Shown piece after piece: positions 1-64,000 of a stretch of DNA of 64,000 nt. The notes beneath the pieces are model-generated. The model had not been told where the DNA came from. It was given only the letters and a program-made list of their open reading frames with translations, and ran no database searches. Numbering within the stretch: the stretch's first letter is position 1; the number at the start of each line of letters is the position of its first letter. Source of the DNA: Crossiella sp. SN42 (lineage in GTDB: Bacteria; Actinomycetota; Actinomycetes; Mycobacteriales; Pseudonocardiaceae); the NCBI RefSeq assembly GCF_023897065.1, contig NZ_JAMHIV010000012.1, positions 62,001-126,000 on the forward strand, given 5' to 3'. The position numbers and the translations under genes were made by a program.

Positions 1-1
1 G

Positions 2-358
2 GCCGCCGAGGCGCTCGCCGAACCCGCGGAGCGCGCGGCCCGGGTCGATCTGGACCGGGCCTGGCGGGAACGCAGCACGCGGTTCCGCACCGGCGGCGAC
101 CAGGTCGCCGTGCTGGCCAGGGTGAGCCCGGTGCGGCGGGAGGAGCTGGTGGACACCGCGCTGGCCGTGCGCGCCGAGGAAACCGACGCGGATGGCTGGC
201 TGCGGCTGGAGGTGAGCTTCCAGGACGCCCGGCACGCCGAATGGGCCCTGTGGCAGCTCAGCACGGACGCGGAAGCCCTTGCCCCGCAATGGTTGCGCGC
301 CAAGCTGCGGGAACGCGCCGCCGCGATCGCCAGTCGCTACACAGCGGACACGACCTAG
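2..358 (+). CDS. WYL-domain transcriptional regulator, C-terminal part
   Basis: Only the last 118 codons lie in the window; the frame is open to the left edge, so the gene is cut by the window. The C-terminal part reads as the end of a YafY-type regulator: a stretch with LARVSPVRREEL and EVSFQDARHAEWALWQL, then an Arg-rich terminal helix, as in the WCX extension after a WYL domain. Such proteins carry an N-terminal winged helix and sense ligands through WYL. The stop codon overlaps the convergent stop of the next gene by 3 bases. The family call rests on the C-terminal pattern only. Confidence 0.6.
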   Translation, partial: AAEALAEPAERAARVDLDRAWRERSTRFRTGGDQVAVLARVSPVRREELVDTALAVRAEETDADGWLRLEVSFQDARHAEWALWQLSTDAEALAPQWLRAKLRERAAAIASRYTADTT

Positions 359-2580
359 CGCGACCGGAGGCCGGCGAGCTTGCCGCGTACCTCCTCGGCC
401 TGTGGATGCCTTCGACTGTCCAAAAAGGACAGTGAGGATCGCCAGGACTCCCCCGCGGCCAAGGGATCGCCCGCGGCCAGTTGGGTGTCGCCCAGGCGGT
501 GCAGGCTGAGGGCGGCCTCGTGGCGGTTGCTCAGCTGGTCGAAGATGGTGATCGCGCGGTGGTAGTTCGCGGTGGCCTCGGTGTGCTCGCCCAGGCGGTG
601 GTGGATGAACCCGAGGCTGTCGTGCACCGCGGCCTCGGTGTTGCGATCACCGATCTCGGTGGCCACCGCCAGGGCTTGCCCGCACAGCTCGAAGGCCCGT
701 TCGTGCTCGCCGAGGTGCGCGCTGGTCCAGCCGAGGCCGTTGAGGCTGCTGGCCTGGCCCGGCCGGAACCCGGTCTGCCGGTACAGCGCGAGTGCCTGCC
801 GGTGGTGGGTGACGGCGCGCGGAAAGTCTTGCTGCTCCTGGTGAACCCACGCCAGCGTCCGGTGCACGTAGGCCTGCCCGGCCGGGTCGCCCAGCTCCCG
901 GTACCGCTCACCGGCCGCCTCGGCATGCTTGATCGACTCGGCGTAGCGGCGCAACCGCAGGAACGCGTGGCCCAGCAGCCGGTGCGCCACCGCCTGGGCC
1001 GCCCGGTCGCCGAGCCGGTCGGCCGCCTCCAGCGCGAGCCGCTGGGTCGCCACCCAGTCCGGCCAGAAACCCCGCAGCTGCAAGAACTTCGCCATCGCCC
1101 AGGCCAGCCGCCAGGTGTCGGAGTGCCAGTTCTGGTCCCGCGCCTGGTGCACGCAGGCGAGCAGCACCAGGCGTTCCTCGTCGAACCAGCGCATGGCCTG
1201 CGGGTAGTCGGCCAGCTCCCGGGGCTGGGCGTGTGGGCCCGGTTCCGGCAGGGTCACCTCCGCCCAGTGCGGGTGCAGCAGCTCCGCCGCGGCCCGCGCG
1301 GTGTGCAGGTAGTGCTCAAAAACCCGGTGCAGGCCCGGGTTCCGCTCCCCCTCGGGGTCGGGCAGCTCCGCCGCGTACACCCGGAGCAGGTCATGCGCGC
1401 GGAAGCGGCCCGGCCAGTGCTCGGCGAGCAGGTTCGCCCGCACCAGCTCCGCGATCGCCTTGCGCGCCTTGGCGAATGGGACTCCGGCGAGTGCGGCAGC
1501 GGCGTGCACGCCGATGTCCGGCCCGGGATGCCCGCCCAGCAGGCGGAACAGCCGCGCGGCCGCCGGCCCAAGCTGCTGGTAGGACCAGGAGAACACCGCG
1601 CGCAGGTCCTCCTCGCCCGCGCCGAGGTCGAGCGCGTCCAGCCTGCCCCTGGCGTCCCGCAGCTCCTCGACCAGCCGCGCGCAGCCGGGCGAGTCGGCGG
1701 CGCGGGCCGCGACCACGCTCAGCGCGAGCGGTAGCCCCGCGCACAGCCGGACCAGTTCGGCGACGGTGCCCGGCGGCGCGGCCACACCCGGACCGACCCG
1801 CTCGGCCAGCAGCGCCCTGCCCTGCTCGACGGTGAACAGCTCCAGCGGCACGCGATGCCCGCCCTCCTTTGCCACCAGGCCGTCCAGGCGGTCCCGGCTG
1901 GTGATCAGCACCACGCAGCCGGGACCGCCCGGCAGCAGCGGCCGGACCTGCTCGGCGTCGCGGGCGTTGTCCAGCACGACGAGCATGCGCCGGTCGGCCA
2001 GCAGGCTGCGGTACAGCGCGGCCCGTGCCGCCAGCTCCGCCGGGATCGCCTCCGTGGCCAGGCCGAGGTCGCCGAGCACCCCGTGCAGTGCCTGGCCGCT
2101 CTCCAGCGGCGGCTGCGGGCCGAAGCCGCGCAGGCTCAGGTGCAGTTGCCCGTCCGGGAAGTCGCCCTGGATCCGGTGCGCCCAGTGCAGGGCGAGGGTG
2201 GACTTGCCGACGCCGGCGGTGCCGGTGATCGCGATGATCGTGGTGCTGTCGCGGGGCTTGGCGCGCACCGCGTCCAGCCGGGCCAGATCCGCGCCGCGGC
2301 CCACGAAGTACGGCGTGTTCGCGGGCAGCTGGCGGGGCACCGGCCGCGCCCGGTTGCGGGCCGCGGCCGGTGGCGCCGGGCGCACCAGGCCGGCCAGCGT
2401 GTCGCCGGTGGCCAGTTCGTGGTCGCAGCGGCGGGCCAGCGCGACGGTGGGCGCGCGATGGCCGTTCTCGACCCGGCTGAGGTAGGCCACGCTGTAGTGC
2501 ACCCGTTGCGCCAGTTCGCGCAGCGACCAGCCGGCGGCGATCCGGGCCTGTCGCAAGCGCGCGCCGAAGACCTCGGCCAT
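355..2580 (-). CDS. XRE-type regulator with NB-ARC ATPase and TPR repeats
   Basis: The 741-residue protein has an N-terminal Cro/XRE helix-turn-helix (about residues 1-60, with SLRELAQRVHYSVAYLSRVE), an NB-ARC/AAA module with Walker A GTAGVGKST and Walker B MLVVLD, and a C-terminal set of tetratricopeptide repeats (about residues 480-730). This is the AfsR/SARP-like architecture of actinomycete STAND regulators without the SARP domain. I start it at the ATG at 2580, directly before the HTH; the upstream in-frame extension looks non-coding. The DNA-binding and ATPase parts are clear; the target and ligand cannot be read. Confidence 0.88.
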   Translation of the reverse strand: MAEVFGARLRQARIAAGWSLRELAQRVHYSVAYLSRVENGHRAPTVALARRCDHELATGDTLAGLVRPAPPAAARNRARPVPRQLPANTPYFVGRGADLARLDAVRAKPRDSTTIIAITGTAGVGKSTLALHWAHRIQGDFPDGQLHLSLRGFGPQPPLESGQALHGVLGDLGLATEAIPAELAARAALYRSLLADRRMLVVLDNARDAEQVRPLLPGGPGCVVLITSRDRLDGLVAKEGGHRVPLELFTVEQGRALLAERVGPGVAAPPGTVAELVRLCAGLPLALSVVAARAADSPGCARLVEELRDARGRLDALDLGAGEEDLRAVFSWSYQQLGPAAARLFRLLGGHPGPDIGVHAAAALAGVPFAKARKAIAELVRANLLAEHWPGRFRAHDLLRVYAAELPDPEGERNPGLHRVFEHYLHTARAAAELLHPHWAEVTLPEPGPHAQPRELADYPQAMRWFDEERLVLLACVHQARDQNWHSDTWRLAWAMAKFLQLRGFWPDWVATQRLALEAADRLGDRAAQAVAHRLLGHAFLRLRRYAESIKHAEAAGERYRELGDPAGQAYVHRTLAWVHQEQQDFPRAVTHHRQALALYRQTGFRPGQASSLNGLGWTSAHLGEHERAFELCGQALAVATEIGDRNTEAAVHDSLGFIHHRLGEHTEATANYHRAITIFDQLSNRHEAALSLHRLGDTQLAAGDPLAAGESWRSSLSFLDSRRHPQAEEVRGKLAGLRSR

Positions 2581-2905
2581 GCCTCCCCCTCGCCTCGTTG
2601 CCATTTTGCCAACCGGCTCAGACAACGGGCAACCTCTCCCGCTCCGGGTGGCCGGAGGTGATGCTGAGATCGCCACCGGGAATTGCGGTGGAGCCATTTC
2701 GGCGCCCGCCGATGAGACGTATGGCTACTACGTGGTGACCGGCAAGAAGGGTGAGGTGTACGCCGACCCGGACAAGAACTCGCACCGGCAGTACGTGCTG
2801 CCGCAGGGCAGGGTGGTGCTCTGCTCGAACTGGCAGCAGAACGGTTTCCACAAGATCGGCACCAGCCAGTGGATCAAGCACACCGACCTGGCGAAGATCG
2901 GTTGA
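2579..2905 (+). CDS. Small SH3-like protein, start uncertain
   Basis: Only the C-terminal 60 residues look like a real fold: YGYYVVTGKKGEVYADPDKN followed by a Trp/Lys-rich end, which resembles small bacterial SH3-like domains of secreted actinomycete proteins. The first 45 codons lack a signal peptide and look unlike coding sequence. They overlap the promoter side of the divergent regulator. An in-frame GTG at 2648 is the other start. The gene may be a remnant that lost its export signal. A strong terminator follows at 2911-2942. Confidence 0.42.
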   Translation: MPPPRLVAILPTGSDNGQPLPLRVAGGDAEIATGNCGGAISAPADETYGYYVVTGKKGEVYADPDKNSHRQYVLPQGRVVLCSNWQQNGFHKIGTSQWIKHTDLAKIG

Positions 2906-2910
2906 TCACT

Positions 2911-2942
2911 CGGTGAGGCGAAGCCGCGGCTTCGCCTCACCG
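2911..2942. terminator. Strong bidirectional terminator hairpin
   Basis: Two perfectly complementary 14-base arms (2911-2924 and 2929-2942) enclose a 4-base CGCG loop. It lies between the convergent SH3-like gene and soxR, and the soxR stop codon is inside the right arm. There is no U tract, as is usual in high-G+C actinomycetes. Confidence 0.8.
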
Positions 2943-3398
2943 GCGGTCCTCCCGGGTCAGCCAGAGCCGCCGCGGTCCGGCGCCTGCCGCGCCCAGCCGG
3001 TCGTCCCGGTTGCGCAGCAGGCAGTTCTGCAGTGAGAGGCAGCCGCAGCCGATGCAGTCGGTGAGCTTGTCGCGCAACCGGACGAGCTGGCTGATCCGCA
3101 GGTCCAGGTCCGCGTGCCAGCGTGCCGCGAGCTGTTCCCAGTCCTCCTGCGTCGGCGCGTGGTCCGCGGGCAGTTCGGACAGCGCCTCGCCGATCTCACG
3201 CAGCGGGATGCCCACCCGCTGGGCGACCCTGATCAGCGCGACCCGGCGCAGCGCGTGCCGAGGGAACCGCCGCTGGTTGCCTGCCGTGCGCCTGCTGTTC
3301 AACAGGCCCTGTTCCTCGTAGAAGTGCAGCGCCGTGACGGTCACGCCAGCTCGCCGGGCGAGTTGGCCGACGGTCAGTTCGGCTTCCGGATCCACCAC
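2937..3398 (-). CDS. soxR: Redox-sensing transcriptional regulator SoxR
   Basis: The 153-residue MerR-family protein has an N-terminal winged helix (TVGQLARRAGVTVTALHFYE), a dimerisation helix, and the diagnostic [2Fe-2S] cysteine cluster CIGCGCLSLQNC (C115, C118, C120, C126). SoxR activates target promoters when its cluster is oxidised. In actinomycetes the usual inducers are redox-active secondary metabolites rather than superoxide. The gene starts at a GTG and is divergent from an MFS pump; a SoxR box lies between the pump gene's promoter elements, so the pump is the likely target. It ends inside a terminator hairpin. Confidence 0.95.
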   Translation of the reverse strand: MVDPEAELTVGQLARRAGVTVTALHFYEEQGLLNSRRTAGNQRRFPRHALRRVALIRVAQRVGIPLREIGEALSELPADHAPTQEDWEQLAARWHADLDLRISQLVRLRDKLTDCIGCGCLSLQNCLLRNRDDRLGAAGAGPRRLWLTREDRR

Positions 3399-3415
3399 CT
3401 GCGGAACTTTACCCC

Positions 3416-3446
3416 TTGACCTTGGGTTTACCTGAGGTTTGAAGCT
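3416..3446 (+). promoter_or_regulatory. SoxR-activated promoter with SoxR box
   Basis: A -35-like TTGACC (3416-3421) and a weak -10-like GAAGCT (3441-3446) are separated by 19 bases, the over-long spacing typical of MerR-family promoters. Between them lies the dyad CCTTGGGTTTACCTGAGG (3420-3437), which matches the enterobacterial SoxR box CCTCAAGTTAACTTGAGG at 13 of 18 positions. The start ATG of the pump at 3453 falls where transcription should begin, so the mRNA may be leaderless. Confidence 0.75.
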
Positions 3447-3452
3447 GTTCGC

Positions 3453-4940
3453 ATGACTCGTGACATCACCGGTCCCCCGCTGGCCGGCCGGCGGGAGTGG
3501 CTCGGCCTCGCCGTGCTCCTGCTACCCGCGCTGCTGGCCTCGCTCGAGCTGACCATCACCCACCTCGCGCTGCCCGCGATCGGGCGCGACCTGGGCGCCT
3601 CCAGCACCCAGCTGCTGTGGATCGTCGACGGTTACGCGTTCCTGCTGGCAGGCACGCTGGTGATGATGGGCACCCTGGGCGACCGGATCGGGCGGCGCAG
3701 GCTGCTGCTCGGTGGCGCGACCGCGTTCAGCGTGCTGTCCGTGGTCGCCGCGTACGCGCCGAACCCGGAGGTGCTGGTCGCGGTGCGCGCCCTGCTCGGC
3801 GTGGCGGGCGCGACCCTCATGCCCTCGGTGCTCGCGCTCGCCGTGGCGCTGTTCACCGAGCCGCGCCAGCGCGCGCAGGCCGTCGGCATCGTCATCGCCA
3901 CCGTCTCGGCAGGCACCGCGATCGGCCCGCTCGTCGGCGGCTGGCTGCTCGACCACTTCTGGTGGGGCTCGGCGTTCCTGCTGCCGATCCCGCTGATGCT
4001 CGTGCTGCTCGTCATCGGGCCCGCGACCCTGCCCGAGGGCCGCTCCCCCGGCGGACGCCGCCTGGACCTGCCCAGCGCCGTGCTCTCCATCGCCACCGTG
4101 CTGCCGATCGTCTACGGGCTCAAGCAGGTCGCCGCCGCTGGTCCGGACCCGATCGCCTTCGCCACCATCGCCCTCGGGCTGGCCTGCGCCCTGGTGTTCG
4201 TCCGCCGCCAGCGCCGGCTGGCCGACCCGATGATCGATCTGCACCTGTTCGCCTCCCCGGCGTTCACCACGGCCACCCTCACGCTGATGCTCGGCATCTT
4301 CGTGCTGTGGGGCACGAACTACGCGGTGGCGCAGTACCTCCAGCTGGTGGCCGGGCTGACGCCGCTGACCGCCGGGCTCTGGACGGCGCCGTCCGCGATC
4401 GGGATCATCGTCGGCTCACTCAGTGCGACCCGGCTCGCGCGCCGCCTGCCACCGGGCTGGGTCATCGGCGGTGGGCTGCTGCTGTCGGCCACCGGGTTCG
4501 GCGTGCTCGCCACCATCGGACCGGCCACCCCGCTGAGCGTGCTGGTGACCGGGACGATCATCGTCTCGGCCGGGCTCGGACCGATGATGGCGCTGGCCAC
4601 CAGCATCATCGTGGGCAGCGCCCCGGCCGAGCGAGCGGGCGCGGCGTCGGCCATCGCCTCGGCCGCACCCCAGCTGGGCGGCGGGCTGGGCATCGCGATC
4701 CTGGGCAGCGTGATCACGGCCACCTACCGCGCGGACATGGGCGGGGTCGCCGGACCGGCTGGCGACACCCTCACCGGAGCGGTCGCCGCCGCGGGCAGCC
4801 TGCCTGCGGCCGAGAGCGAAACCCTGCTCAGCACGGCCCGTGCCGCCTTCACCGCCGGATTCGAGGTCAGCGCGCTGGTCTCGGCCGCACTGGCGGTGCT
4901 GCTCGCCTGCGCGGTCCTGCTGGTGCTGCGCCGGCGGTGA
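3453..4940 (+). CDS. MFS drug-efflux transporter (DHA2, 14-TM)
   Basis: The 495-residue integral membrane protein has the DHA2 pattern: a first helix with LLPALLASLELTITHLALPA, motif A GDRIGRRRLLLGG after TM2, the GPLVGGWLLD antiporter-type motif in TM5, and about 14 hydrophobic segments. It should be a proton-coupled exporter of drugs or toxic metabolites in the cytoplasmic membrane. It sits head to head with soxR behind a SoxR-type promoter, which suggests induction by redox-cycling compounds. The ATG has no visible ribosome binding site, in keeping with a leaderless transcript. The substrate is unknown. Confidence 0.92.
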   Translation: MTRDITGPPLAGRREWLGLAVLLLPALLASLELTITHLALPAIGRDLGASSTQLLWIVDGYAFLLAGTLVMMGTLGDRIGRRRLLLGGATAFSVLSVVAAYAPNPEVLVAVRALLGVAGATLMPSVLALAVALFTEPRQRAQAVGIVIATVSAGTAIGPLVGGWLLDHFWWGSAFLLPIPLMLVLLVIGPATLPEGRSPGGRRLDLPSAVLSIATVLPIVYGLKQVAAAGPDPIAFATIALGLACALVFVRRQRRLADPMIDLHLFASPAFTTATLTLMLGIFVLWGTNYAVAQYLQLVAGLTPLTAGLWTAPSAIGIIVGSLSATRLARRLPPGWVIGGGLLLSATGFGVLATIGPATPLSVLVTGTIIVSAGLGPMMALATSIIVGSAPAERAGAASAIASAAPQLGGGLGIAILGSVITATYRADMGGVAGPAGDTLTGAVAAAGSLPAAESETLLSTARAAFTAGFEVSALVSAALAVLLACAVLLVLRRR

Positions 4941-4942
4941 CC

Positions 4943-4970
4943 CGCAGGGCCGGGCGTCACAGCCCTTGCG
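4943..4970. terminator. Possible weak terminator between convergent genes
   Basis: Imperfect arms CGCAGGGC (4943-4950) and GCCCTTGCG (4962-4970) could form a short hairpin in the 16-base gap and at the ends of the convergent MFS and DUF1801 genes. One base is bulged; support is modest. Confidence 0.35.
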
Positions 4971-5358
4971 CGGCCTTGATCTTGCGCCAGCCGCCCGCGC
5001 GGTTGTTCGCGATGATGTGCTGGAGGTACCGGGTGAGCGCGGGCACGTTGATCGGCTCGCCCTGGTGGTAGGAGATCATCCGGCCGGTCTTGTTCCCGTG
5101 CCCGGCCGTGATGATGCCCTCCGGGTCGGGCACGATGCCGCCGTCGTAGAGGAACACGTTCACGTGGTTCTTGGCGGCGAGCAGCGCGCAGACGTTGCCG
5201 TTGAGCACGAAGTAGGGCTGGACCGTCCGCTTGATCGTCTCGACCACCTCGGGGTCGGCCGCGTGCGCGATGTCGCGCACCTGCCGACAGATCTGCTGCT
5301 GCCAGTCCGGCAGCTTGTTGATGTAGTCGTCGACGCGTGGGTCCTTGTGGTAGCTCAC
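4957..5358 (-). CDS. DUF1801 family protein
   Basis: The 133-residue protein has the DUF1801/YdhG-like fold: VDDYINKLPDWQQQICRQVR near the N-terminus, then TVQPYFVLNGNVCALLAAKN and HVNVFLYDGGIVPD, and a C-terminal RYLQHIIANNRAG helix. The biochemical role of the family is unknown. I chose the GTG at 5358 because an excellent GAGGAGGA ribosome binding site lies just upstream at 5361-5370. The gene follows the DUF1761 gene by 11 bases in the same direction, so both are probably one transcript under the TetR operators at 5771-5818. Confidence 0.82.
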   Translation of the reverse strand: MSYHKDPRVDDYINKLPDWQQQICRQVRDIAHAADPEVVETIKRTVQPYFVLNGNVCALLAAKNHVNVFLYDGGIVPDPEGIITAGHGNKTGRMISYHQGEPINVPALTRYLQHIIANNRAGGWRKIKAAQGL

Positions 5359-5369
5359 GATCTCCTCCT

Positions 5370-5735
5370 CTACAGCCACAGGCCGACGATGGCGCCCACG
5401 GCGAGCAGCTTGATCAGCCAGTCTCCGCCGTGCCGGGCCGCGGTGGCCACCGGAACCTTGTCCCACATGACCGATCCGGACAGCAGCACGAACGGGAAGG
5501 CCACCCACAGCACGAGCGCGAGCAGCAGCATCGGGCCGATTGTGGTGATCTCCATGGCCTTGGCCAGCCCGACCATGGCGCCCGCGACCAGGGCGCTGCG
5601 GCCGAACTCGGCGACGATCCGCAGCGGGGAGGGGCGGCCGTCGGCGGCGCGGTCGCGGTCCAGCACGGAGTACCAGACGCTGCTGATCACGAAGGAGGCG
5701 AGCGCCGAGGTCAGGACCGCGGCGACGACGGTCAT
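5370..5735 (-). CDS. DUF1761-like small membrane protein
   Basis: The 121-residue protein has four hydrophobic segments and begins with a helix containing SFVISSVWYSVL, the WYS motif typical of DUF1761 proteins; it ends with DWLIKLLAVGAIVGLW, also family-like. The function is unknown. It is the first gene of a two-gene unit with the DUF1801 gene and is divergent from a TetR regulator across a double operator, so repression by that TetR protein is likely. The ATG has only a weak ribosome binding site. Confidence 0.78.
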   Translation of the reverse strand: MTVVAAVLTSALASFVISSVWYSVLDRDRAADGRPSPLRIVAEFGRSALVAGAMVGLAKAMEITTIGPMLLLALVLWVAFPFVLLSGSVMWDKVPVATAARHGGDWLIKLLAVGAIVGLWL

Positions 5736-5770
5736 CTCAGACCGCCCGGCTGGCTGAGGAGGCGCGGAGA

Positions 5771-5818
5771 AAACTACACTGGCTAGTGTTCATGCCAGAA
5801 AACTAAACCGGGTAGTTT
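5771..5818. promoter_or_regulatory. Double TetR operator
   Basis: Two 19-base sites, AAACTACACTGGCTAGTGT (5771-5789) and AAACTAAACCGGGTAGTTT (5800-5818), match at 15 positions. Both are dyads of the form AAACTA-N7-TAGTNT, and their starts are 29 bases apart. They fill the space between the divergent DUF1761 gene and the TetR gene, so they probably control both. Confidence 0.75.
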
Positions 5819-5840
5819 CCGCCAGTCAAGGGGGTTGTCC

Positions 5841-6494
5841 ATGGCAGGGCGCCGCGAGGAGCAGTCGGCCGCCAAGCGCGCGGAGATCGTGGCCGCCGCG
5901 CGCACGGTCTTCACCACGCACGGCTACCTCGGCACCAGCATGGACGCGGTGGCCGCGGCGGCAGGCGCGTCCAAGCGGACCGTGTACCAGTACTTCGCGG
6001 ACAAGGAGGAGCTGTTCGCCGCGGTCGTCCTGGAGACGGTGGACCGCGGCTACGAGTTCTTCCGGCCGCACATCCTCGCCCTCGCCGAGACCGACGACCT
6101 GGAGAACGCGTTGCGGCGGCACGCCCGCGTCACCGTCGCCGGGATCATGAACCCCGAGGTGCTCCAGATGCGCCGCCTGGTGATGGCCGAGGCGGACCGG
6201 TTCCCCGAGGTGGGCCGCCAGTACTACGAACGCAGCTGGGTGCGCACCACCGGCCTGCTGGCGGAAACCCTGACACGCCTGACCGAGCGCGGCCTCCTCC
6301 AGGTCGACGACCCCGAGCGCGCGGCCTACCTGTTCACCTGGCTCGTGGTGTCGATCCCGTTGCAGCGCAGCGCGTTCATGGGCAGTGCGGCGGTCTGCAC
6401 GAAGGCCGAGCTGGACGAGGTCGCCGACGAGGGCGCCCGCGTCTTCCTCGCCGCGTACGGGGCCGGCGCCCGCGACAAAACCGGGCGGGTGTGA
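5841..6494 (+). CDS. TetR/AcrR family repressor
   Basis: The 217-residue protein has a TetR N-terminal domain (about residues 10-60) with SMDAVAAAAGASKRTVYQYF and DKEELFAAV, and an all-helical ligand-binding domain typed by REV-like features such as NPEVLQMRRLVMAEA. The ATG at 5841 is preceded by an AAGGGGG ribosome binding site; a TTG at 5835 is less likely. It should bind the two operators upstream and repress itself and the divergent DUF1761-DUF1801 unit. The inducer is unknown. The stop codon lies in a terminator hairpin. Confidence 0.9.
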   Translation: MAGRREEQSAAKRAEIVAAARTVFTTHGYLGTSMDAVAAAAGASKRTVYQYFADKEELFAAVVLETVDRGYEFFRPHILALAETDDLENALRRHARVTVAGIMNPEVLQMRRLVMAEADRFPEVGRQYYERSWVRTTGLLAETLTRLTERGLLQVDDPERAAYLFTWLVVSIPLQRSAFMGSAAVCTKAELDEVADEGARVFLAAYGAGARDKTGRV

Positions 6495-6524
6495 CGTCCT
6501 CACTGGAACGCCACGCCCGCCCGG
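6481..6524 (+). terminator. Terminator hairpin after the TetR gene
   Basis: Arms CCGGGCGGGTGTG (6481-6493) and CACGCCCGCCCGG (6512-6524) pair over 13 bases with one G-T pair and an 18-base loop. The arm contains the TetR stop codon, and the hairpin also ends the convergent small membrane gene's transcript. Confidence 0.65.
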
Positions 6525-6531
6525 CAGGCAG

Positions 6532-6807
6532 TCAGGCCACGATGAGCAGTACCGCGCGCAGGACCGCCGCCGCCATGGCGATACCCAGCACCAGAGTCAG
6601 CACCGGTGACGGCCGTCTGCCTCCTACCCTGCCGCTGAGCAGCACGCCGCCTGCGATCAGTCCGGCCAATGCGACAAGCAGACCAAAAACCGAACCAAAA
6701 GCGGGCAGCGAACCGGCTTTCATCAGAAAGCCCGCCCCGGCCAAAGCGAAAACAATAACGATGACGGCCGCTTCACTTGGCCCGGCTGACTTTTCCTGTT
6801 CGCTCAG
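6532..6807 (-). CDS. Small three-helix membrane protein, translationally coupled
   Basis: About 91 residues: a short polar N-terminus (SEQEKSAGPSE), then three strongly hydrophobic segments (about residues 14-28, 37-58, 68-90) and a GRVGGRRPSP turn. No ATG, GTG or TTG exists at the expected start; the frame runs through a CTG at 6807-6805 that overlaps the TGA of the upstream gene, so I infer a coupled CTG start. The pairing with an upstream secreted cationic protein is like bacteriocin/immunity or toxin/protection pairs, but the sequence itself matches no family I recognise. Confidence 0.5.
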   Translation of the reverse strand: MSEQEKSAGPSEAAVIVIVFALAGAGFLMKAGSLPAFGSVFGLLVALAGLIAGGVLLSGRVGGRRPSPVLTLVLGIAMAAAVLRAVLLIVA

Positions 6808-7145
6808 CCGATGGCCTGGCTGAGCGCCTGGAAGATCTCGTACAGATCCATGGCGGGCGAAGCGGCCCGGATCGCCCACCGCACCGGCGCGGGAAGGCCG
6901 TCGTACCACTTCTTGAAGGCGTGCCAGCCACCCTTGACCGCCGTGACGCACTTGTTCCAGACCGGCGCGCCGAACTTCTTGATCGCCCTGATGATGGCGC
7001 TGATGCCCTGCTCACCCTCGACCGACAGCGTCGTCACGCCCGCCGCCCGCGAGTCAGCCTGCTGAGCATTCGCCAACGTAGCGCTTCCCGTCAGCATGAT
7101 TCCCGAGATAACAGCCCCGGCGACAATACGCCTGCCAACCCTCAT
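6804..7145 (-). CDS. Secreted cationic Trp-rich small protein (bacteriocin-like candidate)
   Basis: The 113-residue precursor has a clear Sec signal peptide (MRVGRRIVAGAVISG... ending ATLANA-QQ at residue 27). The 86-residue mature part is net positive, carries one Cys and four Trp, and has amphipathic stretches such as ISAIIRAIKKFGAPVWNK and GGWHAFKKWYDGLPAPV. A good GGGGAGGAAAT ribosome binding site precedes the ATG at 7145. I do not recognise the family. The coupled downstream membrane gene and the AT-richer upstream region suggest an exported antimicrobial or signalling protein with a partner; this is inference. Confidence 0.72.
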   Translation of the reverse strand: MRVGRRIVAGAVISGIMLTGSATLANAQQADSRAAGVTTLSVEGEQGISAIIRAIKKFGAPVWNKCVTAVKGGWHAFKKWYDGLPAPVRWAIRAASPAMDLYEIFQALSQAIG

Positions 7146-7487
7146 GATTTCCTCCCCAGATCTTCGGGTTTCCCCCAAAACGAAAACCCCTGTGTGGTGA
7201 CGACGCCAGGTCGTCATCGGTATTCAAACAGTGACCGGCCACCGTTGCCAGACCCGGAAGAGAATTCGACAGAACCGGCAGTCAATGTCGGTCGAACAAC
7301 CCTCATATCGCGATGGGGCAAAGTTGAGCAGATCGTGCGGTGGATTGCGGGCATTGATCTAGGTGCCCGCGGCGGACTTGCCTGACGTCGGCATTTACGG
7401 CATCTTTACGCGTGGTGCGCCGGGAAGTCTGGTCGGCATCCGCCCCCCGACAACGGGACGGCGGATCAACGAGACTGGGGTTCCCGC
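7146..7487. other. Intergenic region with a palindrome upstream of the secreted protein gene
   Basis: 342 bases without a gene, locally AT-richer than the surroundings. The only firm structure is the palindrome TGACGACGCCAGGTCGTCA (7198-7216; 7-base arms, 5-base centre), placed about 55 bases before the secreted protein's start codon, where an operator would be expected. No -10/-35 pair stood out. Confidence 0.5.
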
Positions 7488-8021
7488 ATGGAGGAGACCA
7501 CCTGCTGGGCGGGTGAGCGCGTGCTGTGGCGCGGTCAGGCCAACCGGACGCTGGTGTTCGAACGCACGGACCTGGCCCGCTTGGCGCTGGCGCTGGTGGC
7601 CATCACCCTGGCCGCCTTGCTGCACCGGATCATCAGCCAGGTCTACGACTCGGTCTTCTCCTCGATCTACCTCGCGCTGTGCGTCCTGGTCTTCGCGGGC
7701 AACGGCATCGTGCCGATCCTGGTGCGGGCCTGGCGGCTGCGCGACACCGAGTACGTGGTCACCGACCGCCGCGCGCTGGCCATCAGCGGCGCGACCGGCA
7801 AACGCAATGAGCGCAGCGTGGCGCACACGCACCGCAGCGCGCCCACCGTGGTCCGCGCGCGTCCCGACGGCACCGGCACCGTGGTCTTCGGCTCGCTGCC
7901 CTCGTTGCTGGACGCGGCGTTCGCCCCGGAGTGGCAGCGCAGGCCCCTGATCCTGCACGACGTCGAACAGGCGGCCGAGGTGTGCGAGCTGGTCCGGCGG
8001 CACGCGGCGGTGAGCCGGTGA
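7488..8021 (+). CDS. Membrane protein with PH-like domain
   Basis: The 177-residue protein starts with a soluble GERVLWRGQANRTLVFERTDL segment, has two transmembrane helices (about residues 29-47 and 59-83), then a C-terminal half with YVVTDRRALAISG and VVFGSLPSLLDAAF, the pattern of bacterial PH-like (YdbS/DUF304-type) membrane proteins. The role is unknown; relatives act at the membrane, some in stress resistance. It stands alone between divergent and convergent neighbours. The start has only a weak ribosome binding site. Confidence 0.75.
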   Translation: MEETTCWAGERVLWRGQANRTLVFERTDLARLALALVAITLAALLHRIISQVYDSVFSSIYLALCVLVFAGNGIVPILVRAWRLRDTEYVVTDRRALAISGATGKRNERSVAHTHRSAPTVVRARPDGTGTVVFGSLPSLLDAAFAPEWQRRPLILHDVEQAAEVCELVRRHAAVSR

Positions 8022-8036
8022 GCCTCGGCCGCGCGG

Positions 8037-9068
8037 CTACCCGTGCAGGGCCTCGCTGATCTGGCGGGCGGACAGCTTGCGCGGGCTGACGTAGTACAGC
8101 ACCGAGCCCGGCCCGGCCTTGCTCTGCCAGCTAGGGTTGACCACCAGGCGGCCGTCGGCGTCGCGGACGGCGAGCACGGTCGCGCCGTGCTTGCGGCCCA
8201 GCGCCAGCTGGCAGTCCTCGATCGGCACCGGCCCCACCGCCTCCGGGATCCGCACCGAGTAGGTGCTGGCCTGGCCGTCGCTCATCAGCTCGGCGTAGAC
8301 CTCGGCGATGCCGGGCGAGGTCAGCTCCTCGATGATCATGCGCGGGAGGTGCCAGGGCACGCAGTGGATGGCCCGGTCGACGTAGTGCATCAGCGCGGTC
8401 CGGTCCATGTCCCGCAGGGCGGCCACCACGTGGGCGCTCGGTTCGAGGTGGTCCACGGCCACCGCGATGGCCAGCGCCTCGTTGTCGTCGTGGGCGTCGA
8501 TGAGCACCACGGCCGCGCGGTGCACCCCGGCCCGCCGCAGCACCGCCTCGTCGGTCAGCTCGCCGCGGACGAACTCCACCTCGGGATTGGGCAGCGGGTG
8601 CGTGCCCACCTCATCCGGGGCGCACAGCACGATCCGGTGCTCCTGCTCGGCCAGCAGCTGGCTGACGATGCGCTCGGTGCGGCCGGGCTCGTAGCCCACC
8701 AGCACGATGTGCTCGCTGGCGTGCACGGTGTTGCTGCCCTGCATGCGCCGTCCTCTCGCTTGTTCCAGCACCGAGGCCAGTTTGGTGAACACGGTGGTCA
8801 GCGCGGCGATGCCGCCCACGATGACGTACGCGCCCACCAGGTGGCCCCAGCCACTCTCGGGGTAGAGGTCGCCGTAGCCGACGGTGGCGGCGGTGACCAC
8901 GAAGTACCACCAGTAGTTGGCCGGCTGGACGAGCGCGCTGCCCGCCGGTTCGGCCAAGGCCATCAGCGGCCAGCTGGTGGCGAAGACGAAGACGATCACC
9001 GCGGCCGGGGTCGCCCAGCTGCTGAGGAAGGCCAGCCGGGTGAGCAGCCGGGACAGGAACAGCGGCAT
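8037..9068 (-). CDS. Potassium channel with RCK (TrkA-N/TrkA-C) domains
   Basis: The 343-residue protein has two transmembrane helices flanking a pore loop with the K+ selectivity filter TVGYGD (residues 62-67), followed by a Rossmann-fold TrkA-N domain (HIVLVGYEPGRTERIVSQLL, about 118-240) and a TrkA-C-like end. This is the MthK/Kch-type design: a tetrameric K+ channel gated by cytosolic ligand binding to RCK domains. The glycine motif in the Rossmann strand is GYEPGR rather than a strict GxGxxG, so the nucleotide preference is unclear. It lies alone, convergent with the PH-like gene. Confidence 0.92.
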   Translation of the reverse strand: MPLFLSRLLTRLAFLSSWATPAAVIVFVFATSWPLMALAEPAGSALVQPANYWWYFVVTAATVGYGDLYPESGWGHLVGAYVIVGGIAALTTVFTKLASVLEQARGRRMQGSNTVHASEHIVLVGYEPGRTERIVSQLLAEQEHRIVLCAPDEVGTHPLPNPEVEFVRGELTDEAVLRRAGVHRAAVVLIDAHDDNEALAIAVAVDHLEPSAHVVAALRDMDRTALMHYVDRAIHCVPWHLPRMIIEELTSPGIAEVYAELMSDGQASTYSVRIPEAVGPVPIEDCQLALGRKHGATVLAVRDADGRLVVNPSWQSKAGPGSVLYYVSPRKLSARQISEALHG

Positions 9069-9161
9069 GGTGCTCCCATCGGGTCTGCTCGGCGGCGGGG
9101 TCGGAGCAGTCTAGGCAGGTGAGCGCGCTTCACTTGGCGTTTGTGCGCACATCGTTGCCGG

Positions 9162-9305
9162 GGGTTGGTACCCTGCCCGCAGGCGAGTTGGGTCGCCTCC
9201 GGGTCCGCGGAAAAGGCTGAGCCTGCCCTTCGAAGGCGGGTAGTGCCCTGGTCACCCCACCTCCTTTCACCCCGTTTCGCGGACCACGGGGAGACGAAAG
9301 GAGGT
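9162..9305 (+). ncRNA. Structured 5' leader with hairpin that hides the ribosome binding site
   Basis: The region before the ankyrin gene contains a series of hairpins: GGGT/ACCC (9162-9173), AGGCGA/TCGCCT (9181-9198), CCTGCC/GGCGGG (9222-9240, one wobble), and a final long one. The last has arms ACCTCCTTTC (9259-9268) and GAAAGGAGGT (9296-9305), perfectly complementary, plus an inner CCCCGT/ACGGGG stem. Its right arm is the Shine-Dalgarno sequence of the TTG start at 9310, so the default fold should block translation. No known riboswitch class was recognised. Confidence 0.65.
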
Positions 9306-9309
9306 CGCG

Positions 9310-10692
9310 TTGCCGACCATCCCACTGCCCGAACGACCCGATCTGGGCCAGCTCCGCAAGCAGGCCAAACAGCTGCGCCGGGCGACTCCTGGCGCCACCC
9401 TCGCCGATGCGCAGCGGATGCTGGCGCGCCGTTATGGACTGGCCAGCTGGGCGCGGCTGCGGCGGCACGTCGAGGCGATCAACTCCCGGTCCTGGGTGTA
9501 CACCGAGCCGGTGGCCGGGGAGTCGCTGGCGGATCGCTTCCTGCGCTTGGCCTGCCTGAACTTCGCCGAGGACGACCCCGAGCGGTGGGAGCAGGCGGCA
9601 CAGCTGTGGCGCCGGCACCCGGAGCTACCGGCGGCGAGCATGGCGGTGGCCGCGGTGTGCGCCGATGTGCCCGCGCTGCAACAACATCTGGCCTCCGGGG
9701 CGTCGGCGGCGCGGCCCACCGGCCCGTTTGGCTGGCCGCCGCTGATGTACCTCGCCTACGCCCGCTTGGAGGTGAGTCGCGAGGACACCCTCGCCGCGGC
9801 CCGGATGCTGTTGGACGCCGGTGCGGATCCCAACGACGGCCGGTTCTTCCTCGGTCTGCCAACGCCTTTCACCGTGCTGACCGGGGCGCTGGGTGGCGGG
9901 GAGGACGATCAGCCGCCGCACCCGCACGGAATCGCGCTGGCCAGGCTGTTGCTGGAGGCGGGCGCTGATCCCAATGACGGGCAGAGCCTCTACAACCGCA
10001 TGTTCGACGAACAGGACGACTTCGCCGAACTGCTGCTGGAGTTCGGGCTTGGCCGGGGTGACGGCGGTCCGTGGCGGCGACTGGTGCCCGATCTGCTCGG
10101 CTCCCCCGAGGAGATGGTGCGGGGCTTGCTGGAGTGGGCGCTCACCCACGACCAGCGGCAGCGGGTGGCACTGCTGGCCGCGCACGGGGTCGATGTGACC
10201 AGCCCGCTCGCCGACGGGGCCACGCCGCTGGAAATCGCGCTGCGCAACGGCCACCGCGAACTGGCGGAGCTGTTGCGGCGGCTGGGCGCGCGGGAGGCCG
10301 AACTGGATCCGGTGGACGCCTTCCTCGCCGCGGCGCTGGCCGGGGACGCCGCCGCCGTGGCCGCCACCCCGGCGGCCGTCGTCGAGGCCGCGCGGGCGGC
10401 CCGGCCCGGTCTGGTGGTCTGGGCCGCGGGACTGCGTCGTCCGGAGTCGGTGAAGCTGTTGGTGGACAACGGGTTTGACGTCAACGCGCGGGGGCGCGGC
10501 GATGTGCCGCTGGAGCAGCCGTGGCAGACCGCGCTGCACACCGCGATCCAGGTCGGGGACACCGAGGTGGTCCGGCTGCTGTTGCGGCTGGGCGCGGACC
10601 CCGGCATCCGGGACTGCCGCTTCGACGGGGACGCCAGGTCCTGGGCCGAGCACTTCGGCCGCGCGGAGGTGCTCGAACTGCTCGGCCGGTAG
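9310..10692 (+). CDS. Ankyrin-repeat protein
   Basis: The 460-residue soluble protein contains several ankyrin repeats, for example LAAARMLLDAGADPNDG, LARLLLEAGADPNDG, ATPLEIALRNGHRELAELLRRLGA and TALHTAIQVGDTEVVRLLLRLGADP. The N-terminal 60 residues (RPDLGQLRKQAKQLRRA, LARRYGLASWARLRRHVE) are the short helical segment often found before ankyrin repeats in actinomycete proteins. It should act as a protein-binding scaffold; the partner is unknown. The TTG start at 9310 follows a perfect AAGGAGGT site that is buried in a leader hairpin. Confidence 0.88.
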   Translation: MPTIPLPERPDLGQLRKQAKQLRRATPGATLADAQRMLARRYGLASWARLRRHVEAINSRSWVYTEPVAGESLADRFLRLACLNFAEDDPERWEQAAQLWRRHPELPAASMAVAAVCADVPALQQHLASGASAARPTGPFGWPPLMYLAYARLEVSREDTLAAARMLLDAGADPNDGRFFLGLPTPFTVLTGALGGGEDDQPPHPHGIALARLLLEAGADPNDGQSLYNRMFDEQDDFAELLLEFGLGRGDGGPWRRLVPDLLGSPEEMVRGLLEWALTHDQRQRVALLAAHGVDVTSPLADGATPLEIALRNGHRELAELLRRLGAREAELDPVDAFLAAALAGDAAAVAATPAAVVEAARAARPGLVVWAAGLRRPESVKLLVDNGFDVNARGRGDVPLEQPWQTALHTAIQVGDTEVVRLLLRLGADPGIRDCRFDGDARSWAEHFGRAEVLELLGR

Positions 10693-10700
10693 CCGCCGGT

Positions 10701-10733
10701 GGGGACCGCTACCGCTCGCGGTCGGCGGTCCCC
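10701..10733. terminator. Bidirectional terminator between ankyrin and arsR-type genes
   Basis: Arms GGGGACCGC (10701-10709) and GCGGTCCCC (10725-10733) pair perfectly and enclose a second CCGC/GCGG stem. The hairpin spans the end of the convergent ArsR gene and follows the ankyrin stop by 8 bases. Confidence 0.8.
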
Positions 10734-11080
10734 GCCTGGTCGCTGATGCCCAGGCGCAGGTGCTCGCTGTGGTAGATCGCCTCGTCCAGCAGCTGGGCCA
10801 CGTGGTTGTCGTAGAGGCGATAGATGATGCTGCGCCCGTCCCGCTCGCCGGCGACCAAGCCGAGGGTGCGCAGCAGGCGCAGCTGGTGGGAGACCGCGGA
10901 GGGCTCCATGCCGACCGCCTCGGCGAGGTCGCTGACCGGGAGCGGGGCCTGCCGCAGCTCGGTGAGGATCAGCAGGCGGCTGGGCGTGGCCAGGGCCTGC
11001 AACGTCGCGGCCACCCTGGCGGCGGTCTCGGCGTCCAGGCGCGCGGCCGGGTGCCCGCGCTCGCCCTTCCCATGTCCCAT
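10709..11080 (-). CDS. ArsR/SmtB metal-sensing repressor (NmtR/CzrA-like)
   Basis: The 123-residue winged-helix protein has the ArsR core (LATPSRLLILTELRQ, SDLAEAVGMEPSAVSHQLRLL) and an alpha-5 metal site D91-x-H93 with H104-x-x-H107, the arrangement known for zinc or nickel/cobalt sensors such as CzrA and NmtR. It lacks the alpha-3 Cys site of arsenic and cadmium sensors. It is divergent from a P1B-4 metal ATPase with a TGAA-N6-TTCA operator between them, so it should repress the pump until Co, Ni or Zn binds. Confidence 0.9.
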   Translation of the reverse strand: MGHGKGERGHPAARLDAETAARVAATLQALATPSRLLILTELRQAPLPVSDLAEAVGMEPSAVSHQLRLLRTLGLVAGERDGRSIIYRLYDNHVAQLLDEAIYHSEHLRLGISDQAGTADRER

Positions 11081-11103
11081 GCGGAGATCCTACTCACCCG
11101 CGA

Positions 11104-11127
11104 ACATCTGAAGACCTCTTCAGGTGT
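11104..11127. promoter_or_regulatory. ArsR-family operator
   Basis: ACATCTGAAG (11104-11113), four bases, CTTCAGGTGT (11118-11127): a 10-base dyad with one G-T mismatch and the core TGAA-N6-TTCA typical of SmtB/ArsR operators. It lies between the divergent sensor and the metal ATPase. Confidence 0.78.
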
Positions 11128-11173
11128 GCTGCTATTGTCTGGCGCGTCTCGACCACAACCCCGGGAGGTTCCC

Positions 11174-13114
11174 GTGGCCTCGGCTCTCGCCGCGCCGCCC
11201 ACCACCGCCACCGCGCCCCGCCCGGCGCGCGCGGCGCTGCTCGCCCTGCCGGAGGCCCGCTGGGCCGCCGCGGCCCTGGCGCTGTTCCTGGCCGCGCTGG
11301 CCGCCCAGCTGCTCGGCGGCCCGTCCTGGCTGTGGTGGTCGCTCTACCTGGCCTGTTACGCCGCGGGCGGCTGGGAGCCGGGGCTATCCGGGCTGCGCGC
11401 GCTGCGGGAGAAGACCCTGGACGTGGACCTGCTGATGGTGGTGGCCGCGATCGGCGCGGCGGCCATCGGGCAGGTCATGGACGGCGGCCTGCTCATCGTC
11501 ATCTTCGCCACCTCGGGCGCGCTGGAGGCCTTCGCCACCGCGCGCACCGAGGCCTCCGTGCGGGACCTGCTCGACCTGGCCCCGGAAACGGCGACCCGGG
11601 TCACCGGCGATGCCGAGGAGACGGTGCCGGTGACCGAGCTGGCGGTGGGCGACACCGTGTTCGTGCGCCCGGGTGAGCGGGTGCCCGCCGACGGCGAGGT
11701 GGTCTCCGGGGCCAGCGAGGTCGACCAGGCCACCATCACCGGCGAGGGCACGCCCACGGCCAAGCTGGCCGGTGACGAGGTCTTCGCCGGCACCCTCAAC
11801 GGCACCGGCGCGCTCACCGTGCGGGTCGCCCGCCGGGCCGAGGACTCCGTGGTCGCCCGGATCGCCGGGCTGGTCGAACAGGCCAGTCGCACCAAGGCGA
11901 AGACCCAGCTGTTCATCGAACGCGTCGAACAGCGCTACTCCGTCGCGATGGTCGCCGCCACGCTCGCGCTGTTCGCCATCCCGCTGATCTGGGGCGCCGG
12001 GCTGCAGGAGTCCCTGCTGCGCGCCATGACGTTCATGATCGTGGCCTCACCCTGCGCGCTGGTGCTGGCCACCATGCCGCCACTGCTGGCCGCCATCGCC
12101 AACGCCGGGCGGCACGGCGTCCTGGTGAAGTCCGCGGTGGTGATGGAGGGCCTCGGCACGACCACGCTGGTCGCCTTCGACAAGACCGGCACCCTCACCA
12201 CCGGCGCGCCCGAGCTGAGCACCATCCGCCCGCTCACCGGCCGCTCCGAGGACGATCTGCTGCGCCTGGCCGCCGCGGCGGAGGTGCCCAGCGAGCACCC
12301 GCTGGGCGCGGCCATCGTGCAGGCGGCCCGCGCCCGCGGCCTGGAGCTGCCCGCCGCCACGGAGTTCGCCGCCGAGCCCGGCCGCGGCGTCCGGGCCACC
12401 GTCGCCGGTGCGCGCGTCACGGTCGGCGCGCCCGTCCCGGATCTGGCGGTGGAGCTGCGGCAGCGCGGGGAGACCGCCGTCGCGGTGCGCGTGGACGGCG
12501 AGCTGATCGGCGTGCTCGGCCTCACCGACCGTCCCCGCGCCGAAGCCGTCGGCGCCGTGCTGGCCACCGCCCGGCTGACCGGCCACCCGCCCGTGCTGCT
12601 CACCGGCGACAACGACCTCACCGCCGCCCAGCTCGCCCGGCGGGTGGGCATCGAGGACGTCCGCGCAGGCCTGCTTCCCCAGGACAAGGCCACCGAGGTG
12701 ACAGCCTTGATCGAGGCCGGTCACCGGGTGGCCATGGTCGGCGACGGCATCAACGACGCCCCCGCGCTGGCCACCGCGCACACCGGGATCGCCATGGGCG
12801 GCGCGGGCGCGGACCTGACCCTGCAGACCGCGGACGCCGTGGTGGTGCGCGACGACCTGACCGCGATCCCGGCCACCCTGGCCCTGGCCCGCAGGGCCCG
12901 CCGCGTGGTGCGCGCCAACCTGGTCATCGCCGGGACCTGCATCGCGGGCCTGGTGATCTGGGACCTGTTCGGCACCCTGCCGCTGCCGCTGGGCGTGGCC
13001 GGGCATGAGGGCTCCACCGTGCTGGTGGCGCTCAACGGCCTGCGGCTGCTGCGCCGTTCGGCCTGGCAGCGGGCCGTCGAGGAGGCAGGCGACCGCCGGG
13101 GCGGTACGGTCTAG
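11174..13114 (+). CDS. P1B-4 heavy-metal exporting ATPase (Co/Zn/Fe type)
   Basis: The 646-residue P-type ATPase has the phosphorylation site DKTGT (D336), a TGE-type actuator loop (ATITGEGTPT), and the hinge GDGINDAPAL. The metal-binding transmembrane motifs are SPC (residues 292-294) and HEGST (from H611), which define subgroup P1B-4 rather than the CPx copper pumps; there is no N-terminal metal-binding domain. P1B-4 pumps export Co2+, Zn2+ or Fe2+ (CtpD, CoaT, PfeT). The GTG at 11174 has a GGGAGGT site. Control by the divergent ArsR-type sensor is likely. Confidence 0.92.
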   Translation: MASALAAPPTTATAPRPARAALLALPEARWAAAALALFLAALAAQLLGGPSWLWWSLYLACYAAGGWEPGLSGLRALREKTLDVDLLMVVAAIGAAAIGQVMDGGLLIVIFATSGALEAFATARTEASVRDLLDLAPETATRVTGDAEETVPVTELAVGDTVFVRPGERVPADGEVVSGASEVDQATITGEGTPTAKLAGDEVFAGTLNGTGALTVRVARRAEDSVVARIAGLVEQASRTKAKTQLFIERVEQRYSVAMVAATLALFAIPLIWGAGLQESLLRAMTFMIVASPCALVLATMPPLLAAIANAGRHGVLVKSAVVMEGLGTTTLVAFDKTGTLTTGAPELSTIRPLTGRSEDDLLRLAAAAEVPSEHPLGAAIVQAARARGLELPAATEFAAEPGRGVRATVAGARVTVGAPVPDLAVELRQRGETAVAVRVDGELIGVLGLTDRPRAEAVGAVLATARLTGHPPVLLTGDNDLTAAQLARRVGIEDVRAGLLPQDKATEVTALIEAGHRVAMVGDGINDAPALATAHTGIAMGGAGADLTLQTADAVVVRDDLTAIPATLALARRARRVVRANLVIAGTCIAGLVIWDLFGTLPLPLGVAGHEGSTVLVALNGLRLLRRSAWQRAVEEAGDRRGGTV

Positions 13115-13117
13115 GGC

Positions 13118-13474
13118 ATGAGCAGTGACGCCGCCTCCGACCTGCCCATCAAGGTCACCACCACCGAGTCCGAGCACGGCGTCGTGGTCGCGGCCACCGG
13201 CGAGATCGACCTGCTCACCACCCCCGCCCTCCAGCAGGCCCTGGACCAGGCGGTGGCCGCGCGCCCGCCGGTGCTCGTCGTGGACCTCACCGAGGTCAGC
13301 TTTCTCGGCTCGGTGGGCCTGGCCGCGCTCGTGCAGACCCTGCCCGCGGCCGAGCAGGGCACCAAGGTCCGGGTGGTGGCCACCAGCCTCGCGGTCGTCC
13401 GGCCGCTGACCGTGACCGGACTGACCGACCTGCTGCCGGTCTTCGCCACCGTGGATCAGGCTTTCGCAAGCTGA
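13118..13474 (+). CDS. STAS-domain anti-sigma factor antagonist
   Basis: The 118-residue protein is a single STAS domain with VAATGEIDLLTTPALQQAL and the phosphorylation loop DLTEVSFLGSVGLAAL (S65, with S61 nearby), as in SpoIIAA/RsbV-type antagonists. Such proteins bind an anti-sigma kinase when unphosphorylated. No kinase or sigma factor lies beside it, though a SpoIIE-type phosphatase is encoded further on (30891-32078). It starts 4 bases after the metal ATPase stop and may be cotranscribed with it. Confidence 0.88.
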   Translation: MSSDAASDLPIKVTTTESEHGVVVAATGEIDLLTTPALQQALDQAVAARPPVLVVDLTEVSFLGSVGLAALVQTLPAAEQGTKVRVVATSLAVVRPLTVTGLTDLLPVFATVDQAFAS

Positions 13475-13520
13475 CCCCGCCGGAGGCATCAGTGCGGCCG
13501 GGCCGGGTATCCCGACTCGC

Positions 13521-13916
13521 ATGCGGGAGGAGACCGAGCCGGACTGGGAGCTGTGCGATGTGTGCGCCCGCGTCCTGGATCCGTTGGCGGAGGCGCGGTT
13601 CGCCGTGGTCCAGGACTCCTCGGCGGTCCGGGTGGTCAGCGCCTGCGCCGACGGCTGGCGGCTGGTGGTCGCCTGCGGTGACCAGCACCTGCGGGAGCTG
13701 GTCGCCGCCTACCGGGCTCGCCCGTGGATCCCGGCCGAACTGTGGGCCGGGCGCGTCGAGCGCGCCTGGGCCACCGCGCCGCCCGCGGACCGGTTGACCG
13801 TGGAGGTGCTGGCCGAGCGGACCGGGCTGAGCCAGGTGCAGGTGCGCGCCGGGGTGTGGCTGCTGCGCCAGCGGCTCGCGGGCCGGTGGCCGCCACCGGG
13901 CCTGCTGCCCGCCTGA
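13521..13916 (+). CDS. Hypothetical protein with CxxC motif and C-terminal HTH-like segment
   Basis: The 131-residue protein has an N-terminal CDVCARVLDPLAEARF with a CxxC pair and two more cysteines (VVSACADGW, VVACGDQH) that could bind zinc. Its C-terminal 45 residues (LTVEVLAERTGLSQVQVRAG) resemble a helix-turn-helix. I do not recognise the family. It may be cotranscribed with the STAS gene 46 bases upstream, and it ends 2 bases from the convergent PucR-type gene. Confidence 0.65.
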   Translation: MREETEPDWELCDVCARVLDPLAEARFAVVQDSSAVRVVSACADGWRLVVACGDQHLRELVAAYRARPWIPAELWAGRVERAWATAPPADRLTVEVLAERTGLSQVQVRAGVWLLRQRLAGRWPPPGLLPA

Positions 13917-13918
13917 CC

Positions 13919-14893
13919 TCACCCGTGCCGGTGCAACCGCAGCAGCGCGATGGCCAGTTGCAGGCGCAGACGGCCCTGCGGGCTCCGGACCGGCCAGCCC
14001 AGTTCGTCCTCGGCCTGGGACAGGCGTTCCTGCAGGGTCGAGTGGTGCACGAGCAGGGTGGTGGCGGCGGTGCGCAGGCTGGGGCTGTCCGCGACCGCGA
14101 CCAGGGTCGACAGCACCCAGGGCGCGGACTGCGCGGCCTTGGCCAGCGCGCGGACGTCGGGCGCCGGTTCGGTGTCCGGGCCGACGGCCGAGGCGAGCAC
14201 CGCGAGCCCGCCCAGTTCCTCGGCGAAGACCACCGAGGGACCGGGGTCCTGCGGGGTGCCTGCCGCGGCGAACCTGAGCGCGACCCGGGCGGCGGCCACC
14301 GAGCCGGGCAGCTCCAGCACGGGCACGGCCGGGCCGACCCCGGCCCGGACACCTGGCGGCGGCGCGGAACCGGAGCTGGGCACGAGCTGGACCTCGCCGC
14401 CGTCGAGCACAAACGCGCGGGCCCGCGCGCCGAGGCCGAGGCGCTGGGCGGCCTGGCGGCGGGCGGCCTCCGGCGCGGCGGTGTCCAGCAGGGTCTGCGC
14501 CGAGCTGTGCCTGCTGACCGGCCGGTGTGCCCGGTCGAGCACGCCGCGGGCGGCCACCGCGGCCCGTTCGAGCACCATCTCGCCGACCGGGCCCGCGGGA
14601 CCGGCGCTTTCCAGCCAGAGCGCGGGTGGCCCGCCGGGGAGCACCGGTGCGCTGGGCCAGTCGCCGGGGGGTGGGCCCGGTTCGAGCAGCCTGCCGCCCG
14701 GATCGATCCGCAACCGCACACCCCGGTCGTCCTCGACCAGCCGGGCGGTGTGACCGGAGAGCACCGCGGCCCCGCGCACGATCGCCTCCAGCCCGGCCCT
14801 GGCCTCGACCAGCCGGTCGAAGTAGGCGATCACATTGACCGCGGCCCCGGCGTCGGGATCAAGCGCGTCGAGGCGGCCGAGGAGTTCTCTCAT
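13919..14893 (-). CDS. PucR/CdaR-type transcriptional regulator
   Basis: The 324-residue protein ends in a PucR-type helix-turn-helix (LLVHHSTLQERLSQAEDELG, then LRLQLAIALLRL), with a GGDEF-derived central region typical of the CdaR/PucR group and a diverged N-terminal part. I start it at the ATG at 14893 (MRELLGRLDAL); upstream in-frame codons overlap the esterase gene. It follows that gene by 20 bases on the same strand, so the two are likely one operon, with the regulator possibly sensing a related substrate or product. Confidence 0.82.
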   Translation of the reverse strand: MRELLGRLDALDPDAGAAVNVIAYFDRLVEARAGLEAIVRGAAVLSGHTARLVEDDRGVRLRIDPGGRLLEPGPPPGDWPSAPVLPGGPPALWLESAGPAGPVGEMVLERAAVAARGVLDRAHRPVSRHSSAQTLLDTAAPEAARRQAAQRLGLGARARAFVLDGGEVQLVPSSGSAPPPGVRAGVGPAVPVLELPGSVAAARVALRFAAAGTPQDPGPSVVFAEELGGLAVLASAVGPDTEPAPDVRALAKAAQSAPWVLSTLVAVADSPSLRTAATTLLVHHSTLQERLSQAEDELGWPVRSPQGRLRLQLAIALLRLHRHG

Positions 14894-14913
14894 CGCTCCA
14901 TCATCACCCCGCC

Positions 14914-15891
14914 TCAGGCGGCCAGCACCCGGCGCAGCCAGTTCTCCCGTGCCGCCAGCGCGGCCTGGGAGACCGCCGCCTGCGGCACAAAAGCGTCGAA
15001 GCCGTGGAAACCGCCGGGCCACACGTGCAGCTCCGCCCGGCCGCCGCAGGCCCAGATCCGGGATGCGTAGGCCACGGCCTCGTCGCGGAAGGTCTCCGCC
15101 GAGCCGACGTCGATGAAGGTCGGTGGCAGGCCGGAGAGGTCGGTGGCGCGGGCAGGCGCGGCGTACGGCGAGACGTCGGGGCCACCGCGCCGGTCACCGA
15201 GCAGCGCGGTCCAGCCCAGCTGGTTGGCGTCCCGGTCCCAGATCCCGAGGCCGGCCATCTGGATCGAGGACAGGGTGTCGTTGCGGTCGTCCAGCATCGG
15301 GCAGATCAGCAGCTGGGCCATGGGGCGCACGGTTTCCTGGTCGCGGGCGAGCAGCGTGGTGGCCGCCGCCAGCCCACCGCCGGCGCTGCCGCCGAGCACC
15401 ACGATCCGGTCCGGATCAACGCCGAAGCCCTCGGGGTCGGCCGCCGTCCACCGCAGACCGGCGTGGCAGTCCTGCACCGGCAGCGGGTACTGGTGCACCG
15501 GCGCCAGCCGGTAGTCCACGGACACCACGAGCAGGTCGAACCGCTCGGCCCAGTCGAGCATCGTGGTCATCTCCGGGCCGCGGTTGGTGCCGGCCACCAT
15601 GCCGCCGCCGTGGATGACGTAGAGCGTGGCGGCCGGGCGCGCCAGCCCGGCCGGGCGGCACACCAGCAGCGGCACCTCGGCGCCGTCGACGCTGGGCGTG
15701 GTGTGCGAGGTGACCTCGAACCGCCCGTCCTGCCGCAGCTGCTCATCCGTCAGGTCCCGCTCGGCGGAGCGCTCCCGGATCTCGGGCAGCGCCTCGAAGG
15801 AGAGCTGCGCGATCTGTTCGGTCAGCGTGGCGTCGAGTCCGGCCGCGAGCTCGGGGTCGAACGGGACCGGGGTCAGGGATGCGGGGGTCAT
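14914..15891 (-). CDS. Alpha/beta-hydrolase esterase, hormone-sensitive lipase family
   Basis: The 325-residue enzyme has the HSL-family oxyanion motif HGGGM, the nucleophile elbow GGSAGG, and the acid and histidine regions around FIDVGSAETFRDEA and WPGGFHGFD. It should be a cytoplasmic carboxylesterase/lipase acting on short acyl esters. The start ATG at 15891 is supported by an AAGGAAG ribosome binding site 6 bases upstream. It heads an apparent two-gene operon with the PucR-type regulator. Confidence 0.9.
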   Translation of the reverse strand: MTPASLTPVPFDPELAAGLDATLTEQIAQLSFEALPEIRERSAERDLTDEQLRQDGRFEVTSHTTPSVDGAEVPLLVCRPAGLARPAATLYVIHGGGMVAGTNRGPEMTTMLDWAERFDLLVVSVDYRLAPVHQYPLPVQDCHAGLRWTAADPEGFGVDPDRIVVLGGSAGGGLAAATTLLARDQETVRPMAQLLICPMLDDRNDTLSSIQMAGLGIWDRDANQLGWTALLGDRRGGPDVSPYAAPARATDLSGLPPTFIDVGSAETFRDEAVAYASRIWACGGRAELHVWPGGFHGFDAFVPQAAVSQAALAARENWLRRVLAA

Positions 15892-16017
15892 CGGTGACTT
15901 CCTTCGCTGTCGGTGGACAGCTTTCATCATCGGGAACCCGCGGGCAGCCAGGTGGCGGGAATCAGCCGCCAGTTGGCGGGCCGGGCCAGGAGAGGGGCAG
16001 GTCCCACTGCTCCTGGC

Positions 16018-16737
16018 TCAGCGGCGGGGTTCCCAGCGGAACAGCCGGAAGGCCAGGGCGACGGCCACCACCACCCAGGCCAGCGTGGGCGCGAGCAGCA
16101 GCAGCGACTCGCTGACCGGGACGCCGCCGTTCCAGGCGTTGATCACCAGCTCGGTGGCCGAGCCGCCGGGCAGCAGCCGTTTGAGCAGGGTGAGGTCCTC
16201 GGTGCCGGTGATGCCGATCCAGCTGGCCACCGCGATCACGCCGAGGCTGACCGGCAGGGTGGTGACCTGGGCGTGCTCCGGCGAGTTGGTCAGCCCGGCG
16301 GTGGCCAGGCCCAGCCCGACCATCATGGCCACCGTGGCCAGCACCGCCACCACCAGCAGGGCGATGTTGTCCGGCCTGCCGGTGACCACGCCCAGCACGG
16401 TCAGGATCATCGCCACCTGGACCAGCGCCAGTGCGGTGACCGGCAGCACCAGCCCGGTCAGGATGCCCGCGTCACCGGCCGCGGTGGAGCGCAGCCGCTT
16501 GAGGAACAGGTTCTGCCTGCGGGCGGCCAGTGTGGTCACCGCGCTGGCGTAGAGACCGAAGGCGCACACCGTGAACAGCACGACCGCCGCGATGTAGCCG
16601 AGGCTGGCGAGCCGGCTGAAGACGTCGTGCTGGTAGATGAAGAACGCGCTGACCACGACCGGCACCACAAAGCTGTTGATCAGCACCGAGCGGTTGCGGA
16701 AGATCTGGATCAGCTCACCACGAGCGATCGGAAACAT
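16018..16737 (-). CDS. ABC-2 type transporter permease
   Basis: The 239-residue protein starts with the ABC-2 entry segment ARGELIQIFRNRSVLINSFVV and has six hydrophobic helices. It forms an exporter with the ATPase encoded just upstream (16763-17644; 25-base gap). The pair lies divergent from a histidine kinase/response regulator pair, the layout of DrrAB/YvfS-like exporters under two-component control. The substrate is unknown: a lipid, peptide or drug is typical. Confidence 0.88.
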   Translation of the reverse strand: MFPIARGELIQIFRNRSVLINSFVVPVVVSAFFIYQHDVFSRLASLGYIAAVVLFTVCAFGLYASAVTTLAARRQNLFLKRLRSTAAGDAGILTGLVLPVTALALVQVAMILTVLGVVTGRPDNIALLVVAVLATVAMMVGLGLATAGLTNSPEHAQVTTLPVSLGVIAVASWIGITGTEDLTLLKRLLPGGSATELVINAWNGGVPVSESLLLLAPTLAWVVVAVALAFRLFRWEPRR

Positions 16738-16762
16738 GGCTCCCCTTCTGGGAAAAGTGCGG

Positions 16763-17644
16763 TCAGGAGTTGATGGCGCGGAAGACGTCGTCGAGCCCGG
16801 TCGGGCCCGCTTGCAGCTGGGGCAGCTCCAGCGAGTGGTCCTCGGCCCACCGCAGCAGGGTGGACAGGTCCCGTTGCAGTTGGTGGGTTTCGACCAGGAA
16901 CGTGCCGTCGCCCTCCCGGTTGCCCGGCAGCGGCGGCGGGGGCGCGGTCGGCGGCAGGGCGAAGCGGATCACCGCGGGCAGGGTCCGGGTCAGCTCGGCC
17001 ACGGTGCCCTCGCGGTGGAACTTGCCGCGGTGCATCAGGCCGATGCGGTCGGCGCGCTGCTGCGCCTCCTCCAGGTAGTGCGTGGTGAGCACGATGGTCG
17101 AGCCCTCCTCGCGTAGCTTGTCCACCGCCTCCCACAACGCGTCCCTGGACTGGATGTCCAGGCCCGTGGTCGGTTCGTCCAGGAACACCAGTTCGGGCGT
17201 GCCGTACACGGCGGTGGCGAAGTCCAGCCGTCGCTTCTCCCCGCCGGAGAGCTGGGAGACCTTGGTGCCGGCCTTGCGGGTGAGGTCGACGATGCCGAGC
17301 ACCCGCTCGACCCGGTCGGTGCGCCGGGTGAGCTCGCCGATCAGCCGGACCGACTCGCGCACGGTGAGGTCCGGGGAGAATCCGCTCTCCTGCAACATGA
17401 TCCCCATCCTCGGCCGGACCGCGGCCCGGTCCGCCGGGCTCTGCCCGAGCACCCGGACCGTGCCCGAGGTGGGCGCGCGGTGGCCCTCGATGGTCTCCAG
17501 GGTGGAGGTCTTGCCCGCGCCGTTCGTGCCGAGCAGGGCGTAGAACTCGCCCCGCCGCACCTGGAAGGAAAGGTCTTGCACCGCGTGGAAGTCGCCGTAC
17601 CTGACGTTCAACCGGTCCACGTCGATCACTGCTGCCGAAGTCAT
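16763..17644 (-). CDS. ABC transporter ATP-binding protein (DrrA-like)
   Basis: The 293-residue ATPase has Walker A LLGTNGAGKTS, signature LSGGEKRRLDFA and Walker B LVFLDEPTTGLD, with a DrrA-like C-terminal extension. I use the ATG at 17644 because GAGG lies 8 bases upstream; an ATG at 17650 is possible. It powers the ABC-2 permease encoded next. The promoter faces the kinase gene across an inverted repeat at 17678-17721. Confidence 0.9.
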   Translation of the reverse strand: MTSAAVIDVDRLNVRYGDFHAVQDLSFQVRRGEFYALLGTNGAGKTSTLETIEGHRAPTSGTVRVLGQSPADRAAVRPRMGIMLQESGFSPDLTVRESVRLIGELTRRTDRVERVLGIVDLTRKAGTKVSQLSGGEKRRLDFATAVYGTPELVFLDEPTTGLDIQSRDALWEAVDKLREEGSTIVLTTHYLEEAQQRADRIGLMHRGKFHREGTVAELTRTLPAVIRFALPPTAPPPPLPGNREGDGTFLVETHQLQRDLSTLLRWAEDHSLELPQLQAGPTGLDDVFRAINS

Positions 17645-17677
17645 GCCCATGACCTCATCAGCCACAGTGGACGGTCG

Positions 17678-17721
17678 CCAGTGACATTCCTTGGCGGGAA
17701 GATATGACGTGGTGTCACTGG
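17678..17721. repeat. Spaced inverted repeat between ABC exporter and kinase genes
   Basis: CCAGTGACA (17678-17686) and TGTCACTGG (17713-17721) are exact 9-base inverted copies 26 bases apart in the divergent promoter region. This could be a binding site for the response regulator. The half-site GTGACA also resembles that of the TetR operators at 19657 and 21667. Confidence 0.5.
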
Positions 17722-17754
17722 CGCTGGCCCCCGGAGTTGAACGATGCTGGGCCA

Positions 17755-18879
17755 GTGAGCCCGACACCCGCTGAGCCGGCGCAGGAACAGTTCCGCAAGC
17801 TCAACCTCACCCTGTTCCTGCCGCTGCTCACCGTGGCCGGGGTGTTCACGGTGGCCATCGACGCCCGGACCTGGTGGCACGCCCTCGTCCTGGGCGCGGG
17901 TGTGGCGGCGACCATGACCACGTTCACCCGGTGGGCGGCGGGCGAGGTGCTGCGGGTCGCGCTGCCCTGCCTGCTCGTCACCGCGGCCGTGTGGCCCTTC
18001 GGGGTGCTGGTGGTCGGCAGCCCGGCGGCGGTCTTCGGCATCTGCTGCGTCGGCTCGCACGTCATCCCCCAGCTGTCCCGCCACCGGGGCGCGGCGATCG
18101 CCGCGCTCACCGGCTACGTGGCCGCGGTGGGCGCGATGCGGCTGCTGGTGTCCACTGAGGACGTTCCCGGTGTGCTGTTGCAGTACGTCCTCGTGCCCAC
18201 CGGCATCACCGTGGCCGTGGTGGGTTTGATGTTTCCCAACAAGCGGTTCTACGACGTGGTCGACGAGCTGGAGCAGGCGCGGGAGCGGGAGGCGGAGCTG
18301 GCCGTGACCCGCGAACGCGTCCGGTTCGCCAGCGACCTGCACGACATCCAGGGCCACACCCTGCACGTGGTGAAGCTGAAGACCGCACTGGCCCAGAAGC
18401 TGGTGGACAGCGACACCGAACGAGCGAAGCAGGAGCTGCGCGAGATCCACGCCCTGGTCAGCGAAACCATCACCCAGACCAAGGAACTGGCCTACGCGCA
18501 ACGCCGGCTCAACCTCTCCGCCGAGCTGGAGAACGCGCGCAACCTCTTCGAGGCCGCGGGCATCGACGTGCGCGTGGACCGCGAAGCCGAGGTCGACCAG
18601 GGCGCGAGCGAGCTGCTCGGCCAGGTCCTGCGCGAGACGACCACCAACATCCTGCGCCACGCCCAGGCCACCCGGGTGCGGATCACCTTGTCCGCGTTGA
18701 GCATCAGCATCGTCAACGACGGCGCGCAGCGAGCACCGCTGCCCGGGCTGCGCGGCCTGGCCAGCCTCCGGCAACGTCTAGCCGCCGACGGTGGAGAGCT
18801 GACCGTGGAACAGGACGACGGGCAGTTCCGGACCGCCGCGGCCTTCCCGCACCGTCTGACAGCACGGGAGAACCGATGA
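17755..18879 (+). CDS. Sensor histidine kinase (HisKA_3, DesK-like)
   Basis: The 374-residue protein has about five N-terminal transmembrane helices (residues 17-155), a short coiled segment, a HisKA_3 dimerisation domain with the phosphoacceptor in ASDLHDIQGHTLHV (H196), and a HATPase domain with RETTTNILRHAQA and GLRGLASLRQRL. It starts at GTG 17755. The 3' end overlaps the response regulator start by 4 bases (ATGA). It should phosphorylate that regulator in response to a membrane or envelope signal. Confidence 0.9.
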   Translation: MSPTPAEPAQEQFRKLNLTLFLPLLTVAGVFTVAIDARTWWHALVLGAGVAATMTTFTRWAAGEVLRVALPCLLVTAAVWPFGVLVVGSPAAVFGICCVGSHVIPQLSRHRGAAIAALTGYVAAVGAMRLLVSTEDVPGVLLQYVLVPTGITVAVVGLMFPNKRFYDVVDELEQAREREAELAVTRERVRFASDLHDIQGHTLHVVKLKTALAQKLVDSDTERAKQELREIHALVSETITQTKELAYAQRRLNLSAELENARNLFEAAGIDVRVDREAEVDQGASELLGQVLRETTTNILRHAQATRVRITLSALSISIVNDGAQRAPLPGLRGLASLRQRLAADGGELTVEQDDGQFRTAAAFPHRLTARENR

Positions 18880-19478
18880 CCACCGTGGTGCTCGCCGACG
18901 ACGAAGCCCTGCTGCGCAAGGCGATGGCCGCGCTGCTGCCGCTGGAGGGCCAGATCACCGTGCTGGCCGAGGCGGCCGACGGCGAGCAGGCCGTCCAGGC
19001 CACCCTGCGGCACCGGCCCGACGTGCTCGTCATCGACCTGGAGATGCCCGGCGTGGACGGTCTCGCCGCCGTCGCGCGGATCCGCCAGTCCCGGCCGGAG
19101 CAGGTCATCCTGATGCTCACCCGGCACGCCAAGCCCGGGGTGCTGCGCAAGGCCCTCAAGCTCGGCGTCCAGGGCTTCGTCAGCAAGGCGGCCGAACCCG
19201 CGCACATCGCCACGGTCATCGCCACCCTGCACGAGGGCAAGCGCTGGATCGACCCGGACGTCTCCGCCCTCGCCGTGGTAGACGACTGCCCGCTCACCGA
19301 CCGCGAGCTGGACGTGCTGCGCGCGACCCGCGAGGGCTACTCCGTGGCCGACATCGCCGCCCAGCTGCACCTGGCCCAGGGCACCGTGCGCAACTACCTG
19401 TCCAACGCCATGCAGAAGACCCAGACGCAGACCCGGCACGAAGCCGCCAGGTACGCCCGCGAGCACGACTGGCTGTGA
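18876..19478 (+). CDS. LuxR/NarL-type response regulator
   Basis: The 200-residue protein has a receiver domain with acidic pair D8-D9 and phosphoacceptor D54 (VLVIDLEMPG), and a C-terminal LuxR helix-turn-helix (LTDRELDVLRATREGYSVAD, then AQGTVRNYLSNAM). It pairs with the kinase it overlaps. The likely target is the divergent ABC exporter (16018-17644), as for DesKR/LiaSR-like systems; the inverted repeat at 17678-17721 is a candidate site. Confidence 0.92.
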   Translation: MTTVVLADDEALLRKAMAALLPLEGQITVLAEAADGEQAVQATLRHRPDVLVIDLEMPGVDGLAAVARIRQSRPEQVILMLTRHAKPGVLRKALKLGVQGFVSKAAEPAHIATVIATLHEGKRWIDPDVSALAVVDDCPLTDRELDVLRATREGYSVADIAAQLHLAQGTVRNYLSNAMQKTQTQTRHEAARYAREHDWL

Positions 19479-19585
19479 GCGGGCCTCGCCGGTCTCCGTC
19501 CCGCAGGCCAGGCCCGGTCGATTCGCCTGCCCGCCACCAGGAACTCGGTGGCCCGGTGGCCAGGCGTGAGACGGCGAGCTGGATC

Positions 19586-19607
19586 CGCCCGCCCCGGCCG
19601 GCGGGCG
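19586..19607 (+). terminator. Terminator-like hairpin after the response regulator gene
   Basis: CGCCCGCC (19586-19593) and GGCGGGCG (19600-19607) form a perfect 8-base stem with a CCGGCC loop, about 110 bases after the response regulator stop and before the acylase promoter. Confidence 0.5.
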
Positions 19608-19647
19608 CACGACCAGCCTGTTCAGTCATTCGGGATGCACGAACGGG

Positions 19648-19680
19648 TTGACACTTAGTGCCACCATGTCACTTTATGAC
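19648..19680 (+). promoter_or_regulatory. Promoter and TetR operator of the acylase gene
   Basis: A perfect -35 TTGACA (19648-19653) is followed by the 17-base motif AGTGCCACCATGTCACT (19657-19673), an imperfect dyad AGTGNCA-CCA-TGNCACT that fills the spacer and reaches the -10 region. The same motif (15 of 17 bases) lies before the downstream TetR gene at 21675-21691. This suggests that this TetR protein represses the acylase. Confidence 0.68.
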
Positions 19681-19719
19681 ATACTCGGCTGTGCGACCCT
19701 TTCCAAGATCGGAGAACAC

Positions 19720-21651
19720 ATGCGGATCGAATGGGACCGCTGGGCGGTGCCCACCATCACCGGCGACGACGAGCTGGACGTCACCTACGGCACCGGCCAC
19801 GCCCAGGCGGTGACCAACGCGAGCCTGGTGCTGCGGCTCTACGGCACCGCGCGCGGGACCGCGGCGGCCCTGTGGGGACCCGACTTCGTGGCCGAGGACC
19901 GGTTCACCGCGGAACTGGGCCTGCGCAGCGCGACCGAGGTCTGGTTCCAGGCCCAGGCCAAGCAAACCGTCGACCGGATCGCCGCCTTCTGCGCGGGCTT
20001 CAACGCCGCCTGCGCCGAGAACACCGGGCTGGGCGGGGAGTTCCGCGCCGTGCTGCCGGTGACCCCGGAGGACGTCGTGGCGCACATGCTGCGCGTGTTC
20101 GTCCGGTTCACCACCATGGACGCCAAGGGACTGGCGTTCCGGCCGGAGTCCTTCGCCGAGTCGGCCGGGTCCAATGGGTGGGCGGTCTCCGCCGCGCGGT
20201 CCGCCACCGGCAACGCGCTGCTGGTGATCAACCCGCACCTGGTCTGGCGGGGCTACCAGCGGTTCTTCGAGTACCGCTCGGTCTCCCCCGGCCGCGAGTT
20301 CCACGGCATCTCGCTGATCGGCCTGCCCTGGCAGAACATGGGCTACAACCCCGCCGTCGGCTGGGGACACACGGTCAACCCGATCCCGAACATGTCCGTC
20401 TACCAGCTGGACCTCACCGAGGAGGGCTACCTCTTCGACGGGCAGCGGCGGGCCCTGCACCAGGTCGAGCACCGGATCGAGGTGCGCGGAGCGGACCCGG
20501 TCACCGTGGTGGAGCGGCGCACGGTGCACGGCCCGGTGGTGACCGCTCCGGACGGGGCACAGGTCGCGGTGCGCGTCGCGGGCGTGCTGCACCACCCGAC
20601 GACCTCGGCGCTGGAGTCGTGGTGGCGGATGTCGCTGGCCACCAGCGTGCAGGAGGTCATCGCCCAGCAGGAGGAAATGCCGCTGCCGCTGTTCACCCTG
20701 GTCACCGCGGACGCGCACGGCTCGATCGGGGCGCTGTTCTGCGGCACCCCGCCGGTGCGCGTGGCCGGGGACTTCGACGACAGCAGGCGCCGCCTGCCCG
20801 GCGAGGACCCGCGGTGGCTGTGGGAGGACGTGCATCCGGCCGCCGCCATGCCGAGGGTGGTCAACCCGGAGTCCGGGTGGGTGCAGAACTGCAACGAGAC
20901 CCCGTTCCTGTTCACCAGCCCACCGCTGGACGCGCGGGACTGGCCATCGGCGATCGCGCCGAGCGTGCGGCAGGTGGACGACCTGCGTTCGGTGGTCTCC
21001 CGCAACTGGCTGGCCGCGCAGCAGAAGATCACCCCGGAAGCCGTGCTGGGGTTGAAGTTCAGCAAGCGCGCGCTGCTGGCCGACATCGTGCTGGACGAGC
21101 TCTGCCAGGCCGCCTCGGCCGAGGAGGACCTGCGCGAGGCGGCCAAGGTGCTCACCACTTGGGACCGGTGCGCGAACCAGGACAGCAACGGGTACGTGCT
21201 GTTCTTCTTCTGGGCCGCGCTCAACTTCGCCGAGCTGGCCGACAAGTCGTTGTTCCGGGCCGAGTCCGAGCCGGGCGCGGTGCCGACCGGCCTGGCCGAC
21301 CCGGCGGCCGCGGTGGCCAAGCTCCGCATCGCCGTCGCCACGCTGACCGCCCTGGGCCTGCCCGTGGACGCCGCCATCGGCGAGATCTGCACCCTGGGCA
21401 GCGGGCCGGACGCGGTGCCCGCCGACGGCGGCTCCGGACTGGTGGGCGTGCTGAAGTCGCTGGAGATCGGCGCCGCCGAGCACGGGATCAAGCTGGTGCT
21501 CGGCGACACCTGGGTCTCCCTGGTCGAGTTCCGGCCCGGCGGCGGAACCACCGCGCGAAGCCTGCTGGTCTACGGCAACACCACCGAACCGGGCGCCCCG
21601 CCCGCGAAGTCGCAGTTCGCGGTCTGGGCCGCCGACCGGCTGCGCGAGTAA
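19720..21651 (+). CDS. Penicillin-acylase-type Ntn hydrolase (S45 family)
   Basis: The 643-residue protein begins with the family's entry strand (IEWDRWAVPTITGDDELDVTYG) and has the nucleophile region AGSNGWAVS (S151-N152-G153-W154), where autoprocessing exposes Ser in penicillin and homoserine lactone acylases. It has no signal peptide, unlike secreted penicillin acylases, so it should act in the cytoplasm. Start: ATG 19720 with a GGAGA site 5 bases upstream. It could cleave N-acyl amides such as quorum signals, beta-lactams or amide metabolites. It is followed by a TetR gene that shares its operator. Confidence 0.85.
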   Translation: MRIEWDRWAVPTITGDDELDVTYGTGHAQAVTNASLVLRLYGTARGTAAALWGPDFVAEDRFTAELGLRSATEVWFQAQAKQTVDRIAAFCAGFNAACAENTGLGGEFRAVLPVTPEDVVAHMLRVFVRFTTMDAKGLAFRPESFAESAGSNGWAVSAARSATGNALLVINPHLVWRGYQRFFEYRSVSPGREFHGISLIGLPWQNMGYNPAVGWGHTVNPIPNMSVYQLDLTEEGYLFDGQRRALHQVEHRIEVRGADPVTVVERRTVHGPVVTAPDGAQVAVRVAGVLHHPTTSALESWWRMSLATSVQEVIAQQEEMPLPLFTLVTADAHGSIGALFCGTPPVRVAGDFDDSRRRLPGEDPRWLWEDVHPAAAMPRVVNPESGWVQNCNETPFLFTSPPLDARDWPSAIAPSVRQVDDLRSVVSRNWLAAQQKITPEAVLGLKFSKRALLADIVLDELCQAASAEEDLREAAKVLTTWDRCANQDSNGYVLFFFWAALNFAELADKSLFRAESEPGAVPTGLADPAAAVAKLRIAVATLTALGLPVDAAIGEICTLGSGPDAVPADGGSGLVGVLKSLEIGAAEHGIKLVLGDTWVSLVEFRPGGGTTARSLLVYGNTTEPGAPPAKSQFAVWAADRLRE

Positions 21652-21666
21652 CGTTCTTGCTGGCGA

Positions 21667-21691
21667 TGTCACACAGTGACACCATGACACT
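21667..21691 (+). promoter_or_regulatory. Operator of the TetR gene downstream of the acylase
   Basis: Contains the perfect palindrome TGTCACACAGTGACA (21667-21681) and, overlapping it, AGTGACACCATGACACT (21675-21691), which matches the acylase operator at 15 of 17 bases. The site covers the start region of the TetR gene. Confidence 0.7.
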
Positions 21692-21692
21692 C

Positions 21693-22349
21693 ATGGCAGA
21701 TCCAGCGACGGCCGAGCGCAAACCCGGCGGGATGAGCGAGCAGCGCCGGCAGCGGATCCGCCTGGAGATATCGCGGGAGGCGGCCCGGCTGTTCTGGGAG
21801 CACGGGGTGGACAACACCACCGGCGAGCAGATCGCCGAGGCCGTCGGCCTGTCCGTGCGCACCATCTGGCGGCACTTCCGCAGCAAGGAGGCCTGCGCCG
21901 AACCCGTGGTCGCGCACAGCGTGGAGACCTTCGTACGGATGCTGCGGGACTGGCCACCGCACCGCTCGATGGAACAGCAGCTCGCGCACCAGGTCGGCGA
22001 CCGTTACCGCCAGGACCCCTTCTACCAGGCCGACGACGTCGCGGCGATGAAGATGATCGTGCTCGGGATGACCGAGCCCGCGTTGCGCACCGCCTGGCTG
22101 ATGGCCTGCGACCAGGCCGAGGCCGAGCTCATCGAGATCATCGCGGACCGCCTCAAGCGCCCCAAGCAGGATCTGGAGCTCAGGCTGCACGTGGCCGCGG
22201 CGGGCGCGGCCCTGCGCGTGATCAACGAGGACGTCAGCCGGGCCTACCTGGCAGGCACTCCGCTGACCGAGCTCAGCAACCCGTTCGGCCAGATCGCGCG
22301 CGCCATGCGGCGGGCCACCGGCGGCGTCATCGGCGACCCGGTCGCGTGA
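21693..22349 (+). CDS. TetR family regulator
   Basis: The 218-residue protein has a TetR helix-turn-helix (FWEHGVDNTTGEQIAEAVG, then LSVRTIWRHFRSKEAC) and a helical effector domain. In-frame ATGs at 21666, 21684 and 21693 compete; none has a ribosome binding site, and the first two lie in the operator, so I choose 21693 and suspect a leaderless transcript. It should repress itself and the acylase gene 41 bases upstream. The ligand may be the acylase substrate or product. Confidence 0.87.
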   Translation: MADPATAERKPGGMSEQRRQRIRLEISREAARLFWEHGVDNTTGEQIAEAVGLSVRTIWRHFRSKEACAEPVVAHSVETFVRMLRDWPPHRSMEQQLAHQVGDRYRQDPFYQADDVAAMKMIVLGMTEPALRTAWLMACDQAEAELIEIIADRLKRPKQDLELRLHVAAAGAALRVINEDVSRAYLAGTPLTELSNPFGQIARAMRRATGGVIGDPVA

Positions 22350-22359
22350 TGAGGTCGCC

Positions 22360-23088
22360 TCAGGCGGCGGGCAGCGCGGTGGTGATCACCGGTAGCGAGG
22401 TGGGCTGCGGGGAACCGCCCGCGGGTTCGACGGTCAGGCCGATCCGGTCCCCGGGCGCCACCCCGGGTGCGACCAGGGGTGCGGCGGCCGGGAGCAGACC
22501 GGCCGAGCGCGCGCCGCGCGGGCCGATCACCCAGGCCTGGTAGACGTGTCCCGGTGGCGGGGCTGGCAGGCCGCTGGCGATGAGCACCGCGGCCGCGTGA
22601 CCCGGGACGTGCACGACGGACAGGGTGCCGCCGCCGGGGCCGGGCGCGCTCAGCACGCGGGCGTCGGCGGCGGCCAGCAGCGCTGCCGCGTCAGCGCGAT
22701 TGGCCAACGCACCTGCCTGGCGGTCGAGCTGGTCGCTGGGCGCGGTGCTGTGCAAGCCGAGCACCGCCATCCCGATCACGGCCGAGGCGGCGGCCAACAG
22801 CACGGCGCGTCTTCGTCGCCGATTTCCCGCCACGCGGGGGATTTCGGTGAGCGGTGGGATCTGGGAGGTGAACTCGGCGACGGCCAGCACTCGCGCGCGC
22901 AGCGCGGGCGGCGGGGCTTCCGCGACCGCGTTGCCCAGCCAGGCGCTGGTCTCGGTGAACTCGGTGACCTCCAGCGCGCAGGTGGGGCAGGCGTGCAGGT
23001 GGCGCTCGAACTGTTCGCGTTCGGCCGGGGAAAGCCCGTTGAGCACGTAGGCGCCGGTGAGGGCGTGCACATCGGCAGGCGGGTTCAT
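22360..23088 (-). CDS. rskA: RskA-like zinc anti-sigma factor
   Basis: The 242-residue protein has a cytosolic zinc anti-sigma domain with HLHACPTC (H30, C34, C37), one transmembrane helix (about residues 95-113 after an RRRRR stretch), and an extracytoplasmic RskA-type domain with VVHVPGHAAAVLIASGLPAPP and YQAWVIG. It should hold SigK at the membrane until regulated proteolysis releases it. Its ATG overlaps the sigma factor stop (TGATG), so the two are translationally coupled. Confidence 0.9.
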   Translation of the reverse strand: MNPPADVHALTGAYVLNGLSPAEREQFERHLHACPTCALEVTEFTETSAWLGNAVAEAPPPALRARVLAVAEFTSQIPPLTEIPRVAGNRRRRRAVLLAAASAVIGMAVLGLHSTAPSDQLDRQAGALANRADAAALLAAADARVLSAPGPGGGTLSVVHVPGHAAAVLIASGLPAPPPGHVYQAWVIGPRGARSAGLLPAAAPLVAPGVAPGDRIGLTVEPAGGSPQPTSLPVITTALPAA

Positions 23089-23693
23089 CAGGTCACTCCC
23101 AGGCAGTCGCGGAGCCGGATCATGGCGTCCCGCAGGCGGGTGCGAACCGTGGACGCGGGCAGGTCCAGCAGCGCCGCGATCTGTCGGCAGTCCCGCCCTT
23201 GGTAGTAGGCCAGGACCAGGCAGTCGCGCTGTTCTTGGGTGAGGGTGGCCAGATGCCGGTGGAACTGGTGCCGGAGCAGGCTCGTGCCGACCGGCTCGGG
23301 CAGGTCCGGCTCGGGTGTCGCGGCCGGGCGCGGAACGGGCGCCGGGCCAGGGGTTCGGATGCCGCGCACGGCGGCACCGTGCGCGCGGGCCACAATCCAG
23401 GCCAGCGCGCTCTCCCCCGCCGGGTCGAAGGCAGCGGCCTCGCGCCAGGCCGCCAGGAACACCGACTCCGCGATCTCCGCAGAGCGGGTCTGGTCCCGCA
23501 CCACCTGCCGGATGACGCCCCACACCGGGCCGATCACCGTGTCGTAGAAGCGCGCGAACGCCTCCCGGTCTCCGCGAGCGGCCAGCACCAGCAACTCCTC
23601 CGGCTGCTCCGGAACCCGCGGTCGCGACGCGGGAGTCTCCGGCTGGACACGGCGGAGGCGGGCGAAATCCGGCACGGCGACTGGCTCCCTCAT
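23088..23693 (-). CDS. sigK: ECF sigma factor, SigK-like
   Basis: The 201-residue protein has sigma region 2 (FARFYDTVIGPVWGVIRQVV, then ESVFLAAWREA) and region 4 (LTQEQRDCLVLAYYQGRDCR, then LPASTVRTRLRDAMIRLRD). The SigK identity comes from region 4, the coupled RskA-like anti-sigma factor and the neighbouring fasciclin and dipZ genes. I use ATG 23693. A -35/-10-like pair (ACCACCG / CCGAAC) upstream suggests autoregulation. In mycobacteria, SigK drives mpt70, mpt83 and dipZ. Confidence 0.88.
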   Translation of the reverse strand: MREPVAVPDFARLRRVQPETPASRPRVPEQPEELLVLAARGDREAFARFYDTVIGPVWGVIRQVVRDQTRSAEIAESVFLAAWREAAAFDPAGESALAWIVARAHGAAVRGIRTPGPAPVPRPAATPEPDLPEPVGTSLLRHQFHRHLATLTQEQRDCLVLAYYQGRDCRQIAALLDLPASTVRTRLRDAMIRLRDCLGVT

Positions 23694-23719
23694 GGGCCGA
23701 CGGTCATCCACTGTGGACA

Positions 23720-23747
23720 GTTCGGACAGCCCGCTGGCCGCCGGTGG
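23720..23747 (-). promoter_or_regulatory. Candidate SigK-type promoter of sigK-rskA
   Basis: On the minus strand CCACCG (23747-23742) and CCGAAC (23725-23720) are 16 bases apart. The mycobacterial SigK consensus as I recall it is CCATCC / CCGAAT. The -10 would put the transcript start about 18 bases before the sigK ATG. Confidence 0.4.
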
Positions 23748-23759
23748 TCCACAGTGGAC
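23747..23759. repeat. Iterated 13-bp palindrome GTCCACAGTGGAC
   Basis: An exact copy of a palindrome that recurs in this window; a close variant (ATCCACTGTGGAC) lies 34 bases away at 23706-23718. See the matching finding for the family. Confidence 0.6.
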
Positions 23760-23779
23760 TCCGGCGGCCGGGGCGGGGG

Positions 23780-24433
23780 TCACTTGGGCATGAGCACCGA
23801 GTCGATCAGGTAGACGGTGGCGTTGGCGGTGTGCACGCCACCGCAGACCACGTTGGCGTCATTGACCTTCAGCGCGTTGCCCGAGCCGGTCACCTTCACC
23901 ACGCCGGACTGCACCGTGGTCTTGTCACCGGCGATCTTGTCCGGCGCGATCTGGCCCGGCACCACGTGATAGGTCAGGATCTTGCTCAGCAGCGCGTCAT
24001 CGGTCTTGAGCTTCTCGATGGTCGCGGCATCGATCTTGGCGAAGGCCGAGTCGATCGGCGCGAAGACGGTGAACTCGCTGCCGTTGAGCGTGGAGACCAG
24101 GTTCACCTTCGGGTTCAGCTTGCCGGAGACCGCGCTCACCAGCGTCTTGAGCAGCGGGTTGTTGCTGGCGGCCACCGCGACCGGGTCGGCGGACATGCCG
24201 GAGACCGAGCCAGGGCCGCTGGGGACCTGCTTGGCGTAGTCAGCACAACCCGAACCGACCAGGTCGCGGGCAGGGTCGGCCATCGCGCTGGAGGTGGGCG
24301 CCGCGGAGCTGCTCGGGGCGGCCGAGGGGCTGCTGGAGTTCGCGGGAGTGTCCCCGGAACCGCAGGCTCCGGCGAGCAGGGCGAGCGAGGCGACGCCGGC
24401 GGCGGCGATGGTGCGACGGGCAGTGGTGTTCAT
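23780..24433 (-). CDS. Fasciclin-domain lipoprotein (MPT83/MPT70-like)
   Basis: The 217-residue precursor has a lipoprotein signal peptide with lipobox LLAGAC, a Ser/Pro-rich linker, and one FAS1 domain (about residues 75-217: [58 protein letters not shown]). It should be an exported cell-surface adhesion-type protein. It sits just upstream of sigK on the same strand and divergent from dipZ, as expected for a SigK-regulon gene. The ATG at 24433 is 30 codons inside a longer frame. Confidence 0.92.
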
Positions 24434-24471
24434 ATCTGGGCTCTCTTCCGGTCTGTCGGACGAACACTCTG

Positions 24472-24499
24472 CATTCGCCGCCCGGATCGGCCCGGATCG
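24472..24499 (-). promoter_or_regulatory. Candidate SigK-type promoter of the fasciclin gene
   Basis: On the minus strand CGATCC (24499-24494) and CGAATG (24477-24472) are 16 bases apart, close to the CCATCC / CCGAAT pattern known for SigK. It would give a leader of about 30 bases before the fasciclin ATG. Confidence 0.42.
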
Positions 24500-24621
24500 A
24501 CCCGTCGGCCCGTCGTTATCCACCCGTTACAACCGGCTCGGTCGCGGAAGGAACACCGAACCGTTTGTCCCCGGCGTGCGAACACAGGTCATCGCGTCCC
24601 CGTCAACTGTGTGAGGCCCCC

Positions 24622-26337
24622 GTGCTGACACTCGCCCTGATCGGCCTCATCGGAGGCCTGGTCACCGGCATCTCACCGTGCATCCTGCCGGTGCTGCCCG
24701 TCATCTTCTTCTCCGGCGGCGCGCAAAGCGCCCGGACCACCGAGACCAAGACCGTCGCCGCTTCGCGTTCCCGCCCCTACCTGGTGATCGCGGGCCTGGT
24801 GGTCAGCTTCACCCTGGTCACCCTGTTCGGCTCGCTGCTGCTCTCGGTGCTCGGCCTGCCGCAGGATGTGTTGCGCTGGGGCGGAATCGTGGTGCTGGTG
24901 CTGATCGGCATCGGCCTGATCGTGCCCGCCTTCGAGCACCTGCTGGAAAAGCCGTTCAGCTGGATCCCGCAGCGCCGTCCCGACTCCACCAAGGGCGGCT
25001 TCGCCCTCGGCCTGGCGCTTGGCGCCATCTACGTGCCCTGCGCGGGCCCGGTGCTGGCCGCGATCACCGTCGCGGGCGCCACCGGCAAGGTCGGCGTGGA
25101 CACCGTGGTGCTCACCGCGGCCTTCGCCATCGGCGCGGCCACTCCCCTGCTCGTCTTCGCCCTGGCCGGGCGGCGGGTCGCCGAACGCGTGCAGGCCTTC
25201 CGCAAGCGCCAGCGCGGCATCCGGATCACCGCGGGCGTGGTGATGATCGCGCTGTCGCTCGGCCTGGTGTTCAACCTGCCGCAGCTGCTCCAGCGGGTCA
25301 TCCCGGACTACACCAGTGCCTTGCAGGACAAGGTGAACAACTCCGAGCAGGTGCGCAAGGCGCTCAACCTCGGTGGTCTGGTCAACGAGCAGAACAAGGA
25401 CCTGGACAAGTGCTCCGACGGGGCCAAGGAGCTGGAAAGCTGTGGCACCGCACCGGATGTCACCGGCATCCAGCAGTGGCTCAACACCCCCGACGGCAGC
25501 GGTGTGGACCTGAAGCAGTTGCGCGGCAAGGTGGTGCTGCTGGACTTCTGGGCCTACTCCTGCATCAACTGCCAGCGCTCCCTGCCGCACGTCACCGCCT
25601 GGGACAAGGCCTACCGCGACGCTGGGCTCCAGGTCATCGGCGTGCACTCCCCCGAGTACGCCTTCGAGAAGGAACCGGCCAACGTCGCCGCCGCGGCGAA
25701 GAACTTCGGCATCACCTACCCGGTCGCCCTGGACAACACCCTGTCCACCTGGACCAACTACCGCAACCGCTACTGGCCCGCGCACTACCTCATCGACGCC
25801 ACCGGCACCGTGCGGCACATCAAGTTCGGCGAGGGCGACTACCAGACCACCGAGAAGCTGATCCGCCAGCTGCTCACCGAAGCCAAGCCCGGGCAGAACC
25901 TGCCCGCCGCGACGGAAACCACCGACGAGACCCCGGACATCGCCAAGATCACCCGCGAGACCTTCCTCGGCTCCACCAAACGCGTGAACTTCGCCGGCCC
26001 CGAGAACTACACCAGCGGCCAGAAGTCCTTCCAGTTCCCGGAGAACCAGGCCGCGGACACCTTCACCCTGGACGGCGAGTGGCTGCTGGACACCCAGCAC
26101 ATCTCCCCCGCCACGGACCGCGGCCGGATCCGGCTGGACTACCGCGCCAAGGAGGTGCGGATGGTGCTCTCCGGCAAGGGAACCGTCAGCTACGAGAGCA
26201 ACGGCGAGACCAAGACCATCCAGGTCGACGGCACGCCGAACTCCTACCAACTGCTGTCCACTTCGGACATTCGCACCGGCAGGGTCGCGGTGACCGTCGG
26301 CGCGGGCGTGCAGGCCTACTCGTTCACCTTCGGCTGA
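24622..26337 (+). CDS. dipZ: DipZ: CcdA membrane domain fused to TlpA-like thiol oxidoreductase
   Basis: The 571-residue protein has an N-terminal CcdA/DsbD-beta domain of about six helices with the redox cysteines in GISPCILPVLP (C20) and IYVPCAGPV, then an extracytoplasmic thioredoxin-like domain with SCINCQRSLPH (C314, C317), and a C-terminal beta-rich DipZ domain. It should relay electrons across the membrane to exported thiol proteins. GTG start at 24622 with a GAGG site. A thioredoxin gene follows 17 bases downstream as the likely cytoplasmic electron source. In mycobacteria dipZ lies between mpt70 and mpt83. Confidence 0.93.
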   Translation: MLTLALIGLIGGLVTGISPCILPVLPVIFFSGGAQSARTTETKTVAASRSRPYLVIAGLVVSFTLVTLFGSLLLSVLGLPQDVLRWGGIVVLVLIGIGLIVPAFEHLLEKPFSWIPQRRPDSTKGGFALGLALGAIYVPCAGPVLAAITVAGATGKVGVDTVVLTAAFAIGAATPLLVFALAGRRVAERVQAFRKRQRGIRITAGVVMIALSLGLVFNLPQLLQRVIPDYTSALQDKVNNSEQVRKALNLGGLVNEQNKDLDKCSDGAKELESCGTAPDVTGIQQWLNTPDGSGVDLKQLRGKVVLLDFWAYSCINCQRSLPHVTAWDKAYRDAGLQVIGVHSPEYAFEKEPANVAAAAKNFGITYPVALDNTLSTWTNYRNRYWPAHYLIDATGTVRHIKFGEGDYQTTEKLIRQLLTEAKPGQNLPAATETTDETPDIAKITRETFLGSTKRVNFAGPENYTSGQKSFQFPENQAADTFTLDGEWLLDTQHISPATDRGRIRLDYRAKEVRMVLSGKGTVSYESNGETKTIQVDGTPNSYQLLSTSDIRTGRVAVTVGAGVQAYSFTFG

Positions 26338-26354
26338 GACAGAACAGGACACCC

Positions 26355-26675
26355 ATGAACCTCACCTCTGTGACCACCAACGACTTCGGCACCGCGGTGC
26401 TGGACAGCGACCGGCCGGTGCTGGTCGACTTCTGGGCCCCCTGGTGCGGGCCGTGCAAGGCGCTGGCGCCGGTGGTGGCGCAGATCGCCGAGGAGCACGC
26501 CGACCGGCTCACCGTGGTCAAGCTCGACATCGACGCCGAGCCCGCCATCGCGGTGCGGTACCAGATCATGTCCATCCCGACGCTCTCGCTGTTCGTCGAC
26601 GGAGAACTGGCCACCACGCTGACCGGGGCCAAGACGAAAGCGGCCATCCTGGAGGGCTTGGCGCCCTGGCTCTGA
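26355..26675 (+). CDS. Thioredoxin
   Basis: The 106-residue protein has the complete thioredoxin fold with the active site WCGPC (C31, C34), DFWAPW before it and the cis-proline loop MSIPTLSLF. It is cytoplasmic, with no signal peptide. It follows dipZ by 17 bases and probably supplies electrons to the CcdA domain of DipZ. Confidence 0.95.
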   Translation: MNLTSVTTNDFGTAVLDSDRPVLVDFWAPWCGPCKALAPVVAQIAEEHADRLTVVKLDIDAEPAIAVRYQIMSIPTLSLFVDGELATTLTGAKTKAAILEGLAPWL

Positions 26676-26780
26676 CACCTCGTGCCCTTCCTGATGCACG
26701 GCGCGGCCGCGAGAAGTGGTGAACCATCCGCCCTCGGCCCTCGAACGTTCCACACGACCCTTCGACACCTTGGAGTGAGA

Positions 26781-27650
26781 ATGCGCAGAACCACGCGTCT
26801 GCTGGTGACCGGCGCGACCGTGTCGGCCACCGTGCTGACCACCGTCCTGGTCGGCGGCGGCACCGCCTCGGCGGCCACGCCCGCCGCCAAATCCGGTGAC
26901 CTGCTCGTGCTCAGCGAGAACGGCGTGCTCAGCCGGCACGACGCCGGCCTTGCGCTGCTGGCCAAGCAGCGCAAGCGGATCACCGGCCTGGCCCGCGGCG
27001 AACGCCTCGTCGGCCTGGACACCCGGCCGGCCAACGGCGAGCTCTACACCCTCGCCAGCTCCGGACAGCTCTACCGGATCCACCCCGGCACCGCGGCCGC
27101 CACCGCGATCGGCGCGCCGATCTCCTTGTCCGGCAAGGCGATCGGCTTCGACTTCAACCCCACCGTCGACCGCATCCGGGTGGTCACCGACCAGGGCCAG
27201 AACCTGCGCCTGCACCCCGACACCGGCGCGCTCGCGGCCACCGACACCCCGCTGAACTACCCCACCGGCGGGCCCGCGCCCAAGGTGGCCGCCGCCGGCT
27301 ACACCAACAGTGTCGCCGGAGCCACCAGCACCGCCCTCTACGGCCTGGACTCCGCGCGGGACACGCTGGTCAAGCAGGGCAGCCTGCCGGGCGAGACGCC
27401 GGCCGTCTCGCCCAACACCGGTCAGCTGAGCACGATCGGCAAGCTGGGCCTGAACATCAGCGCGGTCAACGGCTTCGACATCGCGGGCAAGGCCGGCGCG
27501 GGCGCCTACCGGCCGCAGGACTACCGGGCCGCGGCCATCGTGCGCGTGCACGGCCTGACCCTGCTGGTTCGGATCAACCTTGCCACCGGCCGCGCCGGCG
27601 CCGTCTCGCCGCTGCTGAGCGGCGCGGTCGGCCTGACCTTCGCGCCCTGA
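26781..27650 (+). CDS. Secreted DUF4394 protein
   Basis: The 289-residue precursor has a signal peptide (MRRTTRLLVTGATVSATVLT..., cleavage near TASAA-TP) and a DUF4394 body with repeated beta-propeller-like strands: GLDTRPANGELYTLASSGQL, GFDFNPTVDRIRVVTDQGQN, and a C-terminal SAVNGFDIAGKAGAGAYRP. The function is unknown; it is a surface or secreted protein. It lies downstream of dipZ-thioredoxin. A CCATCC at 26724-26729 is reminiscent of a SigK -35, but no -10 sits at the right spacing. Confidence 0.82.
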   Translation: MRRTTRLLVTGATVSATVLTTVLVGGGTASAATPAAKSGDLLVLSENGVLSRHDAGLALLAKQRKRITGLARGERLVGLDTRPANGELYTLASSGQLYRIHPGTAAATAIGAPISLSGKAIGFDFNPTVDRIRVVTDQGQNLRLHPDTGALAATDTPLNYPTGGPAPKVAAAGYTNSVAGATSTALYGLDSARDTLVKQGSLPGETPAVSPNTGQLSTIGKLGLNISAVNGFDIAGKAGAGAYRPQDYRAAAIVRVHGLTLLVRINLATGRAGAVSPLLSGAVGLTFAP

Positions 27651-27740
27651 GCTTTCACCCCATCGGGCCATGAACCACGGGGACCCGAGCCACGAACGTC
27701 CGATCGCAGGGACTTTCCGACAATTCTGGAGGCCGTTCCG

Positions 27741-28259
27741 ATGCGTCTGTCCATCCGCACCCTCACCCTTCCGGCGGTGGCCGCCTGCCTGGCACTGCTC
27801 GCCACCGCACCCGGCGCCGCCGCCGCACCCCAGGACCGCGACCGCGGGCCGGACATCGGGATCGGCATTGGCATCGGCATCGATCTCGACCTGGGCAACC
27901 TGCTCGGTGGCTCGTACCGCTCGGCCTGGCTGACCGGCGCCGCCGAGGTTCCCGGCCCCGGTGACCCCGACGGCCGCGGCACCGCCCGCGTAGTGGTCGG
28001 CTACGACGAGGTCTGCGTTTCCCTTGCCGTGACCAGGATCGGCACCCCGACCGCCGCGCACGTGCACCGCGGCGCGGCCGGGACCGCCGGACCGGTGGCG
28101 CTGGAGCTGCGCACGCCGGGCAACGGCCGCAGCCGCACGTGCACCGACGTCGACCCGGACCTGGCCCGTGAGCTGAGGCGCTCGCCGAGCCAGTTCTACG
28201 TCAACGTGCACAACGCGGAGTACCCGGCCGGTGCGGTACGGGGTCAGCTGCGACGCTGA
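27741..28259 (+). CDS. Secreted CHRD-domain protein
   Basis: The 172-residue precursor has a signal peptide (cleavage near GAAAA-PQ), an Ile-Gly repeat linker DIGIGIGIGIDLDLG (about residues 37-51), and a CHRD domain (about residues 60-172: WLTGAAEVPGPGDPDGRGTA, AAHVHRGAAGTAGPV, FYVNVHNAEYPAGAVRGQLR). CHRD domains occur in exported proteins of unknown role. It follows the DUF4394 gene by 90 bases in the same direction and may belong to the same surface-protein group. Confidence 0.85.
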   Translation: MRLSIRTLTLPAVAACLALLATAPGAAAAPQDRDRGPDIGIGIGIGIDLDLGNLLGGSYRSAWLTGAAEVPGPGDPDGRGTARVVVGYDEVCVSLAVTRIGTPTAAHVHRGAAGTAGPVALELRTPGNGRSRTCTDVDPDLARELRRSPSQFYVNVHNAEYPAGAVRGQLRR

Positions 28260-28290
28260 CCCAGCCGGGGACCCGGTGCTGTGCGGGTGA

Positions 28291-28622
28291 TCAACCCTTC
28301 TCGGGCGCACGCAGATGCGGCGGCACGAGGAACTTGGGCCGGTGAAAGGCCGCGACCACACCCCACAGCACACGTCGTGCAGCCGGACCGCCAGGTAGGT
28401 CAAGAGCATCCCGGTGACCACCAGCAGGTGCACCACCCCGGTCCGGCTCCAGCCGAACAGGTACCGGTACCGCAGCCACGCCCCGCGCGGGCCGCCGGCC
28501 GCCCGTACCTGTTCGGCTGCCGGGACCTCGCCGCGCCAGGTACGCGGCACGAGCGACACCCCAGTCGTTCCGCTCAACCCGCTGTCTTGGTGGTGCCTCC
28601 TGGGTCGGCGGCTCAAACCCAT
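28291..28622 (-). pseudogene. Frameshifted small membrane protein
   Basis: Two minus-strand frames each hold half of one plausible protein. The first runs from ATG 28622 and contains WLRYRYLFGWSRT and the helix VVHLLVVTGMLLTYLAVRL. The second ends with VAAFHRPKFLVPPHLRAPEK at 28291. Removing one TG dinucleotide from GTGTG at 28369-28373 joins them into about 109 residues. The gene is either a recent pseudogene or carries a sequencing error. The family is not recognised. Confidence 0.42.
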
Positions 28623-28644
28623 GGCTGCCAACGACCTCGGCCGG

Positions 28645-29226
28645 TCAGTCCGCCGCAGGCACGAATGCCTGGCCGTGGCCAAGCGCGTCGAAGCAGGTCG
28701 CGATGATCAGCGGCCGCCAGCCCGCCTTGTCGCCCCGCTGGTTGGCGATCACACAGAGCATGGCCAGTGCGCTCAGCGCGCCGATGACCCGGACCAGCCG
28801 CGTGGTGTCGCCGCCGGTGGGGTCCAGGGCGAAGATGTCGAACACCCGCGCCTGGTCCTCCACGACGTCCCCGGTGATCGCGTCCGGATCGGGCCCGTTC
28901 GTCACGCTGAATGCCAGGGACACCAGGCCGGGCCGGTCCAGCGCCACCTCGGTCAGCAGTTCCAGGGCACGCCGGTCCCGCATGGGTCCGGGCGGCAACT
29001 GGTCCACCTGGTCGAGGATCCGCTGCCCGAGCGAGCCGACGACCTCACGGGCCGCCACAAACAGCGCCTCCTTGCTCGGGAAGTGGTGCAGCAGACCGGC
29101 TTTGGACAGGCCAACGGCGTCGGCCACGGTCTTCAGCGAGGTGTGCGCGAAGCCGTGCTGGGCGAACAAGGCCGCCGCCTGGTCGAGGATGCCCTCTTCG
29201 GCCTGCTGCCGGTGCACTCTTGCCAT
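28645..29226 (-). CDS. TetR family repressor
   Basis: The 193-residue protein has a TetR helix-turn-helix (FAQHGFAHTSLKTVADAVGL, then SKAGLLHHFPSKEALF) and a C-terminal region of the TetR_C_33-like kind. ATG 29226. Two operator copies lie directly upstream at 29247-29286, so autoregulation is nearly certain, with possible control of the divergent SnoaL-like lipoprotein gene. Confidence 0.9.
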   Translation of the reverse strand: MARVHRQQAEEGILDQAAALFAQHGFAHTSLKTVADAVGLSKAGLLHHFPSKEALFVAAREVVGSLGQRILDQVDQLPPGPMRDRRALELLTEVALDRPGLVSLAFSVTNGPDPDAITGDVVEDQARVFDIFALDPTGGDTTRLVRVIGALSALAMLCVIANQRGDKAGWRPLIIATCFDALGHGQAFVPAAD

Positions 29227-29246
29227 GCGCGCGACACTACACCATC

Positions 29247-29286
29247 ACCGACCGATCTGGTAGGTTTACCGACCGATCCGGTCGGT
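29247..29286. promoter_or_regulatory. Twin TetR operators
   Basis: ACCGACCGATCTGGTAGGT (29247-29265) and ACCGACCGATCCGGTCGGT (29268-29286): the second is a perfect 8-3-8 palindrome and the first has two mismatched arm positions. Their starts are 21 bases apart, two helical turns, so two dimers could bind the same face. Confidence 0.8.
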
Positions 29287-29341
29287 GAGATTTGTCGCAC
29301 GCGCTCAGCGGGGACTCTGCGCGACCGCTGCGTTACCTTGT

Positions 29342-29354
29342 GTCCACAGTGGAC
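29342..29354. repeat. Iterated 13-bp palindrome GTCCACAGTGGAC
   Basis: Second exact copy, here in the promoter region of the SnoaL-like lipoprotein gene, 39 bases before its start codon. Confidence 0.6.
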
Positions 29355-29392
29355 TCAATCGAGTCGGTCCCTTTCCCATCAGGAGAAAAGCG

Positions 29393-30007
29393 ATGAGAAT
29401 TCGTCCTGTGGTGGCTGGCGCGCTGGTCGGCGCGCTGCTGCTGACCGCGTGCGGCAAAGACGGCGGCACGGCCCCGGCGGGCAACGGCGCGCTGGAGGGC
29501 ATCACGCCGGCGAACTACAGCGTCGCCGACACCGTGGCACTCGAGGACATCGAGGCGATCCAGGAGCTCAAGGCCCGCTACTGCCGCCTGCTGGACACCA
29601 AGCAGTGGCAGGCCTGGCGCGAGGTCTTCGCCGATGACTTCGTCAGCGACACCTCGGCGGCAGGCGGCCAGGTGGTCAAGGGGGCGGACGCGTTCATCGC
29701 CTTCGTGCGCAAGCAGATCGGCCAGCCGTCCCAGACCACCTCGCACCAGGTGCACATGCCCGAGATCGAGCTGACCTCGGCCGCCACGGCCAAGGGAATC
29801 TGGGCGCTGGAGGACTACGTCGACTTCACCCCCGTGCTCGGCCTGCACGGCCACGGTCACTACCACGAGACCTACGTCAAGACCGACGGCCAGTGGCGCA
29901 TCAAGACCTCCAAGCTGACCCGGATCCGCCAGCAGCTCATCACCCCCGTGGCCTCGCTTCCCCTGCCCGAACTGAAGAAGAAGGTGCAGGAAGCCCTGGG
30001 CCGCTAG
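29393..30007 (+). CDS. SnoaL-like lipoprotein
   Basis: The 204-residue precursor has a lipoprotein signal peptide with lipobox LLTAC, followed by a SnoaL/NTF2-like domain (about residues 45-180: LEDIEAIQELKARYCRLLDT, WREVFADDFVSDTSAAGGQ, YHETYVKTDGQWRI). Start ATG 29393 with an AGGAGA site. Its enzymatic role is unknown; NTF2-fold proteins include isomerases, dehydratases and binding proteins. It may be controlled by the divergent TetR protein. The 3' end overlaps the convergent trpF by 4 bases. Confidence 0.8.
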   Translation: MRIRPVVAGALVGALLLTACGKDGGTAPAGNGALEGITPANYSVADTVALEDIEAIQELKARYCRLLDTKQWQAWREVFADDFVSDTSAAGGQVVKGADAFIAFVRKQIGQPSQTTSHQVHMPEIELTSAATAKGIWALEDYVDFTPVLGLHGHGHYHETYVKTDGQWRIKTSKLTRIRQQLITPVASLPLPELKKKVQEALGR

Positions 30008-30666
30008 GACGCGCCGCGGACGGCCTCGATGAAGTCGCGGATCTTGGCCACGTCCTTGATCCCCTTGGCGGCCTCGACCCCGGAGCTGACGTCGACCGAC
30101 AGCGTCCGGCACAGCGGCCGCAGCGCGGCGATGCCCTCGGCCACGTTGCCGGGGGTCAGCCCGCCGCTGAGCACCAGGTGCGATTCCGGCGCGGCGGGCA
30201 GCAGCGACCAGTCGAAGGTGCGGCCACCGCCGCCGTAGCCGGGGACGTGCGCGTCGAGCAGGATCGCCCGCGCCCGGTCGAACCGCGCCGCGAAACCGGT
30301 CAGGTCGAACGGCGGTGTGCCGGGGTCGAGCGGGATGCGCGCGGCCCGCAGGAAGGCGCGCTGACCCTGCTGCGAGGCGGCCCAGCAGTCGGCGGGCGTC
30401 TCGTCGCCGTGGAACTGCAGCAGCGCGCCGGGCACGGCCGAGGCGGCGGCGACCACCTCCTCGGCGGGGGTGTTCACGAACAGCAGCACCGGGGTCACGA
30501 ACGCGGGCAGCCGCGCGGCCAGCTCGGCGGCGCGTTGCGGGGTCACGTGCCGCGGGCTCGGCGGGTAGAGCACAAAACCGATGGCGTCGGCACCGGCCTC
30601 GACCGCGGCGTCCACGTCCTCCGGCCTGGTCAGCCCACAGATCTTCACGGCCGTTCGGGTGCCCAT
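30004..30666 (-). CDS. trpF: Phosphoribosylanthranilate isomerase
   Basis: The 220-residue TIM-barrel enzyme has the family start KICGLT with catalytic Cys10, LLQFHGDE, a catalytic Asp in LLDAHVPG, YGGGGRTFDWSLL, and the phosphate loop LSGGLTPGNV with SVDVSSGVE. It catalyses the third step of tryptophan synthesis. A separate trpF is unusual for an actinomycete, where PriA normally serves both HisA and TrpF. The motif style is that of proteobacterial TrpF. It is not in a trp operon here. Confidence 0.93.
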   Translation of the reverse strand: MGTRTAVKICGLTRPEDVDAAVEAGADAIGFVLYPPSPRHVTPQRAAELAARLPAFVTPVLLFVNTPAEEVVAAASAVPGALLQFHGDETPADCWAASQQGQRAFLRAARIPLDPGTPPFDLTGFAARFDRARAILLDAHVPGYGGGGRTFDWSLLPAAPESHLVLSGGLTPGNVAEGIAALRPLCRTLSVDVSSGVEAAKGIKDVAKIRDFIEAVRGAS

Positions 30667-30699
30667 GCGGCCACACCGTACACGCCGGCGCAGGCGGTG

Positions 30700-30873
30700 C
30701 TAGGCGCCCTTGGGCACGACGCGCAGCACCTCGGTCAGCCTGCCGGAGGGCTGCGCGGGAGTCGCCCGCAGGGTCGCCATCGCGGCCGGGTCCGCGCCCG
30801 CGCGTTCGGCGCGGTCGACCAGGTCCCACCGCTGGGCTGTTTGACCCCACCGGTCACCGGGTAGGCCAGCCAC
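30700..30873 (-). CDS. 57-residue protein resembling DUF2795
   Basis: Read directly from the sequence: GTG at 30873, stop at 30700. The core WDLVDRAERAGADPAAMATL followed by a short LTEVLRVV end resembles the C-terminal half of DUF2795 proteins (AxxxGAdxxxxxxLxxLP). No ribosome binding site is visible, and the start lies close to that of the divergent phosphatase gene. Function unknown; existence moderately supported. Confidence 0.4.
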   Translation of the reverse strand: MAGLPGDRWGQTAQRWDLVDRAERAGADPAAMATLRATPAQPSGRLTEVLRVVPKGA

Positions 30874-30890
30874 TGCCTGGGAGGTGCGCG

Positions 30891-32078
30891 GTGGACGGCT
30901 TCAGGATGCTGGCAGGGCTCCTCGAAGCGAGCCATCTCGCCGGTTTTGAGCAACTGACCGGGCTGGTCGAGGAGCACGGCGACACCGCGGGGTTCACCGG
31001 GATCACCATCCTGCTGGCCGATCTGCGGCAGGAGACGCTGGTCCCGACCACCGGGGAGGGTCGCTGCTCGGTGGACGGCAGCCTCGCGGGCCGGGCGTTC
31101 CGGCACATCGAACTGGTGGTCACCGACGACGGCCCTGGCGGACACCACTTCTGGCTGCCACTGCTGGACGGCACCGAACGGGTGGGGGTGCTGGGCGCGT
31201 GGGCTCCGGCGAAAGACCGGGCGACGCTGGACCGGTTGCAGGCCTTGGCCGCGCTGGTCGCGCTGCTGGTGGTCAGCAAGCGGCCGCACAGCGACACCCA
31301 CGCCCGGCTGGTCCGTTCCCAGCCGATGGCGCTGGCCGCTGAGGTGGTGCGGCCGCTGATGCCGCCGCTGTGCTTCGCCAACGAGGACATCGTGGTCGCC
31401 GGCGTGCTGGAACCCGCCTACGAGGTCGGCGGCGACGCCCTGGACTACGCGCTGACCGGGGACACCCTGCACGTGTCGGTCTTCGACGCCATGGGCCACG
31501 ACCAGTCGGCCGGGCTGACCGTGGCGCTGGCCACCGGAACCTGCCGGAACTCCCGGCGCAGTGGCATCGGCCTGGTCGAGACCAGCGCCGCCATCGACTC
31601 GGTGATCCACGCCCAGTTCGGGCGCAGCCGGTTCACCACCGGCGTGCTGGCCGACCTGGACACCCGCAGCGGGCTGCTCACCTGGGTCAACCGGGGCCAT
31701 CCGCCGCCGCTGCTGATCCGGCGGGGCCGCTGGCTCTCCGAGCTCCAGTGCAAACCCACGCCGCCCATGGGTTTCGGGTTCCCCATCCAGCCCCGCCTGT
31801 GCCGGCACCAGCTGGAACCCGGTGACCGGCTGCTGTTCTACACCGACGGCATCGTCGAGGCCAGGGACGGCAACGACGTGGAGTTCGGCCTGCGCCGCTT
31901 CACCGACTTCATCATCCGCCGCGAGGCCGACGGGTACTCCGCGCCGGAGACGCTGCGCAGGCTCATGCGCACCGTGCTCGCCCACCAGGACGACCACCTC
32001 CAGGACGACGCCAGCGTGCTGCTCCTGGAATGGCGCAGCGACCGGCAAAAGCGCTTGGTCGTCAGCCGCGGGGTTTGA
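30891..32078 (+). CDS. SpoIIE-type PP2C serine phosphatase
   Basis: The 395-residue protein has an N-terminal GAF-like segment (about residues 20-130) and a C-terminal PP2C/SpoIIE domain with VGGDALDYAL, VFDAMGHDQSAGL, WVNRGHPPPLLI, LLFYTDGIVEARD and HLQDDASVLLLEW. Such RsbU/SpoIIE enzymes dephosphorylate STAS antagonists to release sigma factors. GTG 30891 with a GGAGG site. A candidate substrate in the window is the STAS protein at 13118-13474, but that link is only a guess. Confidence 0.9.
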   Translation: MDGFRMLAGLLEASHLAGFEQLTGLVEEHGDTAGFTGITILLADLRQETLVPTTGEGRCSVDGSLAGRAFRHIELVVTDDGPGGHHFWLPLLDGTERVGVLGAWAPAKDRATLDRLQALAALVALLVVSKRPHSDTHARLVRSQPMALAAEVVRPLMPPLCFANEDIVVAGVLEPAYEVGGDALDYALTGDTLHVSVFDAMGHDQSAGLTVALATGTCRNSRRSGIGLVETSAAIDSVIHAQFGRSRFTTGVLADLDTRSGLLTWVNRGHPPPLLIRRGRWLSELQCKPTPPMGFGFPIQPRLCRHQLEPGDRLLFYTDGIVEARDGNDVEFGLRRFTDFIIRREADGYSAPETLRRLMRTVLAHQDDHLQDDASVLLLEWRSDRQKRLVVSRGV

Positions 32079-32132
32079 CTCCGCGCGGACACGGGCATGT
32101 CGAACACACGTTCGAGAAGGAAGGGGACTGCC

Positions 32133-32321
32133 GTGAACCGCACACCGGAGAAGGACCCCGAGGACTGGACGACCGGCGACGAGGAGATGACCGGGCCACA
32201 GGAGTCCTACCTGCACACACTGGCCCAGGAGGCAGGCAAGGAAGTGCCGGAGGAGCTGACCAAGGCCGAGGCCTCGCAGCTGATCGACCAGTTGCAGGAG
32301 GAGACCGGGCGGGGCCGCTGA
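32133..32321 (+). CDS. DUF3072 small protein
   Basis: The 62-residue protein matches the DUF3072 pattern: DPEDWTTGDEEMTGPQESYL, LAQEAGKEVPEELTKAEASQ and a final LIDQLQEETGRGR helix. Function unknown; very common in actinomycetes. Start GTG 32133 after an AAGGAAGGGG region. It follows the phosphatase gene by 54 bases and may share its transcript. Confidence 0.85.
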   Translation: MNRTPEKDPEDWTTGDEEMTGPQESYLHTLAQEAGKEVPEELTKAEASQLIDQLQEETGRGR

Positions 32322-32458
32322 GGGGTCGGGCGGAACGGGAGGGGCGGAGAGTAGATCCGCGCCGCCCGCGCCCGGCTCCCCGTCCACGTCGTGACCGCTC
32401 CCGCTGGTGACACCGCCCGCCTAGGCGTTGTTGGGATTCTTGGTTCACGAAGGTCTAT

Positions 32459-32474
32459 TTCAGTTGACACTGAA
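32459..32474. repeat. Small palindrome in the 295-base gap before the DUF2079 gene
   Basis: TTCAGT-TGAC-ACTGAA is a perfect 6-4-6 dyad in a locally AT-richer stretch between 32322 and 32616. It includes a TTGACA, so it may be an operator on a promoter. Nothing else is recognisable in this gap. Confidence 0.4.
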
Positions 32475-32616
32475 GTAATTGGGACAAGCGAGCTGACGGC
32501 GGAGACGGTTGTTCCGGCCGCTGCTATGTGTGGAGGTGCCGGCCGAAGGGGAATCCGGTCAGTTCCGTCCCTTCACCACCGGGTCGGCGCCGCCGAACGC
32601 AACCGGGTGATGTTCC

Positions 32617-33981
32617 GTGGTTACCTCGCTCAGCAAAAGCTGGCTGCCGTCGCTGGTCGCGACGGTGTTCACCGCGGCGTACACCCTGTTCGCGCTCGGC
32701 AGGCACGCCACGCTGCGGACCTACGGTTTTGACCTCGGCATCTTCGTGCAAGCCGTGCGCAGCTACGCGGAGGGCCGGCTCCCGGTCTCCGACATCCGCG
32801 ACCCCGGCCTCATCCTCCTCGGCGACCACTTCAGCCCCATCATCGCGCTGATCGCGCCGGTGTTCCGCCTCTTCCCCACCGCGGAAACCCTGCTCGTGGT
32901 CCAGGCCTCGCTGTTCGGTCTTTCCGTGTTCACCGTCGCCCGGGTCGCCACCCGGCTGCTGAGTCCGGTCGCCGGAGTGGTCATCGGAACCAGCTACGGG
33001 CTGTCCTGGGGCCTGCAGACGGCACTGGCCTTCGACTTCCACGAGATCGCCTTCGCCGTGCCCCTGATCGCCCTGGCCCTGGACGCCTACCTGTCCGGCC
33101 GCTACCGGCGAGCCGTCGCCTGGGCCGCCCCGCTGGTGCTGGTCAAGGAGGACCTCGGTCTCACCGTGGCCGTGCTCGGCCTGCTCATCGCCGCCCGGCG
33201 GGGCCATCGCGGGCTCGGCCTGGGCACCGCGGTGAGTGGGCTGGCGGCGGCGCTGCTCACCGTGTTCGTGTTGATCCCCCAGTTCAGCGCGGACGGCGCC
33301 TACCGCTACCTCGGCCCCGGCGGCCTGACGCCGACCATGGCGGGCCACCGCGGCGAGCTGTTCGACCCGCGCAAGCTGGAACTGCTCGGCCTGCTGCTCG
33401 CGCCCACCCTGTTCCTCGCGCTGCGCTCGCCGCTCGTCCTGCTCGCCCTGCCCACGCTGGCCTGGCGGCTGGCGGGCACGAACGAGGCGTACTGGCTGCC
33501 GGACTTCCACTACGACGCGGTCCTGATGCCCATCCTGTTCCTCGCCCTGGTCGACGCGGCGGTCCGCCTGCGCCCGGCCGTGCCCCGGTGGCGCTCGCTC
33601 AGCACCGCGGCCGCGGCCGTGCTGCTGACCGCCGCGCTCGTGCTGGCCGCACGGTTCCCGCTGCGCGAACTGCTCACGCCCGGGTTCGGCGCGCAGACCG
33701 AGGAGACCGCCGCGGCACACCGGTTGCTGGCGCTCATCCCGGACGGGGTGTCGGTCGGCACGGAGAACAACCTCATGCCACAACTGGTCGCGCGGACGCG
33801 GGTGTGCCCGATCGAGCCCGAGCACCGTCCAGAGTGGACACTCGCGGAGGTGAGCAGGCAGGGTGAGCTGGCGGCGGACATCGCCGTCGCGCGATCGGTG
33901 CGCTACGACGGCAAGTACCTGCTGATCCAGCACCGCCGCGATCAGAGCGAGTTGGCGCGCACGCCCCAGAACCCGGCGTAG
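32617..33981 (+). CDS. DUF2079 multi-pass membrane protein
   Basis: The 454-residue protein has about ten hydrophobic helices and family features: YGFDLGIFVQAVRSYAEGRLPVSDIR near the N-terminus (abbreviated), GDHFSPIIALIAPVFRLFP, FDFHEIAFAVPLIALALDAY, and a C-terminal soluble part with VSVGTENNLMPQLVARTRV. DUF2079 proteins resemble GT-C glycosyltransferase-like membrane proteins; the activity is unknown. The GTG start has no clear ribosome binding site. Confidence 0.85.
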   Translation: MVTSLSKSWLPSLVATVFTAAYTLFALGRHATLRTYGFDLGIFVQAVRSYAEGRLPVSDIRDPGLILLGDHFSPIIALIAPVFRLFPTAETLLVVQASLFGLSVFTVARVATRLLSPVAGVVIGTSYGLSWGLQTALAFDFHEIAFAVPLIALALDAYLSGRYRRAVAWAAPLVLVKEDLGLTVAVLGLLIAARRGHRGLGLGTAVSGLAAALLTVFVLIPQFSADGAYRYLGPGGLTPTMAGHRGELFDPRKLELLGLLLAPTLFLALRSPLVLLALPTLAWRLAGTNEAYWLPDFHYDAVLMPILFLALVDAAVRLRPAVPRWRSLSTAAAAVLLTAALVLAARFPLRELLTPGFGAQTEETAAAHRLLALIPDGVSVGTENNLMPQLVARTRVCPIEPEHRPEWTLAEVSRQGELAADIAVARSVRYDGKYLLIQHRRDQSELARTPQNPA

Positions 33982-34027
33982 GTTCGGCCCGGGTGTTCGC
34001 CTTCCCCCAGGGGCTGGCCTGAGGCGG

Positions 34028-34771
34028 TCACATGGTGATGATGGTGAACACCGCGCCGTGCGGGTCGGTGAGCACCGCGGAGCGCCCGAGCACGGTGTCC
34101 GTCGGCGGCACGGTGACCCGGCCGCCGAGCTGCTCGGCGCGGCTGGCGGACTCGTCGCAGTCGCGGACGGCGAAGTACGCCATCCAGTGCGGCGTGGTCA
34201 CCTCGGGGTGTCCGGGTCGCATACCGGCCACCGTGCGGCCCTCGAACCGCCACTGCGAGTACTCGGCGTCACCAAGCCGCCGGTCCCTGGCCTCCCAGCC
34301 GAACACCTCGCCGTAGAAGGCCTTGGAACCGGCCGAGTCGCCGGTGGTCAGCTCGTTCCAGCAGAGCGTGCCGGACTCGTTGAACAGCTCGCAGCCGGGC
34401 ATCTCCCCCGGCTCCCACACCCCGACCTCGGCCCCGGCCCGGTCGGTGAACACGCCGATCCGGCCGGTGTCGGCCAGGTCCCCGGCCGGGAAGAGCACCT
34501 GTCCCCCGGCGGGCTCGACCCTGGCGGTGGTGGCCTCGGCGTCGTCCACGAGCACGAACGTGCGCCAGGCCGTGGCCTGACTGGGAGCCAGCAGCTGACC
34601 GGCGCCGGCGACCGCCTTGCCGCCCTTGGTGAAGACGGTGTAGCCGCCGGATCCCTCGGAGGACACTCGCGCGGACCAGTCGAACAGGCTCATGTAGAAG
34701 GAGCGGGTCTGGGCGAGGTCCGGGGACCGAACGTCGATCCAGCCCGGGGTGCCCGGTGCGACTGCGCCCAT
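34028..34771 (-). CDS. VOC (glyoxalase/bleomycin-resistance-like) family protein
   Basis: The 247-residue protein contains two VOC modules: the first starts GWIDVRSPDLAQTRSFYMSL and the second CWNELTTGDSAGSKAFYGEV, each ending in a metal-ligand-type strand (VGVWEPGEM; LTDPHGAVFTIIT). Such duplicated proteins include dioxygenase-like and hydroxylase-like enzymes and antibiotic-binding proteins; the substrate is unknown. ATG 34771 with a GGAG site. Confidence 0.88.
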   Translation of the reverse strand: MGAVAPGTPGWIDVRSPDLAQTRSFYMSLFDWSARVSSEGSGGYTVFTKGGKAVAGAGQLLAPSQATAWRTFVLVDDAEATTARVEPAGGQVLFPAGDLADTGRIGVFTDRAGAEVGVWEPGEMPGCELFNESGTLCWNELTTGDSAGSKAFYGEVFGWEARDRRLGDAEYSQWRFEGRTVAGMRPGHPEVTTPHWMAYFAVRDCDESASRAEQLGGRVTVPPTDTVLGRSAVLTDPHGAVFTIITM

Positions 34772-34870
34772 CTGTGCTCCTGGTGCTCGTGCGTGCTGGT
34801 GCTGGGCACATCTTCTCAGTACGGTCCGAGGTCAGTTCGTGACGGGGCGTGAGAAGCGCTCTCGGTGCGA

Positions 34871-35845
34871 TCAAGCCTGCCTGATCCGGCCGGGCCCGGT
34901 GGTCGCGGCGCGTTTCAGGGTGCTGATCACCGGGGCGGTCTCCAGGTGCTCGATCGCCTCGATCGTGCCGACCCGTTCGGTCAGGTAGGCGTAGAGCGCG
35001 TCGACGTCCCGGCACACGGCCTTGGCGAGCAGGTTGGCCGGTCCGGTGGTGATCGCCACCAGCGCCGCCTCCGGGTGCCGCGCCAGGGCTTGCGCGACGC
35101 CCACCAGGCGCGCGGGGCGCACGGACAGCCACAGCACCGCCTCGGCGTGGTACCCGAGCGCGGCGGCGTCCAGGTCGATGTCCAGGTAGAGGGCGCCGCT
35201 GCCGCGCAGCTGGCCGACCCGGCGGCGCACGGTCGGCTCGGACCGGCCGGTGGTCGCGGCGAGCTCGGCGAAGCCGGCGCGGCCGTCCTGTTGCAGCGCG
35301 GCCAGCAGGTCCTCGTCCTCGCGTGTGTCCACTTCGGACGGAACGGGGTCGAAGACCGGAGTCAGCCGGTCGATCTGCACCTGGGTGAGCACGTCGGCGG
35401 GGCCGTGCCAGCCGACCGGGCCGCCGACGAAGGAGCGCAGCAGGCAGTGCGCGGACACCGACACGATCCTGGGGGTGCGCGGGAGCTGTTGCAGCAGCAG
35501 GGCTTCCGGCGCCTGCTGGCCCGGCGCGCGGATCACGCAGGCGATCTCGGTGCCGCCCGAGGTCAGCTGCACCCACGAGGTGTCCGGCCGCCGCGCCAGC
35601 GCCTGCGCCACCGCCAGCGCCGCGTCCGGGGTGCAGCGCAGCCGCAGGAACCACTCCACCTGGCCGAGGCGGCGGGCGTCGGTCATGCCGACCACCCGGA
35701 GCACCCCGCCCGCGCGCAGCCTGCGGTACCGCCTGGCCACGGTCTGCGCGGAGGTGCCCAGCACCGCCGCGACCTGGTTGAACGGGACCCGGCCGTCGAT
35801 GTGCAGCGCGTGGACCAGCGCGCGGTCCAGGTCGTCGAGTGTCAC
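34871..35845 (-). CDS. Tandem Lrp/AsnC family regulator
   Basis: The 324-residue protein is two AsnC units in one chain: unit 1 starts LDDLDRALVHALHIDGRVPF with HTH VLGTSAQTVARRYRRL; unit 2 starts EDEDLLAALQQDGRAGFAEL with HTH TTGRSEPTVRRRVGQL, each followed by a RAM-type ligand domain. Actinomycetes often carry such duplicated AsnC proteins. GTG start at 35845. It is divergent from an MFS exporter with a CCTCC-TGAT-GGAGG dyad between, so it probably controls that exporter in response to an amino acid or related small ligand. Confidence 0.9.
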   Translation of the reverse strand: MTLDDLDRALVHALHIDGRVPFNQVAAVLGTSAQTVARRYRRLRAGGVLRVVGMTDARRLGQVEWFLRLRCTPDAALAVAQALARRPDTSWVQLTSGGTEIACVIRAPGQQAPEALLLQQLPRTPRIVSVSAHCLLRSFVGGPVGWHGPADVLTQVQIDRLTPVFDPVPSEVDTREDEDLLAALQQDGRAGFAELAATTGRSEPTVRRRVGQLRGSGALYLDIDLDAAALGYHAEAVLWLSVRPARLVGVAQALARHPEAALVAITTGPANLLAKAVCRDVDALYAYLTERVGTIEAIEHLETAPVISTLKRAATTGPGRIRQA

Positions 35846-35861
35846 ATTCCGATAGTAGACG

Positions 35862-35875
35862 CCTCCTGATGGAGG
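35862..35875. promoter_or_regulatory. Dyad between AsnC-type regulator and MFS pump
   Basis: CCTCC (35862-35866), TGAT, GGAGG (35871-35875): a 5-4-5 perfect dyad in the 91-base divergent promoter region. It is a candidate operator for the AsnC-type protein. Confidence 0.45.
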
Positions 35876-35936
35876 TATCCGTCAACTCTGGGCCGTTATG
35901 CGCTTGGATGAGTCGCGAAAACCTAGCTTGGCGTAC

Positions 35937-37292
35937 ATGGACAGTCAGAACTACCGCTGGCGGTGGCCCGCGCTGGCCGCGCTGCTGCTCGCCGAGGCGA
36001 TGAACCTGCTCGACAGCACCGTGATCCCGGTCGCCGCGCCCGCGATCCGCGCGGACCTCGCGGTGAGCGAGACCGGGTTGCAGTGGCTCACCGCCGGTTA
36101 CACGCTCCCGTTCGCGCTGCTGCTGATCACCGGTGGCCGGCTAGGCGACATCTTCGGCCGCAGGCGGGTCTTCGTCGCGGGCATGCTGGTCTTCGTGCTC
36201 AGCTGTGCGCTGTGCGCGGCCGCGCCGAACGTGGCGGTGCTGCTCGCGGCCAGGGCGGTGCAGGGCGCGAGCGCCGCGGTGATCATCCCGCAGACCTTCG
36301 GCCTGATCCGCGCCATGTTCACCGGCGCCGAGGTGGCCAAGGCGCTGGGCTCGATCGGCCCGGTGATGGCGCTGTCCGCGCTGTGCGGACCGGTGGCCGG
36401 CGGCGTGCTCACCGAGGCGGACCTGCTCGGCCTGGGCTGGCGGCCGGTGTTCCTGGTCAACCTCCCGCTCGGCCTCGCCGTGCTGGCCGCGGCACCGCTG
36501 ATCCGGGAGGACCGCTCCCCCGCCCGGCCACGGCTGGACGTGACCGGGACCCTGCTGGCCTCGCTCGGGCTCGGGCTGCTGGTGCTTCCGCTGGTGGCCG
36601 GCACCGACACCGGGTGGCGTTGGCTGAGCGCGGCGCTCGGCCTGGCCACGCTGGCCGGGTTCGCCAGGCACCAGCGCGGCCGGACCGATCCGCTGGTCGA
36701 GCCAGGTCTGTTCCGCGGCAAGGTGTTCCCCGCCTCGCTGGCCGGTTCGCTGTTGTTCTTCGCGGTGTTCAACGGCCTGCTGTTCGTGCTCGTGCTGCAC
36801 CTCCAGCTACGCCTGGGCCAGACCCCCTCCGGCGCGGCGCTCACCCTGTTGCCGTGGTCGGCCGGGCTCGCGGCCGGCTCCTGGGTCGCGGGCGCGGTGC
36901 TGGTGCCGCGGTTCGGCGCGAAGGTGATGCGCGCCGGTCTCGGCCTGGTCCTGGCCGGCCTGGCCGGGATCGCGGTGTCGGTCACCGCGGTGCCGCTGCT
37001 GGTCACCGGACTCGGCCTCGGCTTGTTCACGGTGCCGTTCTTCGGCAACGCGCTCGCCGGAGTCGCCCCGCCCGAGACCGGCTCGGCCGCCGGGCTGCTG
37101 AACGCGGTGCAGCAGCTCGGCGCGACGGCCGGGGTCGCCCTGCTGGGCACCGTGTCCTTCCGGTTCGGCGCCCCCGGGGCCGTGCTGGTCGCGATCGCGC
37201 TGATCGCCGCCGTGCTGGCCCTCACCCTCGCGATGATCCCGGCGCGCGACTACCAGGGACGCCAGCAGGGCACGCCGCTCACCCGGTCGTAG
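35937..37292 (+). CDS. MFS exporter (DHA2-type)
   Basis: The 451-residue membrane protein has the DHA2 entry ALLLAEAMNLLDSTVIPVAAPA, motif A GGRLGDIFGRRRVFVAG and about 14 helices. A leaderless start at ATG 35937 is likely, since a TAGCTT -10-like element ends 8 bases upstream; an ATG at 35898 is the alternative. Likely a proton-driven drug or metabolite exporter controlled by the divergent tandem AsnC regulator. Its 3' end overlaps the convergent gene by 43 bases. Confidence 0.9.
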   Translation: MDSQNYRWRWPALAALLLAEAMNLLDSTVIPVAAPAIRADLAVSETGLQWLTAGYTLPFALLLITGGRLGDIFGRRRVFVAGMLVFVLSCALCAAAPNVAVLLAARAVQGASAAVIIPQTFGLIRAMFTGAEVAKALGSIGPVMALSALCGPVAGGVLTEADLLGLGWRPVFLVNLPLGLAVLAAAPLIREDRSPARPRLDVTGTLLASLGLGLLVLPLVAGTDTGWRWLSAALGLATLAGFARHQRGRTDPLVEPGLFRGKVFPASLAGSLLFFAVFNGLLFVLVLHLQLRLGQTPSGAALTLLPWSAGLAAGSWVAGAVLVPRFGAKVMRAGLGLVLAGLAGIAVSVTAVPLLVTGLGLGLFTVPFFGNALAGVAPPETGSAAGLLNAVQQLGATAGVALLGTVSFRFGAPGAVLVAIALIAAVLALTLAMIPARDYQGRQQGTPLTRS

Positions 37293-38293
37293 ATCGCGCG
37301 CAGCCAGGGTTCGCGCACAGCGGGCAGGCGGGCCAGCGTGCGCAGGAACACACGCGTGTCGGGCAGGAAGAACGACCACGGCAGTCGCGGTGACTCGGCC
37401 TCGGGGAGGTCTCCCTTGACCGTGGGCACCAGCGGCCGGTTCTGCTGGAACGCCAGGTGGATCCACACATCGGCGGCCACGGGCACGGGGGCGGCCGCGC
37501 CGGGCGGCGACCAGATCTCGCCGGTCTGGGGATGGCGCGGGACCAGGACGAGGTCGGCGTCCGGGGCGGGCAGGCCCGGTCCGGCCAGGGCCAGCGTCTT
37601 CTCCGGTGGCCCCGGTGGCAGCAACACGGTGAGCACGCGGCCGAGGGTGTCCGCGAGGAGGCCCTCCGGCACGGTCACCGCGGCACCTTCGCAGGCGGCC
37701 AGCAGGTGGGCCAGCGTCACGCCCAGCTCCGCCTCCCAGCGCTGGTCCCACATCCCGGACGGCTCGACCGGCGGGATGCCTCCGCGGTCGCGCAGCAGGG
37801 CGGGCCAGTCCGCGGGCGGCTCGGCGGGGCCGGTGGCGGGCAGGCGGCGCACCGCGTCCGGGACCAGCCAGACCACCTGCCACCGCTCGCAGTCGTCGAC
37901 GCGGGTGGCCACCGGCCGACGGCAGCCGGCACAGACCAGGTTCGGGCCGTCGCCGCCGTCCTGGCCACAGCAGGCGCCTCGGCAAGGGCTGGGGACCAGC
38001 ACCGTGTTCCTGGTGTCGCCCGGCGCCAGGCCGATCGCGCCGGGTGCGCCGAAGGACAGGCTGTGCACGGGCGCGAACACGCCGAGGGCAGCGGCTTCCG
38101 CCGCGCCGACCTCGGCCAAGGGACGCCACGGTGGGCCGCTGGGTTCTGGGTCGACGACGTAGGTTCCGGCGTCCAGCAGGGCTGTGAAGGCTCCATCGGT
38201 TCCCCACACCTGATGCGTGTGGCCGGGCAGCGCCACCCGGGTCACCGCGGTGGTGAGCGGGGTGTCGCAGCCTGCGCAGGCGAACAGCTCCAC
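37250..38293 (-). CDS. Hypothetical protein with CxxC zinc-ribbon-like motifs
   Basis: The 347-residue soluble protein begins ELFACAGCDTPLTTAVTRVA and has further cysteines in PCRGACCGQDGGDGPNLVC and AGCRRPVATRVDDCER, suggesting two zinc-ribbon-like sites. The central and C-terminal parts (PDADLVLVPRHPQTGEIW, WIHLAFQQNRPLVPTVKGDL) are not assignable. GTG 38293 puts the start just before the first CxxC. It looks like an actinomycete conserved hypothetical, but I do not recognise the function. It overlaps the MFS gene tail to tail. Confidence 0.68.
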   Translation of the reverse strand: MELFACAGCDTPLTTAVTRVALPGHTHQVWGTDGAFTALLDAGTYVVDPEPSGPPWRPLAEVGAAEAAALGVFAPVHSLSFGAPGAIGLAPGDTRNTVLVPSPCRGACCGQDGGDGPNLVCAGCRRPVATRVDDCERWQVVWLVPDAVRRLPATGPAEPPADWPALLRDRGGIPPVEPSGMWDQRWEAELGVTLAHLLAACEGAAVTVPEGLLADTLGRVLTVLLPPGPPEKTLALAGPGLPAPDADLVLVPRHPQTGEIWSPPGAAAPVPVAADVWIHLAFQQNRPLVPTVKGDLPEAESPRLPWSFFLPDTRVFLRTLARLPAVREPWLRAIYDRVSGVPCWRPW

Positions 38294-38388
38294 GGTGCGG
38301 AGTCTGGCATGGGGCGGCCGGGCGTGGGTGCACAATGGACGATGCCCGAGCACCACACGCCAAACCGCGCACGGAAGAATGCGTCTCC

Positions 38389-39624
38389 ATGTCCTTCGTC
38401 GATGAGGTTTCCTCGGCCGCCGCGCGCCTGGCGAACGTCGCGCGCACCACGCCGCTGGAGGTCAACCAGCGGCTGTCCGAGCGGACCGGCGCGCGGGTGT
38501 GGTTCAAGCGGGAGGACTTGCAGGTCGGCCGGTCCTACAAGCTGCGCGGGGCGTACAACCTGTTGGCCCAGACCGAGTTCGCCGGGGCCGGGGCGGTGTG
38601 CGCCTCGGCGGGCAACCACGGGCAGGGCGTGGCCTACGCGTGCCGGCGACTCGGCATCGACGGGCAGGTGCACGTGCCGCGGACCACGCCGCGGCAGAAA
38701 CGGGACCGCATCGCCGCGCTCGGGCAGGGCAGGGTGCGGCTGGTCGTGGACGGGGACACCTACGACGACGCGGCCGCGCTGGCCCAGGAGCACGCGGCGG
38801 CCACCGGCGCGGTGCTGGTGCCCGCTTTCGACGACCGGCGGACCATCGCGGGGCAAGGCACCGTGGGCATGGAGATCGTGCGGCAGCTGGGTGGCGCGCC
38901 GGATGTCGTGGTGGTGCCGGTCGGTGGCGGCGGGCTGCTCGCGGGGGTGGGGGCCTGGCTGCGGGCGCACTGCCCGGAGACCAGGGTGGTCGGGGTCGAG
39001 CCCTCGGGTGCGGCCAGCATGACCGCGGCGCTGGCCAGTGGCGGGCCGGTGACGCTGCCGGAGGTGGACTCCTTCGTCGACGGCGCGGCGGTGCGCCGGG
39101 TGGGCGAGGTGAGCTTCCCGATGGTCCGGGACAGCGGCGCGGAGCTGGTGACGGTGGCCGAGGGCGCGGTGTGCACCGAGATGCTGGACCTCTACCAGGT
39201 GGACGGCATCATCGCCGAGCCCGCCGGGGCGCTGGCCTCCGCCGCGTTGTGCAGCGAGCTGGCGATCGGCCCCGACGAGACGGTGGTGTGCCTGCTCTCC
39301 GGTGGCAACAACGATGTCAGCCGCTACGCCGAGGTGGTGGAGCGCTCGCTGGTGCACCGCGGCCTCAAGCACTACTTCCTGGTGGAGTTCCCGCAGGAAC
39401 CCGGTGCGCTGCGCCGTTTCCTGGACGGCGTGCTGGGGCCCGACGACGACATCGTGCTGTTCGAGTACCAGAAGCGGGACAACCGGGAGACCGGGGCCGC
39501 GCTGGTCGGCATCGAGATCAGCCGCGCCGAGGACTACGACCGGCTGTGGGGCCGGATGAAGGAGTCCCCGCTGCGGATCCAGCACGTCGCGCCGGGCAGC
39601 ACGGCCTACCGGTTCCTGGTCTAG
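38389..39624 (+). CDS. ilvA: Threonine ammonia-lyase with ACT-like C-terminus
   Basis: The 411-residue PLP enzyme has the cofactor lysine in SYKLRGAYN (K51), the substrate loop SAGNHGQGVAYA, the phosphate-binding VPVGGGGLLAGV and a C-terminal regulatory ACT-like domain (about residues 325-411, YFLVEFPQEPGALRRFLDGV). It deaminates threonine to 2-oxobutyrate, the first step to isoleucine. It is a housekeeping gene at the left border of the biosynthetic cluster; its stop overlaps that of the convergent condensation-domain gene by 4 bases. Confidence 0.93.
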   Translation: MSFVDEVSSAAARLANVARTTPLEVNQRLSERTGARVWFKREDLQVGRSYKLRGAYNLLAQTEFAGAGAVCASAGNHGQGVAYACRRLGIDGQVHVPRTTPRQKRDRIAALGQGRVRLVVDGDTYDDAAALAQEHAAATGAVLVPAFDDRRTIAGQGTVGMEIVRQLGGAPDVVVVPVGGGGLLAGVGAWLRAHCPETRVVGVEPSGAASMTAALASGGPVTLPEVDSFVDGAAVRRVGEVSFPMVRDSGAELVTVAEGAVCTEMLDLYQVDGIIAEPAGALASAALCSELAIGPDETVVCLLSGGNNDVSRYAEVVERSLVHRGLKHYFLVEFPQEPGALRRFLDGVLGPDDDIVLFEYQKRDNRETGAALVGIEISRAEDYDRLWGRMKESPLRIQHVAPGSTAYRFLV

Positions 39625-41450
39625 CCGGACACTCCGATCGCGTTGAGCGGTAGCGGCAAAAGGAACTGGGCGGTGGAGACCTCAAGCCCGGCCGCGCGCA
39701 GCTGCTCGGCCAGGGCGGGCGCGTCGGCCAGGTTGCCGCCGTTGCCCGCGAAGCAGTTCGCCAGGTCGAAGGTGCGGTCCGGGTACCTCGCTTCCAGGAC
39801 CTTGGTCAGGATGGCCTCCTCCGGGGTCAGCTCGCGGCCGGCGGGGCTGCGGCGGCCATCGCCCTCCTTGGTCACCGGCAGCTCGCGCCAGCCGGGGGTG
39901 TGTTCCCCGGCCAGGCGCAGCCGGTAGCGGCGCGGGGCCGCGACCAGCGGGTTGGCCAGGAGCTCGGCCATCAGGTGGCCGTGCAGGTCGGCCGGGTCCA
40001 GCTCGGGGTCGGTGGTCAGCACCTCCGCGACCAGCTGCTCCCCCGCCACGTGCGCCTCGGCGGCCAGCACGCCGGGCACGGCCAGCAGGGCCTCGGCGGT
40101 GGCCTCGGTGTTGACCCAGTCCCGGCCCACCCTGGTCCAGCCCGGCTGGGCCTGCGGCGCGGGCTCGGGCGCGCGCGGCGGGGTCAGGCCCGCGGCGGCC
40201 CGGACGTCCTCGGCCAGCGCGTGCAGCAGCCGGCTGGACTCGGCCAGGGTGAGCAGGTGGTCCGCCGCGCGCAGCGAGATCTCCACGACCTGCTTGCCTG
40301 GGTGGATGTTGAGGTAGAGCTGTTCGGCCGGCTCGGGCACCGTCTGCTCGGTCAGCTCGTCCGCCGCGGGCACCTCGGCCTCGTCGTCCTCGTGGTACGG
40401 GTGGTAGTTGACCTCCAGCGGCGCGCGCGCCGAGACGCCCCGGTCGAAGGTCGCGCGGGCTTCCGCGGCCAGCAGCGCGATCGAGTCGTAGTTGCCGTGC
40501 TTGTAGGCGCGCAGGCTGGCCGAGTAGGCGGGCCGGAACAGCGCGGGCAGCTCCTGCGCCGGGTCGACCTCCAGCACCGCCTGGCCGAGCAGGGCGTAGC
40601 AGCCGACGCTGTGCTCGGTCGCCTGGTCGAACCGGTTGGCCACCACGGTGTCCATGGCCACCCGGTGCTCGCCGGTGCGGGCCGCGACCAGCCGGGCCAG
40701 TGCCGCGGTCAGCACGGTCGCCGGGCTCACCCGGTGCTGCTCGGCGAGCGTGCGCAGCGCGGTGGCCAGCGAGGCCGAGCGCAGGGTGACCAGGTGGCTG
40801 TGGCCCGCCGGGATCCCGCCGCAGAACGGGGCGAGGGTGTTGGCCGGGATCGAGGCGATCAGCTCCAGCCAGTGCTCATGCACCCGCTGTGCGCTCTTCT
40901 GATTGCCGGTGGTCTCGCGTTCGGCCTGGTCCAGCGGGTGCCAGCGCGGTTCGGCCAGTTCGGCGGGGCGGCCTGCCGCGGCGGCGGCCAGCAGCTCGGC
41001 CAGCTCGGTGGCGGCCAGCTGCGCGCCCCAGCCGTCCACCGCGATGTGGTGCAGGGCCAGCACCACGCCACTCGGGTGCTCCGCCGGGCCGAACAGCACG
41101 GCCTTGCACGGCCAGGAGGTGTCCAGGTCGAACTCATCGCCGGTCAGCTCGGCCGCGATGGCCGTCCTGTCACCGTCCACAGTGGACTCCAGCACGGGCG
41201 GCAGGTCCGGCGCGCAGACCCGCTGCACCGGCTCGGCGCTGGGGAACAGGCTGCGCAGCACCTCGTGCCTGGTGACCAGTTCGCGCAATGCCGCCAGCAC
41301 CGCCGCCCGGTCCAGCCCCTCGGGCACCGGAACGTGTTGGTACAGCGAAAGGGACAACGACAGGAACCGCTCACTCGGATCGAGCTGCTGCTCAAGCCAG
41401 TGGTACTGCTGGGCCCAGCTCAGCGGCCCTGACCGAAATTCGGCACTCAA
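39621..41450 (-). CDS. Standalone NRPS condensation protein with degenerate carrier end
   Basis: The 609-residue protein has a condensation domain (about residues 8-420) with the intact catalytic motif HHIAVDG (H134-G140) and C1-like LSWAQQYHWLEQQL. A segment like the small C-terminal subdomain of adenylation enzymes follows (VPGVLAAEAHVAGEQLVAEV, about 450-540). The last 70 residues resemble a carrier domain but read FAGNGGNLADAPAL where LGGxS is expected, so it cannot be phosphopantetheinylated. It should condense substrates held on free-standing carriers. Divergent from the PIG-L operon. Confidence 0.85.
   Translation of the reverse strand: MSAEFRSGPLSWAQQYHWLEQQLDPSERFLSLSLSLYQHVPVPEGLDRAAVLAALRELVTRHEVLRSLFPSAEPVQRVCAPDLPPVLESTVDGDRTAIAAELTGDEFDLDTSWPCKAVLFGPAEHPSGVVLALHHIAVDGWGAQLAATELAELLAAAAAGRPAELAEPRWHPLDQAERETTGNQKSAQRVHEHWLELIASIPANTLAPFCGGIPAGHSHLVTLRSASLATALRTLAEQHRVSPATVLTAALARLVAARTGEHRVAMDTVVANRFDQATEHSVGCYALLGQAVLEVDPAQELPALFRPAYSASLRAYKHGNYDSIALLAAEARATFDRGVSARAPLEVNYHPYHEDDEAEVPAADELTEQTVPEPAEQLYLNIHPGKQVVEISLRAADHLLTLAESSRLLHALAEDVRAAAGLTPPRAPEPAPQAQPGWTRVGRDWVNTEATAEALLAVPGVLAAEAHVAGEQLVAEVLTTDPELDPADLHGHLMAELLANPLVAAPRRYRLRLAGEHTPGWRELPVTKEGDGRRSPAGRELTPEEAILTKVLEARYPDRTFDLANCFAGNGGNLADAPALAEQLRAAGLEVSTAQFLLPLPLNAIGVSG
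41175..41187. repeat. Iterated 13-bp palindrome GTCCACAGTGGAC inside a coding region
   Basis: Third exact copy, here within the condensation-protein gene (encoding part of ESTVDG). Its presence inside a reading frame argues that the DNA sequence itself is iterated. Confidence 0.55.
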
Positions 41451-42122
41451 CGCAAATCTCCTCGCTCAGCCGTGCACTGGCCATCATCCGGCGGACCGGA
41501 TTCACCGCGAATACATACTTTCGATAGCGCCGCGAAATAGCCGCGCCATCTCCGCGAGCTCACCGGACGTCAGCTCGTCAATATAGCGCCATTGTCTGCG
41601 GGCACGCCGAGTCAGCGCCCGCCGCACGAGCGCCCCGGCAAACCGTTGCAGATTCAACTAACCCAGCCACGCGCCACCCGCGACGCGCGCGCTGCTCTAC
41701 CCAATCCCCAGTGTGACCAGCAGAAACCCCCAGTGGTTCGTACCCGTCGGATCAGAGGATACCTGCCCCAAAGGGCTATTGCCACTGCCTTGCAGGACCG
41801 CCACGGCGCCACTCGCGCGCCGCGCGACTACTACACCTCGGCCACCGCTGACAATGCAGAACTAGCCAGAACTTCCTTCTTCTGCTGGCCGATACTGGTC
41901 ACGATCCGTGCAAGACCGCGCTACGGAAGGCAGTCCGGGCAGGTATCCCCCTTTAACAACGCTGTGAATTAACCGACTTTCGGCGTTATTTGTGGCCGGA
42001 ATCGCACCCTTACCGGGTTCAGCTCAGAGTGAAAGGGTCAAAGCGGACCTGATCGGGAACTGGACAACCCGCCAAGGTCGAGTAAGAGTGAATGGCAATC
42101 GTGTCCTCTGGGGGGTCACTGA
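41451..42122. promoter_or_regulatory. Divergent cluster promoter region with mirrored 12-bp motif
   Basis: 672 bases without a convincing gene, less G+C-rich than the flanks. GGATACCTGCCC (41757-41768) recurs exactly on the other strand as GGGCAGGTATCC (41937-41948), extended to 13 of 14 bases (G-A/G-GGATACCTGCCC). One copy faces each divergent gene, as expected for sites of a cluster regulator. No certain -10/-35 pair was identified. A 126-codon open frame here (41592-41972) looks spurious. Confidence 0.5.
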
Positions 42123-42872
42123 GTGCTACCAAGACATCGTTTGCTGCTTGCGTTCTCACCACATCTGGATGACGCCGTTCTCTCTGTCGGCGCGGCAATT
42201 GCCGCGCGGATCGAGCAGGGCTGGCAGGTCGTGGTCTGCACGCTGTTCGCCGGTGACCCGGACCTTCCGGTGCCACCGGGGGCGGCGGCCTTCCACCGGC
42301 ACTGCGGCCTCGGCCAGGACGCCGTCGCCCAGCGCAGGCTGGAGGACCGCGCCGCACTGGCCGAGCTCGGCGCGGTGCCCCGGCACCTCGGTTTCCCGGA
42401 CGCGGTCTACCGGTGGGTCGACGGCCGCCCGCTGCACGACCGGCCGGGCGCGGTGCTCGATCCCGGCCTGCCGGCCGAGCAGGCACTGCGGGCCGAGCTG
42501 GGTGCGGCCATCGCCGGGCTGCTCGAGGAGCTGGCTCCGGCGGAGGTCTGGACCTGTGCGGGCATCGGCGGGCACGTCGACCACCGGCACACCACCGCGT
42601 TGGTACGCCGGGAATGCGACCGCGCGGACCTGCCGCTGACGCTGTGGGCCGACCTGCCCTACGCGCTCACCGAGGCAGACCCGCACCCGGCCGCGAAGTC
42701 CGCGCCGGAACCCGCGCACCTGGCCCGCAAGCTCGCCGCCGCCGCGCACTACCGGTCCCAGCTGCCCGTGCTGTTCCCGCAGGGCACGGACTGGCGGACC
42801 GCACTGGGCACTGCCGAGGCCTGGTGGCCCGCCGCCGTGCCGACGGCACGCGCGGGCGCATCCGGCACCTGA
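42123..42872 (+). CDS. PIG-L family N-deacetylase
   Basis: The 249-residue enzyme has the LmbE/PIG-L zinc motif in the form FSPHLDDAVLSVG (H14, D16, D17) and the second histidine pair in GGHVDHRHT. Relatives remove N-acetyl from GlcNAc-containing intermediates, as in mycothiol, teicoplanin and 2-deoxystreptamine aminoglycoside synthesis. GTG 42123 after a GGGGGG-type site. As first gene of the main operon, with two glycosyltransferases behind it, it probably deacetylates a GlcNAc-bearing intermediate. Confidence 0.9.
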   Translation: MLPRHRLLLAFSPHLDDAVLSVGAAIAARIEQGWQVVVCTLFAGDPDLPVPPGAAAFHRHCGLGQDAVAQRRLEDRAALAELGAVPRHLGFPDAVYRWVDGRPLHDRPGAVLDPGLPAEQALRAELGAAIAGLLEELAPAEVWTCAGIGGHVDHRHTTALVRRECDRADLPLTLWADLPYALTEADPHPAAKSAPEPAHLARKLAAAAHYRSQLPVLFPQGTDWRTALGTAEAWWPAAVPTARAGASGT

Positions 42873-42898
42873 ACCATCGACGCTGAGGGGTTCCACCG

Positions 42899-44026
42899 AT
42901 GACCAGCACCGACCAGCAGCTGCCCGCACCGGGCTCGACCGCCATGCTCGAACGCTGCACGCTGCCGCCGTTCACCCCCGGCAGCCAGACCTTCGACCTG
43001 CCCGGCGTGATCCGCCTGGCGCAGAACGAGAGCATCCACGGCCCCTCCCCCGCCGCGGTGGCCGCGATCGCCGCCGAGGCGGGCCGGGCGCACCGCTACC
43101 CCGACGCCACCGCGGCCACGCTGGCCGGCCGGGTGGCCGAGACCTACGGGCTGCGGCCCGAGCAGGTGGTGGTGGGCAACGGGGTCGACGAGCTGCTGCT
43201 GTTCTGCGCGGTCACCTTCCTCACCGGCGACGCGATCGGCATGGTCACCGGCAACACCTACCCCGGGCACTGGTCCGCGGTGGACTCCGTGGGCGCGCGG
43301 CGGCTGACGGTTCCGTTGCGCGGCAACCGGATCGACGTGCCCGCGGTGGCCGCCGCGCTGCGCGGCAGACCGATCACCGCGTTCCTGTGCAACCCGCACA
43401 ACCCGACCGGCACCGTGCTCACCGCCGAGGAGGTGGCGATCCTGGTGGAGGCGGCCGAACGCGGCGGCTCGCTGCTGGTGCTGGACGAGGCCTACATGGA
43501 CTTCGCCGAACCGGACCAGGCCCGCAGCGCCGCCGAGCACGTGCGCAAGGGCGCGCCGGTGATCGTGCTGCGCACCTTCTCCAAGCTGCACGGACTGGCC
43601 GGGCTGCGCTGCGGCTACGCGCTGGCCTCGCCGGGACTGGCCGACCGGCTGCGCCGGGTCAAGCACGTCACCGTCTACAACGTCAACCGCTACGCCCTGG
43701 CCGCGGCCGAGGCCAGCCTGGGCGACACCGCCTTCGCCGACACCGTGCGCGCCCGCACCAGGGCCGCGATGGCGCACTTCCTGACCGCCATCGAGGACCT
43801 GCCGTGGATCCGCGCGCAGGCCACCGTGACCAACTTCCTGCACTGCGAGCTGGACTGGGACGCGCTGCTGGTCAGCCAGGAGCTGCAACAGCGCAGCGTG
43901 CTGGTGCGGCCGTGTGCGGACATGGGTTTCCCGCGCCACATCAGGGTTTCCGTCGGCACCGAGGAGGAGCTGGACCAGCTCGTGGCGGCGCTGACCGAGA
44001 TCGCGACCGAACTGGGCCGGCCGTGA
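42899..44026 (+). CDS. PLP aminotransferase, histidinol-phosphate aminotransferase-like
   Basis: The 375-residue fold-type I enzyme shows LAQNESIHGPSPAAVAAI near the N-terminus, the CNPHNPTGTVL motif, LVLDEAYMDF, and the cofactor lysine in RTFSKLHGLAGLRCGYA (K229). It resembles HisC but lies in a biosynthetic cluster, so it more likely aminates a cluster-specific ketone or aldehyde. It is 26 bases after the PIG-L gene and its TGA overlaps the next GTG (GTGA). Confidence 0.9.
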   Translation: MTSTDQQLPAPGSTAMLERCTLPPFTPGSQTFDLPGVIRLAQNESIHGPSPAAVAAIAAEAGRAHRYPDATAATLAGRVAETYGLRPEQVVVGNGVDELLLFCAVTFLTGDAIGMVTGNTYPGHWSAVDSVGARRLTVPLRGNRIDVPAVAAALRGRPITAFLCNPHNPTGTVLTAEEVAILVEAAERGGSLLVLDEAYMDFAEPDQARSAAEHVRKGAPVIVLRTFSKLHGLAGLRCGYALASPGLADRLRRVKHVTVYNVNRYALAAAEASLGDTAFADTVRARTRAAMAHFLTAIEDLPWIRAQATVTNFLHCELDWDALLVSQELQQRSVLVRPCADMGFPRHIRVSVGTEEELDQLVAALTEIATELGRP

Positions 44027-45045
44027 GCGCCCGCCCCGCCTGCTCGGTGATCGTGCCGGTCTACGCCCGCCGCCACGACCTGGCCAGGCTGCTCGGCAAG
44101 CTGGGCGAGCAGACCGGCGCGCCGGAGTTCGAGGTCGTGGTGGTGGAGAACGGCCGCAGGCTCAACTACCGGTGGCTGCGGCAGCGGGAGTGGCCGTTCC
44201 CGCTGCGCTACGAGTACGTCGACGACGGCGCGCAGGCCAAGGCGCGCAACGTGGGCGCCGCGCTGGCCGCCGCGCCCCGGCTGCTGTTCCTGGACTCCGA
44301 CATCGACCCCGGCCCGAACACCGTTGCCGCGCTGGGCGACGGCGAGCGGCCGGGCGTGGTGATGGCCGACGTGGTCTTCCCGGCCCGCACCAAGGTCAGC
44401 CTGGCCACCCACCTCTACGACGTGCCCGCCTACTTCCGCACCACCTACCGGGCCAGGGCGCGCACCGGGCTGTCCTTCCGGGACTTCGTCTCCTGCTCCT
44501 TCGCCATGTCCCGCGAGGAGTTCCTGGCGCTGGGCGGCTTCGACGAGGGCTTCACCCACTACGGCTACGAGGACGTGGAGTTCGCCTGGCGCGCGGAGAA
44601 GGCGGGCATCCCGTTCCACCTGGGCGGGGCCAAGGTGGCCCACCACAAGCAGCTCGGGCCCACCGCGGTGCACGCCCGCGCGCAGCAGCTGGGCCGCTCG
44701 GCCGTGCACTTCGTGCGGCGGCACCCCGACCTGGAGGACACCCTGCCGCTGGGCGTGCGCGACACCCTGGACGGGGTGCTGGCCTTCCCACCGGTCTTCG
44801 ACATCGACCGGCTGCTGCGCGAGGCGGCCTGGATCGAACGCCAACTGACCATGCTGCGCCGCGGCCCCAGCCTCGGCCGGGCGCGCGGGCTGATCGCCCA
44901 CGGCCGGGAGGTCTACCACGAGATCACCCGGTTCGGCCGCTACCAGGGCATCAGCACCGAGCTGGCCCGGCTGGACACGCGCACCACCACACAGGAAAGG
45001 CGTGGCCATGGAACTCAACTCCTACCTCTACCGGCGGCTCGCTGA
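44023..45045 (+). CDS. GT2 family glycosyltransferase
   Basis: The 340-residue enzyme is a GT-A fold glycosyltransferase: CSVIVPVYARRHDLARLL, DDGAQAKARNVGAAL, the DxD-type LFLDSDIDPGP (D91, D93), and the ED-type motif GGFDEGFTHYGYEDVEFAWR, with a C-terminal galactosyltransferase-like region. It is cytosolic. It transfers a sugar, plausibly GlcNAc for the PIG-L deacetylase to act on. Translationally coupled at both ends: GTGA overlap upstream and a 38-base overlap with the ThDP gene. Confidence 0.88.
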   Translation: MSARPACSVIVPVYARRHDLARLLGKLGEQTGAPEFEVVVVENGRRLNYRWLRQREWPFPLRYEYVDDGAQAKARNVGAALAAAPRLLFLDSDIDPGPNTVAALGDGERPGVVMADVVFPARTKVSLATHLYDVPAYFRTTYRARARTGLSFRDFVSCSFAMSREEFLALGGFDEGFTHYGYEDVEFAWRAEKAGIPFHLGGAKVAHHKQLGPTAVHARAQQLGRSAVHFVRRHPDLEDTLPLGVRDTLDGVLAFPPVFDIDRLLREAAWIERQLTMLRRGPSLGRARGLIAHGREVYHEITRFGRYQGISTELARLDTRTTTQERRGHGTQLLPLPAAR

Positions 45046-46696
45046 GGCCGGCGTCGCGCGTGCCTTCGGCGTGCCCGGTTCGTTCGTGATGCCGATCTGG
45101 CAGACCTTCAAGGGCAAGCCGGACATCGTGCTGTCCCGGCACGAGACCGGCGCGGCGTTCATGGCCGACGGCTGGAGCCGGGCCACCGGCAACCTGGGCG
45201 TGGTGCTGGCCACCATCGGACCCGGCCTGGTGAACTGCGTGCCCGGGGTGGCCAGCGCCTACCGCGACTCCATCCCGCTGCTGGTGGTCACCGGGCAGGC
45301 GCCCACCGCCAGCCTGGGCCGGGGCGCGTTCCTGGAGTCCTACTCGCTGGACCGCAGCGTCGCGCCGACCGAGCTGTTCCGCCCGATCACCAAGGCCTCA
45401 CTGGAGATCGTGGACGCGGCCAACGCGGACTTCCTGATCGACTCCGCGATCTCGCTGGCCCTCTCCGGCCGCCGCGGTCCGGTGCACCTGAGCATCCCGA
45501 TCGACCTGCAGGCCGCCGCGCTGCCGGAGCGGGCCGCGAGCGCGCCGCCGCTGGCAGTGACCAGCGCCTTCCGCGGGCAGGCCCAGGACGGGGTGGCCCG
45601 GCTGGCCGAGGAGCTGGCCGCGGCCGCCCGCCCACTGGTGCTCCTCGGCTGGGGCGCGGAGCTGGCCGGGGTCGGGCCCGAGGTCGAGCTGCTGGCCCGG
45701 CGGCTGGACGCGCCGGTGCTCTCCTCCACCAAGGCGGTCGCCGCGGTGTCCCCGGCCAGCGCGCACTCCCTCGGTCACCTCGGCCCCGGGCAGCGCTCGG
45801 ACCTGCTGCCCTTCGTCATCGGCTACGACCCGGACCTGGTGCTGATCCTGGGGGCCAGCCTGTCCGCCTTCTACGCCGCCCCGCTGGCCGGGCTGCTGGC
45901 CAAGGCCCGCACGGTGCGGGTGGACGTGGACCCCGACCAGCTCTTCCTGCGGCACCAGCCCGATGTCGCGGTGCAGGCCGACCTGCGCACCCTGCTGCCG
46001 GAGCTGCGCGCCGCGCTGGACGCCGTCCCGGCCACCCGGGAACCCGTTGTGCCGCAACGGCTCGCCGAGTTCCGGGCGCGGTGGGCGCGGGCCGCGGCGG
46101 CGCAGGAGCTGCCCTACGCCGACACCGTGTCCATGTCCGGGGTGCTCAGCCGGATCGGCGAGTACCTGCCACCGGAGGCGGTGGTGGTGCCGGATGCCGG
46201 GAACCACTGGCTGGACACGCTGTCCCTGCACCGGCCGCCGGTCGCGGGCGGGCTGCGGCTCAACGTCGGGCTCGGCGCGATGGGCTGGGCCATCGGCGCC
46301 TCGGTCGGCCTGGCGCTCTCCGGCCAGGTCGGGCGCACCGTGCTGGTCACCGGGGACGGCTCGATGCTGATGCACGGCACCGAGCTGTCCGTGGCCGCCG
46401 AGCACGGGGCGAACCTGGTCGCGCTGGTGTTCAACAACCGCTCGCACGGCCGGGTCCGGCTGGGGCAGAAGCTGGACTTCGACGGCGACCTGATCGGCAC
46501 CGGCCTGCCCAAGATCGACTTCACCCAGTGGATGTCCGCGATGGGGGTGCGCTCCTTCCGGATCAGCCGTCCCGAGGACGTGGACCCGGTGCTGCGCGAG
46601 GCCTTCGCCACCCCGGGCACGGTCGGGGTGGAGATCGAGTGCCATCCGGACGAGGTGCCCGCCTGCCTGCGGAACTGGATCGAGGACGTGGCATGA
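45008..46696 (+). CDS. ThDP-dependent acetolactate-synthase-like enzyme
   Basis: The 562-residue protein has the three-domain AHAS/ALS layout: catalytic Glu46 in SRHETGAAFMA, a central domain, and the C-terminal ThDP motif GDGSMLMHGTELSVAAEHGA ending in NN. It could join pyruvate or another 2-oxo acid to an aldehyde, or decarboxylate one. ATG 45008 fits the AGGAAAGG site. Operon position next to an aminotransferase and an SDR suggests building an amino-alcohol or amino-ketol unit. The substrate is unknown; it is unlikely to be the housekeeping IlvB. Confidence 0.88.
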   Translation: MELNSYLYRRLAEAGVARAFGVPGSFVMPIWQTFKGKPDIVLSRHETGAAFMADGWSRATGNLGVVLATIGPGLVNCVPGVASAYRDSIPLLVVTGQAPTASLGRGAFLESYSLDRSVAPTELFRPITKASLEIVDAANADFLIDSAISLALSGRRGPVHLSIPIDLQAAALPERAASAPPLAVTSAFRGQAQDGVARLAEELAAAARPLVLLGWGAELAGVGPEVELLARRLDAPVLSSTKAVAAVSPASAHSLGHLGPGQRSDLLPFVIGYDPDLVLILGASLSAFYAAPLAGLLAKARTVRVDVDPDQLFLRHQPDVAVQADLRTLLPELRAALDAVPATREPVVPQRLAEFRARWARAAAAQELPYADTVSMSGVLSRIGEYLPPEAVVVPDAGNHWLDTLSLHRPPVAGGLRLNVGLGAMGWAIGASVGLALSGQVGRTVLVTGDGSMLMHGTELSVAAEHGANLVALVFNNRSHGRVRLGQKLDFDGDLIGTGLPKIDFTQWMSAMGVRSFRISRPEDVDPVLREAFATPGTVGVEIECHPDEVPACLRNWIEDVA

Positions 46697-47442
46697 GCCC
46701 GGTCACCATCCTCACCGGCGGCTCCACCGGCATCGGCGCGGCCGTGCTCACCCGGCTGCTCACCGCCGGGCGGCGGGTGCTGGTGCTGGGCCGCTCCGCG
46801 CCACAGGCCAAGCAGGACGCCGACTTCCTGCCCTGCGATCTGTCCACAGAGGACGGTGTCGCGGCGGCGCGGGCGGCGGTGCTGGCCTACCTCGGCGAGC
46901 GGGACACGCACGCCGAGGTGCTGATCAACAACGCCGGTGGCGGCCTGCCCTGCCCGGCCGCCGAGCTGAGTGCCGAGACGCTGCGGGCCGACCTCACGCT
47001 CAACCTGGTCGCACCGATGTTGTTGTGCGCCACCGTGTTGCCCGGCATGCGGGCGGCCGGGCGGGGTGTGGTGGTCAACGTGGCCTCCACCGCGGGGCGG
47101 CGGGGCGTGGCCTACCTGCACGGCTACGGCTCGGCCAAGGCCGGGCTGCTCAACTTCACCCAGAGCCTGGCCGCCGAGGTGGTCGCCGACGGCATCCGGG
47201 TCAACGCGGTGTGCCCCGGCGCGGCGCACACCGAGCTGGCCGAGGCCGGTCGCGCCCAGCTCTCCCGGCTGCACGGCTTGGAGCTGGCCGACTACCAGCA
47301 GCGGATGGCCAAGGCCACCGGCCTGTCCCGGCTGTTGAGCGCGGACGAGGTGGCCGAGGTCGTGTGCTGGCTGGCCGAGGGGCACGACCGCCCGGTGACC
47401 GGTCAGGCCTTCAACGTGTGCGGAACTTTGGAGATGGGATAA
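46693..47442 (+). CDS. Short-chain dehydrogenase/reductase
   Basis: The 249-residue SDR has the cofactor motif TGGSTGIG, NNAGGG, catalytic Ser in NVASTAGRRG and YGSAKAG (YxxxK). Classical SDR length. It overlaps the ThDP gene stop by 4 bases (ATGA), so the two are coupled. A likely role is reducing the carbonyl of the ThDP product; NAD or NADP preference is not clear. Confidence 0.92.
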   Translation: MSPVTILTGGSTGIGAAVLTRLLTAGRRVLVLGRSAPQAKQDADFLPCDLSTEDGVAAARAAVLAYLGERDTHAEVLINNAGGGLPCPAAELSAETLRADLTLNLVAPMLLCATVLPGMRAAGRGVVVNVASTAGRRGVAYLHGYGSAKAGLLNFTQSLAAEVVADGIRVNAVCPGAAHTELAEAGRAQLSRLHGLELADYQQRMAKATGLSRLLSADEVAEVVCWLAEGHDRPVTGQAFNVCGTLEMG

Positions 47443-47447
47443 GCCTT

Positions 47448-47825
47448 ATGTACCAGGTGGTTTCGATCGACGAGCCGATGTGGCCCTCGCTGCGGGAGAT
47501 GTTCGACGAGCTGGGCGAGCCGCCCCAGGTGCTCACCAGGGACAGCCCGCACCCGCTGGTGGTGCACGAGGTGATGGGGCAGCTGACCTTCGTGCAGGAG
47601 GGCAGCGGGTTCATCTCACTGGACGGCGACGAGCGCGCGGTCAAGGCAGGCGACCTGTTGATCCTCAGCTCCCGGTGCGAGCACGCCTTCCTCTCCGCGG
47701 TGGACGGCGAACTCGTGCTGCGGCACTGGCACTGGCCCGCCGCGCTGCTGGAGACCGACCGGAAGATCCTCACCTGGGACTACCGGTTCAGCCTGCCGGG
47801 GGCCGCGGTGTCCGCCGGTGACTGA
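47448..47825 (+). CDS. Cupin-domain protein
   Basis: The 125-residue protein is one cupin barrel: HPLVVHEVMGQLTFVQEGSG, LKAGDLL-type strand (VKAGDLLILSSRCEHAFL), and a C-terminal LVLRHWHWPAALL. Metal ligands are partly present (H in VVHEV, H in CEHAF, HWHW). It might be an isomerase, epimerase or dioxygenase for an operon intermediate. ATG 47448 lies 5 bases after the SDR stop; the stop overlaps the GT4 GTG by 8 bases. Confidence 0.85.
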   Translation: MYQVVSIDEPMWPSLREMFDELGEPPQVLTRDSPHPLVVHEVMGQLTFVQEGSGFISLDGDERAVKAGDLLILSSRCEHAFLSAVDGELVLRHWHWPAALLETDRKILTWDYRFSLPGAAVSAGD

Positions 47826-49086
47826 GGCGCCGCGCGTCCCCGACGGGCCGTCCAGGGTGTTGCTGGTCAACGGCAACTACCAGGACGGCACCGTCGGCGG
47901 CACGCAGTCCTTCACCGAGCGGCTGGCCCGGCAGCTGCACGAGGTCGGGCGCACCGTGGGTGTGCTCTGCCTCGGCGAGTCCGACGCGGTGGAACGGCAC
48001 GAGGGCGTCACCGTCTTCCGCCTCCGCCCGCCACGGCTGACCGGACTGGCCGGGAGCGCGCCGGTGCGCACGCTGAACCAGTTGCTGGCCATGCAGAACC
48101 CGTGGGTCGCCCGCCGGGTGGCCGCGGTGCTGGCCCGGTTCCGCCCGCAGCTGTGCCACGTGCAGATGCTGCGCACGCTCACGCCCAGCGCGCTGCGGGT
48201 GCTCACCGCGCACCCCGGCCTCGCGGTGGTGCAGACCACGCACGAGCTGTTCTCGCTGTGGGACTTCGACCCGTTCCTGCCCGACCTGCCGCACAAGATC
48301 TACTCCCGGCCGCCCCGGGCGATCGCGCCGATCACCCAGCGGCACAAGCGGATCAGCGCCGGGGTGGACCACGTGTGCGCGCCCTCGGCCTTCGCGCTCA
48401 ACGCCTACACCTCGCGCGGCTACTTCGCCGGGGTGCCCGCCACGGTGCTGCCCAACTCCGCGCCGCACGAGTGGGGACCGCCGAGGGAACTGGCCGCGCG
48501 CAGGCTGGCCGCACCGCCCGCGGCCCGGCCGCGGTTCCTGTTCGTGGCCAGGCTGGACCACTACAAGGGCGTCGAGGTGCTGCTGGACGCCCTGACCCGG
48601 GTGCCGGAGCTGGACATCGCGGTGGACATCGCCGGCGAGGGCGTCAAAGCGGACCTGGTGCGCGAGCGGGCCGCACTGGACCCGCGGATCACCTACCACG
48701 GGCCGGTGCGCGGCCAGGCCAGGCTGGCGCTGTTCCGGCGGGCCGACGTGATGGTCTGCCCCAGCACCTGGACCGAGACCTACTGCCTGGCCGCGGCCGA
48801 GGCCTTCGCCGCGGCCATGCCGGTGATCGGCACCAGCGTCGGCGCGCTGCCGGAGACCGTGCGGCACGGCCGGACCGGCCTGATCGTCGAACCCGGCGAC
48901 CCGGCAGGCCTGGCCGAGGCCATCCGGCGGCTGGCCGACCCGGCCCACCGGATCCCCCTGATCACCCCGAGCGCGGAGCAAGCCCATGCCAACGCCCCGT
49001 CGGAGTTCCTCGCCCGCCAGCTGGCGGTCTACTCAGAAGCGCTGCGCCCGCGCGGGTTCAGCCTCGTTTCCGCCCCACCACGGTGA
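47818..49086 (+). CDS. GT4 family glycosyltransferase
   Basis: The 422-residue GT-B enzyme shows the N-terminal GGTQSFTERLARQLHEVG, the acceptor region VQTTHELFSLWDF, and the donor-binding domain with FLFVARLDHYKGVEVLLDAL and the EX7E-type TETYCLAAAEAFAAAMPVIG. Retaining transfer from a nucleotide sugar is expected. It overlaps the cupin stop by 8 bases and the convergent methyltransferase by 29 bases. With the GT2 enzyme it implies at least two glycosylation steps. Confidence 0.9.
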   Translation: MTEAPRVPDGPSRVLLVNGNYQDGTVGGTQSFTERLARQLHEVGRTVGVLCLGESDAVERHEGVTVFRLRPPRLTGLAGSAPVRTLNQLLAMQNPWVARRVAAVLARFRPQLCHVQMLRTLTPSALRVLTAHPGLAVVQTTHELFSLWDFDPFLPDLPHKIYSRPPRAIAPITQRHKRISAGVDHVCAPSAFALNAYTSRGYFAGVPATVLPNSAPHEWGPPRELAARRLAAPPAARPRFLFVARLDHYKGVEVLLDALTRVPELDIAVDIAGEGVKADLVRERAALDPRITYHGPVRGQARLALFRRADVMVCPSTWTETYCLAAAEAFAAAMPVIGTSVGALPETVRHGRTGLIVEPGDPAGLAEAIRRLADPAHRIPLITPSAEQAHANAPSEFLARQLAVYSEALRPRGFSLVSAPPR

Positions 49087-50107
49087 TCTCGTGCCGGTTG
49101 TGCTGAAGTTGACGGGCTTCGACGATCTCGTACCGGCGGCGCAGCCGGTCGAGCACCACGCGCACGGTGTCGTAGGGCTTGTAGGTGCCCACCTTGAAGG
49201 TGACCACGCACAGCGCGCCGGGCAGCAGGTGCTCGGCCGCGTCCAGCATCACCTCGGCGGAGAGCACCGCGTCCATCCGCATGTCGTTGACCGCCAAGGC
49301 GAACCGGGTGCGGGTGCGCTCGAAGAACCGCCCGGCCGTGGTCCGCTCGTGGTGCACCAGCGGATCGGCCAGCAGGCTCGGGTCCAGGTCGCCGGGGTCG
49401 ACCGCCCAGACCTCCAGGCCGCGCTCGCGCAGGATCCGGGTCCAGCCGCCGGGGCTGGCGCCCAGGTCCACCGCGGCGCCGCCCTGGGGCAGCGGCAGGT
49501 CGACGAGCTTGAACAGCTCCTCCAGCTTGAACTCCGCCCGGGAGATCTGGCCCTTCGGCTTGGCCAGCCGCACCCGGCCGCCGGCCCAGTCGCTGAGCGC
49601 GTGCTCGGGGGCGGCCAGGCCGAGGGAGACGTCCGCGTCGGAGATCACCGCGGAGAGCACCAGCGGCGCGCCCGAGCGGCACACCTGGTGGCCCAGCCCG
49701 GTCAGCTCCTCGGCCAGCGCGGCGTAGAGCTCCTGCGAGCCGTAGGCCACCGGCCGCTGCCCGCTGGCCCAGGCCTGCACCGCGATCTCCGCGCCCGGCG
49801 CCAGCCGGTCGGCCAGCAGTTCGCGGGCGGCCGCGGCCACCACGTCCAGCCCGGCCGCGGCGGCGGGCAGGCGGCGCAGCTCCTCGGTGAGGTGCCGCAC
49901 GAACACCACCGGCTTGTCCCTGGCCGCCTGCGCGATCTCGGCCAGCGAAGCCGTGGTGCTCAGGCAGCCGAGGTCGGGGCCGAGCCGCTCGACCTTGCCC
50001 TCCGGCGCCAGCTCGCGCAGGCCGCGCGAGGCGGGCATGAAGTATTCCTGCGACGCCGAGAACAAAATCCGCGTCAACTCCGGCTGCACCCCATCCTGAT
50101 CGGTCAC
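49058..50107 (-). CDS. FtsJ/RlmM-type RNA 2'-O-ribose methyltransferase
   Basis: The 349-residue protein has an N-terminal THUMP-like region and a C-terminal Rossmann methyltransferase with SAM motif VDLGASPGGWT. The full 2'-O-methyltransferase tetrad is visible: K194 (SRAEFKLEEL), D275 (AVNDMRMD), K305 (VVTFKVGTYK) and E340 (RHEITVV). RlmM methylates 23S rRNA. Here it lies on the opposite strand inside the cluster, so it could be a self-resistance rRNA methylase. A small-molecule role is less likely given the tetrad. Confidence 0.85.
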   Translation of the reverse strand: MTDQDGVQPELTRILFSASQEYFMPASRGLRELAPEGKVERLGPDLGCLSTTASLAEIAQAARDKPVVFVRHLTEELRRLPAAAAGLDVVAAAARELLADRLAPGAEIAVQAWASGQRPVAYGSQELYAALAEELTGLGHQVCRSGAPLVLSAVISDADVSLGLAAPEHALSDWAGGRVRLAKPKGQISRAEFKLEELFKLVDLPLPQGGAAVDLGASPGGWTRILRERGLEVWAVDPGDLDPSLLADPLVHHERTTAGRFFERTRTRFALAVNDMRMDAVLSAEVMLDAAEHLLPGALCVVTFKVGTYKPYDTVRVVLDRLRRRYEIVEARQLQHNRHEITVVGRKRG

Positions 50108-50184
50108 GGGCGCAGTCTAACCGGCGTGTTCCGCACAGAACCGGCCGGGACAGCCAGCCCTGAGTCATGAATTCGAGGAGAACA

Positions 50185-51300
50185 ATGTCGGACACCACCG
50201 TCGTGGACTACCTGGCGCTGAAGAAGGAGAACGCGGCGCTCAACCTGGAGGAGATCCGGCTGGGCCGCGCCGAGCTGCACAGCATGCCCCGGTACGTGAT
50301 GGTCGAGCTCACCCAGGGCTGCAACCTGAAATGCTCCATGTGCCGTTCCCGGTCGATTCGCTATGCCGAGAAGGAGATGGACCGGGAAATCTTCCGGCGC
50401 ACCGCGGACCTGCTGTTCCCGGCGGCCGAGATGGTCGACGTCCGGGGCTGGGGAGAAAGCCTGCTCGCGCCGGACTTCGAGGAAATCCTGGAAACGGTCA
50501 TCCGTTACCAGGCGCGCTGCCGCATCGTCACCAACCTCTCGCTGAACCGGCCCCGCCTGTTCGACCTGCTGGTGGAAAACAACGCGATGATCGACATCTC
50601 GTTGGACGCGGTCCGCCAGGAGGTCGTCGACCAGGCCCGCTCCGGGGCGAACATGAAGGTCATCGACAAGAACCTGCGCCGCCTGGTGGCCGGGATGATC
50701 GAGCGGCACGGCTCGGCCGAGGCGCTGCGCCTGGTGGCCACCGTGCAGCGGGTCACCCTGGACAGCCTGGTGGAGCTGGTCGAGTACGCCGCCGAGGTCG
50801 GCGTGCCGCAGATCGTGCTCAACGAGGTCACCCTCGGCCCCGGCGACCCCAAGGCGCTGGTCGGCATGGAGGACGAGGTGGACCTCTGGGTCGGCCGTGC
50901 CAGCAGGCGGGCCGGTGAGCTGGGCGTGCGGCTGTACGCGGGCACCACCTTCGGCCGCTCGGTCGGGCTGAAGAAGGAGGTGCCGTTCTGCATCCACCCG
51001 TGGTCCTACGCCGCGGTCGGCTACGACGGCAGCGTCGGCTACTGCGACCACCTGATCGGCCCGATGATGAAGTTCTCCTGCATGGGCGACATCACCAAGG
51101 GCGAGTTCCACCGCATCTGGAACGGCGACCCGTGGCGCAGCCTGCGCGAATGGCACGCCTCCGGCCACCAGACCGAGGACCCCAGGTACAGCGCCTGCTT
51201 CCAGTGCTACAAGCACCGCAACGTCGACTTCGAGGACGTCTTCGAGCCGCGGCTGGAGCGGCTGCGCCTGGACCTCACCCCGGTGCGGGCCTCCTCGTGA
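50185..51300 (+). CDS. Radical SAM enzyme with SPASM/twitch-like C-terminus
   Basis: The 371-residue enzyme has the CxxxCxxC cluster CNLKCSMC (C46, C50, C53), a TIM-barrel core (DVRGWGESLL, MIDISLDAV), and a cysteine-rich C-terminal region (FCIHPWSYAAVGYDGSVGYC, then ACFQCYKHRN) that could hold an auxiliary Fe-S cluster. Such enzymes oxidise or epimerise aminosugar and aminocyclitol carbons (BtrN-like) or modify peptides; no precursor peptide was seen. ATG 50185 has a GAGGAG site. Its TGA overlaps the next GTG. Confidence 0.9.
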   Translation: MSDTTVVDYLALKKENAALNLEEIRLGRAELHSMPRYVMVELTQGCNLKCSMCRSRSIRYAEKEMDREIFRRTADLLFPAAEMVDVRGWGESLLAPDFEEILETVIRYQARCRIVTNLSLNRPRLFDLLVENNAMIDISLDAVRQEVVDQARSGANMKVIDKNLRRLVAGMIERHGSAEALRLVATVQRVTLDSLVELVEYAAEVGVPQIVLNEVTLGPGDPKALVGMEDEVDLWVGRASRRAGELGVRLYAGTTFGRSVGLKKEVPFCIHPWSYAAVGYDGSVGYCDHLIGPMMKFSCMGDITKGEFHRIWNGDPWRSLREWHASGHQTEDPRYSACFQCYKHRNVDFEDVFEPRLERLRLDLTPVRASS

Positions 51301-52013
51301 TCCTGCACCTGGTCAACGATCTGCCGCTGTTCGGCCACCTCAGCGCCGAGGTGGCCGCGGACGAGCACGTGCGGGCGGCGGTGGAAAGGCTGGCCCTGAC
51401 CAACCCCGCCCGCACCGGCTACGTCTCCTACACCGACTTCCGCGCCTGGTGGGAGCGGCAGCGCGAGGTGCCCGAGGGCCAGGCCTGCGTGCTGGTCGGC
51501 GCGCGGCCCGCGCTGCTGCATGAGCTGGCCCCGCTGCGGGCCGGATCGGACCAGGTGGTCGCGGTCCGGCCGCGGCGGGTGCTCAACGAGCGCGGCCAGA
51601 CCACGCAGGCGGTGGTACCGGAGGCCGAGCTGCTGACGAGTCTGCGCGCGGAGCGGGTCAGGGTGCTCGACGACGTGCTCATGTCCGGGCACACCCTCGC
51701 CGCGGTGCTGGGCGTGCTCGCCGAGCGGGACCAGCCAGCCGAGCTCTCCGCCGAGCTGCTCATCGCCAACGCCCGGACCGGCGCCCAGCTGCGCGAACGG
51801 GCCGGGATCGAACTCGGCGCCTGGCTGAGCCTGGACTACGAGCCGATCCTGGAGGGCACCGTCATCTTCCTCACCGACCTGCTCTTCGGGCAGCTGCGCG
51901 GCAAGCCGTTCCTGTCCCAGCACGCGCTGCTCGCCCCGTTCTTCGGCACCGACCCGGCCCCGCTGGCGGTGTTGTCCGAGCAGGTCACCGGCTATGCGCG
52001 GGCAGGTGCCTGA
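51297..52013 (+). CDS. Phosphoribosyltransferase-fold protein
   Basis: The 238-residue protein has a PRPP-binding-type loop VRVLDDVLMSGHTLAAVL (residues 121-138; canonical form VxxVDDxxxTGxTL) and an upstream CVLVGARPALLHELAPL strand, as in type I phosphoribosyltransferases. It is coupled to the radical SAM gene (GTGA) and its stop overlaps the HAD gene start. A PRTase followed by a phosphatase is the BtrL/BtrP arrangement that ribosylates neamine in butirosin synthesis. The rest of the sequence is diverged. Confidence 0.72.
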   Translation: MILHLVNDLPLFGHLSAEVAADEHVRAAVERLALTNPARTGYVSYTDFRAWWERQREVPEGQACVLVGARPALLHELAPLRAGSDQVVAVRPRRVLNERGQTTQAVVPEAELLTSLRAERVRVLDDVLMSGHTLAAVLGVLAERDQPAELSAELLIANARTGAQLRERAGIELGAWLSLDYEPILEGTVIFLTDLLFGQLRGKPFLSQHALLAPFFGTDPAPLAVLSEQVTGYARAGA

Positions 52014-52681
52014 TGCCGCCGAAGGTGATCATCCTGGACTTCGACGGGCTGATCCTGGACACCGAGAGCAGCCTGCGCGAGGCCTGGCGGGCCGAGTACG
52101 CCCGGCACGGGCTGAGCCTGGACGAGCACGCCTACCGGGAGCTGGTCGGCCAGGTCGGCGCGCGCGAGGCGCTGCTGGCCGGCCTGCCCGGCGGGGCGGT
52201 GGATCCGGCCGCGGTGCTGGCCAGGGTGCATCCGCGGCACCGGGACACGGTGCAGCGGATGCCCGCGATGCCGGGGGTGGCCGCGATCATGGCCCGCCGC
52301 GGGCAGGTGCGCCTGGCGGTGGCCTCCAGCTCGCCGTCCTCCTGGGTGGAGCCGCAGCTGCGCAGGCTGGGGCTGTGGGAGGCGCTGGAGGTGGTGGTCT
52401 GCCGGGACATGGTGACCCGGCCGAAACCCAGCCCGGAGGTCTACCTGGAGGCGCTGGCCCGGCTGGGGGTGGCGCCCGCGGAGGCGGTGGCGCTGGAGGA
52501 CTCGCTGGTCGGCGTGCTGGCCGCGGTGGCGGCCGGTATCCGCTGCCTGGCCGTGCCGGGGCCGGTGACCAGGGGGTCGGCCTTCCCCGGCGCGGAGGCG
52601 GTGCTCGGCTCGCTGGCGGAGGCGGACCAGCTGCTGTACGGATCAGCGCTGGCCGCCACCGCGGGCGGACTCAGTGACTAG
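52013..52681 (+). CDS. HAD-superfamily phosphatase
   Basis: The 222-residue HAD enzyme has the nucleophile motif DFDGLILDTE, motif II ASSSPSSWVEPQL, the lysine in RPKPSPEVYLEAL and the acidic motif EDSLVGVLAA. Its ATG overlaps the PRTase stop (TGATG), so the two act together: it probably dephosphorylates the phosphoribosylated intermediate. It overlaps the convergent carrier gene by 11 bases. Confidence 0.9.
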   Translation: MPPKVIILDFDGLILDTESSLREAWRAEYARHGLSLDEHAYRELVGQVGAREALLAGLPGGAVDPAAVLARVHPRHRDTVQRMPAMPGVAAIMARRGQVRLAVASSSPSSWVEPQLRRLGLWEALEVVVCRDMVTRPKPSPEVYLEALARLGVAPAEAVALEDSLVGVLAAVAAGIRCLAVPGPVTRGSAFPGAEAVLGSLAEADQLLYGSALAATAGGLSD

Positions 52682-52934
52682 CAGTGCTCATCAGCCCGGA
52701 CAGCGCGTGCCACAGGCTGTCCGGGCTGGTGAACATGTCCGCGTCCAGCTCCTCGACGTCGAACTCCACGTCGAACTCGCGTTCCAGCGCGACCAGCAGG
52801 GCCATCGCCCTGATCGAGCTCAGGCCCAGCGCGGCCAGCTCGGCCTGCCCGGTCAGCGGCGCGTCCTCGGGCAGGCCGTCCAGCGCGTCACGCAGCAGGG
52901 CCTCGAACCGGGCGTCCCACACCATCTCCATCAC
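52671..52934 (-). CDS. Free-standing acyl/peptidyl carrier protein
   Basis: The 87-residue protein is a carrier domain with phosphopantetheine site LGLSSIRAM (S40) and helix III VEELDADMFTSPDSLW. The acidic helix II (FDVEFDVEEL) is ACP-like. It is one of three stand-alone carriers in the cluster and is cotranscribed with the SDR gene 6 bases upstream. It may carry the substrate of that SDR. Confidence 0.9.
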   Translation of the reverse strand: MMEMVWDARFEALLRDALDGLPEDAPLTGQAELAALGLSSIRAMALLVALEREFDVEFDVEELDADMFTSPDSLWHALSGLMSTASH

Positions 52935-52940
52935 CCTTCC

Positions 52941-53702
52941 TCACACCAACAGCTTGGCCAGCACCCGCGCCAGCGGGCGCGGCATCAACCGGAACATCAC
53001 GTCCACCACGCGGTAAAAGGCGCCGGGCACCACCATGGACCGGCCGGCGGTCAGCGCCTTGAGCGCGTCGCCGACGATCTTCTCCTTGGGAATCCAGAGG
53101 AAGTTCGGCACGTCCTCGGTGTCCTCGGTCATCTCGGTGCGCACGTAGCCGGGCAGCACCGCGGTCACCCGCACCCCGTGCGGCTTGACCTGCATCGCGA
53201 CCGCCTCGCTGAGGGAGAGCAGGTAGGCCTTGCTGGCGCCGTAGCTGGCGCTGGTGAGGAAGTACGGCAGCAGCGCCGCGCTGGAGACCACGTTCACGAT
53301 CCCCCCGCGCCCACGGGCCACCATGCCCGGCAGCACCGCGTGCATCAACCGCAGCGGGGCGAGGGAGTTGACCACCGTGGTCAGCTCCTCGTCCTCGGCC
53401 TCGCACTCGTGCAGGGGCGCGCTGGTCCCAGGGGCGCCGGCGTTGTTGACCACCAGGTCCACCGGGTTCGCCGGATCGGCCAGCCGGGCGCACACCTTGG
53501 CTATTCCCTCGGGCCGCCCGAGATCGGCGGCGAGCACCTCGACCCGGATATTGAATTCGTGGGTCAGCTCACTCGCCAGCGCGGCCAGCCGTTCGGTCCG
53601 GCGGGCCACCACGACAAGGTCAGCGCCGCGTGCCGCGAGTATTCGGGCGAAGCTTTCGCCAATACCGCTGGACGCACCGGTGACCAGGGCAGTCTGATAC
53701 AT
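52941..53702 (-). CDS. Short-chain dehydrogenase, DltE-like
   Basis: The 253-residue SDR has TGASSGIG, NNAGAPG, catalytic Ser in NVVSSAALLP and YGASKAY (YxxxK), and a C-terminal RLMPRPLARVLAKLLV tail typical of the YqjQ/DltE group. I use ATG 53702 directly before the first strand. The next gene downstream is a carrier protein, so it may act on a carrier-bound acyl or keto group. Confidence 0.9.
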   Translation of the reverse strand: MYQTALVTGASSGIGESFARILAARGADLVVVARRTERLAALASELTHEFNIRVEVLAADLGRPEGIAKVCARLADPANPVDLVVNNAGAPGTSAPLHECEAEDEELTTVVNSLAPLRLMHAVLPGMVARGRGGIVNVVSSAALLPYFLTSASYGASKAYLLSLSEAVAMQVKPHGVRVTAVLPGYVRTEMTEDTEDVPNFLWIPKEKIVGDALKALTAGRSMVVPGAFYRVVDVMFRLMPRPLARVLAKLLV

Positions 53703-53971
53703 GCAGATGCCGCTCCAGTCAAAGTTCTTCGGGTGCCGGACAGCCACGAGCGGAGTGTCGTCAGCCCAATGCCCCCAGGAATCGTTCTCGCCCATCCAGG
53801 CTTGCACAACCGGCCTCGATGTCAAGGCCGGTTCATTGATTTCCAAGTTTCCCCGATTGGCACTCCGCCGGTTTTCGAATTGAGCCGACATCGGTTCGCG
53901 GTGCCGGTAGTGTCCGCGGGGGGCCGCTCGCCACTCCCCACTTCATCCTGATCGTCCGGAGAGGAACTCAC
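53703..53971. promoter_or_regulatory. Divergent promoter region of SDR and ABC exporter genes with hairpin
   Basis: 269 bases without a gene. AACCGGCCT (53808-53816) and AGGCCGGTT (53825-53833) form a perfect 9-base stem with an 8-base loop. It may be an operator for exporter control; no upstream plus-strand gene needs a terminator here. Confidence 0.45.
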
Positions 53972-55765
53972 GTGCATTCAGCCCCAGCCGCGGCAGGGCC
54001 GGAGAAACCGCTGTCCGCCCTGCGCACCCTTTTCGGCTATGTCCGGCCGTACCGCGGGACGCTCATCGCCGGCGGCGTGGTCAGCTTCCTCGGCGGCATC
54101 CTCGGCCTGGCCGCCCCGCTGGCCACCAAGGAGGTGCTGGACACCCTCAGCGCCGGTGGTGACCTGACCGGGCCGGTGCTGCTGATGGCCGTGCTGTTCG
54201 TGCTCGCCGCCGCGCTGCACGCGGGCGGCACCTACCTGCTGGAGCGCACCGGGGAGAACGTGGTGCGCGGCGTCCGGGTAGGCCTGGTCGGCCGGATCAT
54301 GCGGCTGCGGGTGCGCGAGCTGGACCAGAACCGGCCGGGCGACCTGATGGCCAGGGTCACCTCCGACACCACGCTGCTGCGCCAGGTCTCCGCGGAGTCA
54401 CTGGCCAACACGGTCAACGGCGTGCTGCTGCTGATTGGCGCGCTGGTGGTGATGGTCTTCATGGACCTGGTGCTGCTGCTGGTCACCGCGGGCGTGGTGC
54501 TGATGATGATGGTGTGCGAGGCGCTGGTGCTGCCGCGCATCGGCAGGGCCACCGGGCAGGCGCAGGCCGCGCTCGGCGAGATCGGCTCCGACCTGGAGCG
54601 CACCCTCGGCGCCTTCCGCACGGTCAAGGCCAGTGGCGCGGAGGCGCGGGAGACCGACCTGATCGCCGGGCACGTGGACCTCGCCCGGCGGGCCGGGTAC
54701 ACCGTGGCCGCCTGGCACGCGGTGGCCACCATGACCGCGGGCCTGGCCATCCAGCTGGCCTTCCTGGCCGTGCTCGGCGTGGGCGGCGCGCGGGTGCTCT
54801 CCGGCGACCTGCCGATCAGCTCGCTGGTGGCCTTCCTGCTCTACCTGTACTACCTGAACCGGCCGATCGACTGGCTGACCGTGGGCGCCACCCAGCTGCA
54901 GGTGGGCCTGGCCGCGGTGCACCGGGTCCGGGACGTCGAGCAGCTGAAGGTGGAGGAGCCCGCGCCGGTGACGGTGACCGCGCCGCAGGGTGAGCCGGGC
55001 GCGGCGACGGTGGAGTTCGCCGGGGTGAGCTTCCGCTACCGCGAGGACACCGAGCTGGTGCACAACGACCTGAGCTTCGTGGCGCCTGCCGGCAGCATGA
55101 CCGCGCTGGTCGGCTCCTCCGGCGCGGGCAAGTCGACGGTGTTCGCGCTGCTGGAACGGTTCTACGAGGCCGACCGCGGCTCGGTGACCATCGACGGCAG
55201 GGATGTCCGGGACTGGCCGCTGCACGAGCTGCGCCGCACCATCGGCTACGTGGAGCAGGACGCCCCGGTGCTGCACGGCACGCTGCGGGACAACCTGCGC
55301 TTCGCCGCGCCGGAGGCCACCGACGAGCAGATCCGCCAGGTGCTGGAGCTCACCCGGCTGGACAGCCTGCTGCGGCGGCTGCCGGAGGGCCTGGACACCG
55401 CGGTCGGCCACCGGGGCACCACGCTCTCCGGCGGCGAGCGGCAGCGGATCGCGATCGCGCGGGCGCTGCTGCGCTACCCCAGGCTGCTGCTGCTGGACGA
55501 GGCGACCTCGCAGCTGGACTCGGTGAACGAGGCGGCGCTGCGCGAGGTGGTCGCCGACATCGCGGGCACCACCACGGTGCTGGTGATCGCGCACCGTCTG
55601 TCCACTGTGGCCAGTGCGAGCCAGATCCTGGTGCTGGACGCCGGAAAGGTGCGGGCCAGCGGCACGCACCGCGAGCTGATCAGCGACGACGACCTGTACC
55701 GCCAGCTGGCGGCCACCCAGTTCGCCGCCGCCTCGGTGCTGGAGCCTACCGGGCCGGAGGCCTGA
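53972..55765 (+). CDS. ABC exporter, fused permease-ATPase
   Basis: The 597-residue half-transporter has six transmembrane helices (about residues 25-310) and an ATPase domain with Walker A LVGSSGAGKST, signature LSGGERQRIAIARAL, Walker B LLLLDEATSQLD and the H-loop IAHRLSTVA. It should work as a homodimeric multidrug or lipid exporter. GTG 53972 with a GGAGAGGA site. Within the cluster it is the best candidate for product export. Confidence 0.93.
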   Translation: MHSAPAAAGPEKPLSALRTLFGYVRPYRGTLIAGGVVSFLGGILGLAAPLATKEVLDTLSAGGDLTGPVLLMAVLFVLAAALHAGGTYLLERTGENVVRGVRVGLVGRIMRLRVRELDQNRPGDLMARVTSDTTLLRQVSAESLANTVNGVLLLIGALVVMVFMDLVLLLVTAGVVLMMMVCEALVLPRIGRATGQAQAALGEIGSDLERTLGAFRTVKASGAEARETDLIAGHVDLARRAGYTVAAWHAVATMTAGLAIQLAFLAVLGVGGARVLSGDLPISSLVAFLLYLYYLNRPIDWLTVGATQLQVGLAAVHRVRDVEQLKVEEPAPVTVTAPQGEPGAATVEFAGVSFRYREDTELVHNDLSFVAPAGSMTALVGSSGAGKSTVFALLERFYEADRGSVTIDGRDVRDWPLHELRRTIGYVEQDAPVLHGTLRDNLRFAAPEATDEQIRQVLELTRLDSLLRRLPEGLDTAVGHRGTTLSGGERQRIAIARALLRYPRLLLLDEATSQLDSVNEAALREVVADIAGTTTVLVIAHRLSTVASASQILVLDAGKVRASGTHRELISDDDLYRQLAATQFAAASVLEPTGPEA

Positions 55766-55786
55766 TCCCGTGCTGAGCGCATCGCG

Positions 55787-55814
55787 GCCGGACCGGTCGG
55801 CTGACCGGTCCGGC
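55787..55814. terminator. Strong terminator between ABC exporter and condensation gene
   Basis: Arms GCCGGACCGGTC (55787-55798) and GACCGGTCCGGC (55803-55814) pair perfectly with a GGCT loop, between two convergent genes. It should work in both directions. Confidence 0.82.
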
Positions 55815-55832
55815 AGCGTTGTGCCGTCCTGC

Positions 55833-57743
55833 TCAGTCCACCGGCTCCAGCCGGGCGGCCAGGCTGCCCAGGGACTCGGTGCCGAGCAGCTCGTCGGCCA
55901 GCAGCCCGGTGTAGCCGCGCCGGGCCAGCTCGGCCAGCACCAGCGGCGCGGCCAGCATCGGCGCGCCCAGCTCGGCCAGGCTGCGGCCCAGGTCCGGGTT
56001 GATCTCCGGCAGCACCGCGGTCAGCGCCCCGGCCAGCGCCAGCTCCGCCGGATCCGCCGGTGGCTGAGGGGGCTGGTCCTGCCCGTCGCCCTCGGCCAGC
56101 ACCGGGCCGCCCGCTTCGGCGCGCAGGGTGAACCAGTGCGGGGCGAGCAGGCCGGGCAGCTCGCTGAGCTGGTCCAGCACGAACCGGCGCAGCGTGGCCG
56201 GGGTGTGCCCGGCCTCGGCGACCACCTCGGCACGCACCTTGTCGTCCACAATGGACAGTTCGACCGACTCGACCCCCGGGCAGGCGGCCAGCACCTCGGT
56301 GGTCAGGCCCAGGTCCACCCAGCCCGCCGGCAGGGCGACCCAGCCTTCCTTGGGCACCCCGGTCCGCTCGGCGGGCACCGCGAGGTCCTCCCCCGCGGCG
56401 GCCGCGCGCAGCAGTTCGCGCATGCGCCGCAACAGGTTCCGCGCGTCGTCCAGGGTGAGCAGGTGGTCGCCGGTGTTGAGGTCCACCCGCAGCATGCCGT
56501 CATCGGGCTCGATGTCCAGGAACACCGAGCCGCAGGCGCCGGGGGTGGTGTGACCGCTGAGCTCGTCCTCGCCGGTGGCCACCTCGGTGTCCGGGAAGTA
56601 GGACAGGTAGTTGAAGTCCAGCAGCGAGAACGGCTGCACGCCGGTGCGCGCCGCGTGCCGCTGCACGGCCATGTGCAGCGCGCCGGGGTCGTAGCGGCTG
56701 AACCGGTAGCCGCGCAGGGTCTCCTCGGAGACCTGGCGGACCAGTTCGTCGAAGGTCAGCCCGGCCTCGGCGCGCACCGGCACCATCACCGGGGCCGAGT
56801 ACGGGCCGATGCTGGTGCGGGTGCGCGCGGTGGTCCGGTTGGAGACGATCACGTCCAGGCAGAACCGGTCCGCCCCGGTGCGTTCGGCGATCAGGAAGGC
56901 CCAGGCGGCCAGCACCACCACCGGCAGGCTCACCCCGTGCCGGGTGGCCACCACCTGGCAGTCGGCGAGCAGGCCGGCCGAGCGCAGCCGCGCCGCGTGC
57001 CTGGCCTCGCCGCCCTGCTCGGCGCAGAAGGCGGGCAGCAGGTGCTGCGGGTGCGCGCGCACCACCTCCAGCCAGTGCTCGTGCGAGCGCTGCGCCTCGG
57101 CCAGCGCGCGCGGCGTGGCCTCCGCGGCGACCTGGTCCAGCGGGTGGTGCCGGGCAGGCGGCAACTCCTTGCCGCGCAACAGGTCCACCAGTTCCTCCAG
57201 CAGCACCGCCATGGCCCAGCCGTCGGCGGCGAGGTGGCTCATGAACAGCGCCAGCACCACCGGCGACCTGTCCCGCAGCAGCACCATGGCCCGCCACGGC
57301 CACTCGGTGGTGACCTCGAACCCGGTGCCGATGAACGCCGAGAGCGCCTGGTGCACCGCGGTCTCCGCCGGCGTGCCGGTGAAGGCGGGGACCTCCTCGC
57401 CGGGCACCGTGCAGCGCACCAGCTGCACCACCCGGTGCAGGGCGGCCTCGTCGAGTCCGTCCGCGGCGAGTTCGGTCAGCTCGATCGGGTGCTCGTCCGG
57501 ATCGCCGACGAACTGCTCCGGCCGGTCCAGGGAGACGGTGGTGCGCAACGCCTCGTGCCTGCGCACCAGCGTGCGCAGCGCGGCGCGGACCTCCGCCGTG
57601 GACACCCCGGCCGGCAGGCGGCAGGAGTCCAGCAGCGGCAGCGAGAAGGAGTGGCGCTCGTGCGGCAGGTGCCGTTCCAGCCAGTGCCACTGCTGTCCGT
57701 GGCTCAACGGCCCGGACCTGCCTGCGGGGGTGCTCTCGTTCAC
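55833..57743 (-). CDS. Second standalone condensation protein with degenerate carrier end
   Basis: The 636-residue protein parallels the one at 39621-41450: LSHGQQWHWLERHLP start, condensation motif SHLAADG (S169-G175; first His replaced by Ser, catalytic His170 and Asp174 kept), an A-domain-C-like segment (CPGVESVELSIVDDKVRAEV), and a carrier-like end where the serine motif reads LAELGAPMLAAPL, so no phosphopantetheine site. It probably forms one amide or ester bond using free carriers. It is divergent from the carrier/AMP-ligase operon. Confidence 0.83.
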   Translation of the reverse strand: MNESTPAGRSGPLSHGQQWHWLERHLPHERHSFSLPLLDSCRLPAGVSTAEVRAALRTLVRRHEALRTTVSLDRPEQFVGDPDEHPIELTELAADGLDEAALHRVVQLVRCTVPGEEVPAFTGTPAETAVHQALSAFIGTGFEVTTEWPWRAMVLLRDRSPVVLALFMSHLAADGWAMAVLLEELVDLLRGKELPPARHHPLDQVAAEATPRALAEAQRSHEHWLEVVRAHPQHLLPAFCAEQGGEARHAARLRSAGLLADCQVVATRHGVSLPVVVLAAWAFLIAERTGADRFCLDVIVSNRTTARTRTSIGPYSAPVMVPVRAEAGLTFDELVRQVSEETLRGYRFSRYDPGALHMAVQRHAARTGVQPFSLLDFNYLSYFPDTEVATGEDELSGHTTPGACGSVFLDIEPDDGMLRVDLNTGDHLLTLDDARNLLRRMRELLRAAAAGEDLAVPAERTGVPKEGWVALPAGWVDLGLTTEVLAACPGVESVELSIVDDKVRAEVVAEAGHTPATLRRFVLDQLSELPGLLAPHWFTLRAEAGGPVLAEGDGQDQPPQPPADPAELALAGALTAVLPEINPDLGRSLAELGAPMLAAPLVLAELARRGYTGLLADELLGTESLGSLAARLEPVD

Positions 57744-57853
57744 GTGTCTCCGTTCCGGATCCCGGCTGCCTGCCGCGGTGCGGGCCGTTGTGCCGGACTT
57801 CCACGATCCAAATGTTGCCGTAGCGGATGGCTGTGGCCGAACCGGCCCGGCGA

Positions 57854-57880
57854 ATTATCCTTCACCTGCCCGTGCGGCAA
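57854..57880 (-). promoter_or_regulatory. Possible promoter of the second condensation gene
   Basis: On the minus strand TTGCCG (57880-57875) and GATAAT (57859-57854) are 15 bases apart. The -10 is good, the spacing short. The transcript would start about 100 bases before the gene. Confidence 0.33.
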
Positions 57881-57899
57881 GTGTACAAAAACATCTGGT

Positions 57900-57958
57900 T
57901 TGACCAAGGACGGGGCCGATGGTACGAATGACGTAGGGGGTGTCGTTACCGGAACGAC
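57900..57958 (+). promoter_or_regulatory. Promoter and palindromic operator of the carrier/ligase operon
   Basis: TTGACC (57900-57905), a 17-base spacer and TACGAA (57923-57928) form a vegetative-type promoter. Directly at the expected transcript start lies the perfect dyad GTCGTT-ACCGG-AACGAC (57942-57958). A second dyad, TGGCGG-CTAC-CCGCCA (58031-58046), lies in the long leader. Confidence 0.55.
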
Positions 57959-58090
57959 CCGCGCAGCTGAGCCGTCTGGGTGGCGAGTTAACCGCCAGGT
58001 GCGCGAATTCCGGCAACACCCGACAAGTGCTGGCGGCTACCCGCCACTCCTGCCATCTTCCCAGCTAGTCGCACTGCGGAGGGGACTGTC

Positions 58091-58372
58091 TTGTCGACCG
58101 TCGACACGTTGGACAGCTATCGCCAGGAACTTCTCGACACCGTCGCGGAGATCCTGGGCGACAAAGTCCAGCCGGATGACCACTTTCTCGATGTGCGTGG
58201 GGATTCACTCACCGCGGCCATCATCAACGACCGGCTGATCGCCACTCGTGGTTGCGGCGTGGAGCTGTCGCTCTTTTTTGAATCGGAAACTCTCGGTGAA
58301 CTCGCCGACCACTGGGCGTCATTGGTCACCGAGGCTAAAGCAGCGGAAAGCGAAGCTGTCAATCATGGCTGA
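58091..58372 (+). CDS. Free-standing carrier protein
   Basis: The 93-residue protein is a carrier with phosphopantetheine motif VRGDSLTAA (S39) and VELSLFFESETLGELADHW as helix III, PCP-like. It starts at TTG 58091 after a GGAGGGG site. It heads an operon with an AMP-ligase, two hydrolases, an acyl-CoA dehydrogenase, another carrier and a second adenylating enzyme. Its likely loading enzyme is the ligase that overlaps its 3' end. Confidence 0.88.
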   Translation: MSTVDTLDSYRQELLDTVAEILGDKVQPDDHFLDVRGDSLTAAIINDRLIATRGCGVELSLFFESETLGELADHWASLVTEAKAAESEAVNHG

Positions 58373-59837
58373 GCAACCGGCAGGCTTGCCAAAACTTCTT
58401 CTTGACATCGCGGCCGCCTTCCCGGACCGGACCCTGCTGGTGCAGCCGGGCTGGCCGGACGTCTCGGCGCGGGCGCTGCTGGCCGCGGTGCGGCGGGCCG
58501 CGCTGCGGCTGCGCGAGCACGGCATCGGCCGCGACGACCGGGTGACCATCGAGACCAAGGAGCTGGGCTGGGCGGAGTTCCTGCACGCCTACCTGGCCGT
58601 GGTCTGGCTGGGCGCGGTGCCGGTGCTGGCCCCGGAACCGGAGTTCGCCCCGGCCGCCGAGCTGGGCGCCCGGCACGTGCTCGCGCCGCAGGCCCGCGCC
58701 GGCGTGCTGGGCGTGGCCGAACTACTGGCAGAGGCGACCGGCCCCGCGGTGGAGCTGGCGCCGGTGCTCGCGGCCAACGGCGAGCTGGACGTGGTGTTCA
58801 CCTCCGGCACCACCGGGGCCTGGAAGCCGGTGGCCTCCACCCACCAGCAGTGGCTGGAGACGCTGCCGATGAGCACCTCCCGCGAGGTGCGCCAGACCAA
58901 GGTGGTCGCGCACGGCGGGGTGCCCGCCGCCGCCTCCGCCGGGGTGCACGGGGTGGCCCTGCACCACCTGGCCCGCGGGGTCACCAGCGTGTGGGCGGCC
59001 AGCCCGCCCGAGCTGATCGAGGCCTGTGCGCGCACCGGCGCGGTGGAGCTGCACATGACCCCGCACTCGCTGCGCGCGCTGCTGCTGCACACCGAGCTGA
59101 TCGGCCCGGAGTGGGCGGCCCAGGTGCGGGTGATCAAGACCGTCGGCGGGGTGGTGCCCAAGCAGGTCGGCTGCCTGGCCATGGAGACCTTCCCCAAGGC
59201 CAGGGTGGTGTGCCTGTACGGGCTCACCGAGGCCGGTTCGGCGCTGGGGCTCAAGGTGTTCGACCCGGAGCGCCCGGACTCCATCGGCCGTCCCCTGCCC
59301 GGCACCGAGATCCGCGTGGTGGACAACGGGAAGTCGCTGCCCGCTGGTGAGGTCGGCGAGATCGCGGTGCGCCGCCAGGGTGTGCCGCCGCTGCGCTACC
59401 TGCGCGAGGGCGAGGGCCTGGACGACATCCACCCGGACGGCTGGGTGTTCACCGGCGACCTGGGCTACCTGGCCCCGGACGGGGAGATCCACCTGGTGGG
59501 CCGGTTGAAGGAGCTGCTGTTCCTGGAGACCGGGCGCACCGCGCCGCACGTGATCGAGGACGAGCTGGCCCCGCTGCTGCCCCGCGAGGCCGACTTCGCC
59601 GTGGTCGGGGTGCCCAGCGCCGGTTCCTGGGACGAGATCGTGGTCTTCGTCGCCGGGGCGGAGGACGACGATCGCACACTGTCCATTGTGGACAAGCTGC
59701 GGGCGGTGGACGGGAAGTTCGCGCCCGCGCACGTGGCGGTGCTGCCCGAGATCCCGCGCACGGCCACCGGAAAGGCGAAGCGGGGCAAGCTGACCGCGCT
59801 GTTCCAGCAGAGCAGGCAGGCGGGGCAGCCGGTATGA
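58365..59837 (+). CDS. AMP-forming ligase (ANL superfamily)
   Basis: The 490-residue enzyme has A3 FTSGTTGAWKPV, A5 CLYGLTEAGSALG, A7 FTGDLGYLA and the C-terminal lysine region RTATGKAKRGKL. Its overall style is acyl-CoA/ACP ligase rather than NRPS A domain. It should activate a carboxylic acid and load it on the carrier whose gene it overlaps by 8 bases. ATG 58365. The substrate is not predictable by eye. Confidence 0.9.
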   Translation: MAEQPAGLPKLLLDIAAAFPDRTLLVQPGWPDVSARALLAAVRRAALRLREHGIGRDDRVTIETKELGWAEFLHAYLAVVWLGAVPVLAPEPEFAPAAELGARHVLAPQARAGVLGVAELLAEATGPAVELAPVLAANGELDVVFTSGTTGAWKPVASTHQQWLETLPMSTSREVRQTKVVAHGGVPAAASAGVHGVALHHLARGVTSVWAASPPELIEACARTGAVELHMTPHSLRALLLHTELIGPEWAAQVRVIKTVGGVVPKQVGCLAMETFPKARVVCLYGLTEAGSALGLKVFDPERPDSIGRPLPGTEIRVVDNGKSLPAGEVGEIAVRRQGVPPLRYLREGEGLDDIHPDGWVFTGDLGYLAPDGEIHLVGRLKELLFLETGRTAPHVIEDELAPLLPREADFAVVGVPSAGSWDEIVVFVAGAEDDDRTLSIVDKLRAVDGKFAPAHVAVLPEIPRTATGKAKRGKLTALFQQSRQAGQPV

Positions 59838-60664
59838 CCGTGGACCTGGCGCACGAGCGGGACGTGCAGCGGGTGACCTTCCTCGGCCCGGCGCGGGACC
59901 GGGTGTTCACCGTCCTGCACCTGCCACGCGGCAGCAGGCCGCGCGGCGGGGTGGTGCTGTGCCCGCCGCTGCTCACCGACGCGCTGGCCATCGCCCGCAC
60001 CGAGCTGGCGCTGGCCCGCGAGCTGGCCGCGCGCGGCATCGTGACCGCCCGTTTCCACTACCGCGGCACCGGGCACAGCGACGGGGCCGACGGTGAGCTG
60101 GACCTGGCCACGATGATCGCCGACACCGAACGGGTGGCCGCGGCGGTGTCCGTGCACACCGGCTCCGCGCCCTTCGCCCTCGCCGGCAGCCGCCTCGGCT
60201 GCTACCCGGCGGCCGCGGTGGCCGCGCGCACCGGCGCGGCGGTGCTGGGCCTGGCGCCCTTCGCCGAACCGGACCACTACTTCAAGCAGGCCTTCCGCAC
60301 CCGGTTCATGCGGGAGCTGGTGCTCAAGGACCGGGATCGCCGCAGCAGCAAGGAACTCTTCGCCGCGCTGGCCGAGGGCGAGACGGTGGACGTGCTCGGC
60401 TACCCGGTCACCGCCCGCTGCCACGCCAGCCTGCGCGAGCGTCGGCTCGGGCAAGAACTCGCCGGTGTGCGCGCGCTGCTGGTCACCGTCGGCGGCGCGG
60501 CCGGGCAGAACGCCCCGGTGCACGAACTGGCCGCCGAGGGTGTCGAGATCGAGGACCTGTCCGCGCCGGTGGACTGGTGGCTGGTCGGCGAGCAGTCCGA
60601 GCCCAGTCCCGCGCTGGTGGCGCGCTGCGCCGACTGGCTGAGCGAGAGGTGCGCCGATGGCTGA
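59834..60664 (+). CDS. Alpha/beta hydrolase (first of a pair)
   Basis: The 276-residue protein has strand-turn GVVLCPPLLTDALAIARTEL, GxxHSDG-type FHYRGTGHSDGADGEL, and the nucleophile elbow AGSRLGCYPAA (Ser in GSRLG). The pair with the next gene resembles the hydrolase 1/hydrolase 2 pairs found beside AMP-ligases and carriers in exosortase-A clusters, where the role is unknown. It may transfer or release a carrier-bound acyl group. ATG overlaps the ligase stop. Confidence 0.82.
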   Translation: MTVDLAHERDVQRVTFLGPARDRVFTVLHLPRGSRPRGGVVLCPPLLTDALAIARTELALARELAARGIVTARFHYRGTGHSDGADGELDLATMIADTERVAAAVSVHTGSAPFALAGSRLGCYPAAAVAARTGAAVLGLAPFAEPDHYFKQAFRTRFMRELVLKDRDRRSSKELFAALAEGETVDVLGYPVTARCHASLRERRLGQELAGVRALLVTVGGAAGQNAPVHELAAEGVEIEDLSAPVDWWLVGEQSEPSPALVARCADWLSERCADG

Positions 60665-61385
60665 GGCGAGCACCGACCACGAGCGCCCGCTGTTCCTGGA
60701 CGCGGGCCAGGACCGGCTTTTCGCCGTGCTCACCGAACCGGTGGCCGAGCCTGACGGCACCGGGGTCATCTTCGTGCAGGGCGCGGGAATCGCCGCCTTC
60801 GGCAACGCCAGGCTGAGCACCGCGCTGGCCCGCGAGCTGGCCGCCACCGGGCACCACGCGCTGCGGATCGACCAGCAGGGCGCGGGCGAGAGCACCGTCT
60901 CGGCCGCCTTCGACTTCGACTCCCCGCAGGCCCTGGCCGCCGAGACCGCCGCGGCCTGTCTGCGCGAGCGGGGCGTGTCCCGGATCGTGCTGGTGGCCGA
61001 GTGCTTCGGCGCGCGCGGCGCGCTGGCCGCGGTCAACCGAGGGCTCCAGGTCGACGGGCTGGTGCTGCTGTTCCCGCCGCTGACCGCCGCCACGGAGGCC
61101 GAGACCGACCGCGAGGCAAGGGAAACCGCCGCGTTCCTGGCCGAGCTGGCCCCTGCGGTCGAGGCCGGCGTGCCGATGTTCGTGGTCTACGGCGAGCAGG
61201 ACCTGGACTGGCCCCGCTTCGACACCGCCATGACCGGCCGCTTCGGGCCCGGCTACCGCAGCGAGCTGCCCGCGCTGTCGGTGCGGGTGGAGCCGGGCAA
61301 GCTGCACGGCATCGCCAGCGCCGCCGCCCGCGCCGCGGTGCGCGCGCAGGTGCTGGCCGCCATCACCGAGTTCCGGAAGGGGTGA
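60657..61385 (+). CDS. Alpha/beta hydrolase with cysteine at the nucleophile elbow
   Basis: The 242-residue protein has FVQGAGIAAFGNARLSTALA, IDQQGAGESTVSAAFDFDSP, and the elbow VAECFGARGALAA, where Cys stands in the serine position. The acid region is MFVVYGEQDLDWPRF and the His region VEPGKLHGIAS. A Cys nucleophile favours acyl transfer from thioesters over plain hydrolysis, as in dienelactone-hydrolase-like enzymes. It overlaps the preceding hydrolase gene by 8 bases; both probably act together. Confidence 0.82.
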   Translation: MAEASTDHERPLFLDAGQDRLFAVLTEPVAEPDGTGVIFVQGAGIAAFGNARLSTALARELAATGHHALRIDQQGAGESTVSAAFDFDSPQALAAETAAACLRERGVSRIVLVAECFGARGALAAVNRGLQVDGLVLLFPPLTAATEAETDREARETAAFLAELAPAVEAGVPMFVVYGEQDLDWPRFDTAMTGRFGPGYRSELPALSVRVEPGKLHGIASAAARAAVRAQVLAAITEFRKG

Positions 61386-61390
61386 GCGGC

Positions 61391-62533
61391 ATGGACTTCG
61401 CGCCCACCGCGGACCAGCGGGAGTACTGCGCGGTGATCAGCGACCTCGCCACCGCCCTGCCGCCGCCGCGCGCCGGGGAAGACGGCGTGGTCCGGTTCGA
61501 CCAGGAGGCCTGGCGGCGCTGTGCCGAGGCCGGCCTGCTCGGTCTGACCGTGCCTGCCGAGTACGGCGGTGGCGGCGCGGACGCGCTCACCGCCGCGCTG
61601 GCCATGGAGGCCCTGGGCCAGGGTTGCCGGGACAGCGGGCTGATGTTCTCGCTGAACGCCCAGATGTGGGCCGCCCAGCACCCGATCGCCCGCTTCGGCT
61701 CCGCTGAGCAGAAGCAGCGCTACCTGCCCGCGCTGTGCGGGGGCGAGCTGATCGCCGCGCACGGCATGACCGAACCCGGCTCCGGCTCCGACGCCTTCGC
61801 CCTGCGCACCAGCGCGGTCCGCGACGGCGACAAGTGGCGGCTGACCGGCTCGAAGCTGTTCGTCACCAACGCGCCGGTGGCCGGGCTGTTCGTGGTCTTC
61901 GCCAGCACCGACCGCAACCGCGGCTTCGCCGGGCTCACCGCGTTCCTGGTGCCCCGGGACACCCCTGGCCTCAGTGTCGGCCCCGACGAGCGCAAGCTCG
62001 GGCTGCACGGTTCGCCGATGGCCCAGGTGTTCCTGGACGACTGCGTGCTGGCGGCGGACGCGCTGCTGGGCAAACCCGGTGGCGGCGCGGCGGTGTTCCT
62101 GTCCTCGATGGACTGGGAGCGCACCCTGATCCTGGCCTGCGTGGTCGGCGCGATGGCCCGGCAGCTGGCCGAGACGGTGGCCTTCGCCAAGGAGCGCGAG
62201 CAGTTCGGCCACCCCATCGGGGAGTTCCAGGCGGTCTCGCACAAGGTCGCCGCCATGCGGCTGCGGCTGGAGTCCGCGCGGCTGCTGGTGCGCAGGGCCG
62301 CCTGGGCGCTGGACCACCGGGACGACCCCCGGCTGCACGGCGCGCTGGCCAAGCTCGCGGTCAGCGAGTCCTACGTGGCCTCCAGCCTGGACGCGCTGCA
62401 GATCCGGGGCGGCTCCGGCTTCCTGGCCGAGTCCGGCCTTGGCCAGGAGCTGCTGGACGCGGTGGGCAGCCGGTTGTACTCGGGCACCTCGGAGACGCTG
62501 ATGAACCTGGTAGCCAAGAAGGTGGGACTGTGA
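61391..62533 (+). CDS. Acyl-CoA dehydrogenase-type flavoenzyme (prolyl-carrier dehydrogenase candidate)
   Basis: The 380-residue protein has the full acyl-CoA dehydrogenase pattern: VPAEYGGGGADALTAALAME, HGMTEPGSGSDAF, FAKEREQFGHPIGEFQAV, and RLYSGTSETLMNLVAKKVGL with the C-terminal signature. It overlaps the next carrier gene by 4 bases and is followed by a proline-type adenylating enzyme. This trio matches PltE/PltL/PltF and CloN3/N5/N4, where the flavoenzyme oxidises prolyl-S-carrier to pyrrolyl-2-carboxyl-S-carrier. The substrate assignment rests on context. Confidence 0.85.
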   Translation: MDFAPTADQREYCAVISDLATALPPPRAGEDGVVRFDQEAWRRCAEAGLLGLTVPAEYGGGGADALTAALAMEALGQGCRDSGLMFSLNAQMWAAQHPIARFGSAEQKQRYLPALCGGELIAAHGMTEPGSGSDAFALRTSAVRDGDKWRLTGSKLFVTNAPVAGLFVVFASTDRNRGFAGLTAFLVPRDTPGLSVGPDERKLGLHGSPMAQVFLDDCVLAADALLGKPGGGAAVFLSSMDWERTLILACVVGAMARQLAETVAFAKEREQFGHPIGEFQAVSHKVAAMRLRLESARLLVRRAAWALDHRDDPRLHGALAKLAVSESYVASSLDALQIRGGSGFLAESGLGQELLDAVGSRLYSGTSETLMNLVAKKVGL

Positions 62534-62790
62534 CCGCGCAGACGGTGATCGAGACCTCGGTCCGGGAGTTCGTGCTCAAGAGCCGCCGCTGGCCCGGCCC
62601 GGACGTGCCGCTGACCGAGAGCTATCCGTTGCTGGACAACGGGGTGCTGGACTCCATGACGCTGATGGAGCTGGTCGCGCACCTGGAGCGCCAGTTCGCC
62701 ATCGTGGTGGAGGACGAGGACATCCTGCCGGAGAACTTCGAGGACCTGGCCGCGATCGTCCGCTACGTCCGGGAGAAGGAGGGCAGCTGA
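62530..62790 (+). CDS. Free-standing carrier protein (pyrrolyl-carrier candidate)
   Basis: The 86-residue carrier has the site DNGVLDSMTLMEL (S42) and helix III VEDEDILPENFEDLAAIVRY, the acyl-carrier style of PltL/CloN5/RedO. GTG 62530 overlaps the dehydrogenase stop. It lies between the dehydrogenase and the adenylating enzyme, so it should hold the amino acyl group while it is oxidised. Confidence 0.9.
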   Translation: MTAQTVIETSVREFVLKSRRWPGPDVPLTESYPLLDNGVLDSMTLMELVAHLERQFAIVVEDEDILPENFEDLAAIVRYVREKEGS

Positions 62791-62791
62791 G

Positions 62792-64000
62792 GTGGACTAC
62801 CTGCTGCACCACTACCTGGACGCCTCGGTCGCGGCCACCCCGCAGGCGGTCGCGGTGGTCGACGGCGGCGGCGAGCACAGCTACGCCACCCTGAGCGAAC
62901 GCGCCGACCGGATCAGGGGCGCGCTGCACGCCGCCGGGGTGCGGCCGGGTGACCGGGTGGGCATCCACGCGGAGAAGTCCGTGGACACCGTCGCCGCGAT
63001 CTACGCGGTGCTGCGGGCCGGCGCGACCTACGTCTGCCTCGACCCGCAGGCGCCCCCGGCCCGGCTGGCCACCGTGGTCGCCGACGGCGGGCTCACCGCG
63101 GTGCTGGCCGACGAGCCGCGGCTCGGCACCATCCCCGGGGCCAGGGTGCTCCCGCTGGCCGAGGCGGTCACCGCGGAGCCGCACACCGGGCCCGCGCCCG
63201 CCACCGAGGGCGACCTGGCCTACCTGATCTACACCTCCGGCTCCACCGGCGCGCCCAAGGGCGTGATGCTCAGCCACCGCAACGCGATGGCCTTCGTGGA
63301 CTGGGCGGTGGCGGAGTTCGCCATCACCGCGGCCGACCGGCTCTCCAGCCACGCCCCGTTCCACTTCGACCTGTCCATCCTGGACCTCTTCGCCGCGGCC
63401 AAGGCCGGGGCCGCGGTGGTGCTGGTGCCGCCCCGGCTGTCGATGTTCCCGGTGCGGCTGGCCCAGTTCATCGCCGAACAGCGCATCTCGGTCTGGTACT
63501 CGGTGCCCGCCGTGCTCAGCGCGCTGGCCACCCGCGCCGGCCTGTCCCCCGGCGCGCTGCCCGCACTGCGCCTGGTGCTCTTCGCCGGTGAGGTGTTCCC
63601 GGTGGACCGGCTGCGCGCGCTGATGGAACTGTTGCCCGGCAAGCGTTTCGCCAACCTGTACGGGCCGACCGAGACCAACGTGTGCACCTGGCACGAGCTG
63701 GACGGCCCGCCGCCGCAGGGGGCCACCGAGATCCCGATCGGCCGCGCCATCGCCAACACCCGCGCCTGGGCCGCCGGACCCGACGGGCAACCGGTGCCGC
63801 CCGGCGAGGTCGGCGAGCTGTACGTGCGCGGGGCCACCGTGATGCGCGGCTACTGGGGCGATCCGGCCCGCAGCGCGGAGAAGCTGGTGCCCAACCCGCT
63901 CACCGGCGCCGACGGCGACCTGGTCTTCCGCACCGGCGACCTGGTCCGCGCCGACGACACCGGCAGCTTCACCTTCATCGGCCGCCGCGACGGCCAGATC
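62792..64000 (+). CDS. Amino acid adenylating enzyme, L-prolyl-AMP ligase type, cut by the window end
   Basis: 403 codons are present and the frame is open at the right edge. Start GTG 62792 with an AAGGAGG site 9 bases upstream. Motifs: A3 IYTSGSTGAPKGVML, HAPFHFDLSILDLFAAAKAG, WYSVPAVLSAL, LVLFAGEVFPVDRL, NLYGPTETNVCTWHEL and FRTGDLVRAD. This set is characteristic of stand-alone proline adenylases (PltF, RedM, CloN4). It should load an amino acid, probably proline, on the carrier encoded just upstream. The last part, with the catalytic lysine, is outside the window. Confidence 0.88.
   Translation, partial: MDYLLHHYLDASVAATPQAVAVVDGGGEHSYATLSERADRIRGALHAAGVRPGDRVGIHAEKSVDTVAAIYAVLRAGATYVCLDPQAPPARLATVVADGGLTAVLADEPRLGTIPGARVLPLAEAVTAEPHTGPAPATEGDLAYLIYTSGSTGAPKGVMLSHRNAMAFVDWAVAEFAITAADRLSSHAPFHFDLSILDLFAAAKAGAAVVLVPPRLSMFPVRLAQFIAEQRISVWYSVPAVLSALATRAGLSPGALPALRLVLFAGEVFPVDRLRALMELLPGKRFANLYGPTETNVCTWHELDGPPPQGATEIPIGRAIANTRAWAAGPDGQPVPPGEVGELYVRGATVMRGYWGDPARSAEKLVPNPLTGADGDLVFRTGDLVRADDTGSFTFIGRRDGQI

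Follow-up and report, generated by a model that had tools for sequence, protein, structure and literature searches.

Most of a 27-gene biosynthetic island, about 28.8 kb long and extending from 39,621 to near 68,461, lies within positions 39,621-64,000 of the window (the whole stretch of 64,000 nucleotides analyzed here), and we tentatively read this island, with slightly less than even confidence, as one accessory cluster that makes a small pyrrole-acylated amino-oligosaccharide. Family assignment (Pfam on 27/27 genes, NCBIfam on 20/27) bore out the first-pass annotation's description of a hybrid between amino-sugar genes and a dissociated NRPS-like set. The sugar families it had listed (PIG-L, two glycosyltransferases, ThDP enzyme, aminotransferase, radical SAM, HAD and, by a weak match, a PRTase-like protein) were recovered, as were two C proteins, three free carriers, an acyl-CoA-dehydrogenase-type enzyme and an exporter, along with two adenylating enzymes within the window and a third AMP-ligase just past it. 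Likewise as claimed, the cluster continues beyond the window when the contig is extended, and no modular megasynthase appears among the Pfam and NCBIfam matches listed for the 27 genes; there is no multi-domain C-A-PCP module, A, PCP and C occurring as separate proteins only. Genes that the annotation had not mentioned are an RlmM/FtsJ-like methyltransferase, two exosortase-associated-type alpha/beta-hydrolases, two SDRs and a cupin.

The genes of C1, C2, the carrier ACPb (at 52,671), SDRb and the methyltransferase lie on the minus strand and all other island genes on the plus strand. Gene overlaps are operon-like, and the gene blocks are partly convergent, partly divergent. A StrR-type box was considered as a link between the island and a second locus on contig C22, and was dropped: two sites occur at that locus, where 0.02 are expected, and none in the window. 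The transport genes and the part past the window are:

53972..55765, plus strand: ABC exporter, membrane domain and ATPase (Pfam)
After 64,297, to 68,461: ABC ATPase, ABC-2 permease, third AMP-ligase and transglutaminase-like gene (the last two at 66,165-68,461)

The acyl side of the island comprises the following genes:

52671..52934, minus strand: ACPb, free carrier (Pfam PP-binding 3.9e-8; GLSSI)
58091..58372, plus strand: PCPc, free carrier (Pfam PP-binding 1.4e-10; GDSL by eye)
58365..59837, plus strand: LIG1, AMP-dependent acyl ligase (Pfam AMP-binding, on the larger ORF; NCBIfam; PRTATGK)
59834..60664, plus strand: alpha/beta-hydrolase, exosortase-associated hydrolase-2 type (NCBIfam TIGR03101 7.9e-18, below cut-off)
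60657..61385, plus strand: alpha/beta-hydrolase, exosortase-associated hydrolase-1 type (NCBIfam TIGR03100 7.8e-14, below cut-off), with Cys at the nucleophile elbow (AECFG)
61382..62533, plus strand: L-prolyl-carrier-protein dehydrogenase (NCBIfam ProlPCPDhRedW, NF045652, 2e-130)
62530..62790, plus strand: PCPp, free carrier of the pyrrole trio (Pfam PP-binding 2.3e-6; intact Ser motif)
62792..64297, plus strand, crossing the window edge at 64,000: ProA, prolyl adenylation enzyme (PDB relative, pocket residues)

The dehydrogenase scores 435 bits on NF045652, below the equivalog cut-off of 650; the PigA model comes second (6e-122, 407 bits against a cut-off of 500), and other ACAD families follow far behind. 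For the in-window part of ProA, the top single-domain PDB relative is 6o6e (PltF, L-proline--prolyl-carrier ligase; 9.5e-84), and seven pocket residues read by anchors (D, L, L, Y, L, V, C) fit the pyrrole-type proline code. Judged from sequence, the identification of this side as the known pyrrole sub-cluster, consisting of a prolyl A enzyme, a free carrier and a prolyl-carrier dehydrogenase, is well supported. By family, ProA would load L-proline on PCPp, and the dehydrogenase would oxidize the bound prolyl group to pyrrolyl-S-PCPp; LIG1 with PCPc and the third ligase may provide one or two more acyl or aminoacyl groups.

The sugar side is real too, with its MshA-like GT4, PIG-L protein, GT2, radical SAM protein, weakly matched PRTase and HAD protein:

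42123..42872, plus strand: PIG-L family de-N-acetylase (Pfam PIG-L 1.1e-17; PHLDD and HVDH motifs)
42899..44026, plus strand: HisC-like PLP aminotransferase (Pfam Aminotran_1_2 7.4e-49; NCBIfam hisC 3.1e-74, below cut-off)
44047..45045, plus strand: GT2-type glycosyltransferase (Pfam Glyco_transf_7C, Glycos_transf_2; EpsD/MftF-like, below cut-off)
45002..46696, plus strand: ThDP enzyme, acetolactate synthase type (three TPP domains; closest solved relatives BbmA, AHAS I and CsmA)
46693..47442, plus strand: SDRa, short-chain dehydrogenase (Pfam adh_short, on the larger ORF; NCBIfam SDR models)
47448..47825, plus strand: cupin protein (Pfam Cupin_2 5.6e-7)
47857..49086, plus strand: GT4 glycosyltransferase, MshA/EpsE-like (Pfam, on the larger ORF; NCBIfam EpsE 3.1e-22 and mycothiol_MshA 4.5e-19, both below cut-off)
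50185..51300, plus strand: radical SAM/SPASM protein (Pfam, on the larger ORF; CNLKCSMC)
51297..52013, plus strand: phosphoribosyltransferase-like protein (Pfam Pribosyltran, E 0.0011; 18.8 bits, under the cut-off of 26.3; PRPP loop DDVLMSGHT)
52013..52681, plus strand: HAD-family phosphatase-like protein (Pfam HAD_2 2.1e-25)
52941..53702, minus strand: SDRb, short-chain dehydrogenase (Pfam adh_short 3e-46), 52% to the SDR adjoining a paralogous C gene on contig C22

Genes for the formation of nucleotide sugars or aminocyclitols were not recognized in the island. Here the MshA-like GT4 would move a GlcNAc-type sugar, the PIG-L protein would then expose its amine, and GT2 would attach a second sugar; the PRTase-like protein and the HAD protein may add ribose and then dephosphorylate it, while the radical SAM protein, aminotransferase, ThDP enzyme, SDR and cupin could act on one unit.

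These same genes would also suit a surface-glycan locus that acylates its sugars and releases no diffusible small molecule, a reading we consider quite unlikely. The glycosyltransferases are EpsD/EpsE-like, the ligase and the paired hydrolases are reminiscent of exosortase-associated cassettes, and the best relatives of the radical SAM protein are located in glycan-type loci belonging to unrelated MAGs. However, no initiating polyprenyl-phosphate sugar transferase, flippase or polymerase is among the family matches listed for the 27 genes, and the pyrrole trio is a known sub-cluster that PMC6395733 reports from small-molecule clusters.

Under the single-cluster reading, the acyl and sugar sides would be joined by two condensation proteins:

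39621..41450, minus strand: C1, condensation protein, 609 aa, TTG start (Pfam Condensation 2.5e-25; HHIAVDG motif)
55833..57743, minus strand: C2, condensation protein, 636 aa (Pfam Condensation 2.8e-29; SHLAADG motif, in which Ser replaces the first His of HHxxxDG)
~39,621-40,139, C-terminal: A_sub-PCP tail of C1 (hhalign, Foldseek)
~55,833-56,345, C-terminal: A_sub-PCP tail of C2 (hhalign)

The first-pass annotation had called these proteins standalone; their C domains are indeed on separate proteins, but the label is incomplete, since both end in a decayed A_sub-PCP tail that has neither the catalytic Lys nor the carrier Ser. By hhalign the tail matched at 96% with E 2.5e-9, its score being 62.8, where 100 column shuffles gave no more than 19.7 and the reversed control 18.3; when its halves were tested apart, the PCP half (49%) was weaker than the A_sub half (94%). 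Compared with single island proteins, only LIG2 matched (61%, 49 columns), with ProA, LIG1 and the three free carriers each below 1%. Pfam at E<=1 gave no A_sub or carrier match on the tails, only weak unrelated ones (DUF6349 0.22, HMA 0.2, TPR 0.037).

The AlphaFold2 model of full-length C1, built from two sequences only, had a mean pLDDT of 40.8; only the tail (~residues 440-530) was well predicted and used. For this predicted tail structure, the top Foldseek match was the LgrA initiation module (170 columns, E 3.8e-4), and 42 of the 50 listed matches were adenylating or NRPS enzymes, the remaining 8 being a MamM domain. With the whole C1 model, nothing reached E 0.001, and 48/50 listed matches were again adenylating or NRPS enzymes. 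The sequence profiles support the view that the tail of C1 and C2 is a remnant of an adenylation C-subdomain and a carrier, stripped of catalytic residues. Both proteins look as if they were C-A-PCP modules minus the A core, and the dead tail probably serves docking or stability.

A bolder extension, which we find doubtful, is that C1, C2 and the C22 paralog form a new free-standing condensation class (C-A_sub*-PCP* deleted-core remnants, in which the dead subdomain and Ser-less carrier would be docking sites for free carriers) building a new exported antibiotic family, the pyrrole-acylated ribosylated amino-oligosaccharides. If the remnant reading is true, the C proteins would be a natural case of a modular synthetase that broke up into individual enzymes and kept its dead parts, and C1/C2 would be useful in engineering trans-acting peptide synthetases.

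C1 and C2 are paralogs (36%), C1 lying to the left and C2 to the right of the sugar block, an arrangement that ties the halves of the island together. It thereby speaks against an explanation that we regard as unlikely, namely two unrelated neighboring clusters, one for sugars (about 42.1-52.7 kb) and one for dissociated pyrrole/NRPS chemistry (about 52.7-68.5 kb plus C1). The convergent and divergent blocks and the lack of an obligatory step common to both halves would fit two clusters, and, as the methyltransferase shows, individual genes have entered the island. Against this, both halves co-occur in another genome of this species, and both are missing from three congeners in the parts searched (which do not include 62,000-64,297), the methyltransferase excepted, which is found elsewhere in two of the three.

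In that second genome, 27/27 genes are free of internal stops and collinear on identical strands, with gene ends differing by 0-4 codons, and dN/dS stays under 0.42 for the 25 genes in which dN and dS both exceed 0 (C1 taken as its 568-aa form, SDRb with one extra codon); the intact, collinear genes and these ratios argue that the island is more than a chance assembly. The island is sharply bounded relative to the congeners, which supports the single-cluster reading: at its left edge, DNA common to them stops at 39,622 in 3/3, and at the right edge the flanking DNA is back at about 68,453 in 2/3 among the matches listed. Between the edges, the methyltransferase is the one match at ortholog level, in 2/3.

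Gene-by-gene searches turned up no relative of the whole cluster in the genomes they covered, in keeping with the earlier claim that it is unrecognized as a whole. In these searches, whose genome draws may overlap and whose counts include the island's own genome, the PRTase was found in 2/200 order genomes at E<=1e-3, the second match (3.4e-4) having an unrelated neighborhood, and in 1/336 phylum genomes at 1e-6, the radical SAM protein in 2/396 phylum genomes at 1e-25 (the other one 27% identical) and at 50 loci of the named genome collection, the best at 36%, and C1 in 1/397 order genomes at 1e-40 and 2/394 class genomes at 1e-35. Relatives of C1 in G1050, Embleya and Streptomyces NBC_01237 have NRPS genes in their neighborhoods, where the island sugar genes are unmatched. 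The plasmid collection yielded nothing for the PRTase, and its matches to the radical SAM protein, aminotransferase and ThDP enzyme were all below 60% identity.

The methyltransferase stands apart from this pattern:

49058..50089, minus strand: RlmM/FtsJ-like 2'-O-methyltransferase (Pfam FtsJ 9.2e-11; NCBIfam RlmM 1.5e-22, below cut-off)

Its orthologs (79-81%) lie outside any cluster in two of the three congeners without the island, where no further island gene adjoins them, which makes its membership of the cluster doubtful. Together with a solitary relative (47%) in genome G496, they also argue against a cluster-specific resistance role; at 1e-15 the gene occurs in 2/246 class genomes, its own counted. 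A ribosomal target, at first favored, left the core claim after the congener orthologs were found, and is a weak possibility suggested by the methyltransferase.

For a single cluster, the closing steps would be as follows: C1 and C2 would couple carrier-bound acyl groups onto sugar amines, the two hydrolases, of which one has a Cys nucleophile, may transfer an acyl group onto a hydroxyl, the transglutaminase-like protein could form an additional amide, and the exporters would carry the product out. If this is true, the island represents an as yet unexploited source of a small sugar-pyrrole molecule.

Several known systems resemble parts of the island. As in the pyrrole sub-clusters (CloN3-N5, CouN3-N5, PltE/F/L, Red/Pig), a prolyl A enzyme, a free PCP and a dehydrogenase adjoin one another, but here the trio sits in an amino-sugar cluster with C proteins, and no halogenase or PKS is among the island's family matches. 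CloN7 of clorobiocin has an alpha/beta-hydrolase fold. The exosortase-A-associated cassette (TIGR03098/03100/03101) likewise has an AMP-ligase, a carrier and two paired hydrolases adjoining, whereas the island's matches all fall below the curated cut-offs and no exosortase is among them. The PIG-L deacetylase, GT4, radical SAM protein and PRTase-like protein plus phosphatase presumably amount to a butirosin/ribostamycin-type likeness. For the O-phosphoribosyltransferase and phosphatase of that type, the island has candidate counterparts in the PRTase-like protein, with its PRPP loop and weak Pfam match, and in the HAD protein; no dehydroquinate-synthase-like match, as for 2-deoxy-scyllo-inosose synthase, is listed for the 27 genes, and the island differs further in having no DegT aminotransferase match.

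Lincosamide synthetase, as described in PMC4351081, unites a carrier and a PIG-L/Mca-type protein with a stand-alone A domain of the proline type; a glycosyltransferase and amino-sugar genes belong to its cluster too. The island shares the stand-alone proline-type A enzyme, free carrier, PIG-L-fold protein (whose sequence fits deacetylase and LmbE-like roles alike), glycosyltransferase and amino sugar. That likeness, and the alpha/beta-hydrolases adjoining the pyrrole trio (compare CloN7 in PMC11218499), could mark a diverged lincosamide- or aminocoumarin-type pathway to a relative of a known antibiotic; we think this very unlikely. Octose-pathway, coumarin and MDMPI-type LmbV genes are absent among the family matches listed for the 27 genes (Pfam 27/27, NCBIfam 20/27), proline would be oxidized to pyrrole in the island, and its two C proteins would form amide bonds, whereas PMC4351081 has the lincosamide units joined in the absence of a condensation domain.

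Pyrrolamides (congocidine, netropsin) share with the island free-standing C proteins, carriers and pyrrole units, and to that extent the analogy drawn in the first-pass annotation stands; it is weak, since the pyrrole here would derive from proline and that of congocidine, according to PMC4047045, from 4-acetylaminopyrrole-2-carboxylate. The island has the proline route in place of the acetamidopyrrole one, and it holds no Cgc18-like protein bearing C and an intact PCP. The further statement that such analogies do not normally occur together goes too far, since lincosamide synthetase and clorobiocin, which according to PMC11218499 couples a prolyl-derived pyrrole to a deoxysugar, each unite several of these parts.

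The first-pass annotation had the biosynthetic cluster running past the end of the window, and this was borne out when we read the DNA a further 38 kb and predicted genes with a small codon-based caller: in the 9.72 Mb, high-GC Crossiella sp. SN42 genome, whose contig C4 contains the window at positions 62,001-126,000, the island comprises 27 genes, from 39,621 to 68,461. A threonine dehydratase gene directly adjoins its left end, and the DNA common to three congeners without the island (87-88% identity) stops at 39,622 in all of them. On the right, congener flank DNA resumes at ~68,453 in two of the three among the matches listed; the island's ABC ATPase gene hits other ABC genes in this comparison. 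When 42,100-62,000 was searched against the congeners as DNA, the sole ortholog-level match was a methyltransferase gene (82%, two of the three), and the remaining matches, at 65-71%, were to ABC exporter, aminotransferase and dehydrogenase genes.

A second genome of the same species carries all 27 genes without internal stops and in identical order and orientation, with gene ends differing by 0-4 codons. In the 25 genes for which dN and dS both exceed zero, dN/dS is 0.03-0.42. The island genes are therefore real and under selection; since both island-bearing genomes belong to one species, this is no evidence of wide conservation. Third-position GC in the gene of the free carrier PCPc (58091-58372) is 0.68, far below the 0.87-0.98 of the other 26 genes.

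Two condensation proteins are encoded in the island:

39621..41450, minus strand: condensation protein C1
55833..57743, minus strand: condensation protein C2

The condensation motif reads HHIAVDG in C1 and SHLAADG in C2, the second His and the Asp being retained in both, and the three congeners lack any C2 relative at E<=1e-20. Each protein exceeds the length of a C domain by about 170 residues. These tails gave no A_sub or carrier match against Pfam at E<=1. In profile-profile comparison, they aligned with the A_sub-PCP region of regular NRPS modules (170 columns, probability 96%, E 2.5e-9). The score was 62.8; the highest among 100 column-shuffled controls was 19.7, and the reversed profile gave 18.3. 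Tested apart, the halves gave 94% for A_sub and 49% for PCP. Among single island proteins, the AMP-ligase LIG2 was matched (61% over 49 columns), and the prolyl adenylation enzyme ProA, the ligase LIG1 and the three free carriers were not (each below 1%). In a joint alignment, the carrier motif GGHS reads GGNL in C1 and GAPM in C2, a third paralog having GGRF, and by eye the Lys-bearing A10 motif is absent from the tails.

An AlphaFold2 model of the C1 tail, built from two sequences, had a pLDDT of 70 overall, 82-94 for residues 11-90 and 28-61 from residue 101 on. Its top structural match was the LgrA initiation module (170 columns, E 3.8e-4); given low TM-scores and high rmsd in long alignments, only the A_sub fold can be considered structurally safe in this model. 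Our reading is that C1 and C2 are former C-A-PCP modules from which the A core was deleted, the remaining adenylation and carrier parts being dead but kept. We found no paper on such an architecture, using search terms too loose to prove novelty. An Embleya plasmid and genome G1050 encode stand-alone C proteins with 33-39% identity to segments of C1 (L084 15437-17392; L082 from 16418 into L083). At 477 and 514 aa these are shorter; they lie inside otherwise ordinary NRPS clusters, next to A-ligases and to very small proteins that by eye resemble MbtH.

The tail recurs on another contig of the same genome, C22:

L072 4595-20000 and L073 1-16524: second cluster on C22

Here, a 1,201-aa A-C protein bearing the C1/C2-type tail (46% to C1) is followed by the gene of a short-chain dehydrogenase (SDR; 52% to the island's SDRb), and a nearby ACP is 41% identical to the island carrier ACPb. 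With these relatives found together, C, ACP and SDR appear to be a single cassette used more than once. The surroundings hold transketolase and asparagine-synthase genes, a mycothiol-type inositol-phosphate synthase and an exosortase-associated-type PLP decarboxylase and ligase, these last three all below cut-off. Within the genus, the C part of the tail-bearing family was found only in this species (both genomes); in the three congeners it was not found, the matches there falling on the A part. In the second genome, island and C22-type locus lie about 148 kb apart. The C22 cluster also has a StrR-like regulator (by eye) and two StrR-box-like palindromes, vs 0.02 expected; no StrR-type box that might link the island functionally to C22 was found in the window.

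The methyltransferase METHYLTRANSFERASE (49058-50089) is RlmM/TlyA/FtsJ-like by family match, has the SAM motif DLGASPGG and is single-copy in its genome. It was rare among the class genomes drawn (two of 246, its own included), the other copy (47%) lying outside any cluster. Orthologs 79-81% identical are present in two of the three congeners (L095 9071-10090; L096 9273-10292), with none of the other island genes in the 20 kb read around them. The genus thus has this gene at places other than the island too, and its position seems to have changed. The methyltransferase may protect the producer, but it points only weakly to the ribosome as the target.

On the acyl side, the closest single-domain protein of known structure to the in-window part of ProA is the L-proline--carrier ligase PltF (9.5e-84), outscored only by multi-module LgrA chains having two matched stretches. 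Those pocket positions that motif anchors made readable are D, L, L, Y, L, V and C, consistent with the pyrrole-type proline code. The neighboring dehydrogenase matches the prolyl-carrier dehydrogenase (2e-130) and PigA (6e-122) models, both under curated cut-offs, with the next acyl-CoA dehydrogenase family far behind (1.6e-77). ProA, this dehydrogenase and the free carrier PCPp between them make up, judging by sequence, the known pyrrole trio, a module reported for 33 clusters (PMC6395733). Adenylation motifs are intact in both LIG1 and LIG2. Two adjoining alpha/beta-hydrolases give sub-cut-off matches to the exosortase-associated hydrolase-2 and hydrolase-1 models, one with Cys at the nucleophile elbow and the other with GSRLG at the likely elbow; by analogy, their role could be comparable to that of the clorobiocin acyltransferase CloN7, described as moving pyrrole onto a sugar hydroxyl (PMC11218499).

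On the sugar side are an EpsE/MshA-like GT4 protein, an EpsD/MftF-like GT2 protein, a PIG-L protein with its metal motifs and an acetolactate synthase-type ThDP enzyme. Sequence pins no function on the ThDP enzyme, the aminotransferase, the SDR or the cupin. The PRTase call is based on a sub-threshold Pfam match and a PRPP loop, and no PDB match is better than E 0.18. No protein of solved structure is related by sequence to the radical SAM protein at E<=0.01; the latter's nearest relative in the named genome collection (36%) is in a Dependentiae MAG, where its gene adjoins, by eye, a putative inositol-phosphate synthase gene (28% over 190 residues to the C22 synthase), in a locus also with a DegT-like fusion and glycosyltransferases. 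This neighborhood hints at an aminocyclitol or amino sugar as the substrate. The second-best relative (32%, Woesearchaeota MAG) lies among glycosyltransferases, and one on a Brachyspira plasmid (25%) among sugar-nucleotide genes. By eye, the Dependentiae locus (L021 4432-13060) has three radical SAM genes, GT2 genes, the fusion and the synthase-like gene in one run, resembling an aminocyclitol locus in an unexpected lineage.

Gene-by-gene genome searches found no relative of the whole cluster. In membership tests, the pyrrole sub-cluster was present, and the island was not a lincosamide, pyrrolamide, deoxystreptamine or modular NRPS cluster. The nearest working analogies are aminocoumarin pyrrole transfer and the lincosamide synthetase. 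The latter already unites mycothiol-like amino-sugar proteins with a free carrier and a proline-type A domain, and the authors describing it refer to the absent condensation domain (PMC4351081). The most original feature of the present cluster is its decayed-module C proteins.
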